A DNA stretch of 64,000 nt from Sporobolomyces roseus (Eukaryota; Basidiomycota; Microbotryomycetes; Sporidiobolales; Sporidiobolaceae). The first letter of the stretch is position 1. Every line of letters begins with the position of its first letter. The stretch is from the NCBI GenBank assembly GCA_016617785.1, contig JADILM010000005.1, positions 1-64,000 on the forward strand, read 5' to 3'. A model generated the notes under the pieces. That model was not told the DNA's origin and made no database searches. It saw only the letters and a program-made list of their open reading frames with translations. The translations under genes and the position numbers were made by a program. Below are positions 1-64,000 of this stretch, piece after piece.

Positions 1-379
1 GGCCTCGTGGGTTGCTGTCTTCTGCGAGAGCTTCGCGCAAAGCTCTCGGATCTCTTTCGCCTTGATTGCCTCCTTGTGAGGTTCCGCGGCTTTCGGAAAC
101 TTGGGCAAGAGAAGCTTCGGAAGAGGTTCCTGAGCGGTCTCTTGAGGAGGGGCGTGGGTCTGAGCTTCGGAAGGTTCCTGTTCGGGGATCGTGGCCATCG
201 GTGTATCTAACGTCTCGGACAGAATCATCAGTATTTACTGCGACTTTCTGAATCTGAGATCGGGTGAAACGCCGAGGCATACCTTCGGAAGCAGACTGCG
301 CTTGGGCGGTGGAGTTGACGGCACGTTCCGATTCATCCACGTAATCGATGAGGTCTTCGTCGCGAGCAGCGGAAGACAT
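1..379 (-). CDS. 5' end of an unidentified acidic protein gene, cut by the window edge
   Basis: Two exons are visible: 283-379 with the ATG at 379, and 1-206, which is open to the edge. The 76-base intron (GTATGC..GTTAG) joins in phase 1. The protein starts MSSAARDEDLIDYVDESE and continues Pro/Glu-rich, then becomes charged (KAKEIRELCAKLSQK). The EDLIDY-type acidic start recalls several nuclear proteins, but too little is visible to assign a family. The reading frame would otherwise be broken, so the intron is well supported. Function is unknown. Confidence 0.6.
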   Translation of the reverse strand, partial: MSSAARDEDLIDYVDESERAVNSTAQAQSASEGMPRRFTRSQIQKVAVNTDDSVRDVRYTDGHDPRTGTFRSSDPRPSSRDRSGTSSEASLAQVSESRGTSQGGNQGERDPRALREALAEDSNPRG

Positions 380-1820
380 ATCTACGAAAGAAAAGATGGA
401 AAAGCGAGATAAAGTATATTAGCGAGGTGCTCTACTTTCTATAACTCGACAATCCTGCTCTGGACGCCAATTGTGAACAAGTGGACCGACTCGAACGTGA
501 TTGACACGTGAGGAGAAAGAGTCTGGGGCAAAACTGAACGGAGAAACCGATTCAGAGGAATTGAGCTTGAAGATGAACTTCAACTCTAGAGAGAAACCAA
601 GGCAGATGTACGCCTGGAAAGGGGTAGGTAGTCGAGTCGATCCGAGTGGGGTGCAGGGAGAGTCGAGGGAAAGAGAGGTCTCACAAAGGTAGAGAGGAAA
701 GGTTGAGTAGAAGTTGTGTAGTGTAAAAGTGATGATTCCAAAAGCAAGAGAGGAGTCGCTTGAGCGCCTCCTTTATAGTTCTACGTGAGCTATGGTCATC
801 GAACATTCTAGCAAGAAAGAGTCAAAGGAGTTGGTCTAAGCTGGGCGGAGAGAGACATGAAAAAGATAGAGAGTATCTAAAGATGGCTACAAGGCATATG
901 GGACAAGGGGAATGACGGCGTCGGAGTCACAAGGTGCACTCGCATCGACGGACGGATGGAGATAGGAGAAGACGGAGAACGGGGAACGATCATACGGAGA
1001 TCTCCTTCGAAAGGGAAGAAGAGGAAAACTCTTTCTTTCGTCGATAACTCGTTAACGCTTCACTGTAGCGAGATGCTCTAGGCAGCATCGTGCTCAGAAT
1101 CGTCGGAGCATTCTCTAGCTACCCAACATGTGAGGATACAGCTGAAGGGGAGGGAAGTTCTTTGACCGATCAAAACGACTTGGAGATATTTTCTCGATCT
1201 GTCGGATAAAGACCAGCCGAGAAAAACTTCTCGAGAGAAATACTTCTTCGCAACTTCTCTCGCAATGATATTTCAAGCTTCGATACAAAAATACTCAAAG
1301 CTCTACTAAATCATAGGACTCGGGAAGTCGACCCGCTCACATATCTTCAGCTGATGCAACTCGGAACTGCCAGGTGCAGGAAGCCACAGTGGCCTCCTGC
1401 TGGCCTAGGGAGATTCACTCTTGAACAAGAGGAAACCATTCTTGAACGGTGTGTCCAAGTTATTTTATCCCTTCTTTCATCGCTGATATCGTTCGGATAT
1501 ATCAGAGGTCAAGCTCTCGAACGGGCTCTCATCAGTCGAAACTTCCGAGCACTCTTTGATTGGGCATACTCGCCTGAAGAGACCACTGCCATTGTTTCAT
1601 TCTATTTCCCAAACTACTAGAACTGTTCGAACGAGATAGATTATCATAGATTGTATAGAATAGGTCACAATAGAATACATCAGTGTACACTAGCATAGGT
1701 TAAATCAGTATAGAATGTAATCCACTAGATAGAATAGAGGGAAGATCGTGCGAGAACAGCTTTGATTTTAGCGCAAAGGGTTTTCATTCCCACGTAGAAC
1801 AATTTCGCTCTTCACTTCTC
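380..1820. other. Stretch without a convincing gene
   Basis: This is the upstream side of the left-edge gene and beyond. I see no spliceable set of exons. From about 1640 to 1735 the DNA is AT-rich with loosely repeated TATAGAAT-like words. The only sizeable plus-strand frame is listed separately at 1354-1620. Confidence 0.4.
1354..1620 (+). other. Isolated 88-codon open frame, possible transposase remnant
   Basis: The frame starts with a true ATG and ends in TAG. It contains GRFTLEQEETILERC, which resembles the start of the helix-turn-helix region of fungal pogo/Tc1-type transposases (a TPEQE..L pattern). No DDE catalytic part follows. It could equally be chance; the similarity is from memory of the family and was not tested. 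Confidence 0.18.
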
Positions 1821-1915
1821 AACCCAAAGTAATTCTTGACAACCCAAACCTGACTTGTACAGCTACTTTGGGTTTGGCTAACCCAAACTCAAACCCAAAC
1901 TTTAGGCCCCCCCCC
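1821..1915. repeat. AACCCAAA-type degenerate repeat and poly-C run
   Basis: The words AACCCAAA and its reverse complement TTTGGGTT occur at least six times in about 80 bases, partly in opposite orientations, and end in a run of nine C at 1907-1915. The pattern could form a foldback or be the eroded end of a repeat element. It is not a canonical TTAGGG telomere array. Confidence 0.5.
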
Positions 1916-2970
1916 TCCTCTTTTACTACTATAATCCAGGAAAGCTTGACTCGACAGGGATTAGAGAGGGTGAAGTGAAAAGGAGTTGTGCGAAGTGATC
2001 GAAGTTGCGATTGAAAGTAGTTGGAACTGTGGAATCGATGGGAGGGATGATCAGTACGATTATTACTAAGCGATTGGGAGTAGTTTCAGTCCGATCAGAG
2101 CTGTAAGTCAAGCTGTAGAGAGTGTTGTCGATATTGAAGTTACTCGTTGGACTGTTTCCATTCGAGTTGATCGTTCTCCCTTTCACCCAAGCAATCCAAG
2201 CAGCTATTGAAAGTGATCTAGCGAGAGAAAGAGTCGACTGAGCAAGTGTAGCGAGTAGTGGAAAGAGTTGAATTTGAGGAGTAGCTGTAGAATGACGACA
2301 ACACGAGTTAGCTTCAATCTTGAACGGTCAGAATCCTGCAATACATCCTCCCATTCGATGTAACCTTCCTCCCGTTCAATCCGAGAGAGCAGAGAGAAAG
2401 TCAATCTCACCTTTCGAAACTTGAATCTCTCCAACTCGTTTCAGACGTTCTAGACATTAACTCTTTTGCTCATCTTGATCTAGAGGAGTGTATTGATGTG
2501 ATTGGATAGTCGTTTGAGTTGCTAGGTGAGGTGATGAAGAGAGAGAGTTGATAGTAAGAATCAGAGGGAAGAATGGATCGCTGTTTCTCTCTCGATACAC
2601 CTCATTCTAGGGGGAGCTGACTATGCGTTAGTACTAATTAAGGTACTCTCTACACGACGGGCTATCTTTTACGAGATATTAATGATAAAAGTTTCGATTC
2701 CAACATTTCCTTCTACGAAAACAGCTACAACTCGATCCCATCCACTCCAATCGATACCGCTCCTTCGCTAACGTGTAGATATAGATAGTAGAGAGTGGTA
2801 GTACTTACGGGAAGATGAACAGAAAGTGAGAGAGTGAATGAGGTGAAAGCGAGGAGTCGAAAGTCAAGTGGTTTCAAGCATCTAAAGATCAAAGAAATCA
2901 TCAGTTTTTCGACTGTGGAAGTAGGTGTATGTCCCTAAGGACATGTTTGCGTAGAACGAGAGAAGTAAAT

Positions 2971-3092
2971 GACTGACCGTGCGTTCTCTGCGATTCCCGA
3001 CGTCGGATCCTGAAACTCAACAGCGCTCAAGTCGATCAAACTCTAGTAGTGCCCATATGACGCAGAATAGGTGATTTGGCTACTCCTGACTC
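2971..3092 (-). other. Highly conserved 122-base block (copy 1)
   Basis: By eye this block differs from 9829-9950 at only two positions, while the flanks of the two repeats have diverged much more. On the minus strand it ends in a plausible splice donor (CACG|GTCAGT), and ATCTTTAG just downstream of that donor could be the acceptor. No frame is long or obviously coding. It may be an exon, a UTR or a structured RNA. Confidence 0.5.
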
Positions 3093-3281
3093 TGTTTCGA
3101 GGTGATCCGAGACAAAGAAGATTTTGTCGAGTTGTTTCCGAAGAGTTGTCTCTGCTACTCAACAAAACCCTGTGAATCAGTTTTCATTGAAGGGGGAGTG
3201 TATGTAGGAGTTGTATGTGCACTATGGGAATATTGGAGAAGATGTGGGAGGTAGAGGGAGGGAAAGAGAGACTCACGAAAT

Positions 3282-3814
3282 TTATCCATCTGAATTCCTC
3301 AAGTTGTTCCTATTCCAACTAGCTTTAACCGATACTAGAGTAATCATAAGGTGTGAGAGATACATCTAGGAGGTATAGAGGGTTGTAAGAAGGGAGTTGG
3401 GAAAGAGTGGGTAAAGTCGCGTGTCAGTTCGAGTTGTGGGAGTTGAGGGGAGGGTATTGAAGAGAGCTGCAACTCACCTAATACTCTGTAATCACTGTCT
3501 GAACATTCTGATAGCATCTTGAGAGTCGTAGGGAGGAGTTGAGATCGAGTGAGGGGAGTTGAGTTGGAGTTGAATCTTTCGATCGAGGAGTAGCTTGTAG
3601 AGGGGGTTGAAGGTACGGAGGGTTGAGCAAGGGGTAGTAGAGAACTATCTGACAGCTTGAATGAAGCGAGGGAGTTGGTGGGAGGCAAGAAGCAAGACTC
3701 AGATTTCAGACTCGTCCCTCGTCCGAAATCTTCGCCTTGCGATCTCGTGGTCGACTCCCCAAGCACTTTCAGGCACCTCCGGTGCAGATGGGCAGTAGCG
3801 GGAAGCACAAACAT
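3282..3814 (-). CDS. Two-exon gene in repeat R1, unknown function
   Basis: Exon 1 is 3478-3814 (ATG at 3814, 337 bases) and exon 2 is 3282-3334; they join in phase 1 to give 129 residues. The paralogue in R2 has an exon 1 of exactly the same length, also open throughout, which argues for coding constraint. The protein starts MFVLPATAHLHRRCLKVLGE and continues Ser/Thr/Pro-rich with no recognised domain. The second exon is weakly supported, and the downstream conserved block may belong to the same transcript. A non-coding interpretation is possible. Confidence 0.35.
3702..3730. repeat. Imperfect hairpin inside R1 exon 1
   Basis: GATTTCAGAC and GTCCGAAATC flank a 9-base loop, TCGTCCCTC, with one mismatch. 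The R2 copy of this hairpin is perfect. Confidence 0.5.
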
Positions 3815-4021
3815 CGTTGCAAGAAAAGTCGAAAAATTAAACTCGATCCGTTGAGCTACCTGAGCCCCCTCGCGAGCTGAGCTTCCGGCGACGGGTAGAT
3901 ATGGGCCATAGGTACAAGTGGTGATTGAGCTTTTTGGTTAAATCGAAGCGTTGTTGAGATATGGCTGTTGGAAAATTCACTCGTCGATTTGACCCTCTAA
4001 TCGAAACATTCTATAGTTAGC

Positions 4022-7000
4022 AGATGCAGTTGAGGTTCACCTTGATGTTCTAACTTATTTATCGGGTTCTTCGCCCTGATCCCACTCCCGCTTATTATAA
4101 CATAACCCTATCTCGAGTGTTAGAGTTAACCCTCTTCATCACACTCCTTTTTCACTTCGTCCGTATACTTGATCGCCTTCGTCAATTCTTGGCCTAACCC
4201 ACCTCGCCGATTCTTGCGCCTCTCTCTTCCACTCCCTTCCCTCTTTTGTCGCTCTTCTCCTTCGGGTTTTGAGCCGAAGGAGCCTGGAGTTAGTCCCTGT
4301 CGTAACACAGGTTGAGATGAGTGGGGGTTGGCCCCTAACTTCCCGTCAACTTTCAGATTACCACAATGGGTACTGTTTCGAATCTGATGAGATCGGCTCT
4401 CAAGCTCCCAGGGGTTTTGAACAGCTCGGAGCAGACGGAGATAGTCTATATAGCGAGTGGGAGAACTTGGAGAGAAGTGATTTCAGGTGTTTAGACTCTT
4501 GGAGAGGTTTCTCTTCTTCTGCTAGTACTTCCGGCTCAATCTCCTCCAAACTTGCTTGATAGACTTGCAAGATGTAAATCTACCCTCTCTCTTGTTCTTT
4601 CCTGGACCCAAAGCGGTCAAAAACGAGTAAAGGATGTGACTGTGAGGAAGAGGTCAAAGTGTATTCTCTAGTTTTCTCATGGGAAGCTGCTGCAGAGCTC
4701 GGAAGAATACTGAGATCCTCCAAGTACAACCAGACTTTCAACAACGCTACTTCCAGCGTACATCATGTGAAAGATTTGAATACTTTGCCAACACTTCTCC
4801 GGCTCTTCTCCTCAAGTTTTCTCGCTACTCCCCTCTTTCTCTCCTACTTGATCTGTATCTCTCTCTCTTATTACTCTCTAACAGATGAAGATTGCAAGTG
4901 TAAAGAGATTCTCATTGCAGCTCAAACTATTCAGTTCTACGCAAATTTCGAAGAGAAAACTGCAAGTTCCTTTCCATCAATAATACCGACTCTCCTCTTC
5001 AATACTAGCTCCTCAGTACCTTGCATAACGGTGGAGAGAAGGGGGAGCAAGGACAGAGTTGAGGAGAAGGAGGGAGATGGATTTTGATAAAGTTGGAGAG
5101 AGTGACAAAGTCGGATTCTGCTAGCAAACATCTGCATCAGCTCCCTCTCTGAGAGCAGAAGAAGATAGAAGAGTGCTTACCTGATATGTGCTCCTCTCTT
5201 TCCCTTTGAACACCTTGATTGATTCCTCCATCTCAACTCTGAATCTCCGTCTCTGGCCTTTCCTCGATTCCATTCCTATTCTCATCTACATCAACTTGAC
5301 TCATCAGAATCCACCCTACTCTTCTCTTGCAGTCTGAGGTAGGAGATGCTGAAGTGATGAAGTGAGGATTGGGAAGAGTGGATTTGGGTAGTTTGCGACG
5401 AAACTCGAGTTGAGGAGATTTGGGAGCGAAATGGGAGAGGGCGGAGGGAGTGATAGATCTGTAGTCCAGAAGTAAGAATATGTGAGTCTCGTACTGAACG
5501 GAGAAGGTTAGACCCAAAACGAACGAACATTTCTCTTCTCAATCAACCAAATATCTATTCGTACTGGTCACACCTGACCCGATCTCCTGTACGACGCATG
5601 TATCATCAATCTCAGCTCATTGCGCACTGGGAGAGCGAAGGAGGGGAAGACAGACCTTGAACTCAAAATCACGTTATCTGTGTTTCTCCTCTCCTTTTCT
5701 CTTCTTTCGATCGTTCGATAAATGATCTTCCTCCCGTTCCCTCCTGTACCCTTCATTTCCATCCATTATCTGCCAGAATATCGCAGATTCGAAGGTGATC
5801 GTCGAGAGTTTGCGGTATCGAATTTGGCGAGGGAGGTGATGCGAAAGTCGATTCGATGGGAGGAGTTCTGCACGAGACTAGTCAAGACCGGGTCAGCTAT
5901 ATCCTCGAGAGTATACGAACATGATCAAGCTCACGAGATGAAGTTCGAATGAATTAAAACCTCGGTTGAACGAGATCTCGTCGACCAAAATCCGTTTTGA
6001 ATGATCTCAAACTCTCGACTACCTGCTCAAACTCTGATCTATCAGTTACGATATCCTCTTGAGAGATAATCTAGCTTGAAGCAAGAGTGCTTACCCTGAA
6101 TCCCATCATCTTCGTTTGCTCTTCGAAACAACCCAAATTCACTTCTCACTCCCTTTCTCTCTGAACGCTCCCTCTTCTGACTCTCCTACCTCGATCCCAA
6201 CCTTGTTCTCCATCATCGAGTAGATTTGCGAGTCTGAATCTTGTAGTTGATGAATGACCGGTTTTGCGAATAAGAGTTGAAGTTGAGAGCGACGAGTCAA
6301 AGTTGGAAAGAAGGGAGAATTGACTGCACAAGGAGGCTCATCGGTCATCAGCAGATTCAACAAGCTGAAAAGAGAGAGTGGGAGGACTTACAGGATCACC
6401 ATTGACTTCATCTCAACAACTCCTTTCCTAAGTTTGAATCCCTTCCTCTAACCCTCTTCTCCATGTCCAACCCTTTCGCCGTTCGAGCTACGTTCCCTCC
6501 CAGTCTCTCTTCGACTATCCCACTCCTCAATCGAGCGATTCCGAGCGGTTGAGGTGGTTACTTGCGAGAGATTCTTGAAGAGTCGACCTAAAATCGGTGA
6601 AGAATCGATGAGGAATGGTAATAGGAGTGAACGAAGACCTAGGGGAGACCCGCTCAGTACAAGGGAGTTAGGGTACCGAAGGAGACTTGCTCACCTTGTA
6701 CCGTTATCTCTGCATGATACCCCTCCAACCTAAAACAAACTTTCACTTCGAATGATCCATTTCCTTCGCTAATCCAGCTCTCGTAACTCTCACTATCATC
6801 CTATCCTATGCCCCATATTGTCTGAAAGGAGGTAGAAGGTAGGAGGAGGAGGGAAATGGAAATGAGTCGGAAAGGGAGGAACGAGGGAATCGAGATTGAA
6901 GTTGACGGCAACATGTCTTGGGGTCTCGAGATAGCTTGTACGATCTATTATACCATCTATTACACCGATCGGCTATTCGTTCTCTACTTTGATCGATCAG

Positions 7001-7300
7001 AAGAGGTGATTTACCCATTGAAATTCCCTCGTCCGATTCTTCCGATCTGATTCAATATCTTCAACACCTACTGACTCTCCTGCTATCCCAATCGATTCCT
7101 ATCCATCCTAATTCCCCACTCAAGCTACGGACGAGAATTGAAGAGGTGATGGGAGAGTTGGGGAGAATGAGAGTTGAGTGAGGGAAATTGAGGAGGGGAT
7201 TCAACTTGACTTAGAGGACCTGTGAACATCTTGAGGGGTTCTAGAGTGTACTGATAGTGCGGTGAAGGTGTCTGTAGAGTGTAAAGTGAGGTGGAGGTAG
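4022..7300. other. Decayed repeat-rich stretch without a firm gene
   Basis: Minus-strand frames near 5233-5542, 6139-6363 and 7125-7334 resemble in composition and layout the last exons of the repeats further right: Ser/Leu-rich, with His-Gln-Ile-Ser-Ser-like patches. None can be spliced into a complete gene with confidence. I read this as older, broken copies of the same minus-strand families. Confidence 0.35.
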
Positions 7301-7662
7301 GAGCGTCGACAAAAATTCGACCGGATTCTTCCACCTCCTCTCAAAACTCCATCTTTCGATCCCCTACAGCTAACGCTCTGAAACTTCGCGAGCTTTCTAT
7401 TGGATACCTATGCTGCCGGCTCCCGGAAGGAGCGATTGGCGCACTCGGGTTCCGTCGAGATCGATGGTCCCTCTTCTTCCCTCGCTTTTCGACTTTCGCT
7501 TCTCTCTCCTCACCGTCTTGCGCTGCTTCTGATCTAGCTTGTCGTAATCAATTTAATTATGCTACACTTCGGTCTCTGCCCTGAATCGAGCCGAAATGAG
7601 GTTGTGCTGATCTCTCCTCCTCCCCTCTTTCATTCGCTCAAACTCGTTTTCGCTTCTTCTGG

Positions 7663-8081
7663 CCGATTCCGGGAGTGCGCCATCGATTCCCTGCGCTCAT
7701 CGTAGAGCAAGGAACCTCTCATTCGCCCGATACTACTGCGAGGATGGCGCAACCCCGGGTTCTTTGGCGCAACTCTCGCAAAGTTTCGCTCTGTTTCGAA
7801 AGTTGTTCCCTAACCCTCCTTTCCCTCCCTCTTTCCGCTACTTTGGGCTATCTTTGGGTTGGAAGACAGCTTGAGAACAATCTGACATCCCTTCTACAGG
7901 GACCTTGAGTGGTGTCATTGGATTAGGGGGTACTTTTCGAAGGAGCTGAAATTGCTTAGGGGTTTCTGTCCGATTCCGGGAGTGCGCCATCGATTCCCTA
8001 CTCTCAGCGCTGCCTGACCTCTATAACTCTGACTTGCCCGCTACGAGAGCTCGGCGCAACCCCGGGTTCTTTGGCGCAACT
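7663..8081 (+). repeat. Two direct-repeat units with 307-base spacing
   Basis: A 30-base word starting CCGATTCCGGGAGTGCGCC occurs exactly at 7663-7692 and 7970-7999. A 29-base word, GGCGCAACCCCGGG continuing TTCTTTGGCGCAACT, occurs exactly at 7746-7774 and 8053-8081. Both pairs are offset by 307 bases, so this is a tandem duplication whose interior has diverged. A weaker third copy starts near 8271 (CGATTCCGGGCTTGCGCC). No gene is seen between 7301 and 8914. Confidence 0.7.
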
Positions 8082-9828
8082 CGTTCGAAATTTCGCAGTT
8101 TCGTTTCCTTCGCTTCTGTCGCTCTGTCTGCCGACTTTCTTGAGTTCTCGGACTACGGATCGCTCAGTATCTATATGTCGAGTTGCTACGGAGCTTTTCA
8201 GGCTCTACTGTGAGTAATCTACTCGTCCCTCCTGCTGTCCTCTTTTCCCCTCTTCAACCACCTTCTCTCTCGATTCCGGGCTTGCGCCACCTCGCCGCTT
8301 CGCAAGCGATCTTATGTAGCATAAATCTAAATAGTGGGAGAGGAAGAGCTCGGCGCATTCATGGAATCTCAGCCTTAGTAACTTTTTCAATTCCCTCCTT
8401 TAACGGACTTGTTCGCTAGCAGCACTTGAGTCTATCACCTCTATCTTCTCACTCCTGATGTCTATCCGCTTCAAAACCCTTCTCCCGGCTTCAGACTTGT
8501 GGTAACCTAGCTTGAACAAGTACTATGAAGGGTTATTCGATCTTTTCCTTTCAGCTCTCGAGTTCTGCTTCTAGCAACCCTAGCACTCTGAGCTCTTAAC
8601 CAGCTCTTTTTGCGAGCTCTATCATACTTTTGCGCTCTAATGCGATGGTCAAGGTGTCCCATAGCGTGAGATAGAGCTCGCTCGGAAACGAAGTGGGGAG
8701 AGGAAATTTTTTCATTTCATCTGCGCACCCTCATCTGAGGCGCTGTCAAAAATTCCCTGGGCCAGAGGGTACTTTGGATGTGCATCTAGGGCTCCACGAA
8801 GGGAAAACCCTAAGGAGGAGCTTTTGGTTGTGCGCACTGGATTTTAGTTGAAAATGTGGGGTTCCGAGCTCCTTGGCCGGTCGAAGGAAAACTACTGGTT
8901 ACAGGGATGGTCAATAGTACCCACACTAAGCGATTGGAGGTGAAGCAGATCCGATCAGAAGAGTGGGAAGAGCTGTAGGAGGTGTCTTTGAAACGAATGA
9001 AACTCCAGCGATTGAACCCGCCTCAGCTGATTACCGCCATTCCTCCCAAGCAATCCAAGCAGCAGTATCTAATGATTGAGCGAGTTGTAGGACCTCCAAA
9101 GCGGGTGTAGCGAGTAGTGAAACAGAGTGAATGTGAGTGATAGCTGCAGAACAGCGACAAACAGAGTTAGCTTCGATCTTATATCACCATATTCCATCTA
9201 TACACCCAGTCTATCGGTCTAACCTTCCTCCCATTAAATCAGAGAGAGTAGAGAGGAAATTGATCTCACCTTTCGAAACTTGTATCTCTTCAACTCGTTC
9301 TAGAGATGATACCGCTTCATTCATTCGCTCATATTGTTCTTGAGGAGTGTAGTAATGTTATCGAATGGTCGTTAGACTTGCCAAGTGACGAGGTGAAGCG
9401 AGAGAGTGAAGAGTAAGAATCAAAGAGAAGAATGAATCGCTCTTTCTCTCTCGATACACCTCATTTTAGGGAGAGCTGACTGTGCATTAATACTAAGTAA
9501 GGTACTCTCTACATGACTGGCTATCTTTCGAGAGATATTAATGAGAAAATTTTCGATTTCATTATCTCCTGACTACGAACAGCTACAACTCCTCCCCATC
9601 CTCTCCAATCGATCCCGCTCCTTCGCTAGCGTGTAGATAGAGATGACAGGGAGTGGTGGTGCTTACGATAGCGATAGAGGAGAGTGAGAGTGTGAACGAG
9701 GTGAATGCGAAGAGTCGGAATAGTGATGGGATGAATCATCTAAAGATCAAAGAAATCGTCAGTTTTTCAACTGTGGAAGTAGGTGTATGTCCCTATGGAC
9801 ATGTTTGCACAGAACTAGAAGAGTAAAA

Positions 9829-9950
9829 GACTGACCGTGCGTTCTCTGCGATTCCCGACGTCGGATCCTGAAACTCAACAGCGCTCAAGTCGATCAAACT
9901 CTAGTAATGCCCATATGACGCAGAATAGGTCATTTGGCTACTCCTGACTC
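9829..9950 (-). other. Highly conserved 122-base block (copy 2)
   Basis: This is the counterpart of 2971-3092, with the same length and two substitutions by eye. A further segment of about 70 bases next to it (from 9738) is also unusually conserved and contains the short inverted repeat TGTCCCTATGGACA. Confidence 0.5.
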
Positions 9951-10160
9951 GGTTTCGAGAGTATCCGAGACAAAGAAGATTTCGTGATGTCGATTCGGAA
10001 AAGTCGTCTCTACTGCTCGACGCAACACTGTATGTCAGTTTCCGTCAAAGGGGGAGTGTACGTAGGGGCTGTAGGTTCACTATGGGAGTACTGGAGGGGA
10101 TGTGAGAGGTGAAGGGAGGAGGAGAGAGGCTTACGAAATTTACCCCTATTCATTCCTCAA

Positions 10161-10672
10161 CTACTTCCTGTTCCGGCTCACTTTGAGTGATACTATAGTG
10201 GTAAGAAGGTATGGGAGATACATCTAGGAGCGGTAAATGGTCGTAGGATTGGAATTGGGGAAGAGTGGGAGGACTTGCGTGTCAATTCAAGTTGAGGGAG
10301 TCGAATGAAGCGAGAGGAAGGTATCTGCAACTCACCTGATACTCTGTAAACACTATCTGAACATTCTGGGGGCATCTTGAGGGTTGTAGGGAAGAGTTGA
10401 GATCGAGTAGGGGAGGTCGAAGTGGAGTTGAATCTTTCGGTTGAGGAGGGGCTTGGAGAGGGAGTTGGAAGTGCGGGATACTGAGTGGGTGGTAGTGGAG
10501 CACTGTCTGTCAGCTGGAGAGGAGTGAGGGAGTTGGTGAGAGGCAAGAAGCAAGACTCAGATTTCAGACTCGTCCCTCGTCTGAAATCTTCGCCTTGCGA
10601 TCTCGTGGTCGGCTCCCCAAGCACTTTCAGGCACCTCCGGTGCAGATGGGCAGTAGCGGGAAGAACAGACAT
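10161..10672 (-). CDS. Two-exon gene in repeat R2, unknown function
   Basis: Exon 1 is 10336-10672 (ATG at 10672, 337 bases) and exon 2 is 10161-10192; they join in phase 1 to give 122 residues. It is the paralogue of 3282-3814 and starts MSVLPATAHLHRRCLKVLGE. The frame stops earlier than in the R1 copy because of a TAG in exon 2. Conservation of exon length and frame supports coding, but low-complexity Ser/Pro content keeps confidence low. Confidence 0.35.
10560..10588. repeat. Perfect 10-base inverted repeat with 9-base loop
   Basis: GATTTCAGAC, then loop TCGTCCCTC, then GTCTGAAATC. It lies inside the conserved first exon of the R2 gene, where it could act as a hairpin in either transcript. 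Confidence 0.6.
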
Positions 10673-10877
10673 CGTTGCAAGAAATCTCGAAAAATAAAAT
10701 GCTCGATACAACTCGCTACAGACCTGCTACAAGGCTGAGGCTCCGGTACATGGTAGCTACGGGCCTCAGGTACATGTCGTAAAATGCGCTTCGCAGTAGG
10801 TTGACCCGTTGTTGAGATATGGCGTGAGTTAAATCGATCCGTCAATTAGACCCTCTAATTGAAACATTCTATAGTTA

Positions 10878-11725
10878 GGTGAGCTCATCTTCTCGCTTTC
10901 CTCGACTCTCCTTTTCGCTTCTCTTTACTGACTTGTCTTTCGGGTTTTTTTCTTCAGGCACATGATTGTAATGAGCTCATCTCGTATTGTTAGACCTACG
11001 CGAAGGCTACATTCTTGGAGCGAGAGGTTTCGACGCCGTCGCCGTCTAGCTTTTCGTTCGCTCCTCACTTTGTCTCGGTTCAGATGGTTTCGACAAGGGA
11101 GGGGATGGACAAGGGGACGAAGGGGACTGATCATGGATCAAAGAGAGCTCGGTTACCGGATGCCGATGCTTCACTGTTATCGATTCGAGGCTCTATCGGT
11201 TTCGGTCGATCAAGATGCCGATGATGGTCTCTAGCTGCTTCATGTACGTCTCGTTGCTTCCACTCCTTGCTCCGACTGATCTGCTGTAGCTGACTTGCTT
11301 CCCTCGCTCTAGATCCGTTGCGGAGTCCTCCCTCGCGACTCGTCGGAAGACTTTGTTTTCGTTTGATGAGGCTTGAGTCTATTTGCTTGTAAGTTTACTC
11401 CCTCTTTCTCCCTTCTCACTTCTCACACACTTGCTAACAATACTATATCAACAGTTCTCACAAGTTTATCTATTCTATCAGTTTCTCAACCCATTCTGTT
11501 CGGGTTCGCTATTTCTTTGCTTTTCCTCTTCCCTTTTCCTACTGACACCCTTCTCTTTCTTTTCGCTTTTAGTGCCGATTCCTGCCTTCCCTTTCTCTCG
11601 TACACTCTTCCTTGTTGAGTTGAAATCACATTCTTTTAACCAAACTTCCTTGTTTTTACATCTAGAGACACCTCGCCGGGGAGAGCACTAGCGTAGAGCA
11701 AGCTCACCCCGGACGCCCACAGCGG
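10878..11725. other. Stretch without a convincing gene
   Basis: Overlapping plus-strand frames at 10962-11234 and 11373-11691 are Arg-rich or Phe/Leu/Ser-rich and look like shadows of purine/pyrimidine skew. I see no splice-consistent gene. Confidence 0.35.
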
Positions 11726-13650
11726 AAGGGATTCAGGCTGATTTGAGGGGATGAGATTCAGAATTTGCGCCGGAGAAGATTCCAAAATTCTCCTACTATT
11801 CCCTTCTCTCTCGCTTTGAACCGTGCTCAGTGGGTGTAGCGTCAACAATAGGATATGAAGAGTTGGATTCCGGAAGAAGAGAGCTGTATCTTGAGATTTG
11901 AGGGAATTGGTGAGAGGAAATTTGGTGTAGTTTGGGAAGAGATGGAGAGATGAAGAGCTGTGCTGAGTTGCTGAAGACCGGCGAGAGTGTGTAGAGAGAG
12001 GATACAAGCTGAAGGGATCGAGCAGGAAGGGAGAGAAGCGGTTTTGATGAATTCAAATTGATTTTTTGATCTTGATGAATCTGCTCAAATTTTGCACTTG
12101 CTCTTGCCTCTCTCCCCTCTAGGTGGCTGAACCTGTGCTGAGAGTACCTTCTGAGTGTGTTGAGTTGAATGAGGGAAAAGAGGATGGGGATGAGTTGATA
12201 GGAGGGATGTTTTGGGGAGATTGGTGCGGAAAAGGAAACTGATTTGGTGGTTCTTGAGCGGTAGAAGTAGAGTGATATCGACGAGCCCGATCGAGGAGAG
12301 CGCAGAGGAGACTCTACTACTGTTCACAGCAAAGAGGAGTCGAGATTAGCTTGTTTAGAGATCAATCAGAGGCATTTTCAGAGAGAAGAAGGGAACTCAC
12401 AGTAATTCCTCCTCTCCTTGACATCGGTCCGAGTCGCCCTATGCACTCTGCAGTACCAGCCTACTCTCGAGCATTCCAGAGCTGCTTAGAGGGAGACTGG
12501 TGAGGAGTTGAGGGGAGAAGGAAACCAGAGTTGGTGAGATTGTGCGAGTAAAGCTGACTTGACAGCGCTGATCCCGGGAGAGCGATACGTAGAGAGTACG
12601 CTCAGACTGTCGACATCAAAGAGGAGTCAAGATTGGCTTATTCAGGCATCAAACAGATACATTTTGAGCGAGAGGGGGGAAACTCACCTCAATTTCTCCA
12701 TCACTTCCACTTGAACCAAGCTAGCACTCTTACTGTACGATTGCTCATTCCATTCTCGAGATCCCAAGCGGTTCAAAGCAGCAGAAATGAAGAGGTTTGC
12801 GGGAAGCAGTTTGACGAGGTAAACGGAATTCCAGCTGCAAACAAGCGAATTCGGGTCAGCTACCACTCTAGTAGCCGTTTATATTACCTCCTATCCCTCC
12901 TAGACCGTTCCCATCACTCCAGATGGCGTAGAGAGCGAGAATGAGACTTACTTTCTCGACCTGTCATCAAACAATCACCTCAATCTCCTTGTCTCCCCTC
13001 TTTCTGATTCATTCCTGCCATTCAAAAGCATATCGAGCCTGCAGTGAACGTACCGAGCCAATTTCTGAGCGAGTAGATGCTGTTGTTGAAGAGTGAGAAG
13101 GTGGGGAAGAGTTTGAGAGATGAAGTGAAACTCCGAGGCTTGTACTTGCTCTGAGATGCTGAGACTGGTCTGTGATTGATCTTGAGGTGCTGCCTGAGCT
13201 AATGAGCGGTAGAGAAGTGGAGAAAGAGTGAAAGTAGCGACTTCTTCGTTGGCGAGTTTTCTCTCTCTCTCAGAAATCTCGCAACTTCAACGGGTCGTCT
13301 CTCCTTCGTTTCTACCTCTTTCTTGATTCTCTCTTTGACCAGTAGTAGGATATGTGATGTCGTATGCCGTCGACTAGTCCGTCCGTCGTCTGTAAAGGTA
13401 CACCTCTCTCCTTTGAGCGCACTCGTTTTTCGCAACTTTTCGCATTTTCGTCACATTCCACTCCAACGAACATCTCTAGTGTCGATATAAAGAGCACTTC
13501 ATTAGTGAAGCTTTTCAAGGCGGTCACGATGGTACCAAAATGATTCAAAGATTCCCAAGAACAAGGTTCCCGTTCCAGATTTCGCAACGAACGAGATCTT
13601 GCGACGACTGGCTTTTCCACTCACAACCACTCAAAAGAGAGCCTTCTTAG
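11726..13650 (-). repeat. Repeat R3, paralogous to R4
   Basis: This aligns in the same orientation with 14438-16190, from a shared GGGATTCAG..TGATTTGAGG start to a shared promoter-like end. Near that end both copies have GTC(A/G)ATATAAAGAGC on the plus strand (CTTTATAT on the coding strand, TATA-like). Inside are units about 290 bases apart that start CATCA(A)AGAGGAG (12323, 12616; 15042, 15326 in R4). The minus strand carries the frame listed at 11796-12319. Confidence 0.65.
11796..12319 (-). CDS. Last exon of the R3 gene, unknown function
   Basis: The exon is open for 174 codons after a phase-restoring acceptor (GAACAG). It matches the R4 exon 14523-15031 at protein level, for example TLRRYSQHRFSHLE against TLRRYSQQRISHLE and QIHQDQKI in both. 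This holds although the DNA has many substitutions, a pattern that suggests protein-level selection. Likely upstream exons lie at about 12440-12610, 12690-12866 (AALNRLGSREWNE) and 12960-13140 (Gln/Leu-rich, coil-like). The first exon near 13440 is disrupted compared with R4, so this copy may be a pseudogene. Confidence 0.4.
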
Positions 13651-14437
13651 CTTGGTTTGACAAGCTCTTTGCAACGATACTACTCTCGTCCACTCTCTGT
13701 TGAAGCGTTCTACTGTAGAAACCGGTTTCCGACTCTCGCAACTTTCAGCTTCCCGTCACTTTTCACTGACCAAGTTCTCCCATTCAAAGCTGCTACTCTC
13801 TTTCCTTCTAACTCTATAGAGACAGTCACAGCTAGAGTGCTGCTCCACACCAGATGAAAGACAGCGTTCCCATTCTCTCTTTGCAAGGTTCTTTGACCTC
13901 TTCTCCTACTTTCACTTTCCTTTCCTTTCACTATTGGCTTCCCTCCCTTCTCTGACAGTAGACTCTACTTGCACACTCTACAGAACTGACACCCTCCTCC
14001 ACTCTTTCTCAAGCTAGTTGGTGGGAGCTTCAAAAATGAACTTTTCGCTTTTTCAGCTGTTCCTCTACCTCTACCTCTCTCAGCCCTCCAATTCTATCCC
14101 TCACACTTGCTTCACTCTCTCTACCTCGTTCCTGGTCAACTCTCACTCTCTCAGCTGTCTCTCTCTCTCAATCCGAGCTGATTCTGAGCAACTTCTTCTC
14201 TGCTTGATTCCATCTTTCCCACTCCTTCTCTCTCTCTCCTTTCACTTTCTCCCCATTCTCAAGACCATTCCACTCAAGACCATTGCACACATACACTGCC
14301 CTCACCAACTTATGCACTTTTAAACCATTAACTTCCTTCTACCCAACTCATTCTACTACCATTCAACTCCTCTCACTTCCCTGATCCCGAATTCAGCAAT
14401 GCCAAAGTGGTAGAGAGAGTCGATGAGGAGATAGCCG
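13651..14437. other. Pyrimidine-rich spacer between R3 and R4
   Basis: The plus strand is strongly C/T-rich (CTCTCTCTC tracts around 14090-14260). The frame at 14018-14323 is a by-product of this skew. No gene seen. Confidence 0.4.
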
Positions 14438-16190
14438 AAGGGATTCAGATTGATTTGAGGGGATGAGGTTGAGATTTTGTTCCGGAGAAGATTCTAAAAT
14501 TCCCCGACTTTTCCCTTCTCTCTCACTTTGAACCGTTCTTGATGATTTGAGCGGTGACAATAGGATATGAAGAGTTGGATCTGGGAAGAAGGGAACTGTA
14601 TCTTGAGATTTGAGGGAATGGGTGAGAGCGAATTTGGCGTAGTTTGAGAGGAGATGAGGGAATGAGCAGTCGTGCTGAGGTGATGAAGAGCTGATAGAGG
14701 GTGTAGTGAGAGGATACAAGCCAAAGGGATCGAGGAGGAGGTGAGGGAAGTGATTTCGAATGATTCAAGTCAATTTTTTGATCTTGATGAATCTGGTTAA
14801 ATTCTCCACTTGCTCTTGCCGCCTCGCTCTCTAGGTGACTGATTCTCTGCTGAGAGTACCTTCTGAGTGTGTCGAGTTGGCTGAGAAGAAAGAGGAGGGA
14901 GTGTAGCTGAGATGAGGAGAGATTTAGGAAGATTGGTGGGAAGAAGGGAACTGAATTGGTAGGGCTGAAGCGGTAGAAGTAGCTTGGTAGAGACGAGACC
15001 GATCGGAGGAGGCGTAGAGAAAGCTCTGCACCTGTCGAGATCAAAGAGGAGATGAGATCAGCTTGTTGAGAGATCAATCAGAGACATTTTCAGAGAGAAG
15101 AAGGGAACTCACAGTGATCCCTCCTCTCCTTGACCTCGGTTCGAGTCGCTCTTTGTACTCTGTAGTACCAGCCTACTCTCGAGCATTCCAGAGCCGATTA
15201 GAGGGAGATTGGTGAGGAGTTGAGGGGAGAAGGAAACCAGAGTTGACGAGATTGAGTGAGTAAACCTGACTTGGTAGCGCTGATACCGGGGATCGATACG
15301 TAGAGAGTACTCTCAGACTGTCAACATCAGGAAGGAGACAAGATTAGCTCGTTCAGGGATCCATCAGAGGCATTTTGAGAGGAGAAGAGGAAACTTACAG
15401 CAATTCCTCTCTCGGCTTCCGTCTGATTGAGATGCCGCTTGCACTATACGATCCCTCATTCCGTTCCCGATCTCCCAAGCATCCCAAAGCAGCGGAAAGA
15501 AGAGGTTGATGGGAGAGAGTTGAGCGAGGTTTCAACATTTCTAGCTGTACAAGCCGATAGACGGGTCAGCATTCATTCCTATACTTCCCACTAGTATTCT
15601 CTATACCCTCGCGTTACCCCCAGCGTTTCCCACAGTCTCAGAGAGGATTGAACACGTACCAAAAACTCTCATCTTTGACCAGATGATTCTCTTCCCTCTC
15701 ATCCGCTGCGGTCCTTCCTTTGCGCTCGATCATATCCTGTACCAGTTGCCGATATTCAAAGCTTGCAATTGAGGTATCCGAGGTGGTTGACAGCGAGCAG
15801 GAGAAGCGTTTAGAAAGAGAGCGAGTTGATTGATTCAACTGAGAGGGATCTACCTCCTTCTGAAGCCTGTTGAGCCTGCAGTAGTACTCAGTAGAGTATT
15901 CTCTACGATCTGAGCCAAATTTGAGCGCGTTTTGTGTGATTCGTTTCCTCCCTCTCTCGTCCTTTTCACAACTTCGCATTTTCGGAACTTTTCATCTCGA
16001 CAACCATCTCTGCTGTCAATATAAAGAGCTTTTCGTTAGTGGAACTCTTCAAGGCCGTCACGATGGTAACAAAACGACTCGAAGATTCTCGGAAATAATG
16101 AAAATCTCGTTGACGGTTTCGTTGCGAAGAGACATTTCGTCGAACCAGTCTTTCACCCGCAACTGCTCAAAAAGACAGTCTCTCCAGCTC
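14438..16190 (-). repeat. Repeat R4, paralogous to R3
   Basis: This is the more intact copy of the R3/R4 pair. It holds the gene at 14523-15979 and the TATA-like sequence just upstream of it at about 16018-16026. Confidence 0.65.
14523..15979 (-). CDS. Multi-exon gene in repeat R4, unknown function (splicing uncertain)
   Basis: The ATG at 15979 opens a basic first exon (MRSCEKDERGRKRIT, later EYYCRLNRLQKEVD and LVQDMIERKGRTAADERE). Internal exons appear near 15420-15550 (LLSAALGCLGDRERNE) and 15130-15310. The last exon, 14523-15031, is open for 169 codons with LLFLLSQLDTLRRYSQ, then QIHQDQKID, and ends NGSK. Only the last exon and the start of the first are firm. The second internal exon shows a frame conflict, so this may be a decaying gene. 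No domain recognised; part of it looks coiled-coil. Confidence 0.4.
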
Positions 16191-16321
16191 ATTCTGCTCA
16201 GCTCTCTAAAACAGCTCCTGTCTCATCTGCTCCCTGCTCAAATGCTCCACTCAGAGACTCGAGAGAAACAAATGATTCCAAAAGAGTCCAGCAATCCGAA
16301 TCTCAAAAGCTCACTCCTTGT

Positions 16322-17360
16322 TCAAGATCTCCTGCTTCTCTCTTTAACCTCCCGATCCCTCTTGCTAGTAGCTTCTTCCCACCTTTCTCGAGGTTTGAGA
16401 TGAAGAGTTCCGTCTTGATGATTCCCTTCGTACAAATGATGATTCTTGAGTTGATTGTAGCCAGGATCACCGGAATAGACGATGCGAGAGGGAGTAGGCC
16501 GTGAGGGATACCATGCAGTAGTGGAGCGTGCTGCAGAGAACATAGGAGGTTGAAAGTCATGTTCCGGAGAGTGAGAATCAGGGTGAAGACGGCGAGCTGC
16601 TGCGAAAGGACTGTTGCCACCCAAAGAGGATAGAGCTGCTGGGAGGAGTGGTCGAGTTGGAGAGGAGGATGATGAGGATGCTGAAGGTGAGGAGGATTGA
16701 TCGAGAAGATTTTGCGCTCGCATGATGAGGATTGACGCCCAGTGACAGCAAGCCCAGAGAATTATCAATGTCACGACGGATAAGAGGAAAGTAAGGATGT
16801 GCTGACCTGAAGTGATGGAGCCCATTGACTATAAGCGATCTTCCCCTCGTGCGAAACTGAATAATTCTCGAATCCCGCCGTTTGACATTCTCTCGAGAAC
16901 CCAAAGATTGCGTTGTTAGCGTCGTAGGAAACTTTTCTCAACTCTTTGTAAGCTTCCAGGCTGTCAGAGGGATCTGCGAGAGTTGTCGAGGTCAGCGAAA
17001 CGAGCGGAAAAAGAGTCGAGCAGTATTGAAGACTGACTGGTTCCGTGCCTTTCAACGTCCTCAATTGCGGCAGCGACTGAGTCTCGGATCCTTACTGCCT
17101 CTACAATCCTCAGTCTCCAATCTCGATCTGTAATTTGACCTGAATGAGAGAAAGCACGCAATCTTCGGTAAGAGAAACCACTCACAAATCTCTTCAATCG
17201 AGCGTGATCCCGTGGCTACACGAGGCAGAACATCAGTAGAATGTATGGAGAGAAAGAGGATGAAAACTGACGAGGGTTTGACGCCATGAAAGCCGACGAA
17301 TTCAAAACGAAAGAGACGAAAGAAACGACGAAAGAGAGGAGATGCTTCAAATTTATGCAT
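16322..17360 (-). CDS. Predicted membrane protein, unknown family
   Basis: Four exons are 17186-17360, 17038-17139, 16887-16973 and 16322-16806, giving 282 residues with all junctions in phase. The last intron (GTCAAA..CTTCAG, 80 bases) is needed to join AIFGFSRE to the membrane helix. The N-terminus is basic/aromatic (MHKFEASPLFRRFFRLFRF) with a short hydrophobic patch. The middle is charged and helical. A clear transmembrane segment, HILTFLLSVVTLIILWACCH, lies near residues 123-142. The tail is Ser/Pro-rich, then basic. Its start is divergent from the BSD-domain gene. Function unknown. Confidence 0.6.
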
Positions 17361-17920
17361 TGTCGCGGCGAGCTGAGCGGTAACATAGGAGTACCCGGGA
17401 AGAGATGCGCTCCTGAGAATCTGTTACCGCTGGAAAAAAGGAGTCGAAACGAAATTGAGCGAGAATCAAGAGAACGGAATCAAATTCAGTAAAGGAGCGA
17501 TTGAGATCCGAGTCAGCCCTCTAGAGACACCTCGTAAGTCCACCCTCTGTGCTTTGAGGAAGGGAGAGGCGGGCAAGGATTGACAAACGAGGAGAGAGAG
17601 AAGGAGCGGAGGGAGGAAGCGGAGGAGAAGCTGGAGCAGCTCGGTAGCATTCATAGCATGATCCTAAGCATCCTGGAGCAGTTTAAAGTATTCAGAGCAT
17701 TGTGGAGAGAAGCAAGCAGCGAATCAAGAAACTCTCGTTTCTTCTCCTTCTTCCACTTCACTCACAACTTGAAACTCGACCCAGTAACACTCGCTAGCAC
17801 CTCAGCAACCTCCACAACACAGTCAAACCACATCCGAATCGATCACAGAGAGGGAATAACCCGCCCACTCCTGCTCATTCCTCCCTTCTCCTCAAACTCT
17901 CAATCCCCTTCAAGCAAGCT
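17361..17920. promoter_or_regulatory. Shared upstream region of the membrane-protein and BSD genes
   Basis: The two genes diverge from this 560-base gap. The word TCTAGAGACACCTCG (17519-17533) also occurs near 11661, suggesting a repeated sequence. No reading frame is convincing. Confidence 0.4.
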
Positions 17921-20280
17921 ATGGAGTGAGTGACTTGCTAGATCAGCTAGTCTAGAAGATGATCAGCTGATCGAACAGACTCTTGCAGATCTCTAGGTGG
18001 ATTCATTGATCCCTCTCTCTCCTCTTCTCGTTCAACAACTCCACTCGCACCTTCCACCTCCTCCACCTCAACTCCTACCTCATCAGAGACAACATCACCA
18101 CAAACGACGGAGAGAAGGGATAGTGAAAGCACGACTTTAGATTTGGACAAGGAAGTTCAGAATGTGATTGCTGGATTCGGTAGTTTCTGGGGTAAAGTAA
18201 GGAAACAGGTAAGCAAAGAACTACTTTCTACTATCTATGGGGAAACAAAGGAGGGACAAGGAGAGAAGGGGGAGGGGAAGGGAAATAGGAGAATGTGGGG
18301 CTTCGAAAGAAGGGTTTCTCTCTCCTCTCTTACTTTCGGGATCGAGATGGGAAACGAGCTTGTAGCGAGAGCGCCGATGAAGAGATATAAGGAGATTGTA
18401 CAGGAAGAAGGAAGAGGAGAAACGGAACGAAATGGCTGGATTTCGAAAGTGCTCTCAATTCGGGTTCACTCCTTAGAGAAGGGGGATTCGCTCAACTCCC
18501 GCTCGTCTATTCGTTCATGAGCTAACACACACGCTCGAATAGTCCACAGCAGCTTTCTTCACCGCTGAGAAACAACTCGAGTCGACTCGCAAAGATTTGA
18601 ACCCACTCCTTTCGAAAGCTCGCGCAAACCTCGATACATTCTCTACCGCCGCCCGAGCCGAAGTTCAACGACTGAGCGAGGTACAACAACCTTTATCGAG
18701 TGGAGGTGGAGGTGTTGTGATTGGCGCAGATGGATTACCGATGATTATTGGATCGAGTGAAGAAGAGGAACAAGAATTGAGGAGGAAAGAGAAAGGGAAA
18801 GGAGTTGATCGATCCGAGTCCACTTCAACTCATCAATCACAATCGCAAGAGAATCCAGCAGCAGCAGCTTCCGCATTCTTCACTAAGCTCCAATCCCAAC
18901 TCACTTCAGTACAAGATCAAGCTCCCGCCGCTCTTCATTCCCTCTCCTCCAACTTTACTCAATTTCAAGATCAACTCTCTCATCTCAACCTGAAGGATCT
19001 AAAGAACCCCGCAGAATCCTACCTTCACAAAGGAGAAGCTTGGTTAGGAGAATTTCAGAAAGAAGTTTCCAAACTCGCAAAAGAAGCAGTTACGATCGTT
19101 CCACCTTCTTTAACCGGTCAAGCCGCTGAAGAGGTCAAAGGTAGTGCAAGGAAGAGTGAGGATTCTTTCAGAGGGATGACGAGGAAAGATGGGTTACTCT
19201 TCAAACTGAGATCGGATCCCGAAATCTTTCGAATCGACCCTTCACTCCCTCCTCTTCCTTCGTCAAACGATCTTACCGACCTTCGAGAACCTTACTCTGG
19301 CTTCTTGTCGACTCTACCTCAAGATCTAGTTCAGTCGGAAATGGTTCACGAAGCGAAGGAAGAAGGAGGAGAAGTTTTGGACAAGACTCGGAAAGAGGTA
19401 GTTTCAGAGGGTGAGGATGAGATCAGTGAGGGAGAATTCTGGAAGAGGTACTTGTTCAGGGTCAAATTAATTGAAGACGAAGAAGAAAAACGAAAGAAGG
19501 TTTTGAATGGTGCGTTTTCACTTTCGCTTCTTCGCTCGATATCACTTCGAAAGTAGACTGACGATCCTCTCTCTCTTGCTCCACCTCACTCTCACTACGT
19601 CTTCCACTTGCGCTTTCCACCTCATCCGACTGTCAAAATCTCTTTCGCTCGAAACATCAACTCTCGCTTTTCGTCATCTCGTTTCTTCGCACCTGATCTC
19701 GTTCTACCCAATTCTAATTCCCCTCCTTTTTCACAACATCACAACCACCTCTCATCGACATCACTCATCATCTCCCACAGTCGCTCAATCTGAAGAAGAT
19801 GATTTCACTTGGGATCTCGACGAAGAAGAATCCCTCGCATCCGCCTCTCAAGCAACTTCTCCTCCTCCCACTTCTACCTCTTTCCCTCCTTCCACCTCTC
19901 TACCTCCCACTTCAATCTCAACTACTCCCACTCCTCTCCCCTCAACTCAACCTCAAATCCCCTCATCAACCCCCTCCGAAACTCCCTCATCATTCGCTCA
20001 ATCGAAACCTCCCATCTCCCCAACTTCCTCTGATTCAATCGAAGGTTCTCCTCCAGCTCTCATTGAGCCCTCACCAAGAAATTCGAGCTCGGAGGATGGT
20101 GAGAGTAGAGGAACGAGGACTAGTTATGATTTTGTTGGAGAGAGGAGTGGGGAACCTAGTGTCGATGGGGAAGGGGCTGAGAGGGAGGAGGAAACTGTTG
20201 GTGCTGCTGGAGTGAAGGAGGGGAAGAAGGTCGAAGAGAAGAAAGAGGAGGAGGATAGTGAGGATAGTGATTGGGAGTAA
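17921..20280 (+). CDS. BSD-domain protein (Dos2-like)
   Basis: Four exons are 17921-17925, 17989-18208, 18543-19509 and 19781-20280 (563 residues, phases 2, 0 and 1). The first exon holds only ATG plus two bases. The N-terminus is Ser/Thr-rich, then VIAGFGSFWGKVRKQ, then a long helical region (QLESTRKDLNPLLSKARANL). A BSD domain lies at about residues 300-380 and ends with the diagnostic FWKRYLFRV. An acidic SEEDDFTWDLDEEE stretch and a low-complexity acidic tail follow. This order is typical of fungal BSD proteins related to yeast Dos2. BSD domains occur in basal transcription factors and synapse-associated proteins; the exact role here is not known. Confidence 0.8.
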
Positions 20281-20759
20281 CTTCAGTTTCGTTTCGTTTC
20301 AAGGCTCTTCTTTCTCGGTTCTTGGGGAGGTTCCAGTGTCATCTAGAGATCTCATTCAGTATTCTTCTCTTTCCTTATACTCTTCTCGCCCGTTTGTATC
20401 GTCTACTTTCGCTCTATTTTTCGAGTTCATTTTCGTACTTTCTCGTTTCATTCCCTTTATTGTAACTTCGTCGTTCTAGCCTCGTTCTCTGAGGATTGAG
20501 CGTCGACTCTTCATTCATCGTGCGAGTCAAGCGAAAGCGATTGAGAATAAGAAAGAAAACGATTGAACATTTCCTATTTTGAAGTCGATTCCAACACATC
20601 GAGAATCGGAGTGATAGTTGTAATGAAGGTAAGCCTATATTGTAGTAAAGAAAGGAACAGCGAGGTACAGCAAAGAAAGGGGGTTGGAGAACAGATTGAA
20701 TAAAAAAGGGAGAAGAACGTCGAGTCGAAAGGTGAAGAGTAGAATTTTAGGGAGAAGAT

Positions 20760-23530
<2,771 letters not shown>

Positions 23531-23856
23531 TTCGAAGTGAGAGGTTGGGTGAGTGAGAAGGAAAGAGGAGAAGGAGAAAAGTGGGAAAATTCGCGGAGAG
23601 AGAGAAGAAAAAAAGTTCAAGTTTTTTTTGGGATGGGACGGACGAGAAATCGGATGCAAAGAGGGCTCTCAACCTTTACTGATTCTTCTTCTCGTTGATT
23701 TCGCAATGAGCAGTGTAAGAGGAGATGGAAGAATACGTGAGGAGAGCTCGAGAGGAAGAAAGGAAAGAGAGCGAAATTCGAAAGAGAAAGAAGGTCTCGT
23801 CGTTTCGCAACGAAGGGACTGATCTCGCTTGATCAGAGGACAGCAGAAGAGAGCAA

Positions 23857-24525
23857 TCAGCTCTGAAAGATGAAGACATGGCGACATAGCGAAGAACTGA
23901 TCGACGAGATGAAGAAGGAGCAAAAAGGACATGATTTCGATTGCGAAAGGTTCGATGACCACAGATGAGCGATGCAAGAGTGGATACGCTTCGAAATAGC
24001 ACCTGATAGCGAAGGAGACACGATCAGCTATATAGTGTGATTGCTGTGACTCGAAAGAGAGCCAAAGCGAGACTCACCAAAAAAGATCCCTTCTTCCTCC
24101 TCAAACTCTCGACAACTCGCTTCCATAGCTACTCCATCCGCTCTGACCAGAGCTAAATTTTCTTCTCGATCCAAATTCGACGCTGACGGCTCTTCCTCGC
24201 TTGAATGACCGAATCTAGAAACGAATCGAAGATGCGATATTACGAAGAGATCGTTCTCGAGGATTTCTACAATATGGGCAAATCCCGTCTTGCGAGACGG
24301 TACAGATCGAGCAGTTACTGTCGACTTTGACAGTTCGAATAGGTGAAGGATGGCGGAAGCAAGGTAAAGAATCGAATTGGGCGAAAGTTTAATGAATCGA
24401 GAAGCTGATGAAAGGACACGAAATCAGCCAGAGCTCAGACGACGAGGGAAGAAAGAGAGATGAGGTACTTACGAGATGCTCCTCCGTGCTCGTGAGTCGA
24501 TCTCCCTTTGCTCGAGACTCATCAT
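23857..24525 (-). CDS. Small unidentified gene upstream of UGP1
   Basis: Proposed exons are 24473-24525, 24078-24214 and 23857-24002, giving 111 residues with consistent phases (2, then 1). The protein starts MMSLEQREIDSRARRSIS. The middle exon is clearly coding and acidic (HSSEEEPSASNLDREENL, SCREFEEEEGIFF). The last exon (AISKRIHSCIAHLWSS, SKSCPFC) is less certain and may be spliced further. The 258-base first intron holds another open frame of about 100 codons on the same strand, so alternative splicing or a different start is possible. No family recognised. Confidence 0.4.
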
Positions 24526-25245
24526 TTCGCCAACTTCTCCCTTCTGAACAGCTCAGAATCTTGGTAATTTCGACGAGGGAATGCAGTCGCGCGACGTTAA
24601 TCGTTCGTAGGATACCGTGTAGATTGATAGGACACAAGAATGAAGGAGGCTTGAACTGAGAAGAGAGGTTGAGGGGTTTTCTGGTTTGTTCGCGTTGGAG
24701 ACAGTTGTCGAGCTCGTGAAAGGGAAGTGCGGAGAGATCGAGCGAATGAAGAGGTTCGAGGTGATTGACGGAGTTGCAGAGGAGAGAGGCGATCGGGTGA
24801 AGAGGGTTAGGCGAGAAGAAAGTCGAGGAGGAGGAGAAGAATCAAATTGAGATGCGATGATTGGATTGCTGCTGTTTCAACCCAATAGGTAGAGAGTTTC
24901 AGCGAGAGTGAAAGGATACAGATCGAGCTCAATAAAAAGACTCACGAGAATAACAGCTCGATTTGATATCGAATGATTCATTTCTCAATCCTACGTGCTA
25001 CGCTCATCGACTTCGAACTAGCGCGTCCAATAGTCTCGGGGAGCGCCTTCTGAGATTCGATCAAGTCGCTGTCGGGTTTGCTGGTGAATTTGGAGTCGCA
25101 GTGTTGGGGGTAGAGGGCGGAGGAAAGAAAGGGTCGGTTTCGATCGATAGGAAAGCGTGGCGAGGAAGTGGCCGAGTGGCGCAGAGGTCGAAGAGAGAGT
25201 GAATGAAGGAGATATGAGTGATGGAGCGAAGGGTAGAGGGCGCCG
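24526..25245. other. Spacer between the small gene and the truncated F-box gene
   Basis: Open minus-strand frames exist (24540-24850, and 24978-25245 in a shifted frame relative to the F-box gene), but none has a start and splice pattern I can defend. The second could be the displaced C-terminus of the truncated F-box gene. Confidence 0.3.
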
Positions 25246-25977
25246 CTACTCTTGAGGATCCCGACGAACGACTCGAACGTGCGGAACTTCGATCCTTCCC
25301 GCAATCTCCTTATTCGAATACTTCCACTTGCTTCGTTTCTTCTCGAACATTGCCTTGACTCCATCATTTGTCCACCAGTCTTCCGGGACGAGTAGCGTTT
25401 CGAGTCGAGGAAACGTTTTAAGAACGAATTTGACCGCATCCGGAGATTCATCGAAGATCCTCGAACCCTTCTGCGGTACATTGTCCCTGTCCCATTGATC
25501 GCCGCTCATAGCTTCTTCTCTCGCCCATCTCGCTCGCTTAGCCGATGTCTCCGCTACCTCATCTTCTTCTTCACTTTCATCTCCTGATTCGCCTCCCTCG
25601 TCATCACTCTCCCCGTTCCTCTCAGCTGCCTGCTCCTCATCCAGGATCTCGCTGTATCGACCGTTCACGATCGCTGTCCGAACGTATTCCAGAAACTTGG
25701 GGTTGGTGGCGAGCAATTTGAGGAAACGAAATGAAGTTTCGTTAATCCGCCATAGTCCTCCAGATTCTAGGTCGCCTGTAACGAGCATGATTTCGACAGT
25801 TTGATAGAGGTAGGGGCGTGATAAGGACAAGAAGCAATGATTGACGAGACAGCAATTTGCGAGGTCGAGTGTCGAAAGTTGTTTGTTAGAGAGAATGGAT
25901 TCGACGAGCTCCGTTGGAAGTTTGGGAGGTGATGAGAACTGCCTTTGGCTAGCAGCTCTTCTGGTCGAGGTGGGCAT
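25246..25977 (-). CDS. F-box protein, C-terminally truncated
   Basis: A single exon of 243 residues starts at the only suitable ATG (25977, MPTSTRRAASQRQ); the upstream part of the frame has no ATG. The F-box lies at about residues 18-64 (LPTELVESILSNKQLSTLDL, CCLVNHCFLS). It is followed by the family's helical stretch with a strongly acidic insert and ends soon after DWWTNDGVKAMFEKKRSKW. Relatives in this window are 361-421 residues and continue with about 170 residues of leucine-rich sequence, which is missing here. F-box proteins are substrate receptors of SCF ubiquitin ligases. The gene may be a truncated functional copy or a pseudogene. Confidence 0.7.
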   Translation of the reverse strand: MPTSTRRAASQRQFSSPPKLPTELVESILSNKQLSTLDLANCCLVNHCFLSLSRPYLYQTVEIMLVTGDLESGGLWRINETSFRFLKLLATNPKFLEYVRTAIVNGRYSEILDEEQAAERNGESDDEGGESGDESEEEDEVAETSAKRARWAREEAMSGDQWDRDNVPQKGSRIFDESPDAVKFVLKTFPRLETLLVPEDWWTNDGVKAMFEKKRSKWKYSNKEIAGRIEVPHVRVVRRDPQE

Positions 25978-27185
25978 GTCGAACGGAGGGGTGGAGGGAA
26001 GGGAAGGGAAGGGAGTTGAAGCTGTTTGCGAAGAGTCCAAGAATCAGCTCAACTTTCGCTTCGGATCTCGCACATCTTGAGGGAACCCACAGATTGAATA
26101 AGAAGAATTGATCGAGCTGTCTAGCTAGCTTTTACGTTCTTTCAAGTGAGAATTTGGTAGCTGAAATGAGGAGTGAGGGAAACAGCTTCTGGTCAGCTAA
26201 CGAGCGCTCCGTTGACAGCTGAGAGATCACGCATACTGAGGTCTGTATCCCACGAGTTCATCCGAGTTGCTCTGCTGTCTGTATCGTCGCGTTGATGAAC
26301 TTGAAAATAAAGATTTGATGAAGCGAGTTTCGAGGTGAAGAAGGACGAAGGGGAACAGCAGCGATAGCGTATATAGGTTCTTTGACAATGTTTCGAGGTG
26401 TCTGAGTCGGCTCTGAGGCAGTTTCGGTTGAAGCGAGGAAGTGGGAAGAGCGAAAGCGAGGAGGGAAGATTCTCAACGCTGGATCTCGAAGTGAGCGAGT
26501 GCAGAGGCACCGACGGCTACAAGAGACGATACGAATGGCTGTAAGAGAAGTACGTAAATTTCAACCGAACCTAGGGAGAGAAGCGGTTCCGCAAACGATG
26601 TTTTTGCATTTTCGCTGAGAAGAGGAAGGATGAACGGACTGTATCTCCAGCGATTCAGCGAGTTTGAAGGAGCAGTAGAAAAAGAATTGCAAAGTAAATA
26701 AAAGTAGAGCAGTAAAAGCGGACGAGGTAAAGTACGAATTCGAAAAGTGGTTCTTCCCAGCTAGGTCAGCCCTCCTACTTCACTCCCTATCCACCGCACA
26801 TCGCTATCCATTCCTTTCATGTTGTATCACTACCCTCGCTAAGAGAGAACCATTTCATTCAACTCCTTCGTAGCCTACTGAGGTTTCCGAACACTGCATC
26901 TTCACTGCTATCCGACTCCCCTTCTTGTCCTCTTTCGCTGCTGTTGACGAATGGAAGTGGTGTTGATGAAGGCGGGAATTGGCAGACTGTGAGGAGGGGA
27001 AAGGAAATGGAGGTGAGGTTCGCCGTGAAGGGAGTGAAGCGGTGGACGAGAATCGACGATAGATATCCGATAACTTCCATCTTCCTGGATGGGTATAGCA
27101 ACAAGAACAATGAGCGAGACGCACAGGACGGCGAGAGGAGGCAAGGCTTACGAGCGTAACTCCGAGTGAAAGATCGTTCTCTTCG
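25978..27185. other. Spacer between two F-box genes
   Basis: This is the upstream region of the truncated F-box gene and the 3' flank of the next one. Overlapping frames on both strands around 26860-27160 have no splice-consistent model. Nothing else seen. Confidence 0.35.
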
Positions 27186-28451
27186 TCAGAACAGCTGCGA
27201 CCCATGATACCCGCCTTGAAGCCAATCAAGCCGTACTCCCTTTTCCTCACATAAAGCTTGTAAGACTTCTGTTTGCGTAACGTCTTTCTCCGCGCGCCAC
27301 TTCCTGATCCCGATAATCCGAAGTGAAGAAGTACTGTTGTTCTGCAGGAGGGCGAAGAGTGCGTCGTGAGGGATGGCGTGAGGGAACTCGACGCGGAAGA
27401 CTGAGGCAGGGAGATGTGATAAGAGAGGAAGAGCTGTGAGACCGTGGGGTGAGTCGTTGCTGAGTTCGATCGAAAGGAATTGGAGACGAGGATGTTTAGC
27501 GAAAGCTGACAGAGTTGAGATTTGGAGGGTAGGTTGAGATTCCGAGAACCTTGAAGTGGAAGGGAGCTCGAGGTACAATCGTTCGAGGTGTCGTAGAGTG
27601 AGAATCTGCGAAAGATTCGCTTCGGAGCAGGAAACCTGAAGAACGCGAAGTTGGGAAGATGGCGAGAAGCGGAAGCGGGAAAGCTCGGATTCGTCACAGA
27701 TGTCGAGTATCTGGAGGTTGTCGGGAAATGATGCCTTCCGTTCGAACGAGTGACCGCCCGAACATCGTAATCTCTGCAATCTTGTCAATTTGAGGGTTTC
27801 GACTGCTTCGATACCGTTCGATGAAAGGTTTCCTGATGGTTCCTGTCCTGTCAGATCCAGCTCAATCCAGCGGTCACCTTGTTCAACTATCCACTTCTTG
27901 ACGGAATGATACAGGCAGAGGTCGCCATTCATCGTAAGGGAGTTGACGAGGGGCATAGCTTTGAGGAACAGGTCGATCGCATTGGCGGGGTCTTCGAAGG
28001 TGTGAGCATTCTTTTCCGGTTTGTCCTTCTCGTACGGATCACGCTCCCTGCATTCTTCGGCGTACGATTCGAATGCCTCTAATCTTTCCTCCTCAGTTCC
28101 GCTCTCCTCTGGCTCCTGTTGTTGCATAAGGAGTAAATCACTATAGTAGCCCTCGACGTTGATCTTACGTGGAAGTCGCCCGAGTGAAGGAGAGGCTGAA
28201 ATAGCGTCTAGCAGCTGCCGTCCTCTTTCGTTCAGGGACAGATCGTCTAGCTCCGTTCCGTTGGTGGTGATGAGCGAGACGTCGATACTGTGATAGAGCG
28301 TTGGTCGAGCGATGGACAGGAACTTCTGATTGACGCGACAGCATCTTGCGAGATCGAACAGGTCGAGTTGAGGATCTTGCAGGATTTGTTCGACGAGTTC
28401 AGTAGGAAGGTTGGTTCGGGAACATCGAGCGCTTCGAGTGAGAACGGGCAT
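27186..28451 (-). CDS. F-box protein with leucine-rich C-terminal part
   Basis: A single exon of 421 residues starts MPVLTRSARCSRTN. The F-box is at residues 14-60 (LPTELVEQILQDPQLDLFDL, ARCCRVNQKFLS, LYHSIDVSL). After an acidic Gln/Glu linker come degenerate leucine-rich repeats (LQRLRCSGG, LQILDICDE, LRVLQVSCSE, LERLYLELPS, LQFLSIELSN). The C-terminus, VLQALCEEKGVRLDWLQ, matches the ends of the other F-box genes here. Likely a substrate adaptor binding Skp1; the target is unknown. Confidence 0.85.
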   Translation of the reverse strand: MPVLTRSARCSRTNLPTELVEQILQDPQLDLFDLARCCRVNQKFLSIARPTLYHSIDVSLITTNGTELDDLSLNERGRQLLDAISASPSLGRLPRKINVEGYYSDLLLMQQQEPEESGTEEERLEAFESYAEECRERDPYEKDKPEKNAHTFEDPANAIDLFLKAMPLVNSLTMNGDLCLYHSVKKWIVEQGDRWIELDLTGQEPSGNLSSNGIEAVETLKLTRLQRLRCSGGHSFERKASFPDNLQILDICDESELSRFRFSPSSQLRVLQVSCSEANLSQILTLRHLERLYLELPSTSRFSESQPTLQISTLSAFAKHPRLQFLSIELSNDSPHGLTALPLLSHLPASVFRVEFPHAIPHDALFALLQNNSTSSLRIIGIRKWRAEKDVTQTEVLQALCEEKGVRLDWLQGGYHGSQLF

Positions 28452-29278
28452 GATGTCGAGGGAAGGGGAAGAGGAAGGGGAAGGGGAATGCGGAGAGAAT
28501 CGGGAAGAGGGAAGAGGAGGAGGGAGAGAAGCTGTTTGTGAAAACTCGAGGAATCAGCTGACCTTCAGTTTGGTGATAGGCTCGAAGGAGCTTACAGTTG
28601 GAGCGTGGAGACTATACCGAGCTATCTGAGTAGCTTGTACCTCCGGATAAGCGAGAAAACGCTAGCTGTAAAGAGGATGAGGGGAAGAGTTTCTGGTCAG
28701 CTCACGAGCCTTGCTGAAGTGCGAAACGGTCAACCATACCTGCTGGTGTTTCCTACAAGCGTCTACACTTCAATCAGAAGTCTCGGTTGTGCTATTGATC
28801 AACTTGAACTTGAAAGTCGGATGAATCGATTTTGGCGGTGATTGAAGGCAAGGGGAATATTGGGGCTACGTTGAGCGAGGTCGATATGAGAGCTTTCAAG
28901 CTGGAAGAGGTGGTTTAGGCGCAAGAGCAATTGTAGCGAGTGAGGGGGAAGAGCGAAAGCGAGGAGCGGGGGTTTCTCGACTCCAAACCTCAGAGCAAGA
29001 ACGCGCAAAGCTCTCCATAGCTTGCGAAAGATCTTAAGAGAAAGGCAAACAAAGCGCGCTTACTCTCCAATGTAATAGAAGGAGGGAAGAAGTTTCGCAA
29101 TCGACTCACTCTCTTTCGCAAAGACGAACTCACACTCAGACCCCGCAGCTCTCTCGACCGACAGCAAAAGAGAAGGAGGAAAGGCACAGACGACGTTGCA
29201 AAGTCACTCAAAAGAATCGAAGTAAAAGCGAAAAGAGGGTAAAGTACCGAATTCAAAGAAAAGCGTTTCCGTTCCACC
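28452..29278. other. Upstream region of the F-box gene; no gene seen
   Basis: The 827 bases between the F-box start and the 3' end of the next minus-strand gene contain only short frames on both strands. I see no repeats or RNA genes. Confidence 0.4.
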
Positions 29279-29864
29279 TCAGTTACCCTTCAACTTGCGG
29301 ATCACAGCCAGGTGTCTTTCCAAATCAGCAATGATGTCCTCAACTACTTCTCTATGCTTGGGCGCCACCTTCGAGAAATCCCTCGCCGCGTCGACGTAGG
29401 CTCTGCAAGCCCTCTCCGCCTCTGCAATTACCACTACCTTCCTCATCCTTTCCTGCTCCCCTTTCGTGTAGTTCTCGAGTTCGGTCCTGACTGTAGACCA
29501 ATAACGAGCGACGAGGGTGAAAGCGAGATGATAGGAAGAAAAAGGAAAGAAGAGAGGACATCAGTAGGTTTTCTTTGACAGCAGCGAGATTTTGGGAGGA
29601 GAAGCTCACGCGCTGCGATTTCGTTACTGAGAGACATCTTGATGAATTGATCGATCGAGAATAACGTTTGGAGGGTGCGAAACTGTTCTTTCGAAAGAGC
29701 TATTCGAGTCAAGGGATAGAATCAGTATTAAAGAATCAGACATTGACGAGAGAAGAGACTTACAATCGACGGTGAGCTTGCGACAGTCAAACTGAAAAGT
29801 GAGGTGGAAAGAAGAGAGAGGGAAGAAGAACTTGGAAGAGGTGGTCCTTGACTCGAATTTCCAT
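29279..29864 (-). CDS. Small helical (coiled-coil) protein, unknown function
   Basis: Four exons are 29832-29864, 29764-29791, 29610-29699 and 29279-29490, giving 120 residues with every junction in phase. The protein starts MEIRVKDHLFQFDCRKLTVD. The rest is almost entirely predicted helix rich in Glu, Arg, Ala and Lys (SLSNEIAALRTELENYTKGE, ERACRAYVDAARDFSKV, EVVEDIIADLERHLAVIRKL). The first intron has an unusual donor, GTTCTT. The coil-like composition suggests a subunit of a complex, but nothing identifies which. Confidence 0.55.
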
Positions 29865-31140
29865 CACCCGAAATGCTCCAAACCTCCAAGTTCGCTCGAC
29901 GCATTCAAGCACCTCGGTCGATCGTATGTTGAAGAGAGATTGATACGTTGATATCGGTGATAGTCAACGAGAAAGGGGAAGACAGCGAAGAGGGGAGAGA
30001 ATTGAATCGAGTTTCGAAAGTGAGGGTTTCGAATGAGCGATTGAATCGATGCTAACTTCGAGGGAGCTCGAGGTGGGCGGTGCGTGAGAGGTATCAACGA
30101 TGCTGACTAGGAGGTCGAGGCGAAGGAGAGTGAAAGGTCGAGTCGAAGATTGGGACGAAAGGAGGAATGATCGATAATTGGACGAGAATTGCGACGTTCG
30201 AGCTTGGCGCCTTCCACTCCCGTAACGTCCTCCTTCATCTTCCAACATCGCTGATATTGTCTCATCCTGGCAAGTCTGTGTCCTCCAATCTCCACTCATC
30301 TCTCGCTTTCTTCCCCCTTTCTGCGAAATCTTCCTCTCACTCTAAACCATCCTTCGTCAAGATCATCCTCATCTAGTCTCGTTGTTGACGCGATTCTGTA
30401 ATCGTAGTACGATCCGCTAAGTCTGCTGAAGAGAGTTGCTGCAGCGACAAGTCGACCGATAGGAGGAAATCTTTCGAAAACGTCGAGATTCGAGATCGAT
30501 TATTCATGTAGGAACCAGTTCCGGTCATCGTCCTCTCATCTGTCGCTGGTCAAGAAAGAGACGTCCGTAGAAGCGCAGTAGAGTGGATGTTATCGATCTG
30601 AATGACTGATTGACGAAACGAGCAAGTTGCGATATCGAGGGAATGATCATTCTCGAGGTTTCCCATAGAGGTTTGAGCCGAAGAGACAGGCGCCGATAGA
30701 AGTGAGCCCGTCGGACGACATGTTGTTCAAGGAAAGGAAAGGGAAGAAGGAGCGAAGGGGAAATGGAGGGGAAAGCGAATCTGCGAAAGGAATTGATCGG
30801 GTTGAGCGTTCCCTCTCGGGATAGCAAGGAAGACGGAACATACGCTGATTGATGGCGAGCTCTACTATAGCATTGAGACTACTACTCCTGCTCTGTTTGA
30901 CCGATCGAAGGTGAAATGATTTGACGAGATGAGCGAGAATCAAGCTGTCGAAGAATACTGACTCGTAAGATCAGCGCGAGTAGTTTACAGCTAATCTAAT
31001 AACACTCACATAGCTTCCTAAGCTGTCCCCCTGCTGTTGTCTGGCTTCGAAAGCGACAACGAGTCGAGAGCGGTTTTGTGGCTGCTGTAGACTTTGAGAT
31101 ATCGATGGAGCGCTTGTAGGGTCTTGTAGATAATTGCCAG
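29865..31140. other. Stretch without a firm gene; right end is MEF upstream DNA
   Basis: Minus-strand frames at about 29964-30299 and 30525-30943 are short and do not splice convincingly. From about 31000 rightward the DNA is homologous, in inverted orientation, to the region upstream of MEF6 (47160-47500). Confidence 0.35.
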
Positions 31141-31180
31141 GGTAGTTCTAGCTGTTCGATCAGTCGCCTGAGCTGGTTGA
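31141..31180 (-). promoter_or_regulatory. Shared upstream element of MEF genes (copy at MEF1)
   Basis: The minus strand reads CAGCTCAGGCGACTGATCGA followed by ACAGCTAGAACTACC. The same element lies upstream of MEF3, MEF5 and MEF6, always about 430-510 bases from the ATG and in the same orientation relative to the gene. The DNA between element and ATG (31181-31680) is also related to that of MEF6. It could be a regulatory site or simply duplicated flank. Confidence 0.45.
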
Positions 31181-31680
31181 GTGAGCGGTAGAAGTCAAGA
31201 AGCGAAACGGTTTTTCTCTCCCTCTTCCCAATCACTTCATCTTCCTAAGCTTCTCTTTGGTGCTCTGATACAGCTTTGATTAGCTTCATGAATCTACGCT
31301 GAGCTTCTGGTGGTCTTTCCTTCGCTTCTCGCTTCGTTTCTCGTTCTCTCCCCTCTTTGAATTTTGAATCCCCTCAATCGCAATTCTTAACGCAGCTAAC
31401 TTCGTAGCATCTCCACCAGGTCTAGAAGAAGATACGCTGTCGCTCATAGTCGATCCTCCGCCAAGCGCAAAATCGATTTCGACCCACTTCCTCCTTGACT
31501 TGCCCTTCACCCTCGGTTCTTCTTTCGATCAGTTCGGGTTTAGGTATCAGCGTCTAATCCCGGTCAATCGACAAACTCCTCCTTGCATCTCCTCACCCTT
31601 CTTTCTCCTTTCTTCTCCATTTCGTCGCTTCCCCTCGCCCTCTCCACCAACCCTTTCTTATCGAAGTCTCCTCCTCCGCT

Positions 31681-32825
31681 ATGAGCCAGCATGCAGCGGC
31701 CTCTTCGTCTTCAGCAATGCCGCCTCCCTCAGTACCGGTCGATGATTCGCTGATCGCGATGGCTGAAGGCAACGAAAACCTCGATGAAATCAAGCATCTC
31801 GCAAACTCGGAGACTATCGAATTGATCCAGGAAGAGCTGAGCAACACTGGAGAGCGGGGTTGGCAGTTCATGTCAAAGCGTAGAGACGGACACGGGGTTT
31901 TGTGGACGAGGAGGATTTGTCAGGAGTTACTAGACGTCCGGAAAGACGTACGTTTTGAGCAGTTCAATGCTCGCAGAGACACTGGCCTGAACATGAGTGT
32001 CTTTTCTTTGGCGCAGACTTGGAAGCTCAAAAGTTTGGAGACAACGGTCAAACAATTCCGCGTTCATTTCCTCGAGATCTCGCATTGAGATTACGTTCAA
32101 GCGCTGACTCAGTCTCGATGATTCAAACAGGCTCTTCTGTGCAAGCATATTTCAACCGCCATCTTCATTCCCTTCAATGGTCAAGTCCACGAGCTCGTAG
32201 ACTCAGTGTCTGACGAACTCAAACTTTCGCTACTCAATCTCACAATCGTTGATGTCGAAGCTCTGTGGGAGGAACTCGACAATGATGGAATGAAGATGAA
32301 CATTGTTCATTCTTACGTCATGCAAGTCGCAGCACTCAGTCACGCCATCCGTTCCGTGCAGGCAGACCCCGAACATGATGTCGAGCAACTGGCCCTGTTG
32401 CACAAACAGATGGTCAGTCTCCAATTTCAAGGCTCACGGCTGAGACTTTCGCCATTGATTCACAGCATGAAAGAGTGAAACTCATCAGTAATCAAGTGGT
32501 GAGTACTTCCTTTCGCTGCCTCTCAACTATTCTTTCAGCTCTACTGACCGGTCTCGTGATTTTTCTCAGTGGGGAACACTGGGACAGATCTGGTTTGATG
32601 TGAGTGAATACCTCTTAATGTCAAGCTCAAAGCAAAAGACGTGACGCGAATCGATTTCGTTACCGAAAATAGTATTGGAACCACAATGTAACAAATCATC
32701 GACTAACAGAGACGCTCCGACTGGTCCCTGGGGATAAACCGGGCGGACTCACGGCGGCACACTCCCTCGCTCGTTCTCATCACGCCTTCATTCCCGTTCC
32801 TCGCAACTCTCGTTTTCAATTCTAA
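31681..32825 (+). CDS. MEF1, micro-exon family protein, unknown function
   Basis: Six exons are 31681-31947, 32017-32061, 32131-32412, 32466-32498, 32570-32599 and 32673-32825, giving 269 residues; every intron is phase 0. Domain A (exon 1) holds ELSNTGERGWQFMSKRRDGH and LWTRRICQELLDV. Domain B (exon 3) holds ELKLSLLNLTIVDVEALWEE. The 33-base exon encodes HERVKLISNQV and the 30-base exon WGTLGQIWFD. The last exon starts YWNHNV and ends HAFIPVPRNSRFQF. This is the only MEF gene on the plus strand and is closest to MEF6. The GTTCAT donor of exon 2 is non-standard. No known domain recognised; the content suggests helices. Confidence 0.72.
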
Positions 32826-33221
32826 ACTTCCTTTTGCTACATCCCTTTACACTTTCTCTTTGATCCTCTTCTTACCCCCCTTCCTTTTGACTTTCTTGAA
32901 TATCTACGCAATTCCTTTCCCCTTCCTTGAACTGTCCAAAGAATCTCGTTGCGAAAGATGAGAATCGGCGGCTCTCTCTCTCGAATTCAATCAAGTCCCA
33001 GAATCGGATAGAGAATACGACGATAGCGATACATTATTGCTGATACAAACAATTAGCCGACCCTATCACGAGAAACAAGACATGGAGCGTACAGCCAAGA
33101 GCGGAAAGGATGAAAACGAACAAAAAGAATGGATATGATAATCTCCCTCCCTCTCCCAACCCCTCTCCCGCTGTCCTACCTTTCTCCTACACTTCTCGTC
33201 CCCTACTACCCCTCCTCAAGT

Positions 33222-33901
33222 TTACAGAACCAATCCCCCTCCAATAATTCCCATCAAAACCACTGATCCTCCAACTAACAATCCCACTCCCCCTCCTTCT
33301 GCACCCCATCCAACCTTTCTCCCAATCGCAGCATTCACCGTCTACACCCACCGTCACCCAAACCAATCAGTACTCCCTTCCAATCTCGCTCAAAATCGAA
33401 AAGAATAATATTTGGCTCACCTGTAAATTAGTTGGATCCGGTTCCAACGCCGTATTCCCCCCCGCACCTCCAGCTGATGCAGGTACTTGAGGGTTCGTGA
33501 TGTTTCCAGTAGGAGGTACCGTACTAGCCGCTGCAGTATACGTAAAAGAATCGCTCAAATAAGGACCATTTTCAAGAGTGATCACACTAATCCTCTTATT
33601 CAAAACATCAGCTCATAGGAAATAGATAAGTGAGAAGAGAGGGAGGAAGGAGGAGCTTACGAGCCTGGAATAGGGGATGAACCGGTTGCGGTTGGAGTGA
33701 AAGTGTTTGGGATTGAGAAAAAGGGTACGGAGGTGGTGGATGTAGAATTTACTAGGGTTGAGGAAGGCGTTAGGGAGGTTGTGACGGATTGGGAGAACTA
33801 GAGGAGATGGAAGAGGTTAGTTTGGAATGGGACTAAAGGGGGAGGAGGGGACTTACGGCGAGTGAGGAGAAAGAGACGAGGAGGAGGGACCGTAGTAACA
33901 T
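33222..33901 (-). CDS. Small secreted or surface-anchored Ser/Thr-rich protein
   Basis: Four exons are 33857-33901, 33661-33797, 33421-33592 and 33222-33341 (157 residues, all in phase). The first exon encodes the whole signal peptide, MLLRSLLLVSFSSLA. The mature part is rich in Ser, Thr and Pro with NST and NIT glycosylation sites. The C-terminus is a hydrophobic Gly/Val/Leu helix (VGLLVGGSVVLMGIIGGGLV) that either spans the membrane or serves as a GPI signal. It converges with MEF1. Likely a cell-surface glycoprotein; there is no enzymatic signature. Confidence 0.7.
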
Positions 33902-34743
33902 TATTTATGGTGTTGATTGTGTGCTTCTGTTGATGCTGAGATTGAGAGTAGGAGAGGATGAAGGGAGGAAGAGCGGGGAAGTCGGCGATCTAATTTACTG
34001 TTTGATGAGACATTGCAATTTTGAATCGGTAATTGAATTGGGAGAAGTTTCGCAAGTCCAAGTCGAAGGTGCGGAAGAGCGATGTGAGAGTAAGTCTTAC
34101 GAGCGATAAGGAGCTGGAGAAAAGCGCGTCGAAAAAAAGAGAAGAGGAGAATTTTTTCGCAAAGACGAAAAGTCGTCGTTCAAATAGCTCCCTCTGTGCG
34201 GAGAGAAAGCGATATTCCAATCAGCGAGTTCTTTGAGCGAGGGAGGAGCATACTCTGAGAAGGGAAACGAGAGAGCTGCCTAACGAGGGAAACCTGACGA
34301 GTCGTCGGAAACTGCTTGAAAGCAGAGAATCGGGCTGCTCAGCCGCGTTCTTCCAGTTGAGACGGTCCAGCCCAGGCGACGAGGGTGCCCGGGGTCGAAG
34401 AAAGCGAGGAATTGGTGAGAGAAACGAATGAAAACTTGAACGACGAAGAAGAGTTGACTTTTGAAGCGAGAGATAGATCAGAAAGCGATGACTGAGTAGT
34501 ATTTCGAGTGAAGTCGCCTGTTGAGCTGACATGGTACCAAAGAGAATAAGAAGAGCATTTCGAAAGCGTTGAGAACTCGAAAGAAAAGTGCTAGCTTGTC
34601 TTGCTTGCTGCGAACCGCTTCGAGATTGAGAGAAAAGCGGATGGTTGACGATGATGATGAGTTGCAAATTATATGATCCTCCTCCTCTGCGCTCCCACAA
34701 CTAACTCTCTTGTCCCTAACGCAATTACCCTCCCCTCCCGATT
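33902..34743. other. Upstream region of the surface-protein gene; no firm gene
   Basis: A minus-strand ATG at 34532 starts a short frame (MSAQQATSLEILL) that could splice to a Ser-rich tail, but support is too weak to annotate. Otherwise nothing is seen. Confidence 0.3.
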
Positions 34744-35449
34744 CTAAGCCCACCTAACTCCACCCCTCTCGTCCCTCCCCCTTCTTCTCCGTCTCTCTTC
34801 CTCCTCTCCCTCTTGTCCCAAAGCTCTCGGTACCTCTACCACTACCTTCTCACTCTCCAAAGTCAAACGTTCTTCCAATCCAGGACATTTCGAAAACAAT
34901 AATGATATCGTCCTATGTCTTATAACTCTCTCTATACTGAATTCTTGATGTAATTGTTGTCTCTACCAAACACACAAGGAGGCATCATCAGCGACTTCCC
35001 TCTCCAATCTTCCCCTCTCGAAAGATTGAGAGTGAGTTGAGAGAAAAAGAACTTACTTTCAATTCCCTTTCGGTTGATCTACCTCTACCCAACTCTCCCT
35101 TCTCCGCCGATAACCCACTTTCTTCTCTCCTCCTCTCCTCCCCTTGACCAGCCAACACTTGATCACAATAACTCAACACCCTATTCCTCTCCCCCCATCT
35201 CTCTCCCAATTCTTTCCAAACACTCTCACACTCACTCCCAACTCCTCCTCCTGTATTCCTATTCAATGCGTTTGCTCTATTCAATCGAACAGTGATTGAA
35301 TCGTCCAGTGAACGGGATTGGCGGAGGAGGGATTTGAAGGATGAGAGGTTTTGACAAGTTGAAGGAGTTACTAATGTTGGAGTAGAGGAAGAGGATTGTG
35401 AGAGGATATAAGGTGTACCTAATAATGGAGGGGAAGGTGGAGCTGACAT
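34744..35449 (-). CDS. MIX23: MIX23 family mitochondrial protein (CCDC58 / caffeine-induced death protein 2)
   Basis: Exons are 35057-35449 and 34744-34962 (203 residues, phase 0). The family core is clear: CQNLSSFKSLLRQSRSLDDS followed by ITVRLNRANALNR, then the cysteine-bracketed helix W.ELGERWGERNRVLSYC, and after the intron LHQEFSIERVIRHRTISLLF. I chose the ATG at 35449 (MSAPPSPPLLGTPY) over one 63 codons upstream because the family start is short. MIX23 proteins are found in the mitochondrial intermembrane space and influence protein import. The highly basic C-terminal tail after ALGQEGEEEE is longer than I expect for the family. Confidence 0.85.
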
Positions 35450-35922
35450 TGTTGAAGGAGAGGGGGGGATGTTGAGAGATGAGATGGAGGAGAGAGGTTT
35501 TTGTGGATCGGGAAAGAGGGAGGGGGTGGGATTGAGGAGGGGAGCAAGAGGGGGTAATTGAGAGTCGAAAGAGGGAACTAGTCGAAGTGGTAGGAGAGAG
35601 AGAAGAGAGAGAGGAACTCTTTCGGCTCCCTTTTTCATTTCAGTTTACGCAATCGACTCGGCTTTTTGATCTTTACGCTACCTAGGAATACTTGACACAT
35701 TAACCACCAAAAAACTCCTTACAGCTCAAGATCTCCGAGAAGTGCGAATGAGTGGCATCTTACGTGGTATCACTTTAACTATCTCTCTACCTCACTCGTG
35801 AGCAGCAAAATACACTCATTCCAAACACTCTACAAAGCTAGCTACATTATTGCCGACCTCGAATACAGCTCCCCTCTCTCTCTTTCCCCTCCCCCTCCCT
35901 TTCCTCCTCTCCTTCCTCTCGA
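35450..35922. promoter_or_regulatory. Divergent promoter region between MIX23 and the Cdc1-like gene
   Basis: This 473-base gap between divergent starts holds a strongly T/C-rich tract on the plus strand just before the Cdc1-like ATG (35871-35920). No separate gene seen. Confidence 0.45.
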
Positions 35923-38510
35923 ATGCCTCTCCGAAGACTCTCAATCCGTTCCCCTTCCCTCCTATCCCAATCCCGCACTCCCCATCCCTCCTCCTCATCC
36001 CTAACTCCTCCCCTCCCAATTCCTCTAAAACGTTTATTCCAACTCCTCATTTCCCTCTTAATCCTTCACTACGAACTCCTCACTTTTCTCTATTCGACCC
36101 GCTTCAGCTGTCCAGGATTCGATGAGAGACCCAGTGAAAAGGGGTTGAGGTGGAATGGGAGAGATTGGGACAAAGATGAGAGATGGAAAGGTTTAGAAGG
36201 GTTTCGAGTATTGGTCGTTACCGATCCACAATTATTGGATATGAATTCTTATGAGGGTAGAGGGTGGGTAATAAAGAAATTGGGAATTTGGGTGAGTAAA
36301 GTTTATGAGAAGAAAGTTTGGTGGATTGTTCATTCTTCTTTCACTCGAGGAGGAAGAGTGAAGGGAGTAGTTTGGAATGGTGATTTAGGGGATAATTTGA
36401 TTGAATCGGCTCAGACTGAACAAGGGTATGATGGATTTGTGAGAGGGTTTAGAGGGTTGTTTCCATTACCTAGGCAGAGAGGAACGAATTCTCAAAGTCA
36501 GAGTTCGTTGGATCCACCTATCCCAGTAATCTATGTTCCGGGAAACCACGATTTGGGATTGTTTGGAGAGAGTCAATTGAGGAAATTGAATGAAACGGAA
36601 TCACTTAGAGGAAGGGAAAAGTTTCAAGAGAGTTTTGGGAGGTTGTGGGGAGAGGTTGAATGGGGGGGTTGGAAAGTCGTTTGGATTGATTCGATGGTGC
36701 TGATAGAGGGGGGTGAGAGGGGGAGAGAGATGAGGAATTGGATAGAGGAATTGGGTAAAGGTGAGCTTTCACTCTCTTTCTTTCTCATTCGAGTTTGAAG
36801 CTGATTCCAATCGAGTTCGTTTGTTAGGGGAAATCACGCAACCTAGATTATTGTTTAGTCATGTACCATTATGGAGACCGAGTGGAACTGGATGTGGGAA
36901 AGCGAGAGAGTCGAGAAGGAACAAGGGAGGAATCGAACAGGGTAGAGGGAAAGGGTATCAGAATTTGGTGCGAGAGGAAGAGACGAAATGGTTATTGGAG
37001 AATGTAAGACCCGAGGGTGTGTTCAGGTGAGTCAAACGAACGAGTTTTGCGAGGTTTCCGAAGGAATTGGATTTAGGGAATGATATCAGGAACGAGGAGG
37101 ATGAGAGAAAGAGAATGAGGAGGAACGAAGAGAAGGAGATAGGTAAGGATGTGACGGAGGGAAGAGGAACTGAGAGATTGAATGAGAAGAATCAGCGAGC
37201 AAAGGACGAGGATTTCGAAGGGAGGATTTCGAATTTGAGCGAAAAAAGACGAGTGGGAAGCGCGGGAGTTGCAGAGACGGGACAAGGTGGCAGCAACATC
37301 GTCGATGGGAAGCTTCGAAATGATCTTGCCCTGATTCGAACACCGCTCTCGTTGGAGGTTTCGCAAATATTTCTCTCCGAGTTTCGTTCGTGAATCATTT
37401 AGCTGACCCTTTTCATTCCCTTCCTCCACCTCTTCCAGCGGCGACGATCATGATTCATGTCATATCCAGCATCCCTACCGTTCACCTCTCACTTCTCTCC
37501 CGATAACAGAGACAACCGTCAAATCTTTCGTAAGCTCTCCTCTCCGCTTCACTTGGCTCAGACCACTTATGTCGAGCCTTCACTGGTAGTCTATGGTAAT
37601 GGGAGTGACACATCCCGGATACACACTCCTCAACCTCTACCCTTCCCTTCCCCCTTCCCCAAATTCACCCTCCTCGAATCCCCTCCCAACTTTCACCTCA
37701 AACTCCTGTACCCTTCCCTCCCAACTCTCGATCTACCTTCACATCTACCTCCCTCTCTCCATCTCCCTATTCCTATTCTTTCTCCTCCCGAAACTCCTCG
37801 TCATCCTTCGTTCATTCCTCTACAAACGTCGTAGATCACGACACAATTCCTCTGCTCGTGGTCAGAACGGATCATTGACGGGACACAAGAGGAGTTTAAG
37901 TAGGACTTTATTGATGAGGGATAATCGAGAAGAGGAGTTGGAAGAGGGTGATGAATTGTTTCCTACTTTCCCTTCGACACCTGCTTCGAGCGAATACAGT
38001 TATTCGGCAAATCTGGGTGATGAATATGATGGGGATGGAGTGAGCTCGAATCGAGTTAACGAGAGGGATTTATGGGGGAATGAAAGAGAGGAGGAAGAGG
38101 AATTGTTGAGTTCTTCAAAGAAAGTTAGAAGGGTTAGTAGGGTTTGGTTATGGGATAAAAGTGGGGACTCTTCTCCTTCGTTACCATTCTCAAACTCTTC
38201 GAATTCAAGATACGACGATTCTTCGACAACTCCGATTGCGAGATTGAGATCTATATTCCATTCCCTCTTGAACCGACTCTCACAGAATACTCTCCTCTTA
38301 CCTCTCCTTCGACTCTTACGACCACTCTTACGCTTATTGAGAACTTTGGTGTTTGTGGTGTTTGCGAAACCTTTGGAATTCGTTGCGAGATTGGTTGGAG
38401 GTGAGAAAGGAGTTGGGAGAGCTTTTAGTGAGGCGGGAAAGGAATTTGTCGAGGTTGCGATAGGGGGTATAGCCGTTTGGGTATTCGTTTTGGTGTGGAT
38501 AGGAATGTAA
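35923..38510 (+). CDS. Cdc1/Ted1-type membrane metallophosphoesterase
   Basis: Four exons are 35923-36760, 36828-37026, 37439-37529 and 37590-38510 (682 residues, phases 1, 2 and 0). The calcineurin-like metal-binding blocks are present in order: VVTDPQLLD, WNGDLGDN, YVPGNHDLG, LFSHVPLWR and SGDDHDSC. An N-terminal membrane segment (LFQLLISLLILHYELLTFLY) and a second hydrophobic region (IYLHIYLPLSISLFLFFLLP) frame the catalytic part. The C-terminus ends in another hydrophobic stretch. Family members act in the ER, remodelling GPI-anchor ethanolamine phosphate and helping cargo export. The second intron is 412 bases, much longer than usual here. It is divergent from MIX23. Confidence 0.88.
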
Positions 38511-38694
38511 GACTTATTATCTACGGATTCTCGAGAACGAGGGAGTTTTTGGGAGAACAAGAGACGAAATCGCGGGTCACTCCGCTTCGAATTGCATGTA
38601 CCTCTCGCGATACTGATACAAGAGAGCGCTTTGTGAAGGAAGCGTTACAAGAGAAGCAGAGCATGATTTCGAACAAAACGAACGGGAAAGCTAC

Positions 38695-39822
38695 TCAAAC
38701 GCCTACGTCGTCGTGGCTTCTACCGATCGGATGGAAGACAGCAGGCGTAGGGAGAGGAGATGCTGACTGAGTTGGTGTGGGGTGCGAAGTATGGGAAGGA
38801 GGGTCAAGGGATGAATCGCATGAATCCTTCGTAGCAATCGCTTTCTCTGTTTCTTCTTCTGCTTCCTCCTCCTCGTCGTCACGAATTTGCTCTTCAGAGT
38901 ATAGCTTTTCGTGCAGTTGAGGGTATTTCGATATATGTTTATTCCACGCCTGCACGAAGAGTCTGTTTAGCTCATCAGCGGCAACAGACTGCGAAAGCGA
39001 GGAATTACCCTTTTCCAGTTCGAGTTCAACGCTTCTTGCTGTCATAATTGACAAACGTGTCAGATGGAAGCGATGGTGAGTAATATCCGAGCAACTCACA
39101 CAGTAGTCCTCGAAATCAGTCACATCGTCGTCCTGATTGTTTCGACACAAAAATGAGGTGAGCGTTCCTTCTCGACGGGTAAGCGAGACAAGACGAAACG
39201 TACAATTTCTGCATGAAGATCTTCCAACCTGGGCTGCTTGTTGATCTTGTTCCTTGATCTCTCCTCCTTTCGCAATGACTTTCGCAACCTATCGTAGCAA
39301 CGGTTCAAATCGCCTTCGTTGTAGGACGCTAAACGTTCAAAGTCTTCAGATGACAGGTTGAGGAGAGCTGCTCGGAAACATATCATCTCGTGAAACCTTG
39401 ACTTGGGTAGACTGCGAATGGCAGTTTCGAAAGGATGAATCCGATGATGAAGGAAATGTTCGATTTGTGCGAGGATAGCTTTCACTTCGTCGAGATGTTT
39501 CACGCCCTATGTGATCACGAAAAAGATCAGCTTCGGACTCTCAGGCGAGATAGTTGAGATCGAGGTACATCGACGCTAAAGTTCTTTAGGAGAAGACTGA
39601 GCGAATCGATCAACGCTTTCGTCGGTGCGATCCTTCGTCCTTGAGTGTACTTCGTCCTAATAGGCATCATCCTTGTCGTCCCTTCATTCCAGTTCGCCAG
39701 TGAACTCTTCTTCAGGCGCTGCTTCAATTCAGCGAAAACCTCGTGATCCGGCAGTTTCGCAACGAGCGAGCGAAAAGTAGTGTAAGGTCGAGGTGGCGCT
39801 ATGAAGGTATGGCCCGCGACAT
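38695..39822 (-). CDS. MEF2, micro-exon family protein with apparent start-proximal frameshift
   Basis: Exons are 39569-39822, 39204-39506, 39100-39132 and 38695-38988. Domain A (RPYTTFRSLVAKLPDHEVF, SSLANWNEG) aligns residue by residue with MEF7. The only suitable ATG (39822) leaves the exon one base short of the domain frame (254 bases), so the start is frameshifted relative to MEF7. Domain B: FHEMICFRAALLNLSSEDFE. The 33-base exon encodes DDDVTDFEDYC. The 30-base exon is fused to the last exon (ADELNRLFVQAWNKHISKY), which has an acidic run (DDEEEEAEEETEK). All other introns are phase 0. It may be a recent pseudogene, a sequencing error or an unusual start. Confidence 0.62.
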
Positions 39823-40051
39823 CCTCGTCGATGAAGAATGGAGAGAGAGAGGGAGAGCGAGAGATGAAGCTTTGAGATCCGCGGTGATTTTCGGAGGAGA
39901 AGAGGAGTCTAATCCCGACGAACGCCAGTCAGCAGGTTCCGACTCCTTGGAATCGCACGTGCTCTCTAGCTTCCGGTCTCGGAGACGAGAGGAAAGAGCG
40001 AGAGGAGAAAGCGAGTGAGAAGTAGATTGAATTGAGCGAAAGATAGGAGTT

Positions 40052-41134
40052 CTACTGATTCGAGAAGAGGTTTCGACGATGAACGGGATGGAAGCGGGAG
40101 GTGTGCGAGAGGGAGTGGGAGTGTGTAGGAGAATCGGAAGGTGAGTCCTTGTAGCATTCGAGAGTTTCGATATCTTTTGCATGCTTATCCCAAATCTGGA
40201 GGAAGATGAGAAGGGACGATCAGCTTCGATCAGCTTCGGCCACTGTGATTGCATTGAGCCAGCGAATCTCACCTTCTTCCATACCTTCCCAAGAGCATCA
40301 GCCTGTGAAGAGATGCGAGTACGAAAGGATCAGTTCCGCGCGTGGCAATAGAATGAAAACGAAACTTGCACAATTTCCATCGATCTCTTCCACCTTCTCA
40401 GTCTAGCGCATATATAAGAAGTCAGTTCGGATTGGTATGACCCGCTCTCGTGTCTCTGTGAACTTACAGCTTCCTCTTGAATTGACTCCAACACTTTCTG
40501 TTTCGGGATTGCTTTCTTGCGCTCTTGTCGCTCTTTCTCGACAATAACGCCTAGCTCGTGTAGTTGACCTTCGAAGTGATCAGGCTGAAAGTGTAGCAAG
40601 GTGACGAAATTCTGGAAGTGAAGTTCGTGAAGAGATTCGACGAGACATTCGACTTCGCGGAATTTCGACTGGCGGATGTGCTGGTGAATAGTTTTGCCGA
40701 TCCGAGTACTCGATAGTCCTGCCTAGTGTGGGATGAGCGAGGCTGAACAGAGAGAGTATAAACAGACATCAAAGAGAGCAAGAATTTTCTCAAGCTGCGA
40801 TAGTTTCTCGCTTGACTGAGAGCAAACAACATTGAGTCTCAGCGAGATGTATGATGTGAGTTAGTAGGAGAAACCGACTGACCTGTTTGCCCATACCCTT
40901 CTCCTGCACGGCACCGTGAAGAGCGTTCCTCAAGATGTCAACCCAGGAAACCGAGGAGTCTTGAGTAGGCTGAAGTTCAGGCGGCGCACGAGCAAGGCTC
41001 ATGGTCTGATAGTCGGCTTCGTTGATGTTGAGCAGCTTGTTCTGGATCTCGGTTCTTTCTGTGACGGAATCGGTGAGATTCGAGAGTCGTCGAGCGAGAT
41101 TTCGAAAGCGTTCGAACGATCCGGAATGCGACAT
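40052..41134 (-). CDS. MEF3, micro-exon family protein, unknown function
   Basis: Six exons are 40883-41134, 40768-40815, 40468-40722, 40370-40402, 40273-40302 and 40052-40195; 253 residues, all phase 0. Domain A begins MSHSGSFERFRNLARRLSNL and ends VDILRNALHGAVQEK. Exon 2 encodes LSQLEKILALFD. Domain B carries SKFREVECLVESLHELHF. The micro-exons encode TEKVEEIDGNC and ADALGKVWKK, and the last exon starts IWDKHAKDIETLE. The intron after the 33-base exon has a GC donor (TGT|GCAAGT). Upstream lies the shared element at 41561. Confidence 0.75.
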
Positions 41135-41560
41135 TCAGCCTCGTTTGGTGAATAAGAGTGAAGGGAGATGAAGAAAGAGAGATCGGGTTTAGGTTGACCT
41201 TGTCAAGATAGGAGATTCCGCGGTCAGGACGAGGGAAAAGTGGGAAACTGGGAAAGAAAGGGGTCCTCACCAGGAATCCCTAGGCACCTCTCCCATCTCC
41301 ACCTACTCCTAAGGTCTCGACGAGTGTAGTCAGCCTAATCCCGAAGCTGTATGATGACAGAAACGATCCCAAGAACGAGAGGGAATTGAAAGAGAGGAGA
41401 CGAGTGGGAGCATAAGCGTGAGCAGCCGAGAAAAGGCGCAGAGTAAACTAGCAGCTCCTATGATAGCTATCAGCGATACAAGAGCATCTTGAGGGATCGA
41501 GTGAGTTGTAAGAAGGAGAGAAACGAATCGTCAAACTTTTGGTTCTCCACCATTCGCTCG

Positions 41561-41597
41561 ACTAGCTCAGACGACCAGCTGAATAGCTAGAACTACT
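41561..41597 (+). promoter_or_regulatory. Shared upstream element of MEF genes (copy at MEF3)
   Basis: ACTAGCTCAGACGACCAGCT followed by GAATAGCTAGAACTACT lies 428 bases upstream of the MEF3 ATG. The 41600-41900 segment beyond it is also related to 45245-45480. The minus-strand frame at 41625-41903 (acidic, IDSEIESSEGEEVEEN) may be a small gene or a shadow. No other gene is seen between 41135 and 42124. Confidence 0.45.
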
Positions 41598-42124
41598 CAA
41601 TCAAGTATCAGTAACGACCTACAACTATCGCAAGCATCGCCAGAAGCCTACATTTTCTTCAACTTCTTCCCCCTCCGAACTCTCAATCTCCGAATCGATT
41701 TCTACAGCGTGAGGGAGATACTCAGCGGTGGACAGCTTGCTCGGAGACCAGTAAGCCTCCTCTTTACCGATACTGCTGATTTCAGAGTTGTATTCGTTTC
41801 GCTTGATTTGACAGACTCGCTCGTTTCTCGAAAGATCGAAGTCGAATACAGCGCGTACGCTTCGTTTACAGTATGATTTCGAGTTTAGCGCTCGGCTACG
41901 CATCTGTAACCCTCATTAGCTTACGCTCGCTCCGTTTGCGCTTCTTTCGCTTTTTCGACTCTTTCTCCGATTCGGGTTTCTTTCGTGCTTCGAATATTCT
42001 CGGTTCTTGCTTATGGTATCTTCCTTTTACCCAGTGTATCAAGAAGTTGGAATCAAGCCGACAGAGGGGACTGGAGAAAGGAGGGGGGAGATATTGATTT
42101 GACGGTGTGAAAAGGGAATCAAGA

Positions 42125-43243
42125 TCAGAAAGGAACGTTGAAGACTCGACGATCAAGGGCTCGAAAAGGTTGATAAGGATGATTGTGGGAGAGTGAATGA
42201 GTAGGTTGGTGAGGATTGGTCAAAAGAGGTACGCCCAACTCTGGAGCTTTCCCATTCCAGTACTGACGGATGAGAGAAATCATTAGTTCCTATGGTGTAA
42301 CGACAAAAGCTGACTCACCCCAACCCAAGTACCTTTGAGCTTGTTGATCTGCAGAGGTAGATGGTTTCGTCAGTAAGCTGATCCGCGAGACACATCAACT
42401 TCGAGAACAACGAGAACTTACGAGAATCTGGTTGATCTCGTCTACAAGTTTGCTCTGTCAACAGTATCAAAAAAATGTGATGTGAGCGTGCCGCTGTCGA
42501 CTCCGCTACCGACGGAAGACGTACGGCAGTATCTTCATGTTCAGCGAATCGTTTTGGTTCCCGGAGAGCCAGATCCAAAGATTGCTTAATTCTATACAGG
42601 CAGTCCTCTATGGCTTTAAGGCATGTCTGACCTCCTCTTGACTCCTCCCGCAGATCCGCAATCTCAGGAGGGTTCAGCTCGAATAGAGAGCGATTGAGGC
42701 ATTCAATCTCTTTGCAATTGGAAAGCCCAATACCTTGCACATGCAACATCAGGCGATCGAATACACGCTCAAGAAGCTCTTCCTATATTAGTTTGTACAT
42801 TACCGTTGCAAGTGATTTGGTCAGCTGCTACTCAAGACGACAAGAAACAGAGTCGAACCTGAAATCCTTTGATGCGGTCTTTGAGTTCCCTCAAAGTCCA
42901 CCCTCTTTCCTGTTGACATTCTAGCCGCATCAGCTTAGCACAATCTGCTGATTGACTTGGAGCTCACAGCCCTAGCAGTTTTTCCAATTGCGACGCAAAG
43001 AAATCTCGTCCAGGTCCACTTTTTCAAAGCACCGTCGACAAGGAACTCGTCTTCGTCGCGCGACATCATTGTCCAATCATCCTCAGGAATGGATGCCAAT
43101 TGACGCTTAATCGTGCTGATCTGCGTGCGATTCTCTGGAGTTACGAGTGCGTCCAAGTGTCGAGCCCATTCATGCAAACCCTCATACGTGTAGTTCAGTG
43201 GCGGAAAGATTGCAAGGCTGAGGTGACTAGGAGAGTGTGACAT
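42125..43243 (-). CDS. MEF4, micro-exon family protein, unknown function
   Basis: Six exons are 42968-43243, 42859-42909, 42525-42782, 42422-42454, 42319-42348 and 42125-42262; 261 residues, all phase 0. Domain A starts MSHSPSHLSLAIFPPLNYTY and contains SIPEDDWTMMSRDEDEF and WTWTRFLCVAIGK. Exon 2 encodes ERGWTLRELKDRIKGFQ. Domain B contains NCKEIECLNRSLFELNPPEI. The micro-exons encode SKLVDEINQIL and INKLKGTWVG, and the last exon starts YWNGKAPELG. This is the cleanest full model of the family. Confidence 0.78.
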
Positions 43244-43342
43244 CTTGAACAGCTGAAGAGGAGGAAATAAAGATGTCGAGTTGGAGATGAAGCAGGGCTG
43301 TAGAGAAGAAAGGAGAAGAGCGGTTGTAGCGAGTCTCGAGAT

Positions 43343-43525
43343 CTACGCGAGAGATCTCCGCGGCAACTCAATGGGAAAAGAGAGGAGATTTGTGTCTTTT
43401 GCCGGTTTCCTCGTGGTGCGCAACTTTTGCACTCCAATATCCTCGATGCACAAGTACAAAAACGCTGCATCTTCAGGGTAGGACTGAGCAACAGCGGTCC
43501 AAATTGCATCAACAACATCGGAGTG
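43343..43525 (-). pseudogene. Orphan MEF terminal exon
   Basis: The frame DAIWTAVAQSYPEDAAFLY..RRSLA with a TAG stop at 43343 matches the last exons of MEF5 (IWNASARHYGLPRDA) and MEF7 (LWDAHAQAYPK). The splice acceptor expected before ATTTGG is altered (GCA|ATTTGG instead of GCAG|ATTTGG). It sits between the ATG of MEF4 and the stop of MEF5, so it is either a duplicated terminal exon of MEF5 or the last trace of a deleted family member. Confidence 0.6.
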
Positions 43526-43569
43526 AAGAAAACGGGAACAATCTACGAAGGGATAGCGAGTGAATCTGT

Positions 43570-44739
43570 TCAAAACGCATCGAGGGATTTTGAGCGTTCC
43601 TTAGGAGTGAACACATCTTTTGGTCGCATTGGCAACTCATGCGAGTCAACCAATAAGTATGCGTCACGAGGTAGTCCGTAATGTCTAGCACTTGCGTTCC
43701 AAATCTGCGAAACTATCTCGATCAGTCAAGGTTGGGCGCGGCGTGGGAACAAGCGGGGTTACACGCTCACCTCTGCCCAATTGTCCTTGATTACGTCCAT
43801 CTACGCGCTCACAAAAGAGTGAATTCAGTTGGGCGCAAAGGAAAACAATGAAACGGGATTAGTTACGATCAGGTTTTGAACGCGAACAGCCTCATGGATC
43901 TACAGGAACGGTGGGCCAATCATCAGCTCAGGTGTGCAAGCAGACAATGGTGAAAGGATCTCCCACAGTTGTATCAGTATCGTGAGTAATTGCCGTCTCA
44001 TTCTCTTCTGACCGTTTCCTCAAATTCGTTCGGAGTCTATTCATTGATACATTGATCTTTCCGAATGCTAGGTTGACCTCGTGGAAGACAAAGCCGTGCT
44101 CATTCTCCGTCCTTGCGAGGATGTCGAAATCGGCTAGGCTGAGTTTCATGATCGCGTGTTGTAGGCATTCAATCAAAGGGTATCCTTGTAAACGTGGTAT
44201 ATCGTCGATCAAGATCTGAAGATCATCAAAGTCTTCTTCTTCGAATGAGGTGATCTCAGCGATGCGTATTTGGACGGCGGCCTATTCGATCAATTTACGA
44301 GTGAATTACTCCTCGATTCACTGACAACACGGTATGATTACTCACCTTGTAGCGATCAATTACAATCATCAAGCCATGTAAAGCCTGCGCAATAGGAATA
44401 GATAGCGTAAGTCTGCTGATGGAGATCCGAAACAAAAACGAGAGATGAACTTACGATGTTTCCCAACCTCGCTTCGTGTATCGATTGATACAGGTACTTT
44501 GTCCAGCTAATTTTCCTCTTCTGTCTCCCCAATCCAACGTCGAGAAACACATCCGCCATAGCATTCCATTGAGCCTTGGAGATTGAGTTCAAGAAATTGG
44601 TCGCGATGTGCAGAGTTCCTGAAGTTTCGGTCTTGAGTGAGCCGAGGAGACGGACTTCATCGAGAAGCCTCTCATGTGTGATAGGACCAGGAAGAGAGTG
44701 GTTCGTGAGACTGTCGGACGAAACGATGTTGTGCTGCAT
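43570..44739 (-). CDS. MEF5, micro-exon family protein, unknown function
   Basis: Six exons are 44455-44739, 44346-44384, 43967-44281, 43867-43899, 43771-43800 and 43570-43704; 278 residues, all phase 0. Domain A has NSISKAQWNAMADVFLDVG and ISWTKYLYQSIHEARLGN. Exon 2 encodes ALHGLMIVIDRYK. Domain B has PLIECLQHAIMKLSLADFDI. The micro-exons encode IHEAVRVQNLI and MDVIKDNWAE, and the last exon starts IWNASARHYG. The donor after domain B (GTGGGA) is weak but its position is fixed by homology. Confidence 0.75.
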
Positions 44740-45209
44740 GTCGAATGTTGGAAAGGAAAAAGGGAAAAAGACTGAAGAGGAGAGGCGAGAGAAGAGGGAG
44801 CTGTCTGTTGGATAGAGGCGTTTGCGAGACCACCGGGAGTAGACGAGCGTATCCCGCTCCCATCCCGCTCCCGAAGAGGACGTAGCGAGTAGAGCGAAAA
44901 AGGAAGCGGGTCGATATTGTTCCGCTTTGTGGGAGGTAATCGATTTCGCGGTACTTTGAGGGACTGCTGTAGCATTTAGAGATCAGCGTTCAGTCGACAG
45001 GTCGTCATCAAAGCCCGAAAGATTGAAGGAAGAGGAAGTAGCAAAAACGAAGCGAATTAGTATGACGGAAGCTCCGGGACTGGCTGTGGATAAGCCAAGA
45101 GGCTCCAGAAGCGAACAGAGGGCATCAGTAGGAGCATTCGATAGTCGAGTGAGCGGTAGGAAGGAAAGAAACGAAGTGCTTCTTCCTTGCCCTTAACCGC
45201 TCACTGCAG

Positions 45210-45244
45210 TAGCTCAGACGACCAAGTGAACAGCCAGATCTACT
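45210..45244 (+). promoter_or_regulatory. Shared upstream element of MEF genes (copy at MEF5)
   Basis: TAGCTCAGACGACCAAGTGA followed by ACAGCCAGATCTACT lies 471 bases upstream of the MEF5 ATG. Flanking DNA on both sides (about 45160-45480) is related to 41510-41830. No gene is otherwise seen between 44740 and 45767. Confidence 0.45.
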
Positions 45245-45767
45245 AAATCAACTCTCAGTAACAACCTACAAGTATCGCAAGCATCGCTAGAAACCCACAT
45301 CCTCGTCAACTTCCCACTTCCCACTTCCCACCTCCAAAGCGACTGCAGCGGCACAACGAGGCTATGAGGGATAGAGGAATTGTTCAGGGCACTATAAGCT
45401 CACCCTCTATCTCGCTACGGCTGACCTCGGTATCTTCCTCGCTTTGTTTGACTCGACAGACTTTCTCGCTCTAATTTTCGAATTCTTCAACTCCAAGATA
45501 ACGCTTTACCCTTTCCCAGGAACTGCTGGATTGGACTGTCAGCTTTGTCAGCTTCCTAACAGCCCAGCTCGCAGACTTTCACTTCACTCGAAAAAATCTC
45601 GCTTTGTTTTCGATTCTCATTCTTCGCTTTTGTTCCTTTCCATTTGCTCAGTACACGCCGAGCTTTCACTCGAGACCCACACAGAGACTCTCTCATACAG
45701 ACGCGCGACGAAGGAAAGAGGTCAAGGAATTGAGGAAGGAAGGCAGAGGTATCCAGAAAAAGGGAAT

Positions 45768-46914
45768 CTACAACAATCGGAACTGAGATTGGCGAGTGAC
45801 GGGGAAGAAAGCTCGATGGTTTTGAGCAAGAGAGTGCGACGTCGAGGCTCTGGCAGGTTCATCTCGAGGATCTAGCAGGATTGTGGATGATAATTTACGA
45901 CTCTTCACCATTTTGTTCCAAAACTGATCGCAATCGAAGTCAGACTCCGAATGTCTCTGTCAGTGAGAAGGATCAACTCACAATGGGCCAGACCGAACCT
46001 AGTATCTTCCACTGAATCGAGACAGAAGGGTATCAATAGAGCTCGATAATCGAATGTCGAAAGTACAATGACTCACGACAAGATCGCTGATTTCTTTCAC
46101 TTTCCAATGCTGTCACAGTAGCGCATTCAGTTCAGACATCAGAGCGATCTAGGCCACGAGAGAAGAACACTCACAATCGCTCCGTGCAGTCGAGTGACTT
46201 CGTCCCGATCATCAGCTCCCCTTTCTTGACTGATCTCGTCGGCGAGCTGTAGGTTTGCGTTGAGTTCGTTGAGGTACTGATCCAGTGTACTCAATGTCGT
46301 TCCGTCGCGATCATGCTTCTTACGAATCGCTTCGACGTCGACGGGCCTAAGACGGGAGAGAGAGAATTTCAGGCATTCCACTTCTGCGAGGCTCGACTCC
46401 GACATTCGTTCGACAAGCTTCTTGAAGTACTTGATGCTGAATTGAGAGGAGTGCCGGAGGAGAATCGCCTGCTTTCGGAAAGAGATAAGTTTCGGATCGT
46501 CAGAATGGTTTGCAGAGGAAACAAACACAGAACTCGGCGACCGTGACGTTGAGAGCGGAGAGTTTCAATCTCTGGATTCGGTATCTGCACGAATCAGCTA
46601 GTGTCTCTGATTCGATTCAATGAGGAATTCGTACTGACATCTTTCTGCACATCAACCAGCTCTTGCGTGATTCTTCTAGTCCAGATGATGCCCATCTTGT
46701 CTGTCTTCCCACTCATGATCGCCCATCCTTCTTTGTCAACGTCTTCCAGCTGTTCCTGAATCGATTCGACCATTTTCGAAATGCTGACCGTGCAATGCTT
46801 GATCTTGTCGAGAGCCTTAGCCCGCTCGCGCATCGTACTGAAAGACGAAGTATCGGAAGGTCGAGGAGGGGGAGGCATTGACAAAGAAGACGAGCACCCT
46901 TGGTGATAGGCCAT
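45768..46914 (-). CDS. MEF6, micro-exon family protein, unknown function
   Basis: Six exons are 46639-46914, 46527-46571, 46175-46468, 46077-46109, 45982-46011 and 45768-45923; 277 residues, all phase 0. Domain A contains LEDVDKEGWAIMSGKTDKMG and IWTRRITQELVDV, nearly the MEF1 wording. Exon 2 (RLKLSALNVTVAEFC) has the same 45-base length as in MEF1. Domain B contains VECLKFSLSRLRPVDVEAIR. The micro-exons encode HWKVKEISDLV and WKILGSVWPI. The last exon starts FWNKMV and has SHSLAQNHRAFFPVTRQSQF, parallel to MEF1. It is the inverted partner of MEF1. Confidence 0.76.
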
Positions 46915-47008
46915 TGCGAAGAAGAGAGTTTGCGTGGAAGAGGGTCGGCGAGAGGTGGGAAGGAGATGGAAAGGAAAGTGAGCAGGGGAGGGGGAGAAGA
47001 GGGAAAGG

Positions 47009-47046
47009 GAGTGTGCCGATCGACCGGGAGTGTGCCGATCGACCGG
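47009..47046 (+). repeat. Tandem 19-base duplication upstream of MEF6
   Basis: GAGTGTGCCGATCGACCGG occurs twice in direct succession (47009-47027 and 47028-47046), about 95 bases upstream of the MEF6 ATG, likely in its promoter or 5' UTR. Each copy contains the palindrome CGATCG. Confidence 0.8.
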
Positions 47047-47418
47047 GTTTAGAGGACGAGTTCCTAAACCCGAATCAAGGAACCGAAGGGGACGAAAAAG
47101 AAGGGAGGAAGTGGGTCGAAATTGTTTTCGCGGAAAGCGCTTGTTCGAGAGATCGAGTATGAGCGATAGCGAATCATTCTCGAAGCCTAGCGGAGATGTT
47201 CCGACGATGTAGCTTTGAGGATTGGGAGTGAGAAGATTCGAAAGGAGAGAACGAGAAACGCAGCGAGAAGCGAAGCAGAGACCAGCAGAAGCTAAGGGTA
47301 GATTCCTGAGGCTAATCAAAGCCGTACCAGAGCACGCGAGAGGAGTTCAGGGAGTTCGGGTGAATGGTAAGAGGGAGAAAGGAAACGTTTCGCTTTCTGA
47401 CTCCTACCACTCACCAAT

Positions 47419-47449
47419 CTAGCTCAGACGACTCGACCAACAGCTAGGA
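47419..47449 (+). promoter_or_regulatory. Shared upstream element of MEF genes (copy at MEF6)
   Basis: CTAGCTCAGACGACTCGACC followed by AACAGCTAGGA lies 505 bases upstream of the MEF6 ATG. The intervening 47158-47400 matches the MEF1 upstream region in inverted orientation, including an ATGAGCGA(T/C)AGCG start and a purine-rich CGAGAAACG..GCGAGAAGCGAAG segment. Confidence 0.45.
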
Positions 47450-47879
47450 GCTCACAAAGACCGCTCAGTAATTTGTGCGACTGTCCCGACAAGTATCTAC
47501 AGCGCACGATCGTCTCAATTCTTCTCTAAACTCGCTCATCTCAACGCCGGTCTCAGCCTCGCACGATACTTTCGAAAGATCTCTGGTAGCTATGTGAGTG
47601 CTAATAAAGAGTCTGGAACTGGAGCGGCTCGCTGATCGATCGATTTGACGGCGTAGTTCCTCCTTCGCTGCTTCCCTATTTCGCTCAACTTTACAAGGTT
47701 ACCTGCTGCTTGGGAATGACTCGTAGATAATATTCAGACTAGTGAGGATCATGGTGAGCTATCGGAGATCCTCCGCAGAGCGAAAGATTGGCTAATAACG
47801 TATCGAAACAGGCCGCTCTTCTTCGTCGTTTCTCCCCGTCTCCCTCTCTTCTCCCTTCCAATTCCTCCTCCACTTCTCT

Positions 47880-48365
47880 GCCTTAATCGATACGGAAATC
47901 GCTCTCCTTCCCGTCGACATCCTCAGATTGTTCCTTCGAGATCGAGAACTCGACCAAACGATTTCGCAAGATTCCGCCTAGTCAGTCACAACTTCTTCAC
48001 TCGACTCAACCTATCTTCTATCGCACAGTATCTCTCAATTCGATCTCGGAAGACCGATAGATGGAGACAGAATGGTTCACCGCAAATACCTGCGTCCGAT
48101 TCTTTCACATTCTTCGCAAAAACCCCTTCTCTCGCTCAAATCCCTCGCGTACTCAGCCTGGCCGGACAGCACGACTATGGACAGATGATAGCTCCGATGG
48201 CCGCTCCGCTGTTCCCCAGCAGAAAGGGTTAGGTTACGGGATCCCTCTCGGGAGAGGACTTGGTTCGAAACACGTCGAACAGGACCAACCTCAAACAGCT
48301 ACGCTCACGAGGCATTGGTCAAGATCATCCGACTCAGCGCGAGTCTCTCTCTACTAGTCCACCTT
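47880..48365 (+). pseudogene. F-box gene relic
   Basis: Three frames must be chained to follow the family: LLPVDILRLFLRDRELDQ, then DFARFRLVSHNFFTRL, then PIFYRTVSLN. These are the first half, second half and tail of the F-box seen intact in the neighbours. Further on, ILRKNPF recalls the LADYPFLARYIRHL segment of the gene at 52988. At least two frameshifts and stops interrupt it, so it cannot make a full F-box protein. Confidence 0.65.
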
Positions 48366-48958
48366 CCTCGCCAACAAGACTCATCTTTCCTCGATGTGTT
48401 CCTTTCCAACCTCTTCTCGCATTCCTCGTCACGACAACCTCTCTCTCCATCCCGATTCTCGACATCAGCAAACAGAACCAAGTAATTAGGAAACTATCCA
48501 GGCTATCTGAGCTACCGGAGAGGAAGTGGCAGAACTGTCGGAGGCGAATCCAGTGAATAGAATGAGGATCGAGCATATCTAACGGTGTCTTTCGTATGTT
48601 CCCTCTCAATCTCTTGAGGTTTCGGTGGTACTCATTGGCCTTCTCTCTCTATAGGCATGTGACGATCATCTCGTAGCGGATCTGACGTGTAACGATTCGA
48701 CATCTTTATCATCTTTTCGCTTCACATCCGTCCCGAATCCCTCCGCTCTTCTCGCATCACTCCTGTACAACAGCTCACAAGCAGAGTGAATCACTCGTGT
48801 AACGCTTCAAGTCTCATCCGAGTAGAACACTGTAATTGGCAAGGCAAAAGGAGAAATGAATGAGAGTCTACTAGAAATTTATAGCGATCATTGTCCAGAT
48901 CTGCACAGGATTTAGGCTTGTCAATTGATGCACACGCACGGGAAGCGATAGCAAAGGC
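48366..48958. other. Spacer with possible further F-box relic
   Basis: A loosely leucine-rich plus-strand frame continues to about 48556 and may be the eroded C-terminal part of the F-box relic. Beyond it nothing is seen before the stop of MEF7. Confidence 0.3.
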
Positions 48959-49968
48959 TTACAGTGCAAACGAGGAGAACTTTCGATTGATAGGCCTGAA
49001 TTGCGAATGAGCGAGAGAGCGCGAACTTCTGGCAAGTCTCGCTTCTTCTGCTTCGATCGCTTTCTCGCCGTACACCCAAAGCTTGGGGTATGCTTGCGCA
49101 TGCGCGTCCCATAGCTACATGAGATGGCTCAGGATCAGCTCTGCATCAGCTCTCGAAACCGCGAGCGAAAACCATGCAGACCTTCATCCAGAGTAAACCA
49201 AATGCCCTTGACTGCTACCGCTTGATCAGTTCAGCACTGTATCTTGAGATAGAAATTGCGAGAGCGAACTCACGCAAAATTCTTCGAAATCATGCCCAGC
49301 TTCTATCTATATGAGGCAGTGCCGTGAACAAACAGGAGCAGAAGCAGGAAGGAAGGACTTTACAAGCTTGTCATGTATACAACCGGTGAGTGAACCGGCG
49401 GCTTTCCTTTCCTCTAGTGCCGACTTCAAGGCTCGGACATATCTTCTTTCAGCCGAATCAGACGCTTCAAGATCTTGCCAGCTCGATCGCGGTAGCGCAA
49501 GTAGCGTGGACGTAAGGCATTGTATTTCTGGGATACCGGACGTCGGTAGATTGTTGACTATGATGTAAAGGTCACCTTTGGCCCGAAGAAAGTCTTCGAT
49601 CTTGTTCAAGACGAAAACTACGGTCTTCAAATGCTTCTCGAGCTAGGCAATCATAAGGCGGTCAGTCACATTCAAGGAGTATCATAAGAGGCAAAATTCA
49701 GTAACATCTGACTGACCTTGTCTTCGCCACGTTCAACCAGTATGTCCAGGGCGGTAACCAAAGCCTTGGTAGGTTTGAGCTTCTTCACCCCGCCTTTGCT
49801 CAGCCAGTCAACCATTTCCATCTGCTCCGTCGCTATCTCCCAATCTTGTTTACTGAGGTTACGCAAACGCCTTTTGACATCGCCGAAAGTGTCCGAGGGT
49901 AAAGCATTGACCAAGCTGAGGAAGTGGTCATAGGGGCGGATCGGTGTTGCAAAAGAGGAGTCCGACAT
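48959..49968 (-). CDS. MEF7, micro-exon family protein, unknown function
   Basis: Five exons are 49717-49968, 49364-49642, 49274-49306, 49182-49211 and 48959-49114; 249 residues, all phase 0. Start MSDSSFATPIRPYDHFLSLV. Domain A has RNLSKQDWEIATEQ and KPTKALVTALDILVER. The small exon 2 of other members is fused to domain B (LEKHLKTVVFVLNKIEDFLR, IPEIQCLTSTLLALPRSSWQ), as in MEF2. The micro-exons encode IEAGHDFEEFC and SRAFGLLWMK. The last exon starts LWDAHAQAYPKL and ends with SLAHSQFRPINRKFSSF. Nearest to MEF2. Confidence 0.76.
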
Positions 49969-50793
49969 GCCACTACTGACAATGTCGACAATAGGAAAAG
50001 AGAGAAGGGAGAGAGAAGAAGCAAAGACACCGGGTTTTGAAGGAGGCGAGGGAAACTTGAGCATGTTCCTCCTCTGCCTAAAGCCGACGAGCGCGGGGTA
50101 GTAGCGTATCGATCGGATCTACGGAGATACCCGTCGCGTGAGAAGAGAGACCCGGGACGAAGGAGGTGGGCAAGTAGAATGAAGAGACCAACCACAAAAG
50201 CGCGAGCAGCGGAGGGATCGAAGACGCCTCGGAAAGGATCATGCTAATAGATCGAAGCAGTATAGAAGCATCGCAAAGATCCGGCGAGACCGTGAGAGGC
50301 AGAAGAGAGAGAAACGGTCCGCTCATTTCTTGAACCTCGTCTAATCACTCGACAAGCCCAAAGGACCTCGCCAGCCGCTCAAGAACACCAGCAGCCTATT
50401 TGGACTTGCCCGAAGCTATTCCTAACATCCCTCAACACCCTCAAATCGACTTCAATCTTTTCATCTCGATTTCGCTTTCCCAACCGAACAGCACCACAGA
50501 GATCGCTGCTGCAAGTCCAGATACTACCATTATCTATATCTCTCTATGCTGTAGGAAGCTAACCTCGCTGTGTTACGGCGTTGCCCTCACAGAGCTGCTA
50601 AGCCGAATCTTCTCCAATCTCGCTTCGTCCCGTTCATTCGGATTTAAGCTTAGGCGCGCTATCTTCAGCGGAGAAAATTCGTAGGTGAGTTCAGACTTAT
50701 TCGAGTGATCGAAAATTGACATTCAATCTCATTCTCTCGCAGCTCTCGCCTCTTCATCCTTCCGAACCCAGCGCCCCCTCACTCGATCACACG
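49969..50793. promoter_or_regulatory. Divergent upstream region of MEF7 and an F-box gene
   Basis: This gap lies between divergent starts. Around 50340-50370 there is a weak echo of the MEF upstream element (CACTCGACAAGC), too degraded to call. A plus-strand frame at 50400-50684 has no splice support. The F-box frame itself stays open upstream to an ATG at 50716. Confidence 0.35.
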
Positions 50794-51986
50794 ATGTCAC
50801 ATCCTACTTCCCTTCCTACTGAACTCCTCACCGAAATCTTTCGACACGACCAACTTTCGAAATCCGACCTCGCAAACTGCTGTCTCCTCGCTCGACGATA
50901 CTTACCCTTGACACTCGAAGTTCTCTACAACTCCGTCACACTCGACATCTATCGAGTCGGAAGCTTCAGTGAACCCGAAGACATCAAGTGGGTTTACACC
51001 AGTTCTTGCGATCAATTCCTCGTTACTCTCGAAGACAGACTCAAACTAGGTCGATTGGTCAAGAAAATCCATATTGAAGTGCACGAAAAGAGGAAGGAGG
51101 AGCTGTCACCCTCTGTCGACTTGATACGACCCGACAGATCTCTACAAACGATTCTCAACCTTGTTCCGAACGTCAACTCCCTCAGACTACCCGAAGATTG
51201 GCAAGATCATCCTCGAATCAAACGCGTCGTCAGTCGTACAGGATCACGTTGGACAGAACTGGACGTCGATGGTGACATTGATTTGAGTCGAGTCGGAGGG
51301 TGGAAGATTTTTCCGAATCTCAAGAAATTGAGGTGCTGGAGTTATGGGTATCGAGAGAGGCTGCTCCACTCTGCTCCAATCCCTGATACTCTGGACACAC
51401 TGGACTGCTGGGGCCCTCGACCTTTAGGGAGCGAACTTCCACCACCTCCGACCGATTCAAATCTTCGAGTATTCCGCACGCAAATCTCGCACGACGCACT
51501 ATGGTTCATCACTCAGCTCACCAAATTGCAGCATCTCGTACTCATCGAAAGTTCCTTACCCTTGTCCCCCTCTCCTGATCCCTCAGTTCTTTCGCAATTC
51601 TCGCATCTCCCAAGCCTCAAATCCCTCACCTACAAATCGTCTCATAGGACACCTTACTTTCATCCTACTCTCGCTCTACTCCTCAGTCATCTCCCTTCTT
51701 TCGTCGAACGCCTCGATTTCCCTCATGTCGTTCCCTTCGACCAACTCGAAACCTTCTTCGCATCTCCCGTTTCTTCCTCCATTCGCACCCTCGGACTCTC
51801 ACGAAAGGTGGTCAATTCTGGAGTCTTCTCAGGGCAGGTGGATACGCTGAGGAAGGTGTGTCAGGCGAGAGGAATCGAGATCGACTCGATTGACGAAGCA
51901 AAAGGTGTTTTCCGTGAGTATCTCGATCGCTCGCATTCTTGCCCTACACCACGCTTACTTATATCTTCTCGCTTTCAGATATGTGA
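50794..51986 (+). CDS. F-box protein with leucine-rich C-terminal part
   Basis: Exon 1 is 50794-51913 and exon 2 is 51979-51986; phase 1, 375 residues. The final intron (GTGAGT..TTTCAG) removes a non-homologous tail, so the protein ends AKGVFHM. The start MSHPTSLPTELLTEIF places the F-box at residues 6-50, as in the relatives; an in-frame ATG at 50716 would add 26 residues. Leucine-rich segments follow (LKKLRCWSYG, LDTLDCWGP, LRVFRTQIS, LQHLVLIESS, LKSLTYKSS), then RIDFPHV-type and IRTLGLSRK motifs. Predicted SCF substrate receptor. Confidence 0.8.
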
Positions 51987-52987
51987 TCATCACCCTCGCC
52001 TCTTCGCTCGCAACAGTCGAACTTTCCGAGTGTCGAGAATCGATTCTTCCCTCTTCTCGACCCGCCAACTCGCACTCCTCGACTGTCACCTCCCATGTTC
52101 CCCGTCGCAGCCATTCGTCGTGAATCTTGCCACGGTGTACTCGCTATGAACGATGGGACAGGGAACAATAATGTGTGGAAAGGAAATGGCGGAATTGAAA
52201 CGAGTTTCGATCGAAGAAATCAGATCTCGGGGGAGCTGGTGGATAGATCCGAATGCTCTCCGTTGGGACCATTGTTATCTATCTTGCTTACAATCATCTG
52301 ATGTTGCTCGTGGACGGATCTGATCGTTGCAATCGTGGTAGTCAACCGAGTTTGAACGACGAGTGAGAGAAATCCATTATTTCGTCCGTTATTTTTCGTT
52401 CGCTCGCGAGATGCAGTGATCCCGCCTACGCACGGTTGACGTTCTGCTCGAGCATTCACCTATGACCTACAAGAGAGAGTGATTAAAACTGTTTGAAACT
52501 CGCTCAACTCTTGCCCTTCCTCACTTTCGCTCACATCTCCTCAAACTGCTCAGTAGAACACCTACGGCTTCGATTGAGTCTACGAGAGGTACTAGCAACT
52601 ACACGCGCAAGCTCTTGCCTCAATCTTCAAGTCGAATCGCTTCATCAAATTCGGAACTTTCGACTCGACCGCAAACAGCTTCAGAGACCATAGAGATAGC
52701 TTCCCGGGCATCAGAGACAGTCCAGTAAGTCTCTCAACTATCCTGAGCAGCTATTCGAGGTGAATGAGCTGATCTCGATTGTTCCTTTGCTCATCTAGTC
52801 AATCCATTCTTCATTCTGAGGAACAGCAGAAGCACTCAAAAGCTACCAGTGCAGTCTCAAACTGATCTATGTAAGACCCACAGGCGCTCGAGAACCGTAC
52901 CAGAGGAAGCTGACTTTCTCGTTTCGCTCGAAACAGCCTTTCTTCTCCCGATTCTACCGCTGCCCTCCTTACTTCCCCTCGCCCGAC
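51987..52987. other. Spacer between two tandem F-box genes
   Basis: Frames on both strands are short. The sequence just before the next ATG (52880-52980) resembles the leader of the preceding gene in composition. Nothing else seen. Confidence 0.35.
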
Positions 52988-54241
52988 ATGACCACTACCT
53001 CCTCTTCGTTCCGCCCTACCCCCACTGACCGCTCTACTCTCCCTCCGGAACTCATCGACCAGATCCTCCGCGACGAATCCCTCTCGAAACGCGATCTCGC
53101 AAGATGTTGCCGTGCCAACCACCAATTCCTGTCCTCGTCTCGCCCACCCCTCTATCACTCGATCGTCATCTCTGTTCCTGTACTCGAGGATGAAAGGGAG
53201 GATACCGTCGGCTACAGTCTCGATCCGTCAAGCAGATCTGTACTTCGAACTCTCGCCGACTATCCCTTCCTTGCTCGATACATCCGACATCTCGACATGC
53301 GCACGAGACATAACGTATCTGGAACCCATACTATCGACTTCCTGGAGCTTGAAGAAGCATTCGAATTGGCTCTCGCAAGAATGCCTTGGATCGAATCGCT
53401 CGCCCTCGCAGATCAACACTTCTGGAGGAGGAATCCAGTCCGAGACCTGGTGTTCGAGCGAGGTACACAGTGGGTGGGACTGAGTGTTGCTGGAAGCATA
53501 CTGGATCAGGATAGAGACAGAAGGAATTGGTCCGATTTACCCAACTTGAGGAACTTACATGTTTGGGAGCTAGCGAAGAACCCTCGAGTCGACCATCGGA
53601 TACCAGCTAGGATTGAGACACTGAATGTCGAAATCGACATCTACTGCCGCACAGATCTATCGTTCGAACCAGGATCACGCCTCAAAGTTCTTCGCATTCC
53701 CGCTTCGAATCGACACTTCAGTCCTCATCTTGCCGCTCTTCACCACCTACAACATCTTGACATACACGACTTTGCCAATCGTCAACGACTTCCTGTGATT
53801 GGCCTCACACTGCCACTTACGCCCCTCGTCCGCCTCCGCTCTTTAACCCTCTCCGTCTCAATCTGGACGCAATCTTCAGACGCACCCACGCTGGAGATAA
53901 CGACATTCCTCGCCTCGATTCCTCCCTCAATTGTGCGGCTCGACTTCCTGAGCAAGCTCCCTGCAGAGTCGATCATTCGCCTGCTGGAAACGGGACAGCT
54001 TTCTTCTCTTCGTGTCATCGGGTTCCTTCGACCGCGCAAAGACCCAGTCATCTCTCCCTTACGAGTCGACATCGACTACTGCCGTCAGGAACGACACGTG
54101 CAGCGAGTTACCGAGCTGTGCGACGAAAAGGGGATAATGACCGAGTTCATCAAAGCAGGAAGCGTCAATCGGAGTCTGTACGTCTCCTTCCCATCGCTCT
54201 CTCCGATACTGAGAAAGATGCTGATACTCTCCTTCTCTTGA
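52988..54241 (+). CDS. F-box protein with leucine-rich C-terminal part
   Basis: An open frame of 417 residues starts MTTTSSSFRPTPTDRSTLPP. The F-box lies at residues 18-64 (LPPELIDQILRDESLSKRDL, ARCCRANHQFLS, LYHSIVISV). Later come LPNLRNLHVWELAK, RLKVLRIPAS, LQHLDIHDF and LRSLTLSVS repeats and the C-terminal VTELCDEKGIMTEFIKAG. As in the neighbour, a terminal intron is possible (donor GTACGT at 54178, acceptor before 54246), which would replace the last residues by a short Ser/Pro tail ending at about 54292. It lies tandem to the gene at 50794. Confidence 0.82.
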   Translation: MTTTSSSFRPTPTDRSTLPPELIDQILRDESLSKRDLARCCRANHQFLSSSRPPLYHSIVISVPVLEDEREDTVGYSLDPSSRSVLRTLADYPFLARYIRHLDMRTRHNVSGTHTIDFLELEEAFELALARMPWIESLALADQHFWRRNPVRDLVFERGTQWVGLSVAGSILDQDRDRRNWSDLPNLRNLHVWELAKNPRVDHRIPARIETLNVEIDIYCRTDLSFEPGSRLKVLRIPASNRHFSPHLAALHHLQHLDIHDFANRQRLPVIGLTLPLTPLVRLRSLTLSVSIWTQSSDAPTLEITTFLASIPPSIVRLDFLSKLPAESIIRLLETGQLSSLRVIGFLRPRKDPVISPLRVDIDYCRQERHVQRVTELCDEKGIMTEFIKAGSVNRSLYVSFPSLSPILRKMLILSFS

Positions 54242-54452
54242 CAGATCTCAAACTGTCCCGCGTCGCCCCTCCCTGAGCGAAAGCATTGCATAACATCTCC
54301 CTTTTTTGTTCTCATTCGCAATATCAGTTCATTTCTACCGGATCTCATCCAGGAGAAGCAGCTTCCGTGGAAAGTGGCCAAACGATCTCGGGAGACACTC
54401 GAGACTTCTACGATCCGAGATTTGCGAATTCTCGTTTTTGGCCTACTCGATT

Positions 54453-55496
54453 TCAACTATTGAAAACTTTCGTAAACAATTGATCGTGTCTACTCGCTAC
54501 GATCTCCCCAAGTGGCCAAGTAGTGACCGGTTCCCTTGCCCCTCCTTTCTCCCTTACGAATTGCCATTCTCGATCATTCTCCCACCAATCTTCCTCAGCT
54601 GTTTCCTCCTCGTTCACTCCAGGTCGAGACGTTTGAGCGAGTGACTCGGTTGCTTCGTCAACTAGTGATTGGATCTCCCATAGCAGGAGTCGGTGAGCTA
54701 GGTAGGGTCCGATGAGATTTAACCGGACTGCTGAAGAGAGGATTGATCTTGCGTGTAAGAAGAGGAAGAGGTGAAGTGTACGATCTGTACGGTCGCAGAG
54801 ATTCAGACAATTCATCAGTAGTCTCCCACGTAGAGCTGAAGTTGAGCGAACAGACGACGTACCCAAAGATAAACCTGTCGCACTCATGACAATCCCGAAA
54901 GCAGTACTCTGATTCCCTCTCCACCCTCCTTTCGCACCCCTCACATCCCTTCTGATCCTCTCCACTACTTCGACGACTCTCTGATCCTCGTGCCCGGGTG
55001 AGGAGGGAGCCAATGCCCTCGAATAAAGCGAGAGTAATGCATTTCCTTGTGCGATTGAAGCCCTCGACGAGATCTGATTCAAGATCATCGATGTACATAA
55101 CCTATCCACCTCTAATAACTCTTCCATCACTCTATCCTCCTCTTCCATCAGTACTTCCTTGCCTTTCCCCTTCCCCCGAGAGTTGATCTTGTATTCCTCG
55201 AGTAAACCCCATGAACGCTTGACGATCTCTCCATTAACCTTTGAATAATTATCCAAACTCTTCTTTACGAATGAGACTAATCCCGTTTCCTTTGAGAGGG
55301 AAGAGATGTAACCGTGTTGATCGAAAGATTCTAATCCTGATGAAGCTACGAAACCACCTGTTGGGAGATTCGAGTCGGATAAGAGTAGGAGTAGGTATTC
55401 TTCTAATCTGGAGGAGGGGGGAGGAGCGGGAGGAGGAGAGGAGGGAGTGGGGAGGACAAGGGAAGAAGTTGACGCGTGAGGTGGAAGGCTATCCAT
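54453..55496 (-). CDS. UREF: Urease accessory protein UreF
   Basis: Exons are 54863-55496 and 54453-54784; phase 1, 321 residues. The 78-base intron is required to restore TGLSLDRTLHLFLFLHARSI. Family blocks seen: LLLLLSDSNLPTGGFVASSG, LESFDQHGYI, IAQGNALLSLYSRAL, STAFGIVMSATGLSL, ILSSAVRLNLIGPYLAHRLL, and the end ASRHDQLFTKVFNS. UreF works with UreD and UreG to load nickel into urease, so the organism should use urea. The N-terminus has a Pro-rich extension. It converges with the F-box gene at 52988. Confidence 0.93.
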   Translation of the reverse strand: MDSLPPHASTSSLVLPTPSSPPPAPPPSSRLEEYLLLLLSDSNLPTGGFVASSGLESFDQHGYISSLSKETGLVSFVKKSLDNYSKVNGEIVKRSWGLLEEYKINSRGKGKGKEVLMEEEDRVMEELLEVDRLCTSMILNQISSRASIAQGNALLSLYSRALAPSSPGHEDQRVVEVVERIRRDVRGAKGGWRGNQSTAFGIVMSATGLSLGTSSVRSTSALRGRLLMNCLNLCDRTDRTLHLFLFLHARSILSSAVRLNLIGPYLAHRLLLWEIQSLVDEATESLAQTSRPGVNEEETAEEDWWENDREWQFVREKGGAREPVTTWPLGEIVASRHDQLFTKVFNS

Positions 55497-55719
55497 CAAG
55501 CGAAGGATGGGAGTGGATTGTACGTGCTTATCGTCCTAGTCGAGTGCGGTTTTGAGTGATCAGAGCTAGAGAGTGAAGAATAAGGAGCGAATGAATCGTT
55601 TTCTTCGCAAATTTCTCGCTTTCGTTTCGCAAGCACTCCGATCTTTCGCATCTATCGTTCTCTCAACCAAACAGACTCTTTTCCATAGATGCGGAAATAA
55701 TGAATAGAATCAAGTTGAT

Positions 55720-57261
55720 CTACGATAGTGCAAATTCCATTTCCCCTCCTTTCCCTGCTCCTCCAGCGGCCTTTCTAACCCTCTCCATAAACGCCAATCC
55801 CCTCCCCTTCTCTTCAACACACTCGACCAGAATCAAATCTACTCCCTCTCCCTCTCTCTCCTTTCCTTCTCCCGCGCTCTCGCCTTCTCCCAAAGTGGTT
55901 CGTGACATTGAATCAAACCATCTCAAACCCCTAAACAACCTTCTCGCTCCCTCATCCGGATCCTCCCGACTTCCTAACGATAAACTCCAAATCTCGATTG
56001 TTTCCAATCCAGGTAAATTTGATTCCTCGTTCGGTGCAAGTTGGGAGAACATTGAATCTTCTGAAGGAGGTGGTAATTGAATCCTTTCGAGTTCTGAAGG
56101 AGCGTTGGGGAGAGTCGAAGAAGAGGAGGCGTGGGGAGTAGGGTAAAGATAAGAGAGGGTTTCGGTAGTGAGCATGAGTCCAACTCTGAATGATTCATTC
56201 TCTTTCCCTTGAGTTAATGAACTGAGTTGAATTAGATCTTGTAAGGACGGTAAGAGCTTGTTGTGTTTGATCGGTCTGACGAGTACGACTTTTGAATTAC
56301 CCGGTGAATAATGTTTGTACTTCATCCCTGGAGTCGTAGGTTGAGATTCGAGTGAAGTAGATTTGAAATCCCTAGAGTAGACTTGAACTCTTCTTCCTCC
56401 TCCTTCGATTCCAGCTTCTTGGAGACATGATTCAATCTCTTCGGAAGAGATTCCTCCTGCTCGAAGGATTCGAAGTTGACCGAGTTCGGATGAGGAGGGA
56501 GAGGGAAGGTAGTCGACTACGGTCGATTCGAGTCCAACATCACAATCCCCTCCATCTAGAACTGCTCCTACGCCTCTTCCGATCCCTAAATCACTCATCA
56601 CGTGTCGAGCTGAAGTGGGTGAAGGTCGAGACGAGAGATTTGCGGATGGTGCAGCGAGGGGTAGGTTCGAGGATTGAATGAGTTGTAGAGCGAGTGGGTG
56701 GGAAGGCATTCGAATACACAGGGAGGGAAGGTTTGCTGTTACTTCGGGAGCGACCTCGAGTGCAGGTGGATCTTGATCGGACGAAGGAGTGAGGTCGAAA
56801 ATGAGCGATAATGGTCCGGGCCAGAATTTAGTCATCAACGCTTCATACATCTCATTAATCTCTACTTTCCCTTTTCCCTTCCCTCCATCAATCGGTTTAG
56901 AGGTGGGTAAGAGGGATTCCAACATTTCTCGTGAACCAATGTGGACGATTAGAGGGTTGTCGGAGGGTCGACCTTTCGCGGAGAAGATTCGTTGGACTGC
57001 GAGAGATGAGAGAGCGGATGCACCTAGTCCATAGACGGTTTCGGTAGGAAATGCTACGGGGATGTGGGATTGGAGAAGGGAGGAAGCGGTTTCGAGGGAA
57101 GAGGAGAGTGTGGAAAGGGAATCGGTTTCGAGGAGTTGGGCGCGAGGTGGAGGATCAGAAGGGGATGAAGACATGGTTGAAGTGGATGCAATGGGCGTCG
57201 AGGTTGACATTGTTCTGATTGAGAAGAGTTGTTGAAGAGGGAATCTCAATCTGTTGATCAT
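55720..57261 (-). CDS. SUA5: Threonylcarbamoyl-AMP synthase Sua5
   Basis: A single exon of 513 residues. The N-terminal YrdC domain shows PVAFPTETVYGLGASALSS, IFSAKGRPSDNPLIVHI, FWPGPLSLIFDL, LCIRMPSHPLALQLI, PLAAPSANLSSRPSPT and DGGDCDVGLESTVVD; the linker motif TTPGMKYKHYSPG and the C-terminal Sua5 domain (ending DLILVECVEEKGRGLAFMER) follow. The enzyme makes threonylcarbamoyl-AMP for the t6A37 modification of ANN-decoding tRNAs. The first 17 residues (MINRLRFPLQQLFSIRT) look like a mitochondrial presequence, and in-frame ATGs at codons 18 and 30 could give cytosolic forms. Confidence 0.95.
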   Translation of the reverse strand: MINRLRFPLQQLFSIRTMSTSTPIASTSTMSSSPSDPPPRAQLLETDSLSTLSSSLETASSLLQSHIPVAFPTETVYGLGASALSSLAVQRIFSAKGRPSDNPLIVHIGSREMLESLLPTSKPIDGGKGKGKVEINEMYEALMTKFWPGPLSLIFDLTPSSDQDPPALEVAPEVTANLPSLCIRMPSHPLALQLIQSSNLPLAAPSANLSSRPSPTSARHVMSDLGIGRGVGAVLDGGDCDVGLESTVVDYLPSPSSSELGQLRILRAGGISSEEIESCLQEAGIEGGGRRVQVYSRDFKSTSLESQPTTPGMKYKHYSPGNSKVVLVRPIKHNKLLPSLQDLIQLSSLTQGKENESFRVGLMLTTETLSYLYPTPHASSSSTLPNAPSELERIQLPPPSEDSMFSQLAPNEESNLPGLETIEIWSLSLGSREDPDEGARRLFRGLRWFDSMSRTTLGEGESAGEGKEREGEGVDLILVECVEEKGRGLAFMERVRKAAGGAGKGGEMEFALS

Positions 57262-58018
57262 GCACTAATAGGCGCTGATTTTGACTACATAGAGCATATA
57301 CCGAGTATCAGTACACTTTCTAGCTTAGTCACGAGGTGCAGGAGGCTGTGGACAGGGTTGGAAGAGCACTTTGAGATGAAGCAGGAAGAAGTGCTCCCTG
57401 ACAACGAGAAGAGAGTGGGAGGAGATGAGAGATGGTCAGGCTTACCTTGAGCTACTAATGAAGCTATTAAGCGGGTGCTTGACCCAATCTGAGAGGTTGA
57501 AGGTGAATCGAGATTTTTGACTGAACTCGAGAGAAATTTCTCGAGAGGAGAGAGAGGGAAAAGTCAATCGCAAACTCTGCTCCCACGCTCATGCTTTCTT
57601 CGCGGGAGAATTGATACTTCTCTCAATCGTGGAGAGCGTTTCAAGAACGAGATCAAAGTCGGGCGTAGTACTCGAATGAATCGACAGCCATCGTTTTCAA
57701 TTTCGACGATAGGCCATATTTGACGAATCTCTGAGACAGAGAAGGAGCACGTGAAGAGATGTCAACCCAAGCGAGACTACTGCGTGGCTTTGGTACCAGA
57801 ATGTGAGCAAGTGACAGAAAGCGGACATATCATTTCGACTTGTGAACGTATCCTTCGCTAGATGAGCATCCCTCCTATCCCGAATGAACAAGCTTCGACA
57901 TTAATGAATGAATGACAGAGATCAATTCTAGAACTGTGCACAACGCAGACTTGTTAGGTCACAGAACGAAGCGCACAAAGACTGAAAAAAGTCGAAACTC
58001 ACGAAAAGTAAAGCACTT
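57262..58018. other. Upstream region of SUA5; no gene seen
   Basis: Only short frames on both strands. The AACTAGCTCGAGA-type sequences show no repeats. Nothing else noticed. Confidence 0.35.
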
Positions 58019-59104
58019 CTACCAGAGAGAAACTACATCGATCCCCTCCTCCCGACATGCACTGCTGAAAGTTGCTAGTCTTAGCTGGTTGCACTCGCTA
58101 GAGGTAAACCTGCTGCTAATGCCAATGGACCGAACCGAAAAGGTTGTCGCAAAAGAGGTGACGAAAGGCTTGAGGAATTCGAACGGAGCGGCGTAGAGGA
58201 AATCGATACGCTCTACAGAGGGTGGCAGGTGACTTAGGAGGTCGCGCAGTATCGCTCTGGAACGCAATGGGGCGATGTCGATGCTGAGCGAGCGGAGAAC
58301 GGGTAGAGTAGAGAACGTGGCTAATGTTGCCTCTTGTAGAGAAGCAGGTAGCTCGCCTCTTTGAGAGAGGGTCAAGTGTTGAAGATTCTGGAAGGAGCCG
58401 AGACGAGCGAATGATTTGTCGGAAAATCGGCAGCGGAGGACGCGAAGTTGAGAGTTTGGTAGAGGTTCGGTAGAGGGAAGATCACGCTCCAAGTCGAGAA
58501 TTTCAATTGACGAGGGAAGTGCGAGAGTCGGGTCTTCTGTAACGGACAGGTTAAAGCAGCGTACTTGTCGTAAATTCGGTAGTTCGTGCCATTGTTTCGC
58601 CTTTTCCTCCCTCGTCACGCTGAGTAAATTCATACCGACGTTGAGCGTTCTCCATCGCTTTCCCTCTGAGAAGACCAGCGCCCTCACTGGCTCGAGACCC
58701 CACACGCCACTTCCCAAACAGAGAGAGTCCAGTCTTGGGGTCAGCTCGGGAAACTTTGCGAGAAACTCCTCGACTCTACTCGCGCTTAAAGGGTAACCTC
58801 TGAGCACCTCCATCTTCTTGATATACCCGCACAGACTGGAGTTCTTCCTCAACGTTTCAAGAAGAAGTCGATCTAGATATTGCCAAGTTCCACCGCTCAC
58901 TCCCCACTTGGACCGTCCGTCACAGATTGTGATGGAAGAGTAGAGCAGTCTTTGAGTGATCGAGAGGAGTCGGTGATTGACGAGGCAGCATCTTGCGAGA
59001 TCAGGTTTCGAAAGTCGTGAACCCTGCAGAATTTGCGAAATGAGTTCGGTGGGAAGGGGTGGAGTGGAGTGAATGACGGAATGAGCGAGCGTGGAGTTGG
59101 ACAT
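58019..59104 (-). CDS. F-box protein with leucine-rich C-terminal part
   Basis: A single exon of 361 residues. The ATG at 59104 (MSNSTLAHSVIHS) is chosen because it lies just before the F-box; the frame stays open upstream without homology. F-box at residues 17-60 (LPTELISQILQGSRLSKPDL, ARCCLVNHRLLS, LYSSITI). Later: LPNLRQVRCFNLSV, SIEILDLERDL, LRVLRCRFSD, LQHLTLSQRG, LRSLSIDIAPL and VERIDFLYAAP, and the end CREEGIDVVSLW. All match the neighbouring F-box genes. Confidence 0.82.
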   Translation of the reverse strand: MSNSTLAHSVIHSTPPLPTELISQILQGSRLSKPDLARCCLVNHRLLSITQRLLYSSITICDGRSKWGVSGGTWQYLDRLLLETLRKNSSLCGYIKKMEVLRGYPLSASRVEEFLAKFPELTPRLDSLCLGSGVWGLEPVRALVFSEGKRWRTLNVGMNLLSVTREEKAKQWHELPNLRQVRCFNLSVTEDPTLALPSSIEILDLERDLPSTEPLPNSQLRVLRCRFSDKSFARLGSFQNLQHLTLSQRGELPASLQEATLATFSTLPVLRSLSIDIAPLRSRAILRDLLSHLPPSVERIDFLYAAPFEFLKPFVTSFATTFSVRSIGISSRFTSSECNQLRLATFSSACREEGIDVVSLW

Positions 59105-60112
59105 GATGAGATGAGAGGGGATTGGGGGAAGGTGAGAGCCGAGAGGAGAAGCTCGGGATTCAGAAGGGAAGACTGCGAGAGGAGGAGCAGAAACTATCAG
59201 CGTCTCGTCTCTTCCGATAATCTGGCAGGCATGGGGATACACACGTTCGAGATGAACCTTGCTACAGCCTCGTACTCGCACTCTGCGAATCTAGGTCGAC
59301 TGACTTTGTTGATTTCGAGTAAACAGAAACTTTTTGAAGCTACACGCGCCCTCGACAAGGATTAGGATGACTAGAAGCACTCGGTGACGATACTACGGTA
59401 CTCACGTTGCTGTCAGTACAACGCCCACTGTCCTCTGTCAACTTGTACAGCCTGTTTGAGATTGAAGGAGTTGAGGGAGAAGTTGTGTTTGTTCTTCAAG
59501 TCGGGCGATTCTGTTGTCAATCGGAGAATGTAGTGAAGTGATTACTGAGTACTTTTAGCTATCAAATGAGTCGCCCGAGCTAGTCAAGTGAGTTGTGCAA
59601 GATCAAAATTATGATGATTCGTTTCTCTCCTTCCGACCATTCATCTGATCGACTAAGGCTTCCTCTATGACTCAGACGATGCATCTAGTAGTCTTAGCTC
59701 TGATCTCACGAGCTTCTATGCGTCGTGCATGTTTGAAATCGCTCGCTTCGTCTCTCAAACTGCCAGCGTTTTTCGCTCCGCCTGCCTTGACAAGTTCTCG
59801 ATGAGACGGTTCACGAGCTGTACACATGCGTTTGATCTAGCACAAGTACTCCCACAACTCCAGGCTTGTTACCCCTTCTTTGTGCTTGACTGAAAGCTGC
59901 CCGTTTCGCCTAGTTTGGCTCGAAGCTGTCCGTCTCTGCGAGTCGAAGAAGGCAGAGACAGCGAAGACAAAGTGTTTACAATCAACTGTATGCTACAAGA
60001 AACAGAAATTGAACGAATGACGACAAAAGAGGAAAGAGAGCGAACGAAAACTGCGATGATATGAACGATAAACAGGAAAGGAAAAGGGACAAACGAGCCT
60101 AAGCCAGGACAA
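59105..60112. other. Spacer between F-box gene and GILT-like gene
   Basis: About 1 kb without a defensible gene. The strand-symmetric, moderately AT-rich sequence has no repeats that I can see. Confidence 0.35.
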
Positions 60113-61174
60113 TCAGACAGCGACCCACTCCTCCTCGCCCTCTTCATCCAACTGGTCGAGAGAGTCGGGAGCGTCGAGTTTGGCGGGACTATTGATCTTC
60201 TTGTACTCGTCTTTGATCTGTTTGACGAAATCTCCTACTTCGTGTCCTCCTTCACAATCCTTCCAAGTACCGTCGTGAACACTGTGAGGAATGCACAAAG
60301 CTATCAGTCAGCGCTTTACAGACGAGATAGCCACGGGAAATCGCTCTCACCAGATCTTCCTCGAGTTGAGAACGATAGTACAACTCTTCTGAATCTCCAG
60401 CTCCCTCGATAGCTCGTAGCTCTTCCTGAATAGCTGAGCACCTTCTGACGAGTCACCAGCTTCCGAGCATTCCTCCAAATCCTTCGTCCATTCTGCAAGG
60501 AAAGTCGGAACCGATTCAGTCTGGATTCGACGAGAATCTGATCTCGAGGCTAAAACTCACCTTTCCCAACCACCTTTGCACACGCTTTCGCTGTCGATAA
60601 CTCTCCTATCCTCTCCCTCTTTCCGTAGTTCATGCATTGAACGAAATTCCACCAAGTTTTCCATTCACCATGAGCCTTCTCCGCCAACGACTCGTCGAGA
60701 TCACCAGTCGAGTTTGTCGATGTCGGTCTTGACCAGTATTTGGCGGCACAGAGTTGCTGAACGTTCGCTTTGCATTCGAGTGGACCGTGGAGACAAGTCA
60801 AATTTCCATAAGTTGCTGAATCCGAATCCGATGTTTCCCTATTAGATGCTTCACCTCATTAGCAACTGTCTCTCAGCTCTCAGATTGAAGTAGGATAGTG
60901 CTTACTTTGCGAGGTAAATCAATTTCAACTTGACTAAATCACCAACTACCTCTCTCCCCGTCGATGAAGTATGCGTATCGAGAACTCGATCTATGAGAGT
61001 TTCACAAACTGAGGCATCAGGACACCTGGACATGACTCCTAGCGAGAGTGGGACTCTTTGGTTTGAATCGGAGGCATCGTTGTTGTAGGGAGAGATGGTG
61101 GGAGAGAGGAAAGGGAGTTGAACGGGTGAGGCTAGTGCGAGGGGTAAGATAGATAGTAAGAGAGCTGCTAGCAT
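60113..61174 (-). CDS. GILT-family secreted or vacuolar thiol-reductase-like protein
   Basis: Four exons are 60906-61174, 60561-60838, 60351-60492 and 60113-60281 (285 residues, phases 2, 1 and 2). The start (61174) gives a good signal peptide, MLAALLLSILPLALASPVQ. The GILT signature CxHGx2ECx2Nx4C is exact: CLHGPLECKANVQQLC. Further conserved parts: WWNFVQCMNYGKR, ACAKVVGKGEW and VHDGTWKDCEGGHEVGDF. Instead of the mammalian CXXC active site there is CPDASVC (residues 51-57), a form I associate with fungal and plant relatives. Mammalian GILT reduces disulphides in lysosomes; activity here depends on that cysteine pair. An acidic C-terminal tail follows. Confidence 0.82.
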
Positions 61175-61548
61175 CGCGAATCGGGAGTGCAAAAGAGGTG
61201 TAGAAGGGAGAGGGTCGAGGTGGAGATGTAGAAGGGGAATGACGCAACTTGACGATTCCTGCTTCGAGGGAGCAGATATATGGTCGAGAGCTTATTATGG
61301 TGACTAATGAGGCTGTAAGAGTAGTCGCTCTTCGATTTAAGAGTGTTGAGAGGAAGTGCGAAAGTGTTAGAAGTGAGAAATTTCGAAACGTTGGTCGAAA
61401 TCGTAAGTCACAAATTCGTAATTTCCTTACCAATAGCGGACAGCGTCATTGCACTCGGCTTAGCAGCTTTATCGGAACATCGAGTGATTGTCAACCTCGA
61501 AGTGACTTATTCGCAAACTTCGCAAGGTTTCCTCGAAAGGTTCTCGCG

Positions 61549-61588
61549 ACAATTTCTCGCAGATTCGGACAATTTCTCGCAGATTCGG
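61549..61588 (+). repeat. Tandem 20-base duplication
   Basis: ACAATTTCTCGCAGATTCGG occurs twice in direct succession (61549-61568 and 61569-61588), in the upstream region of the GILT-like gene. The rest of 61175-61825 shows no gene. Confidence 0.8.
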
Positions 61589-61825
61589 ATCATGTGAAAC
61601 GCGGAAAGCTATACTGAAGCCTCTATCAATTACGAATGTCCGTGATGAAAGCGAGAAAAAACAAGAGAGTCTAGGAAAGCGGAAAACTGAACGAAACGAT
61701 AAGTGGTTTGGGTCCTCCAGACAAGTGCACCATCACCTTTCTCACTAACAGGAGCCGCTTTGAGACTATGGAATGTTACTGCATGAGCAGCAGAAAACCA
61801 TCGTCGGAGTTGTGAAAGGCTCACC

Positions 61826-63685
61826 TTAACAGAATTGAGTTCGCGGCTTCGCTACGAAAGCACTAGACACCATACGCGTTGCGCTCTCATGACGGTCAAG
61901 CTTGTCCTGTAGCCGTGCAAGAGTGAGTTAACGCCCTCAAGCAAGTTACGAGGTGCACCTACCCAGAAATGAGATCCAGCTTGCTTCTGCTCAATTCAAA
62001 AATGATGAGGATCCGCTTTGAAGCTTTATTGAGAGAACTTGAAGCTCACAAAGATGGTTCGAACGTCTTGCTCACACTCGTACTGATCAGTAAAAGTGGT
62101 TATGGCATCGAGGGACAAGGAATTCAAGGGGGGAAGATTCGGAAGAGTCAGAATCAGCTCAATACTGCTTGAGGATAAGCACAAGAAGGCCTCACCACCG
62201 AGCCATAGAGGTGAACAGCCTTTAGTTTTCGCCACAACAAGTGTAATGTCTCGACGAGAACGTCGGAGTTGTGGAGATTGATTGAGTTGTGAAGATTGGT
62301 CGACCAAGGGGGTCGAGTCGCTTCGAGATCATCCCACCAATGCTCAACTTGAATCTCTTGATACCTTACCAAACTAGAGAGTAGCCTCGAGATCTGACGT
62401 CTGATCTGCACTTGGTTTTGACCAAGACTCTTGCTGAACTGTTGTAGATTCGAGCAAGCGATTCTGTACTGTTGCCATGGCGGAAGGCGGCTGATTTTGA
62501 GCGGACAGAGATCAACAAATACTGCATCTGAATTAAGCTCCTGCGTGGACAAGAAAGCCGAGCGTAGATTGTCAGTCTCGAAGGTGCGAAAAGAAAGCGA
62601 AAAACCGACTTTTTTTTCTACCCCAACCTCTGTCTGCCAAGAGATGAAAGGATCAGCTTCGGGCATTTTGACAAGAAAGGAGACTACGAACGAGAAAGAT
62701 CAAGATTTGCTTTTTCTGTAGATTCTGCTCATTCAGTTGTATTCAGTTGCAGTCCGTAGACTCAATCAGGCATCTGCAGGCTGTTGACTAGGGCTTACAA
62801 CTCTGACAGCAAATGGGGCATTCTCATCCTCTTTGAAATCTCGAGTCATACCATCTAGGATAGAGCAGATTCGAGCGGCTAAGCTTGGTTGAGCGTTGTC
62901 CGTCCGAGCCTCTAGCTTGTTCCACATTTTCACGTCGAGTGCTTGTATGAGTGAGATCATGGATCTGACGGCTCGACTGGAGAGTGCTCGTTGAAGCGGA
63001 ATGTCGCGCGCGAGTTGAACAAGGTTTTCGAGACGAAAAGCGAGGGTCCCAAACGAGCTTCCCAAAGGTACACGGTGTTCTGCGGTACCTTGGTATAAGG
63101 AGGATGTGTGTGGCGTGCTCCTAGGATAAGAGCCGGGGGCAAAGGTAGCGGCGGTGGGATCGAGAGAAGAAAGACGAGCCGCTGAAGATTTCTGTTGCTC
63201 ATCAATTTTGTCGTGTGCCTATGGCTTACAAGAATCAGTCAGAGTACAGGATCGATTAGAGTGATACCCACAAGCATGTGATCAAGCTTCGTCTGCTCGT
63301 ATTGCTGATTTCAACGCGAAAAGGCGTGAGCACGAGTAGGTTCGGACGGAAGAAAATAGTTTGTGCTCACAAATGCTCCCCAGTTCTCGTGTTCTATATA
63401 GTATAGGAGCTCACCAAGCGTATCACGGATCAACTTGAGCGTGTGAACACCGTCGAACTTCGTGCTCCTCAGCTCGTCCCATTCTGCCGACGTCAACGAG
63501 TTCAAGATCCGGCATTGAAAGGCAGAGACATCAGATGGGATGTGTTTCGGGACTTTCGGTAGTGCAGCTTGAAGAGCCTTGACGAGGCCTTGCGTAATCT
63601 GGAACTCCGATTCGCGATTGCCGCTTGCGTAATCCTCAAGATATCTTCGTACGCCGGTTTGGTCCTCGCCTGGCTGAGAAGACAT
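61826..63685 (-). CDS. MEF8, enlarged micro-exon family protein with three modules
   Basis: Nine exons are 63371-63685, 63272-63304, 62799-63218, 62692-62724, 62610-62633, 62196-62540, 62050-62082, 61963-61986 and 61826-61906; 435 residues, every intron phase 0. Three helical modules (SAFQCRILNSLTSAEWDELR; ALSSRAVRSMISLIQALDVK; IRRQISRLLSSLVRYQEIQV) are each followed by an 11-codon exon (QYEQTKLDHML, NLQKKQILIFL, YECEQDVRTIF). The end is KQAGSHFW plus DKLDRHESATRM..RTQFC. It could instead be two adjacent genes or have more exons beyond the chosen ATG (MSSQPGEDQTGVRR). Confidence 0.6.
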
Positions 63686-64000
63686 GTCGATTAGCTGATC
63701 AAGTGAAAGAAAGGGTGAAGAAGGAGAACCAAAGTCATGAAACCGTGGGTCGAATCAAGCGAACCAAGATTTTTCGGTCCGCGGGAAGCGGCAAAAGACA
63801 CTGAATCTCCTATCTCTCCACGAGGATCGGATTGAATCTGCACCGCCTCAACGGAAGTTTTGCTGACGTGTGGTAAGAGAGAACCACGAAACTCGAATGG
63901 GAGAAACTTGGTATACACAAGATATACAGCGAAATCCGTTTCTGTCGAATCAAAGAGAACGTACATTGCCAGCGATGAACAACACCCTCCTCCCTCGAGC
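63686..64000. other. Right edge, upstream of MEF8
   Basis: A minus-strand frame with a true ATG (63691-63966, 91 codons, MYVLFDSTETDFAVYLVYTK) is present, but it has no family resemblance and no splice context. It may be chance or an upstream exon. Confidence 0.25.

Follow-up and report, generated by a model that had tools for sequence, protein, structure and literature searches.

In the first 64,000 nucleotides of contig JADILM010000005.1 (C5) of Sporobolomyces roseus, hereafter the window, some genes of the multigene family MEF pair divergently with an F-box-like gene, the two being separated by a single promoter-like element that is partly palindromic. Within the libraries searched, MEF is apparently an undescribed lineage-specific family, and each of its proteins probably consists of two or three repeats of a single ~90-aa helical domain together with a tail motif. 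An earlier note had read the MEF genes of the window as eight spliced genes:

31681..32825, + strand: MEF M1, 6 exons, 269 aa; spliced model, grammar match, element upstream
38695..39820, - strand: MEF M2, 5 exons, no in-frame ATG found; spliced model, grammar match
40052..41134, - strand: MEF M3, 6 exons, 253 aa, one GC-AG intron; spliced model, grammar match
42125..43243, - strand: MEF M4, 6 exons, 261 aa; spliced model, grammar match
43570..44739, - strand: MEF M5, 6 exons, 278 aa; spliced model, grammar match
45768..46914, - strand: MEF M6, 6 exons, 277 aa; spliced model, grammar match
48959..49968, - strand: MEF M7, 5 exons, 249 aa; spliced model, grammar match; divergent partner of the F-box gene at 50689-52146
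61826..63685, - strand: MEF M8, deviant, with A-like, A-like and B-like domains; read from the sequence by eye

Seven of the eight (M1-M7) splice into phase-0 exons with a frame uninterrupted to the stop, and M8 deviates. The single architecture attributed to them, namely domain A, a linker exon of 39-51 nt, domain B, exons of 33 and 30 nt and a terminal exon, is exact in M1 and M3-M6; the linker is fused to exon B in M2 and M7, and M8 differs. The terminal exon, said to begin (I/L/Y/F)W(N/D), starts AWN in M2 and follows the form X-W-[N/D] at all of M1-M7. M2 has no in-frame ATG ahead of domain A, and its start may be broken. In M8, by eye, 33-nt exons occur twice, the 30-nt exon carries its Trp and an unusual donor, and the last exon starts DKLDR rather than W-N/D and ends SSAFVAKPRTQFC; M8 may be a single gene of three domains or a pair of genes. 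Domain-HMM matches to M8 are no proof, since M8 is among the HMM seeds. A close relative lies just beyond the window (C5:65000-65404; E 6.6e-16, with 36% identity over 132 aa). The earlier note mentions neither the repeat inside the proteins nor the upstream element that the genes share, nor the F-box genes that diverge from some of them.

That the shared exon pattern is not chance holds up well. Defined as a 33-nt exon, a 30-nt exon whose codon 8 encodes Trp, and then X-W-[N/D], the tail grammar occurs at nine places in C5:1-264000 and at none in 20 order-3 Markov simulations. Seven of the nine are M1-M7, and two are new members at 99601 (+) and 134669 (-); a relaxed grammar added no places on C5, merely alternative splices at known ones. 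The family runs to ~135 kb on C5 and was thus undercounted at eight in one window. Nine whole-genome exon queries returned no real member elsewhere. A weak match on contig C1 is, from its translation, what we take to be a DEAD-box helicase, and a relaxed-grammar match beside the C3 F-box genes (C3:804832) falls within an F-box frame and is unrelated. No convincing MEF was seen in 30 kb of C3, where domain HMM matches had E 0.08 or worse. M11 is a candidate only, its site having been examined because the element is present there; HMM support is E 0.08 for domain A and 1.7 for the tail, comparable to reversed controls, the best of which reach 0.18 and 0.0045.

That the models arose by chance, or that the genes are no longer alive, could be argued from the lack of an ATG in M2 and from the irregularity of M8, M11 and the 133-134 kb copies on C5. 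We consider it extremely unlikely, given the empty simulations, a CTRAY branch-like motif in 31 of 45 introns (7.9 expected from shuffles), and third codon positions that are the most divergent in all four MEF pairs compared. In the genes used for the intron counts (M1-M7, M9 and M10), the splice donors are 44 GT and one GC.

Sequence identity within the family is low, as had been claimed: 16-41% to M1, with M10 as the nearest relative of M5 (42% over 289 columns) and M1 as that of M6 (39% over 253 columns). Domains A and B look homologous: hhalign scores the pair at 16.6, where 100 column-permuted controls stay at or below 9.8 and the reversed profile gives 10.5; hhalign's own probability for the pair is 1.7%. 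The suspicion, raised by eye, that MEF domains are related to the F-box motif found no support: domain B scores 9.3 (equalled by 48 of 100 permuted controls), domain A 13.3 (equalled by 3 of 100) and the tail 9.9.

The note's failure to recognise a domain is borne out by the libraries searched. All seven of M1-M7 fall below every curated Pfam cut-off (best E 0.0078, 16.7 bits against a cut-off of 24.3), and none exceeds an NCBIfam cut-off (best E 0.056). A PDB sequence search gave nothing convincing (best E 0.11, ZorA), fold searches of the MEF domains with Foldseek and VIA-align found no convincing relative, and Rfam has no match in the window. A 5.8-billion-protein database yielded 12 unnamed fragments, 11 of them more than 70% identical to M1, M5, M6, M7 or M9 and one (P0011) apparently the window's own sequence, so that the family is lineage-specific as far as the databases reach.

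By simple hydropathy, nine MEF proteins show neither a membrane segment (maximum 1.35 over 19 residues) nor a signal-like N-terminus (maximum 1.35 over 10 residues within the first 35), and they hold 1-7 cysteines each; they are probably intracellular. These properties speak against MEF being secreted effectors, or surface proteins, shaped by pressure from a host or an antagonist, a very unlikely reading that the low paralogue identity and the clustering within ~135 kb of the contig end would otherwise suit. The diversifying pressure earlier suggested finds no backing in the comparisons made. NG86 dN/dS is ~0.25 for M5-M10 and 0.36 for M1-M6, with dS near saturation (and undefined for M2-M7); gene-wide values below 1 indicate net constraint. 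Among 11 of the 12 fragments, omitting P0003 (<70% identical), near-allele identity is 770/851 in coding and 154/204 in non-coding pieces, the latter being in-frame intron or UTR (P 6e-8). Most of this difference is supplied by P0001, via a frame-shifted UTR; without P0001 and P0011 the counts are 612/686 and 107/124, with no clear difference.

The shared element is ~145 bp long. Its distance upstream is 356-499 bp for seven MEF starts and for candidate M11, and 488-547 bp for eight F-box motifs, counted for genes reading away from it. No MEF or F-box start reads towards the element within 1.5 kb of 12 elements. The elements in the window are the following:

31129..31272, + strand: element, M1 side; nhmmer E 4.9e-37, seed
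41467..41609, - strand: element, M3 side; nhmmer E 1.5e-34, seed
45127..45256, - strand: element, M5 side; nhmmer E 7.5e-31, seed; 10-nt perfect inverted repeat
47323..47466, - strand: element, M6 side; nhmmer E 4.9e-32, seed; 23-nt, 83% inverted repeat at 47359-47415
50259..50389, - strand: element between M7 and the F-box gene 50689-52146; nhmmer E 4.1e-26, seed
59542..59665, + strand: element upstream of the F-box gene 58022-59290, the opposite side showing no MEF; E 1.5e-22, this site not being among the HMM seeds

The elements of the seven MEF genes, which are the HMM seeds, score E 5e-37 to 4e-26; beyond the seeds the HMM, run on C5:1-264000 and 30 kb of C3, matches at 59.6 kb (1.5e-22), 80.8 kb (1.1e-6), 144.1 kb (6.5e-6) and C3:818.9 kb (6.8e-6). 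A second HMM, which includes its own new matches as seeds, was excluded as evidence. Upstream of M2, M4 and M8 no match was found (M5 ends ~330 bp from M4). An inverted-repeat search of five elements gave a clear pair in two (47.4 and 45.2 kb); a third has a short overlapping palindrome at its edge, and the other two yielded nothing. The palindromic character therefore rests mainly on opposite-strand HMM matches, which occur at all seven seed sites (four with E <1e-4, three with E 0.017-0.14). Such symmetry would also suit a mobile or recombinogenic, MITE-like inverted repeat that spread beside both gene types and came to lie between them incidentally, as would weak extra matches away from MEF and F-box genes at 9.4, 67.4, 167.9 and 254.2 kb. 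The narrow range of distances and the constant direction relative to gene starts make this improbable.

Five F-box-like genes in the window were tested, and all five match PF12937 (E 8e-6 to 1.5e-3), one of them reaching the 24.3-bit cut-off; a possible relic is listed with them:

50689..52146, + strand: F-box-like gene that diverges from M7; scores 18.7 bits (E 0.0015) with the Pfam F-box-like profile, short of the 24.3 cut-off
58022..59290, - strand: F-box-like gene, element upstream; Pfam E 5.8e-5, 23.2 bits, below cut-off
52820..54238, + strand: F-box-like gene without an element match; 18.7 bits in Pfam (E 0.0015), below cut-off
27189..28553, - strand: F-box-like gene without an element match; 25.9 bits in Pfam (E 8.4e-6), above cut-off
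25249..26043, - strand: F-box-like gene without an element match; 22.7 bits in Pfam (E 8.4e-5), below cut-off
47957..48048, + strand: possible relic of an F-box gene on the far side of the element from M6; short pieces, two in number and not in the same frame, E 3.4 and 0.6

Further weak pieces of the relic extend to ~48.58 kb, and tblastn reaches a best E of 0.005 there (four short regions), compared with 0.079 and 0.12 in the M5 and M1 regions. The element separates three firm divergent MEF/F-box pairs, one pair with a candidate MEF and one with this possible relic. Besides M7 with the gene at 50689, M10 is paired with an F-box gene at 136344. An F-box motif lies 250-750 bp from the element in five of nine cases, where 0.72 would be expected (P 0.0003 for placement anywhere in 25-157 kb); when placement is confined to sequence outside genes and long frames, P is 0.003.

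One F-box gene, together with its half of the intergenic region, has been copied recently, and the MEF genes opposite the two copies are quite different. The copy on the M7 side is 86% identical in nucleotides, over 1617 columns, to C5:96301-97907, and the match ends at window position 50301, inside the element; beyond it, M7 and M9 are ~21% identical. The simplest reading is that partners were re-paired. Duplication of the unit was partial, comprising the F-box side only. In its full-length match, the F-box copy next to M9 is interrupted by in-frame stops, which counts against a module.

Several further results weigh on the same side. The stricter placement gives P 0.013 for the elements with E <1e-20 (4/8) and 0.052 for the seeds (3/7). 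No recognisable F-box partner is present at M1, M3 or M5, though the element is, and no recognisable MEF at the element-bearing F-box genes at 59.1, 101.9, 125.5 and 144.7 kb; searches for MEF relics opposite F-box-only elements, and for F-box relics opposite M1, M3 and M5, gave nothing clear. Among the 23 F-box motifs listed in C5:1-264000 (omitting a motif at 152.5 kb and pieces at 128.2 kb), 15 have no listed element within 1 kb. In favour of the module, F-box matches are concentrated at 25-157 kb of C5, with 23/40 and 24/32 of those listed, some being pieces of one gene; others fall on C3, C2, C9 and C5 beyond 1 Mb.

These observations could describe two ordinary fast-evolving families that duplicate locally in the same unstable region, with the element as a common promoter from one ancestral divergent pair and the products functionally unlinked. 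The many unpaired genes of both kinds, the F-box matches on other contigs and beyond 1 Mb on C5, the lack of any MEF in the 30 kb of C3 covered, the P values of just 0.003-0.05 under stricter placement and the head-to-tail MEF arrays, which are present in the window, all agree with this account, and we give it a little less than an even chance. It explains less readily why the element's spacing is kept on both sides and why three firm pairs persist across deep protein divergence.

The account we develop here, tentative and credible at somewhat under even chances, is a module of two genes, one for an F-box receptor and one for its MEF partner or client; the module would have been duplicated, and its members re-paired by way of the promoter. 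The MEF protein would join two or three copies of the helical domain to a linker helix and end in a conserved tail. The element would drive the MEF and F-box genes together, the F-box protein would serve as the substrate receptor of an SCF ubiquitin ligase, and the MEF protein would be its client or regulator. More speculatively, the F-box protein might remove a MEF protein that is harmful or serves for recognition, and genetic conflict between the two products might be what makes genes of the locus arise, disappear and change partners. The functional link between the two would perhaps be of toxin-antidote or recognition type. An extended form of the module, in which each MEF has a matching F-box degrader under one palindromic bidirectional promoter and recombination there swaps partners to create new specificities, seems to us unlikely.

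The head-to-head arrangement resembles known toxin-antidote or self-recognition pairs. At the plant S-locus, many F-box genes (SLF, acting with S-RNase) likewise stand beside a second, highly variable family; M1-M7, however, have no RNase family match in Pfam. The HD1/HD2 mating-type genes of basidiomycetes also form divergent, redundant and very variable pairs within one locus, whereas the partner here is an F-box protein and Pfam finds no homeodomain in M1-M7 or in the five F-box proteins. The wtf meiotic drivers of Schizosaccharomyces resemble MEF in being a fungal family of clustered genes with several exons, rapid evolution and a regulatory element upstream, but they are single genes for membrane proteins, and MEF lacks a membrane stretch by hydropathy.

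Similar in organization are the toxin-antidote elements klmt-1/kss-1, pzl-1/kss-2 and hyde-1/kss-3 of Caenorhabditis tropicalis, presented in PMC12680543 as linked two-gene modules with a rapidly evolving F-box partner that arise by module duplication. There a tRNA-synthetase subunit gave rise to the second partner, and both toxicity and degradation through SCF are demonstrated (PMC12680543); here the organism is a fungus, the helical family is unrelated, the promoter-like element is shared, and toxicity would be a prediction. The same source describes F-box proteins as recruited for antidotes in nematodes and rice and as present in plant self-incompatibility loci, in allusion to the S-locus (PMC12680543). 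F-box counts in basidiomycetes are treated in PMC4469406, of which, as far as its treatment of counts goes, such pairs are not the subject, and a limited literature search turned up no comparable divergent F-box module in fungi. If the account is true, such a module would carry the F-box antidote idea into another kingdom and offer a directly testable system. Even without the conflict reading, MEF is apparently an undescribed protein family with a clear exon grammar, missed by splicing-blind searches.

Splice models were made for the eight members of the MEF gene family in the window (M1-M8, in coordinate order), with the last exon of M8 read by eye. An earlier note had proposed one shared exon architecture, and this holds for M1 and M3-M6: domains A and B are separated by a linker exon of 39-51 nt, and B is followed by exons of 33 nt and 30 nt, the latter with Trp at its codon 8, and by a terminal exon opening [Y/I/F]W[N/D]. 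It does not extend to M2 and M7, where a single exon holds linker and B, or to M8, which carries one more A-like domain and whose last exon is atypical. No in-frame ATG was found before domain A of M2. Every exon junction is in phase 0 in M1-M7 and in M9 and M10, two members beyond the window. In nine genes (M8 left out), the 45 introns measure 45-79 nt and carry 44 GT donors and one GC; CTRAY lies close to the acceptor in 31 of 45, compared with 7.9 in shuffles. The 33-nt exon of M3 (window 40370-40402) appears to precede a GC-AG intron (donor GCAAGT). On its own, the tail grammar (33-nt exon, 30-nt exon with Trp at codon 8, terminal exon X-W-[N/D]) occurs at nine places in 264 kb, versus none in 20 simulations. 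The contig, C5, spans 1.88 Mb of a 22.4-Mb assembly in 15 contigs; UreF, Sua5, MIX23 and UDP-glucose pyrophosphorylase are among the genes recognised, and together with the short CTRAY-bearing introns they are consistent with a fungal, probably basidiomycete, source.

That MEF proteins carry no recognised domain is supported by the libraries searched: no convincing match was found in Pfam, NCBIfam, PDB sequences (best E 0.11), Foldseek (best E 1.3 and 2.1) or VIA (best Z 4.1 and 4.2). Hydropathy revealed no membrane stretch or signal-like N-terminus. From single exons as input each time (seven sequences), domain A was predicted to fold as helix-helix-helix-hairpin-helix (pLDDT 76.5, pTM 0.61); for the linker together with B, the prediction was five helices (pLDDT 67.7, pTM 0.42). 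Domains A and B align in hhalign with a score of 16.6 over 72 columns, above every control (best of 100 permuted, 9.8; reversed, 10.5), and MEF proteins are thus probably tandem repeats of one domain, with hhalign's own probability at only 1.7%. The tail typically ends in a loose S-L-x-H ... F-x-P-x-x-R motif. Among 5.8 billion proteins, 12 distinct MEF-like fragments were found, all without names; 11 of them exceed 70% identity to M1, M5, M6, M7 or M9, P0003 is 51% identical to M1, and P0011 is apparently the window's own sequence.

The family is larger than the eight members in the window, reaching about 135 kb on C5:

98387-99934, plus strand: M9, with the tail grammar
134323-135520, minus strand: M10, with the tail grammar
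133.7-134.1 kb: further copy, domain A HMM, E 6e-7
65.4-66.3 kb: further copy, domain HMM, E 1.6e-5
133.2, 65.0 and 64.4 kb: weaker pieces, HMM E 0.011, 0.14 and 0.8, respectively
about 79.6-80.4 kb: candidate M11, recognised by eye

M9 has three domains, the first and second each preceding its own short linker exon. The domain HMMs were seeded with M1-M10, and reversed-frame controls gave best E values of 0.18 (A), 0.58 (B) and 0.0045 (tail); the scores of candidate M11 (A 0.08, tail 1.7) equal control level. A direct comparison bore out that the 65-kb copy is related to M8, with 36% over 132 aa and E 6.6e-16. Nine MEF-exon queries against the whole genome matched only C5 31-136 kb, plus one false match on contig C1, in a single-sequence, shared-word search that distant members elsewhere could escape.

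The diversifying pressure suggested earlier may exist, though the divergence estimates do not show it. NG86 estimates were dN 0.52 and dS 2.07 for M5-M10, 0.57 and 1.58 for M1-M6, and 1.06 and 2.43 for M7-M9, with no dS obtained for M2-M7. In each of the four pairs the third codon position diverges most, indicating that the proteins have been constrained overall, albeit with dS near saturation. In the near-alleles (database fragments close to individual MEF proteins), coding and in-frame non-coding differences are about equal, one frame-shifted row being left out.

MEF genes resemble one another more in their upstream regions than in their proteins: upstream, M7 matches M9 at 74% over 317 nt, whereas protein identity between the two is about 21% across 257 columns (E 0.019). 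An HMM of the shared upstream element of about 145 bp, seeded with seven MEF flanks, re-finds its seed sites at E 5e-37 to 4e-26. Because it also matches their opposite strand (E 1.4e-7 to 0.14), the element is partly palindromic. Non-seed matches are:

C5 59.6 kb: E 1.5e-22
C5 80.8 kb: E 1.1e-6
C5 144.1 kb: E 6.5e-6
C5 102.5 kb: E 8e-4
C5 125.0 kb: E 6e-3
C3:818914-818994 (818.9 kb; 30 kb of contig C3 scanned): E 6.8e-6

Others with E up to 0.01 lie more than 1 kb from listed starts (167.9, 67.4, 254.2 and 9.4 kb), and matches weaker than 0.01 occur as well. The C3 match, itself weak, lies upstream of an F-box gene (C3:817352-818563, minus strand) with no convincing MEF in the 30 kb scanned, which suggests that the element may belong more widely to that F-box branch. 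Some element-bearing MEF genes precede, head-to-tail, one MEF without an element match (M5-M4, M3-M2, and M10 with the 133-134-kb copy), as if the unit consisted of an element and two MEF genes.

Counting only genes that read away from it, the element is centred 356-499 bp from the starts of seven MEF genes (M1, M3, M5, M6, M7, M9, M10) and of candidate M11, and 488-547 bp from F-box motifs in eight cases. Within 1.5 kb of these 12 elements, none of the listed MEF or F-box starts reads towards them. The element stands between the following partners:

M7 and F-box 50689-52146: divergent pair, inside the window
M9 and F-box 96362-97480: divergent pair
M10 and F-box 136344-137618: divergent pair
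candidate M11 and an F-box near 81.3 kb: pair with a candidate MEF

Opposite M6 lies a possible F-box relic, seen as two frame-shifted fragments with E 3.4 and 0.6 and a best tblastn E of 0.005. Of the nine elements with E no higher than 1.1e-6, five have an F-box motif at a distance of 250-750 bp; elements placed at random in 25-157 kb gave a mean of 0.72 and reached five in 0.03% of 100,000 draws. A stricter control, placing elements only outside genes and long frames, gave P 0.003 for the same nine, 0.013 when only the eight whose E is below 1e-20 are used (four with a motif) and 0.052 for the seven seeds (three with a motif). The association is accordingly graded likely, not overwhelming, and is strengthened by the narrow spacing. 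At M1, M3 and M5 the element is present, with no F-box partner found; the F-box genes located at 59.1, 101.9, 125.5 and 144.7 kb carry it, with no MEF recognised; and for 15 of the 23 F-box motifs listed, no listed element lies within 1 kb.

F-box 50689 shares 92% identity with F-box 96362 over 361 aa (93% over 343 codons; dN 0.04, dS 0.15), and their regions are 86% similar over 1617 nucleotide columns. This similarity extends from the compared stretch's edge, which falls in the F-box gene, as far as window position 50301, within element 50259-50389, and then stops; beyond the break, M7 and M9 do not even have the same number of domains. Most simply, an F-box gene and its promoter half would have been copied, or placed by conversion, beside a different MEF. 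In-frame stops occur in the full-length match of the copy adjoining M9, which may thus be decaying.

F-box-like genes form a large local expansion (window 25249-28553, 50689-54238 and 58022-59290, and C5 to 157 kb). Among the whole-genome F-box matches listed, 23 of 40 and 24 of 32 fall in C5:25-157 kb, some being pieces of one gene; one of five window F-box proteins scores above the Pfam cut-off and four below. Other frames are duplicated as well. On the minus strand of the window, 3344-3937 and 10193-10726 both read ..LPATAHLHRRCLKVLGE.., and 11636-12052 and 14393-14764 form a second set; Pfam gave no match for 3344-3937, 10193-10726 or 11796-12323, the last overlapping the second set. Two pairs of opposite orientation, C5:112119-113327 with 138393-139763 and 103963-105342 with 141266-142645, are very similar over the first 70 residues, on which they were judged, and may reflect a large inverted duplication flanking about 125 kb.

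The pair geometry argues for co-regulation of MEF and F-box gene. F-box proteins are substrate receptors of SCF; an economical model would thus have the F-box protein act on, or with, the neighbouring MEF protein. That the two are functionally unlinked and merely co-duplicated is about as likely. Among the literature entries listed, none describes a fungal pair of this kind. The fungal module could be a toxin-antidote system, for which the closest worked example is the set of C. tropicalis elements, in which linked toxins are degraded via SCF by rapidly evolving F-box proteins and the module undergoes duplication (PMC12680543).
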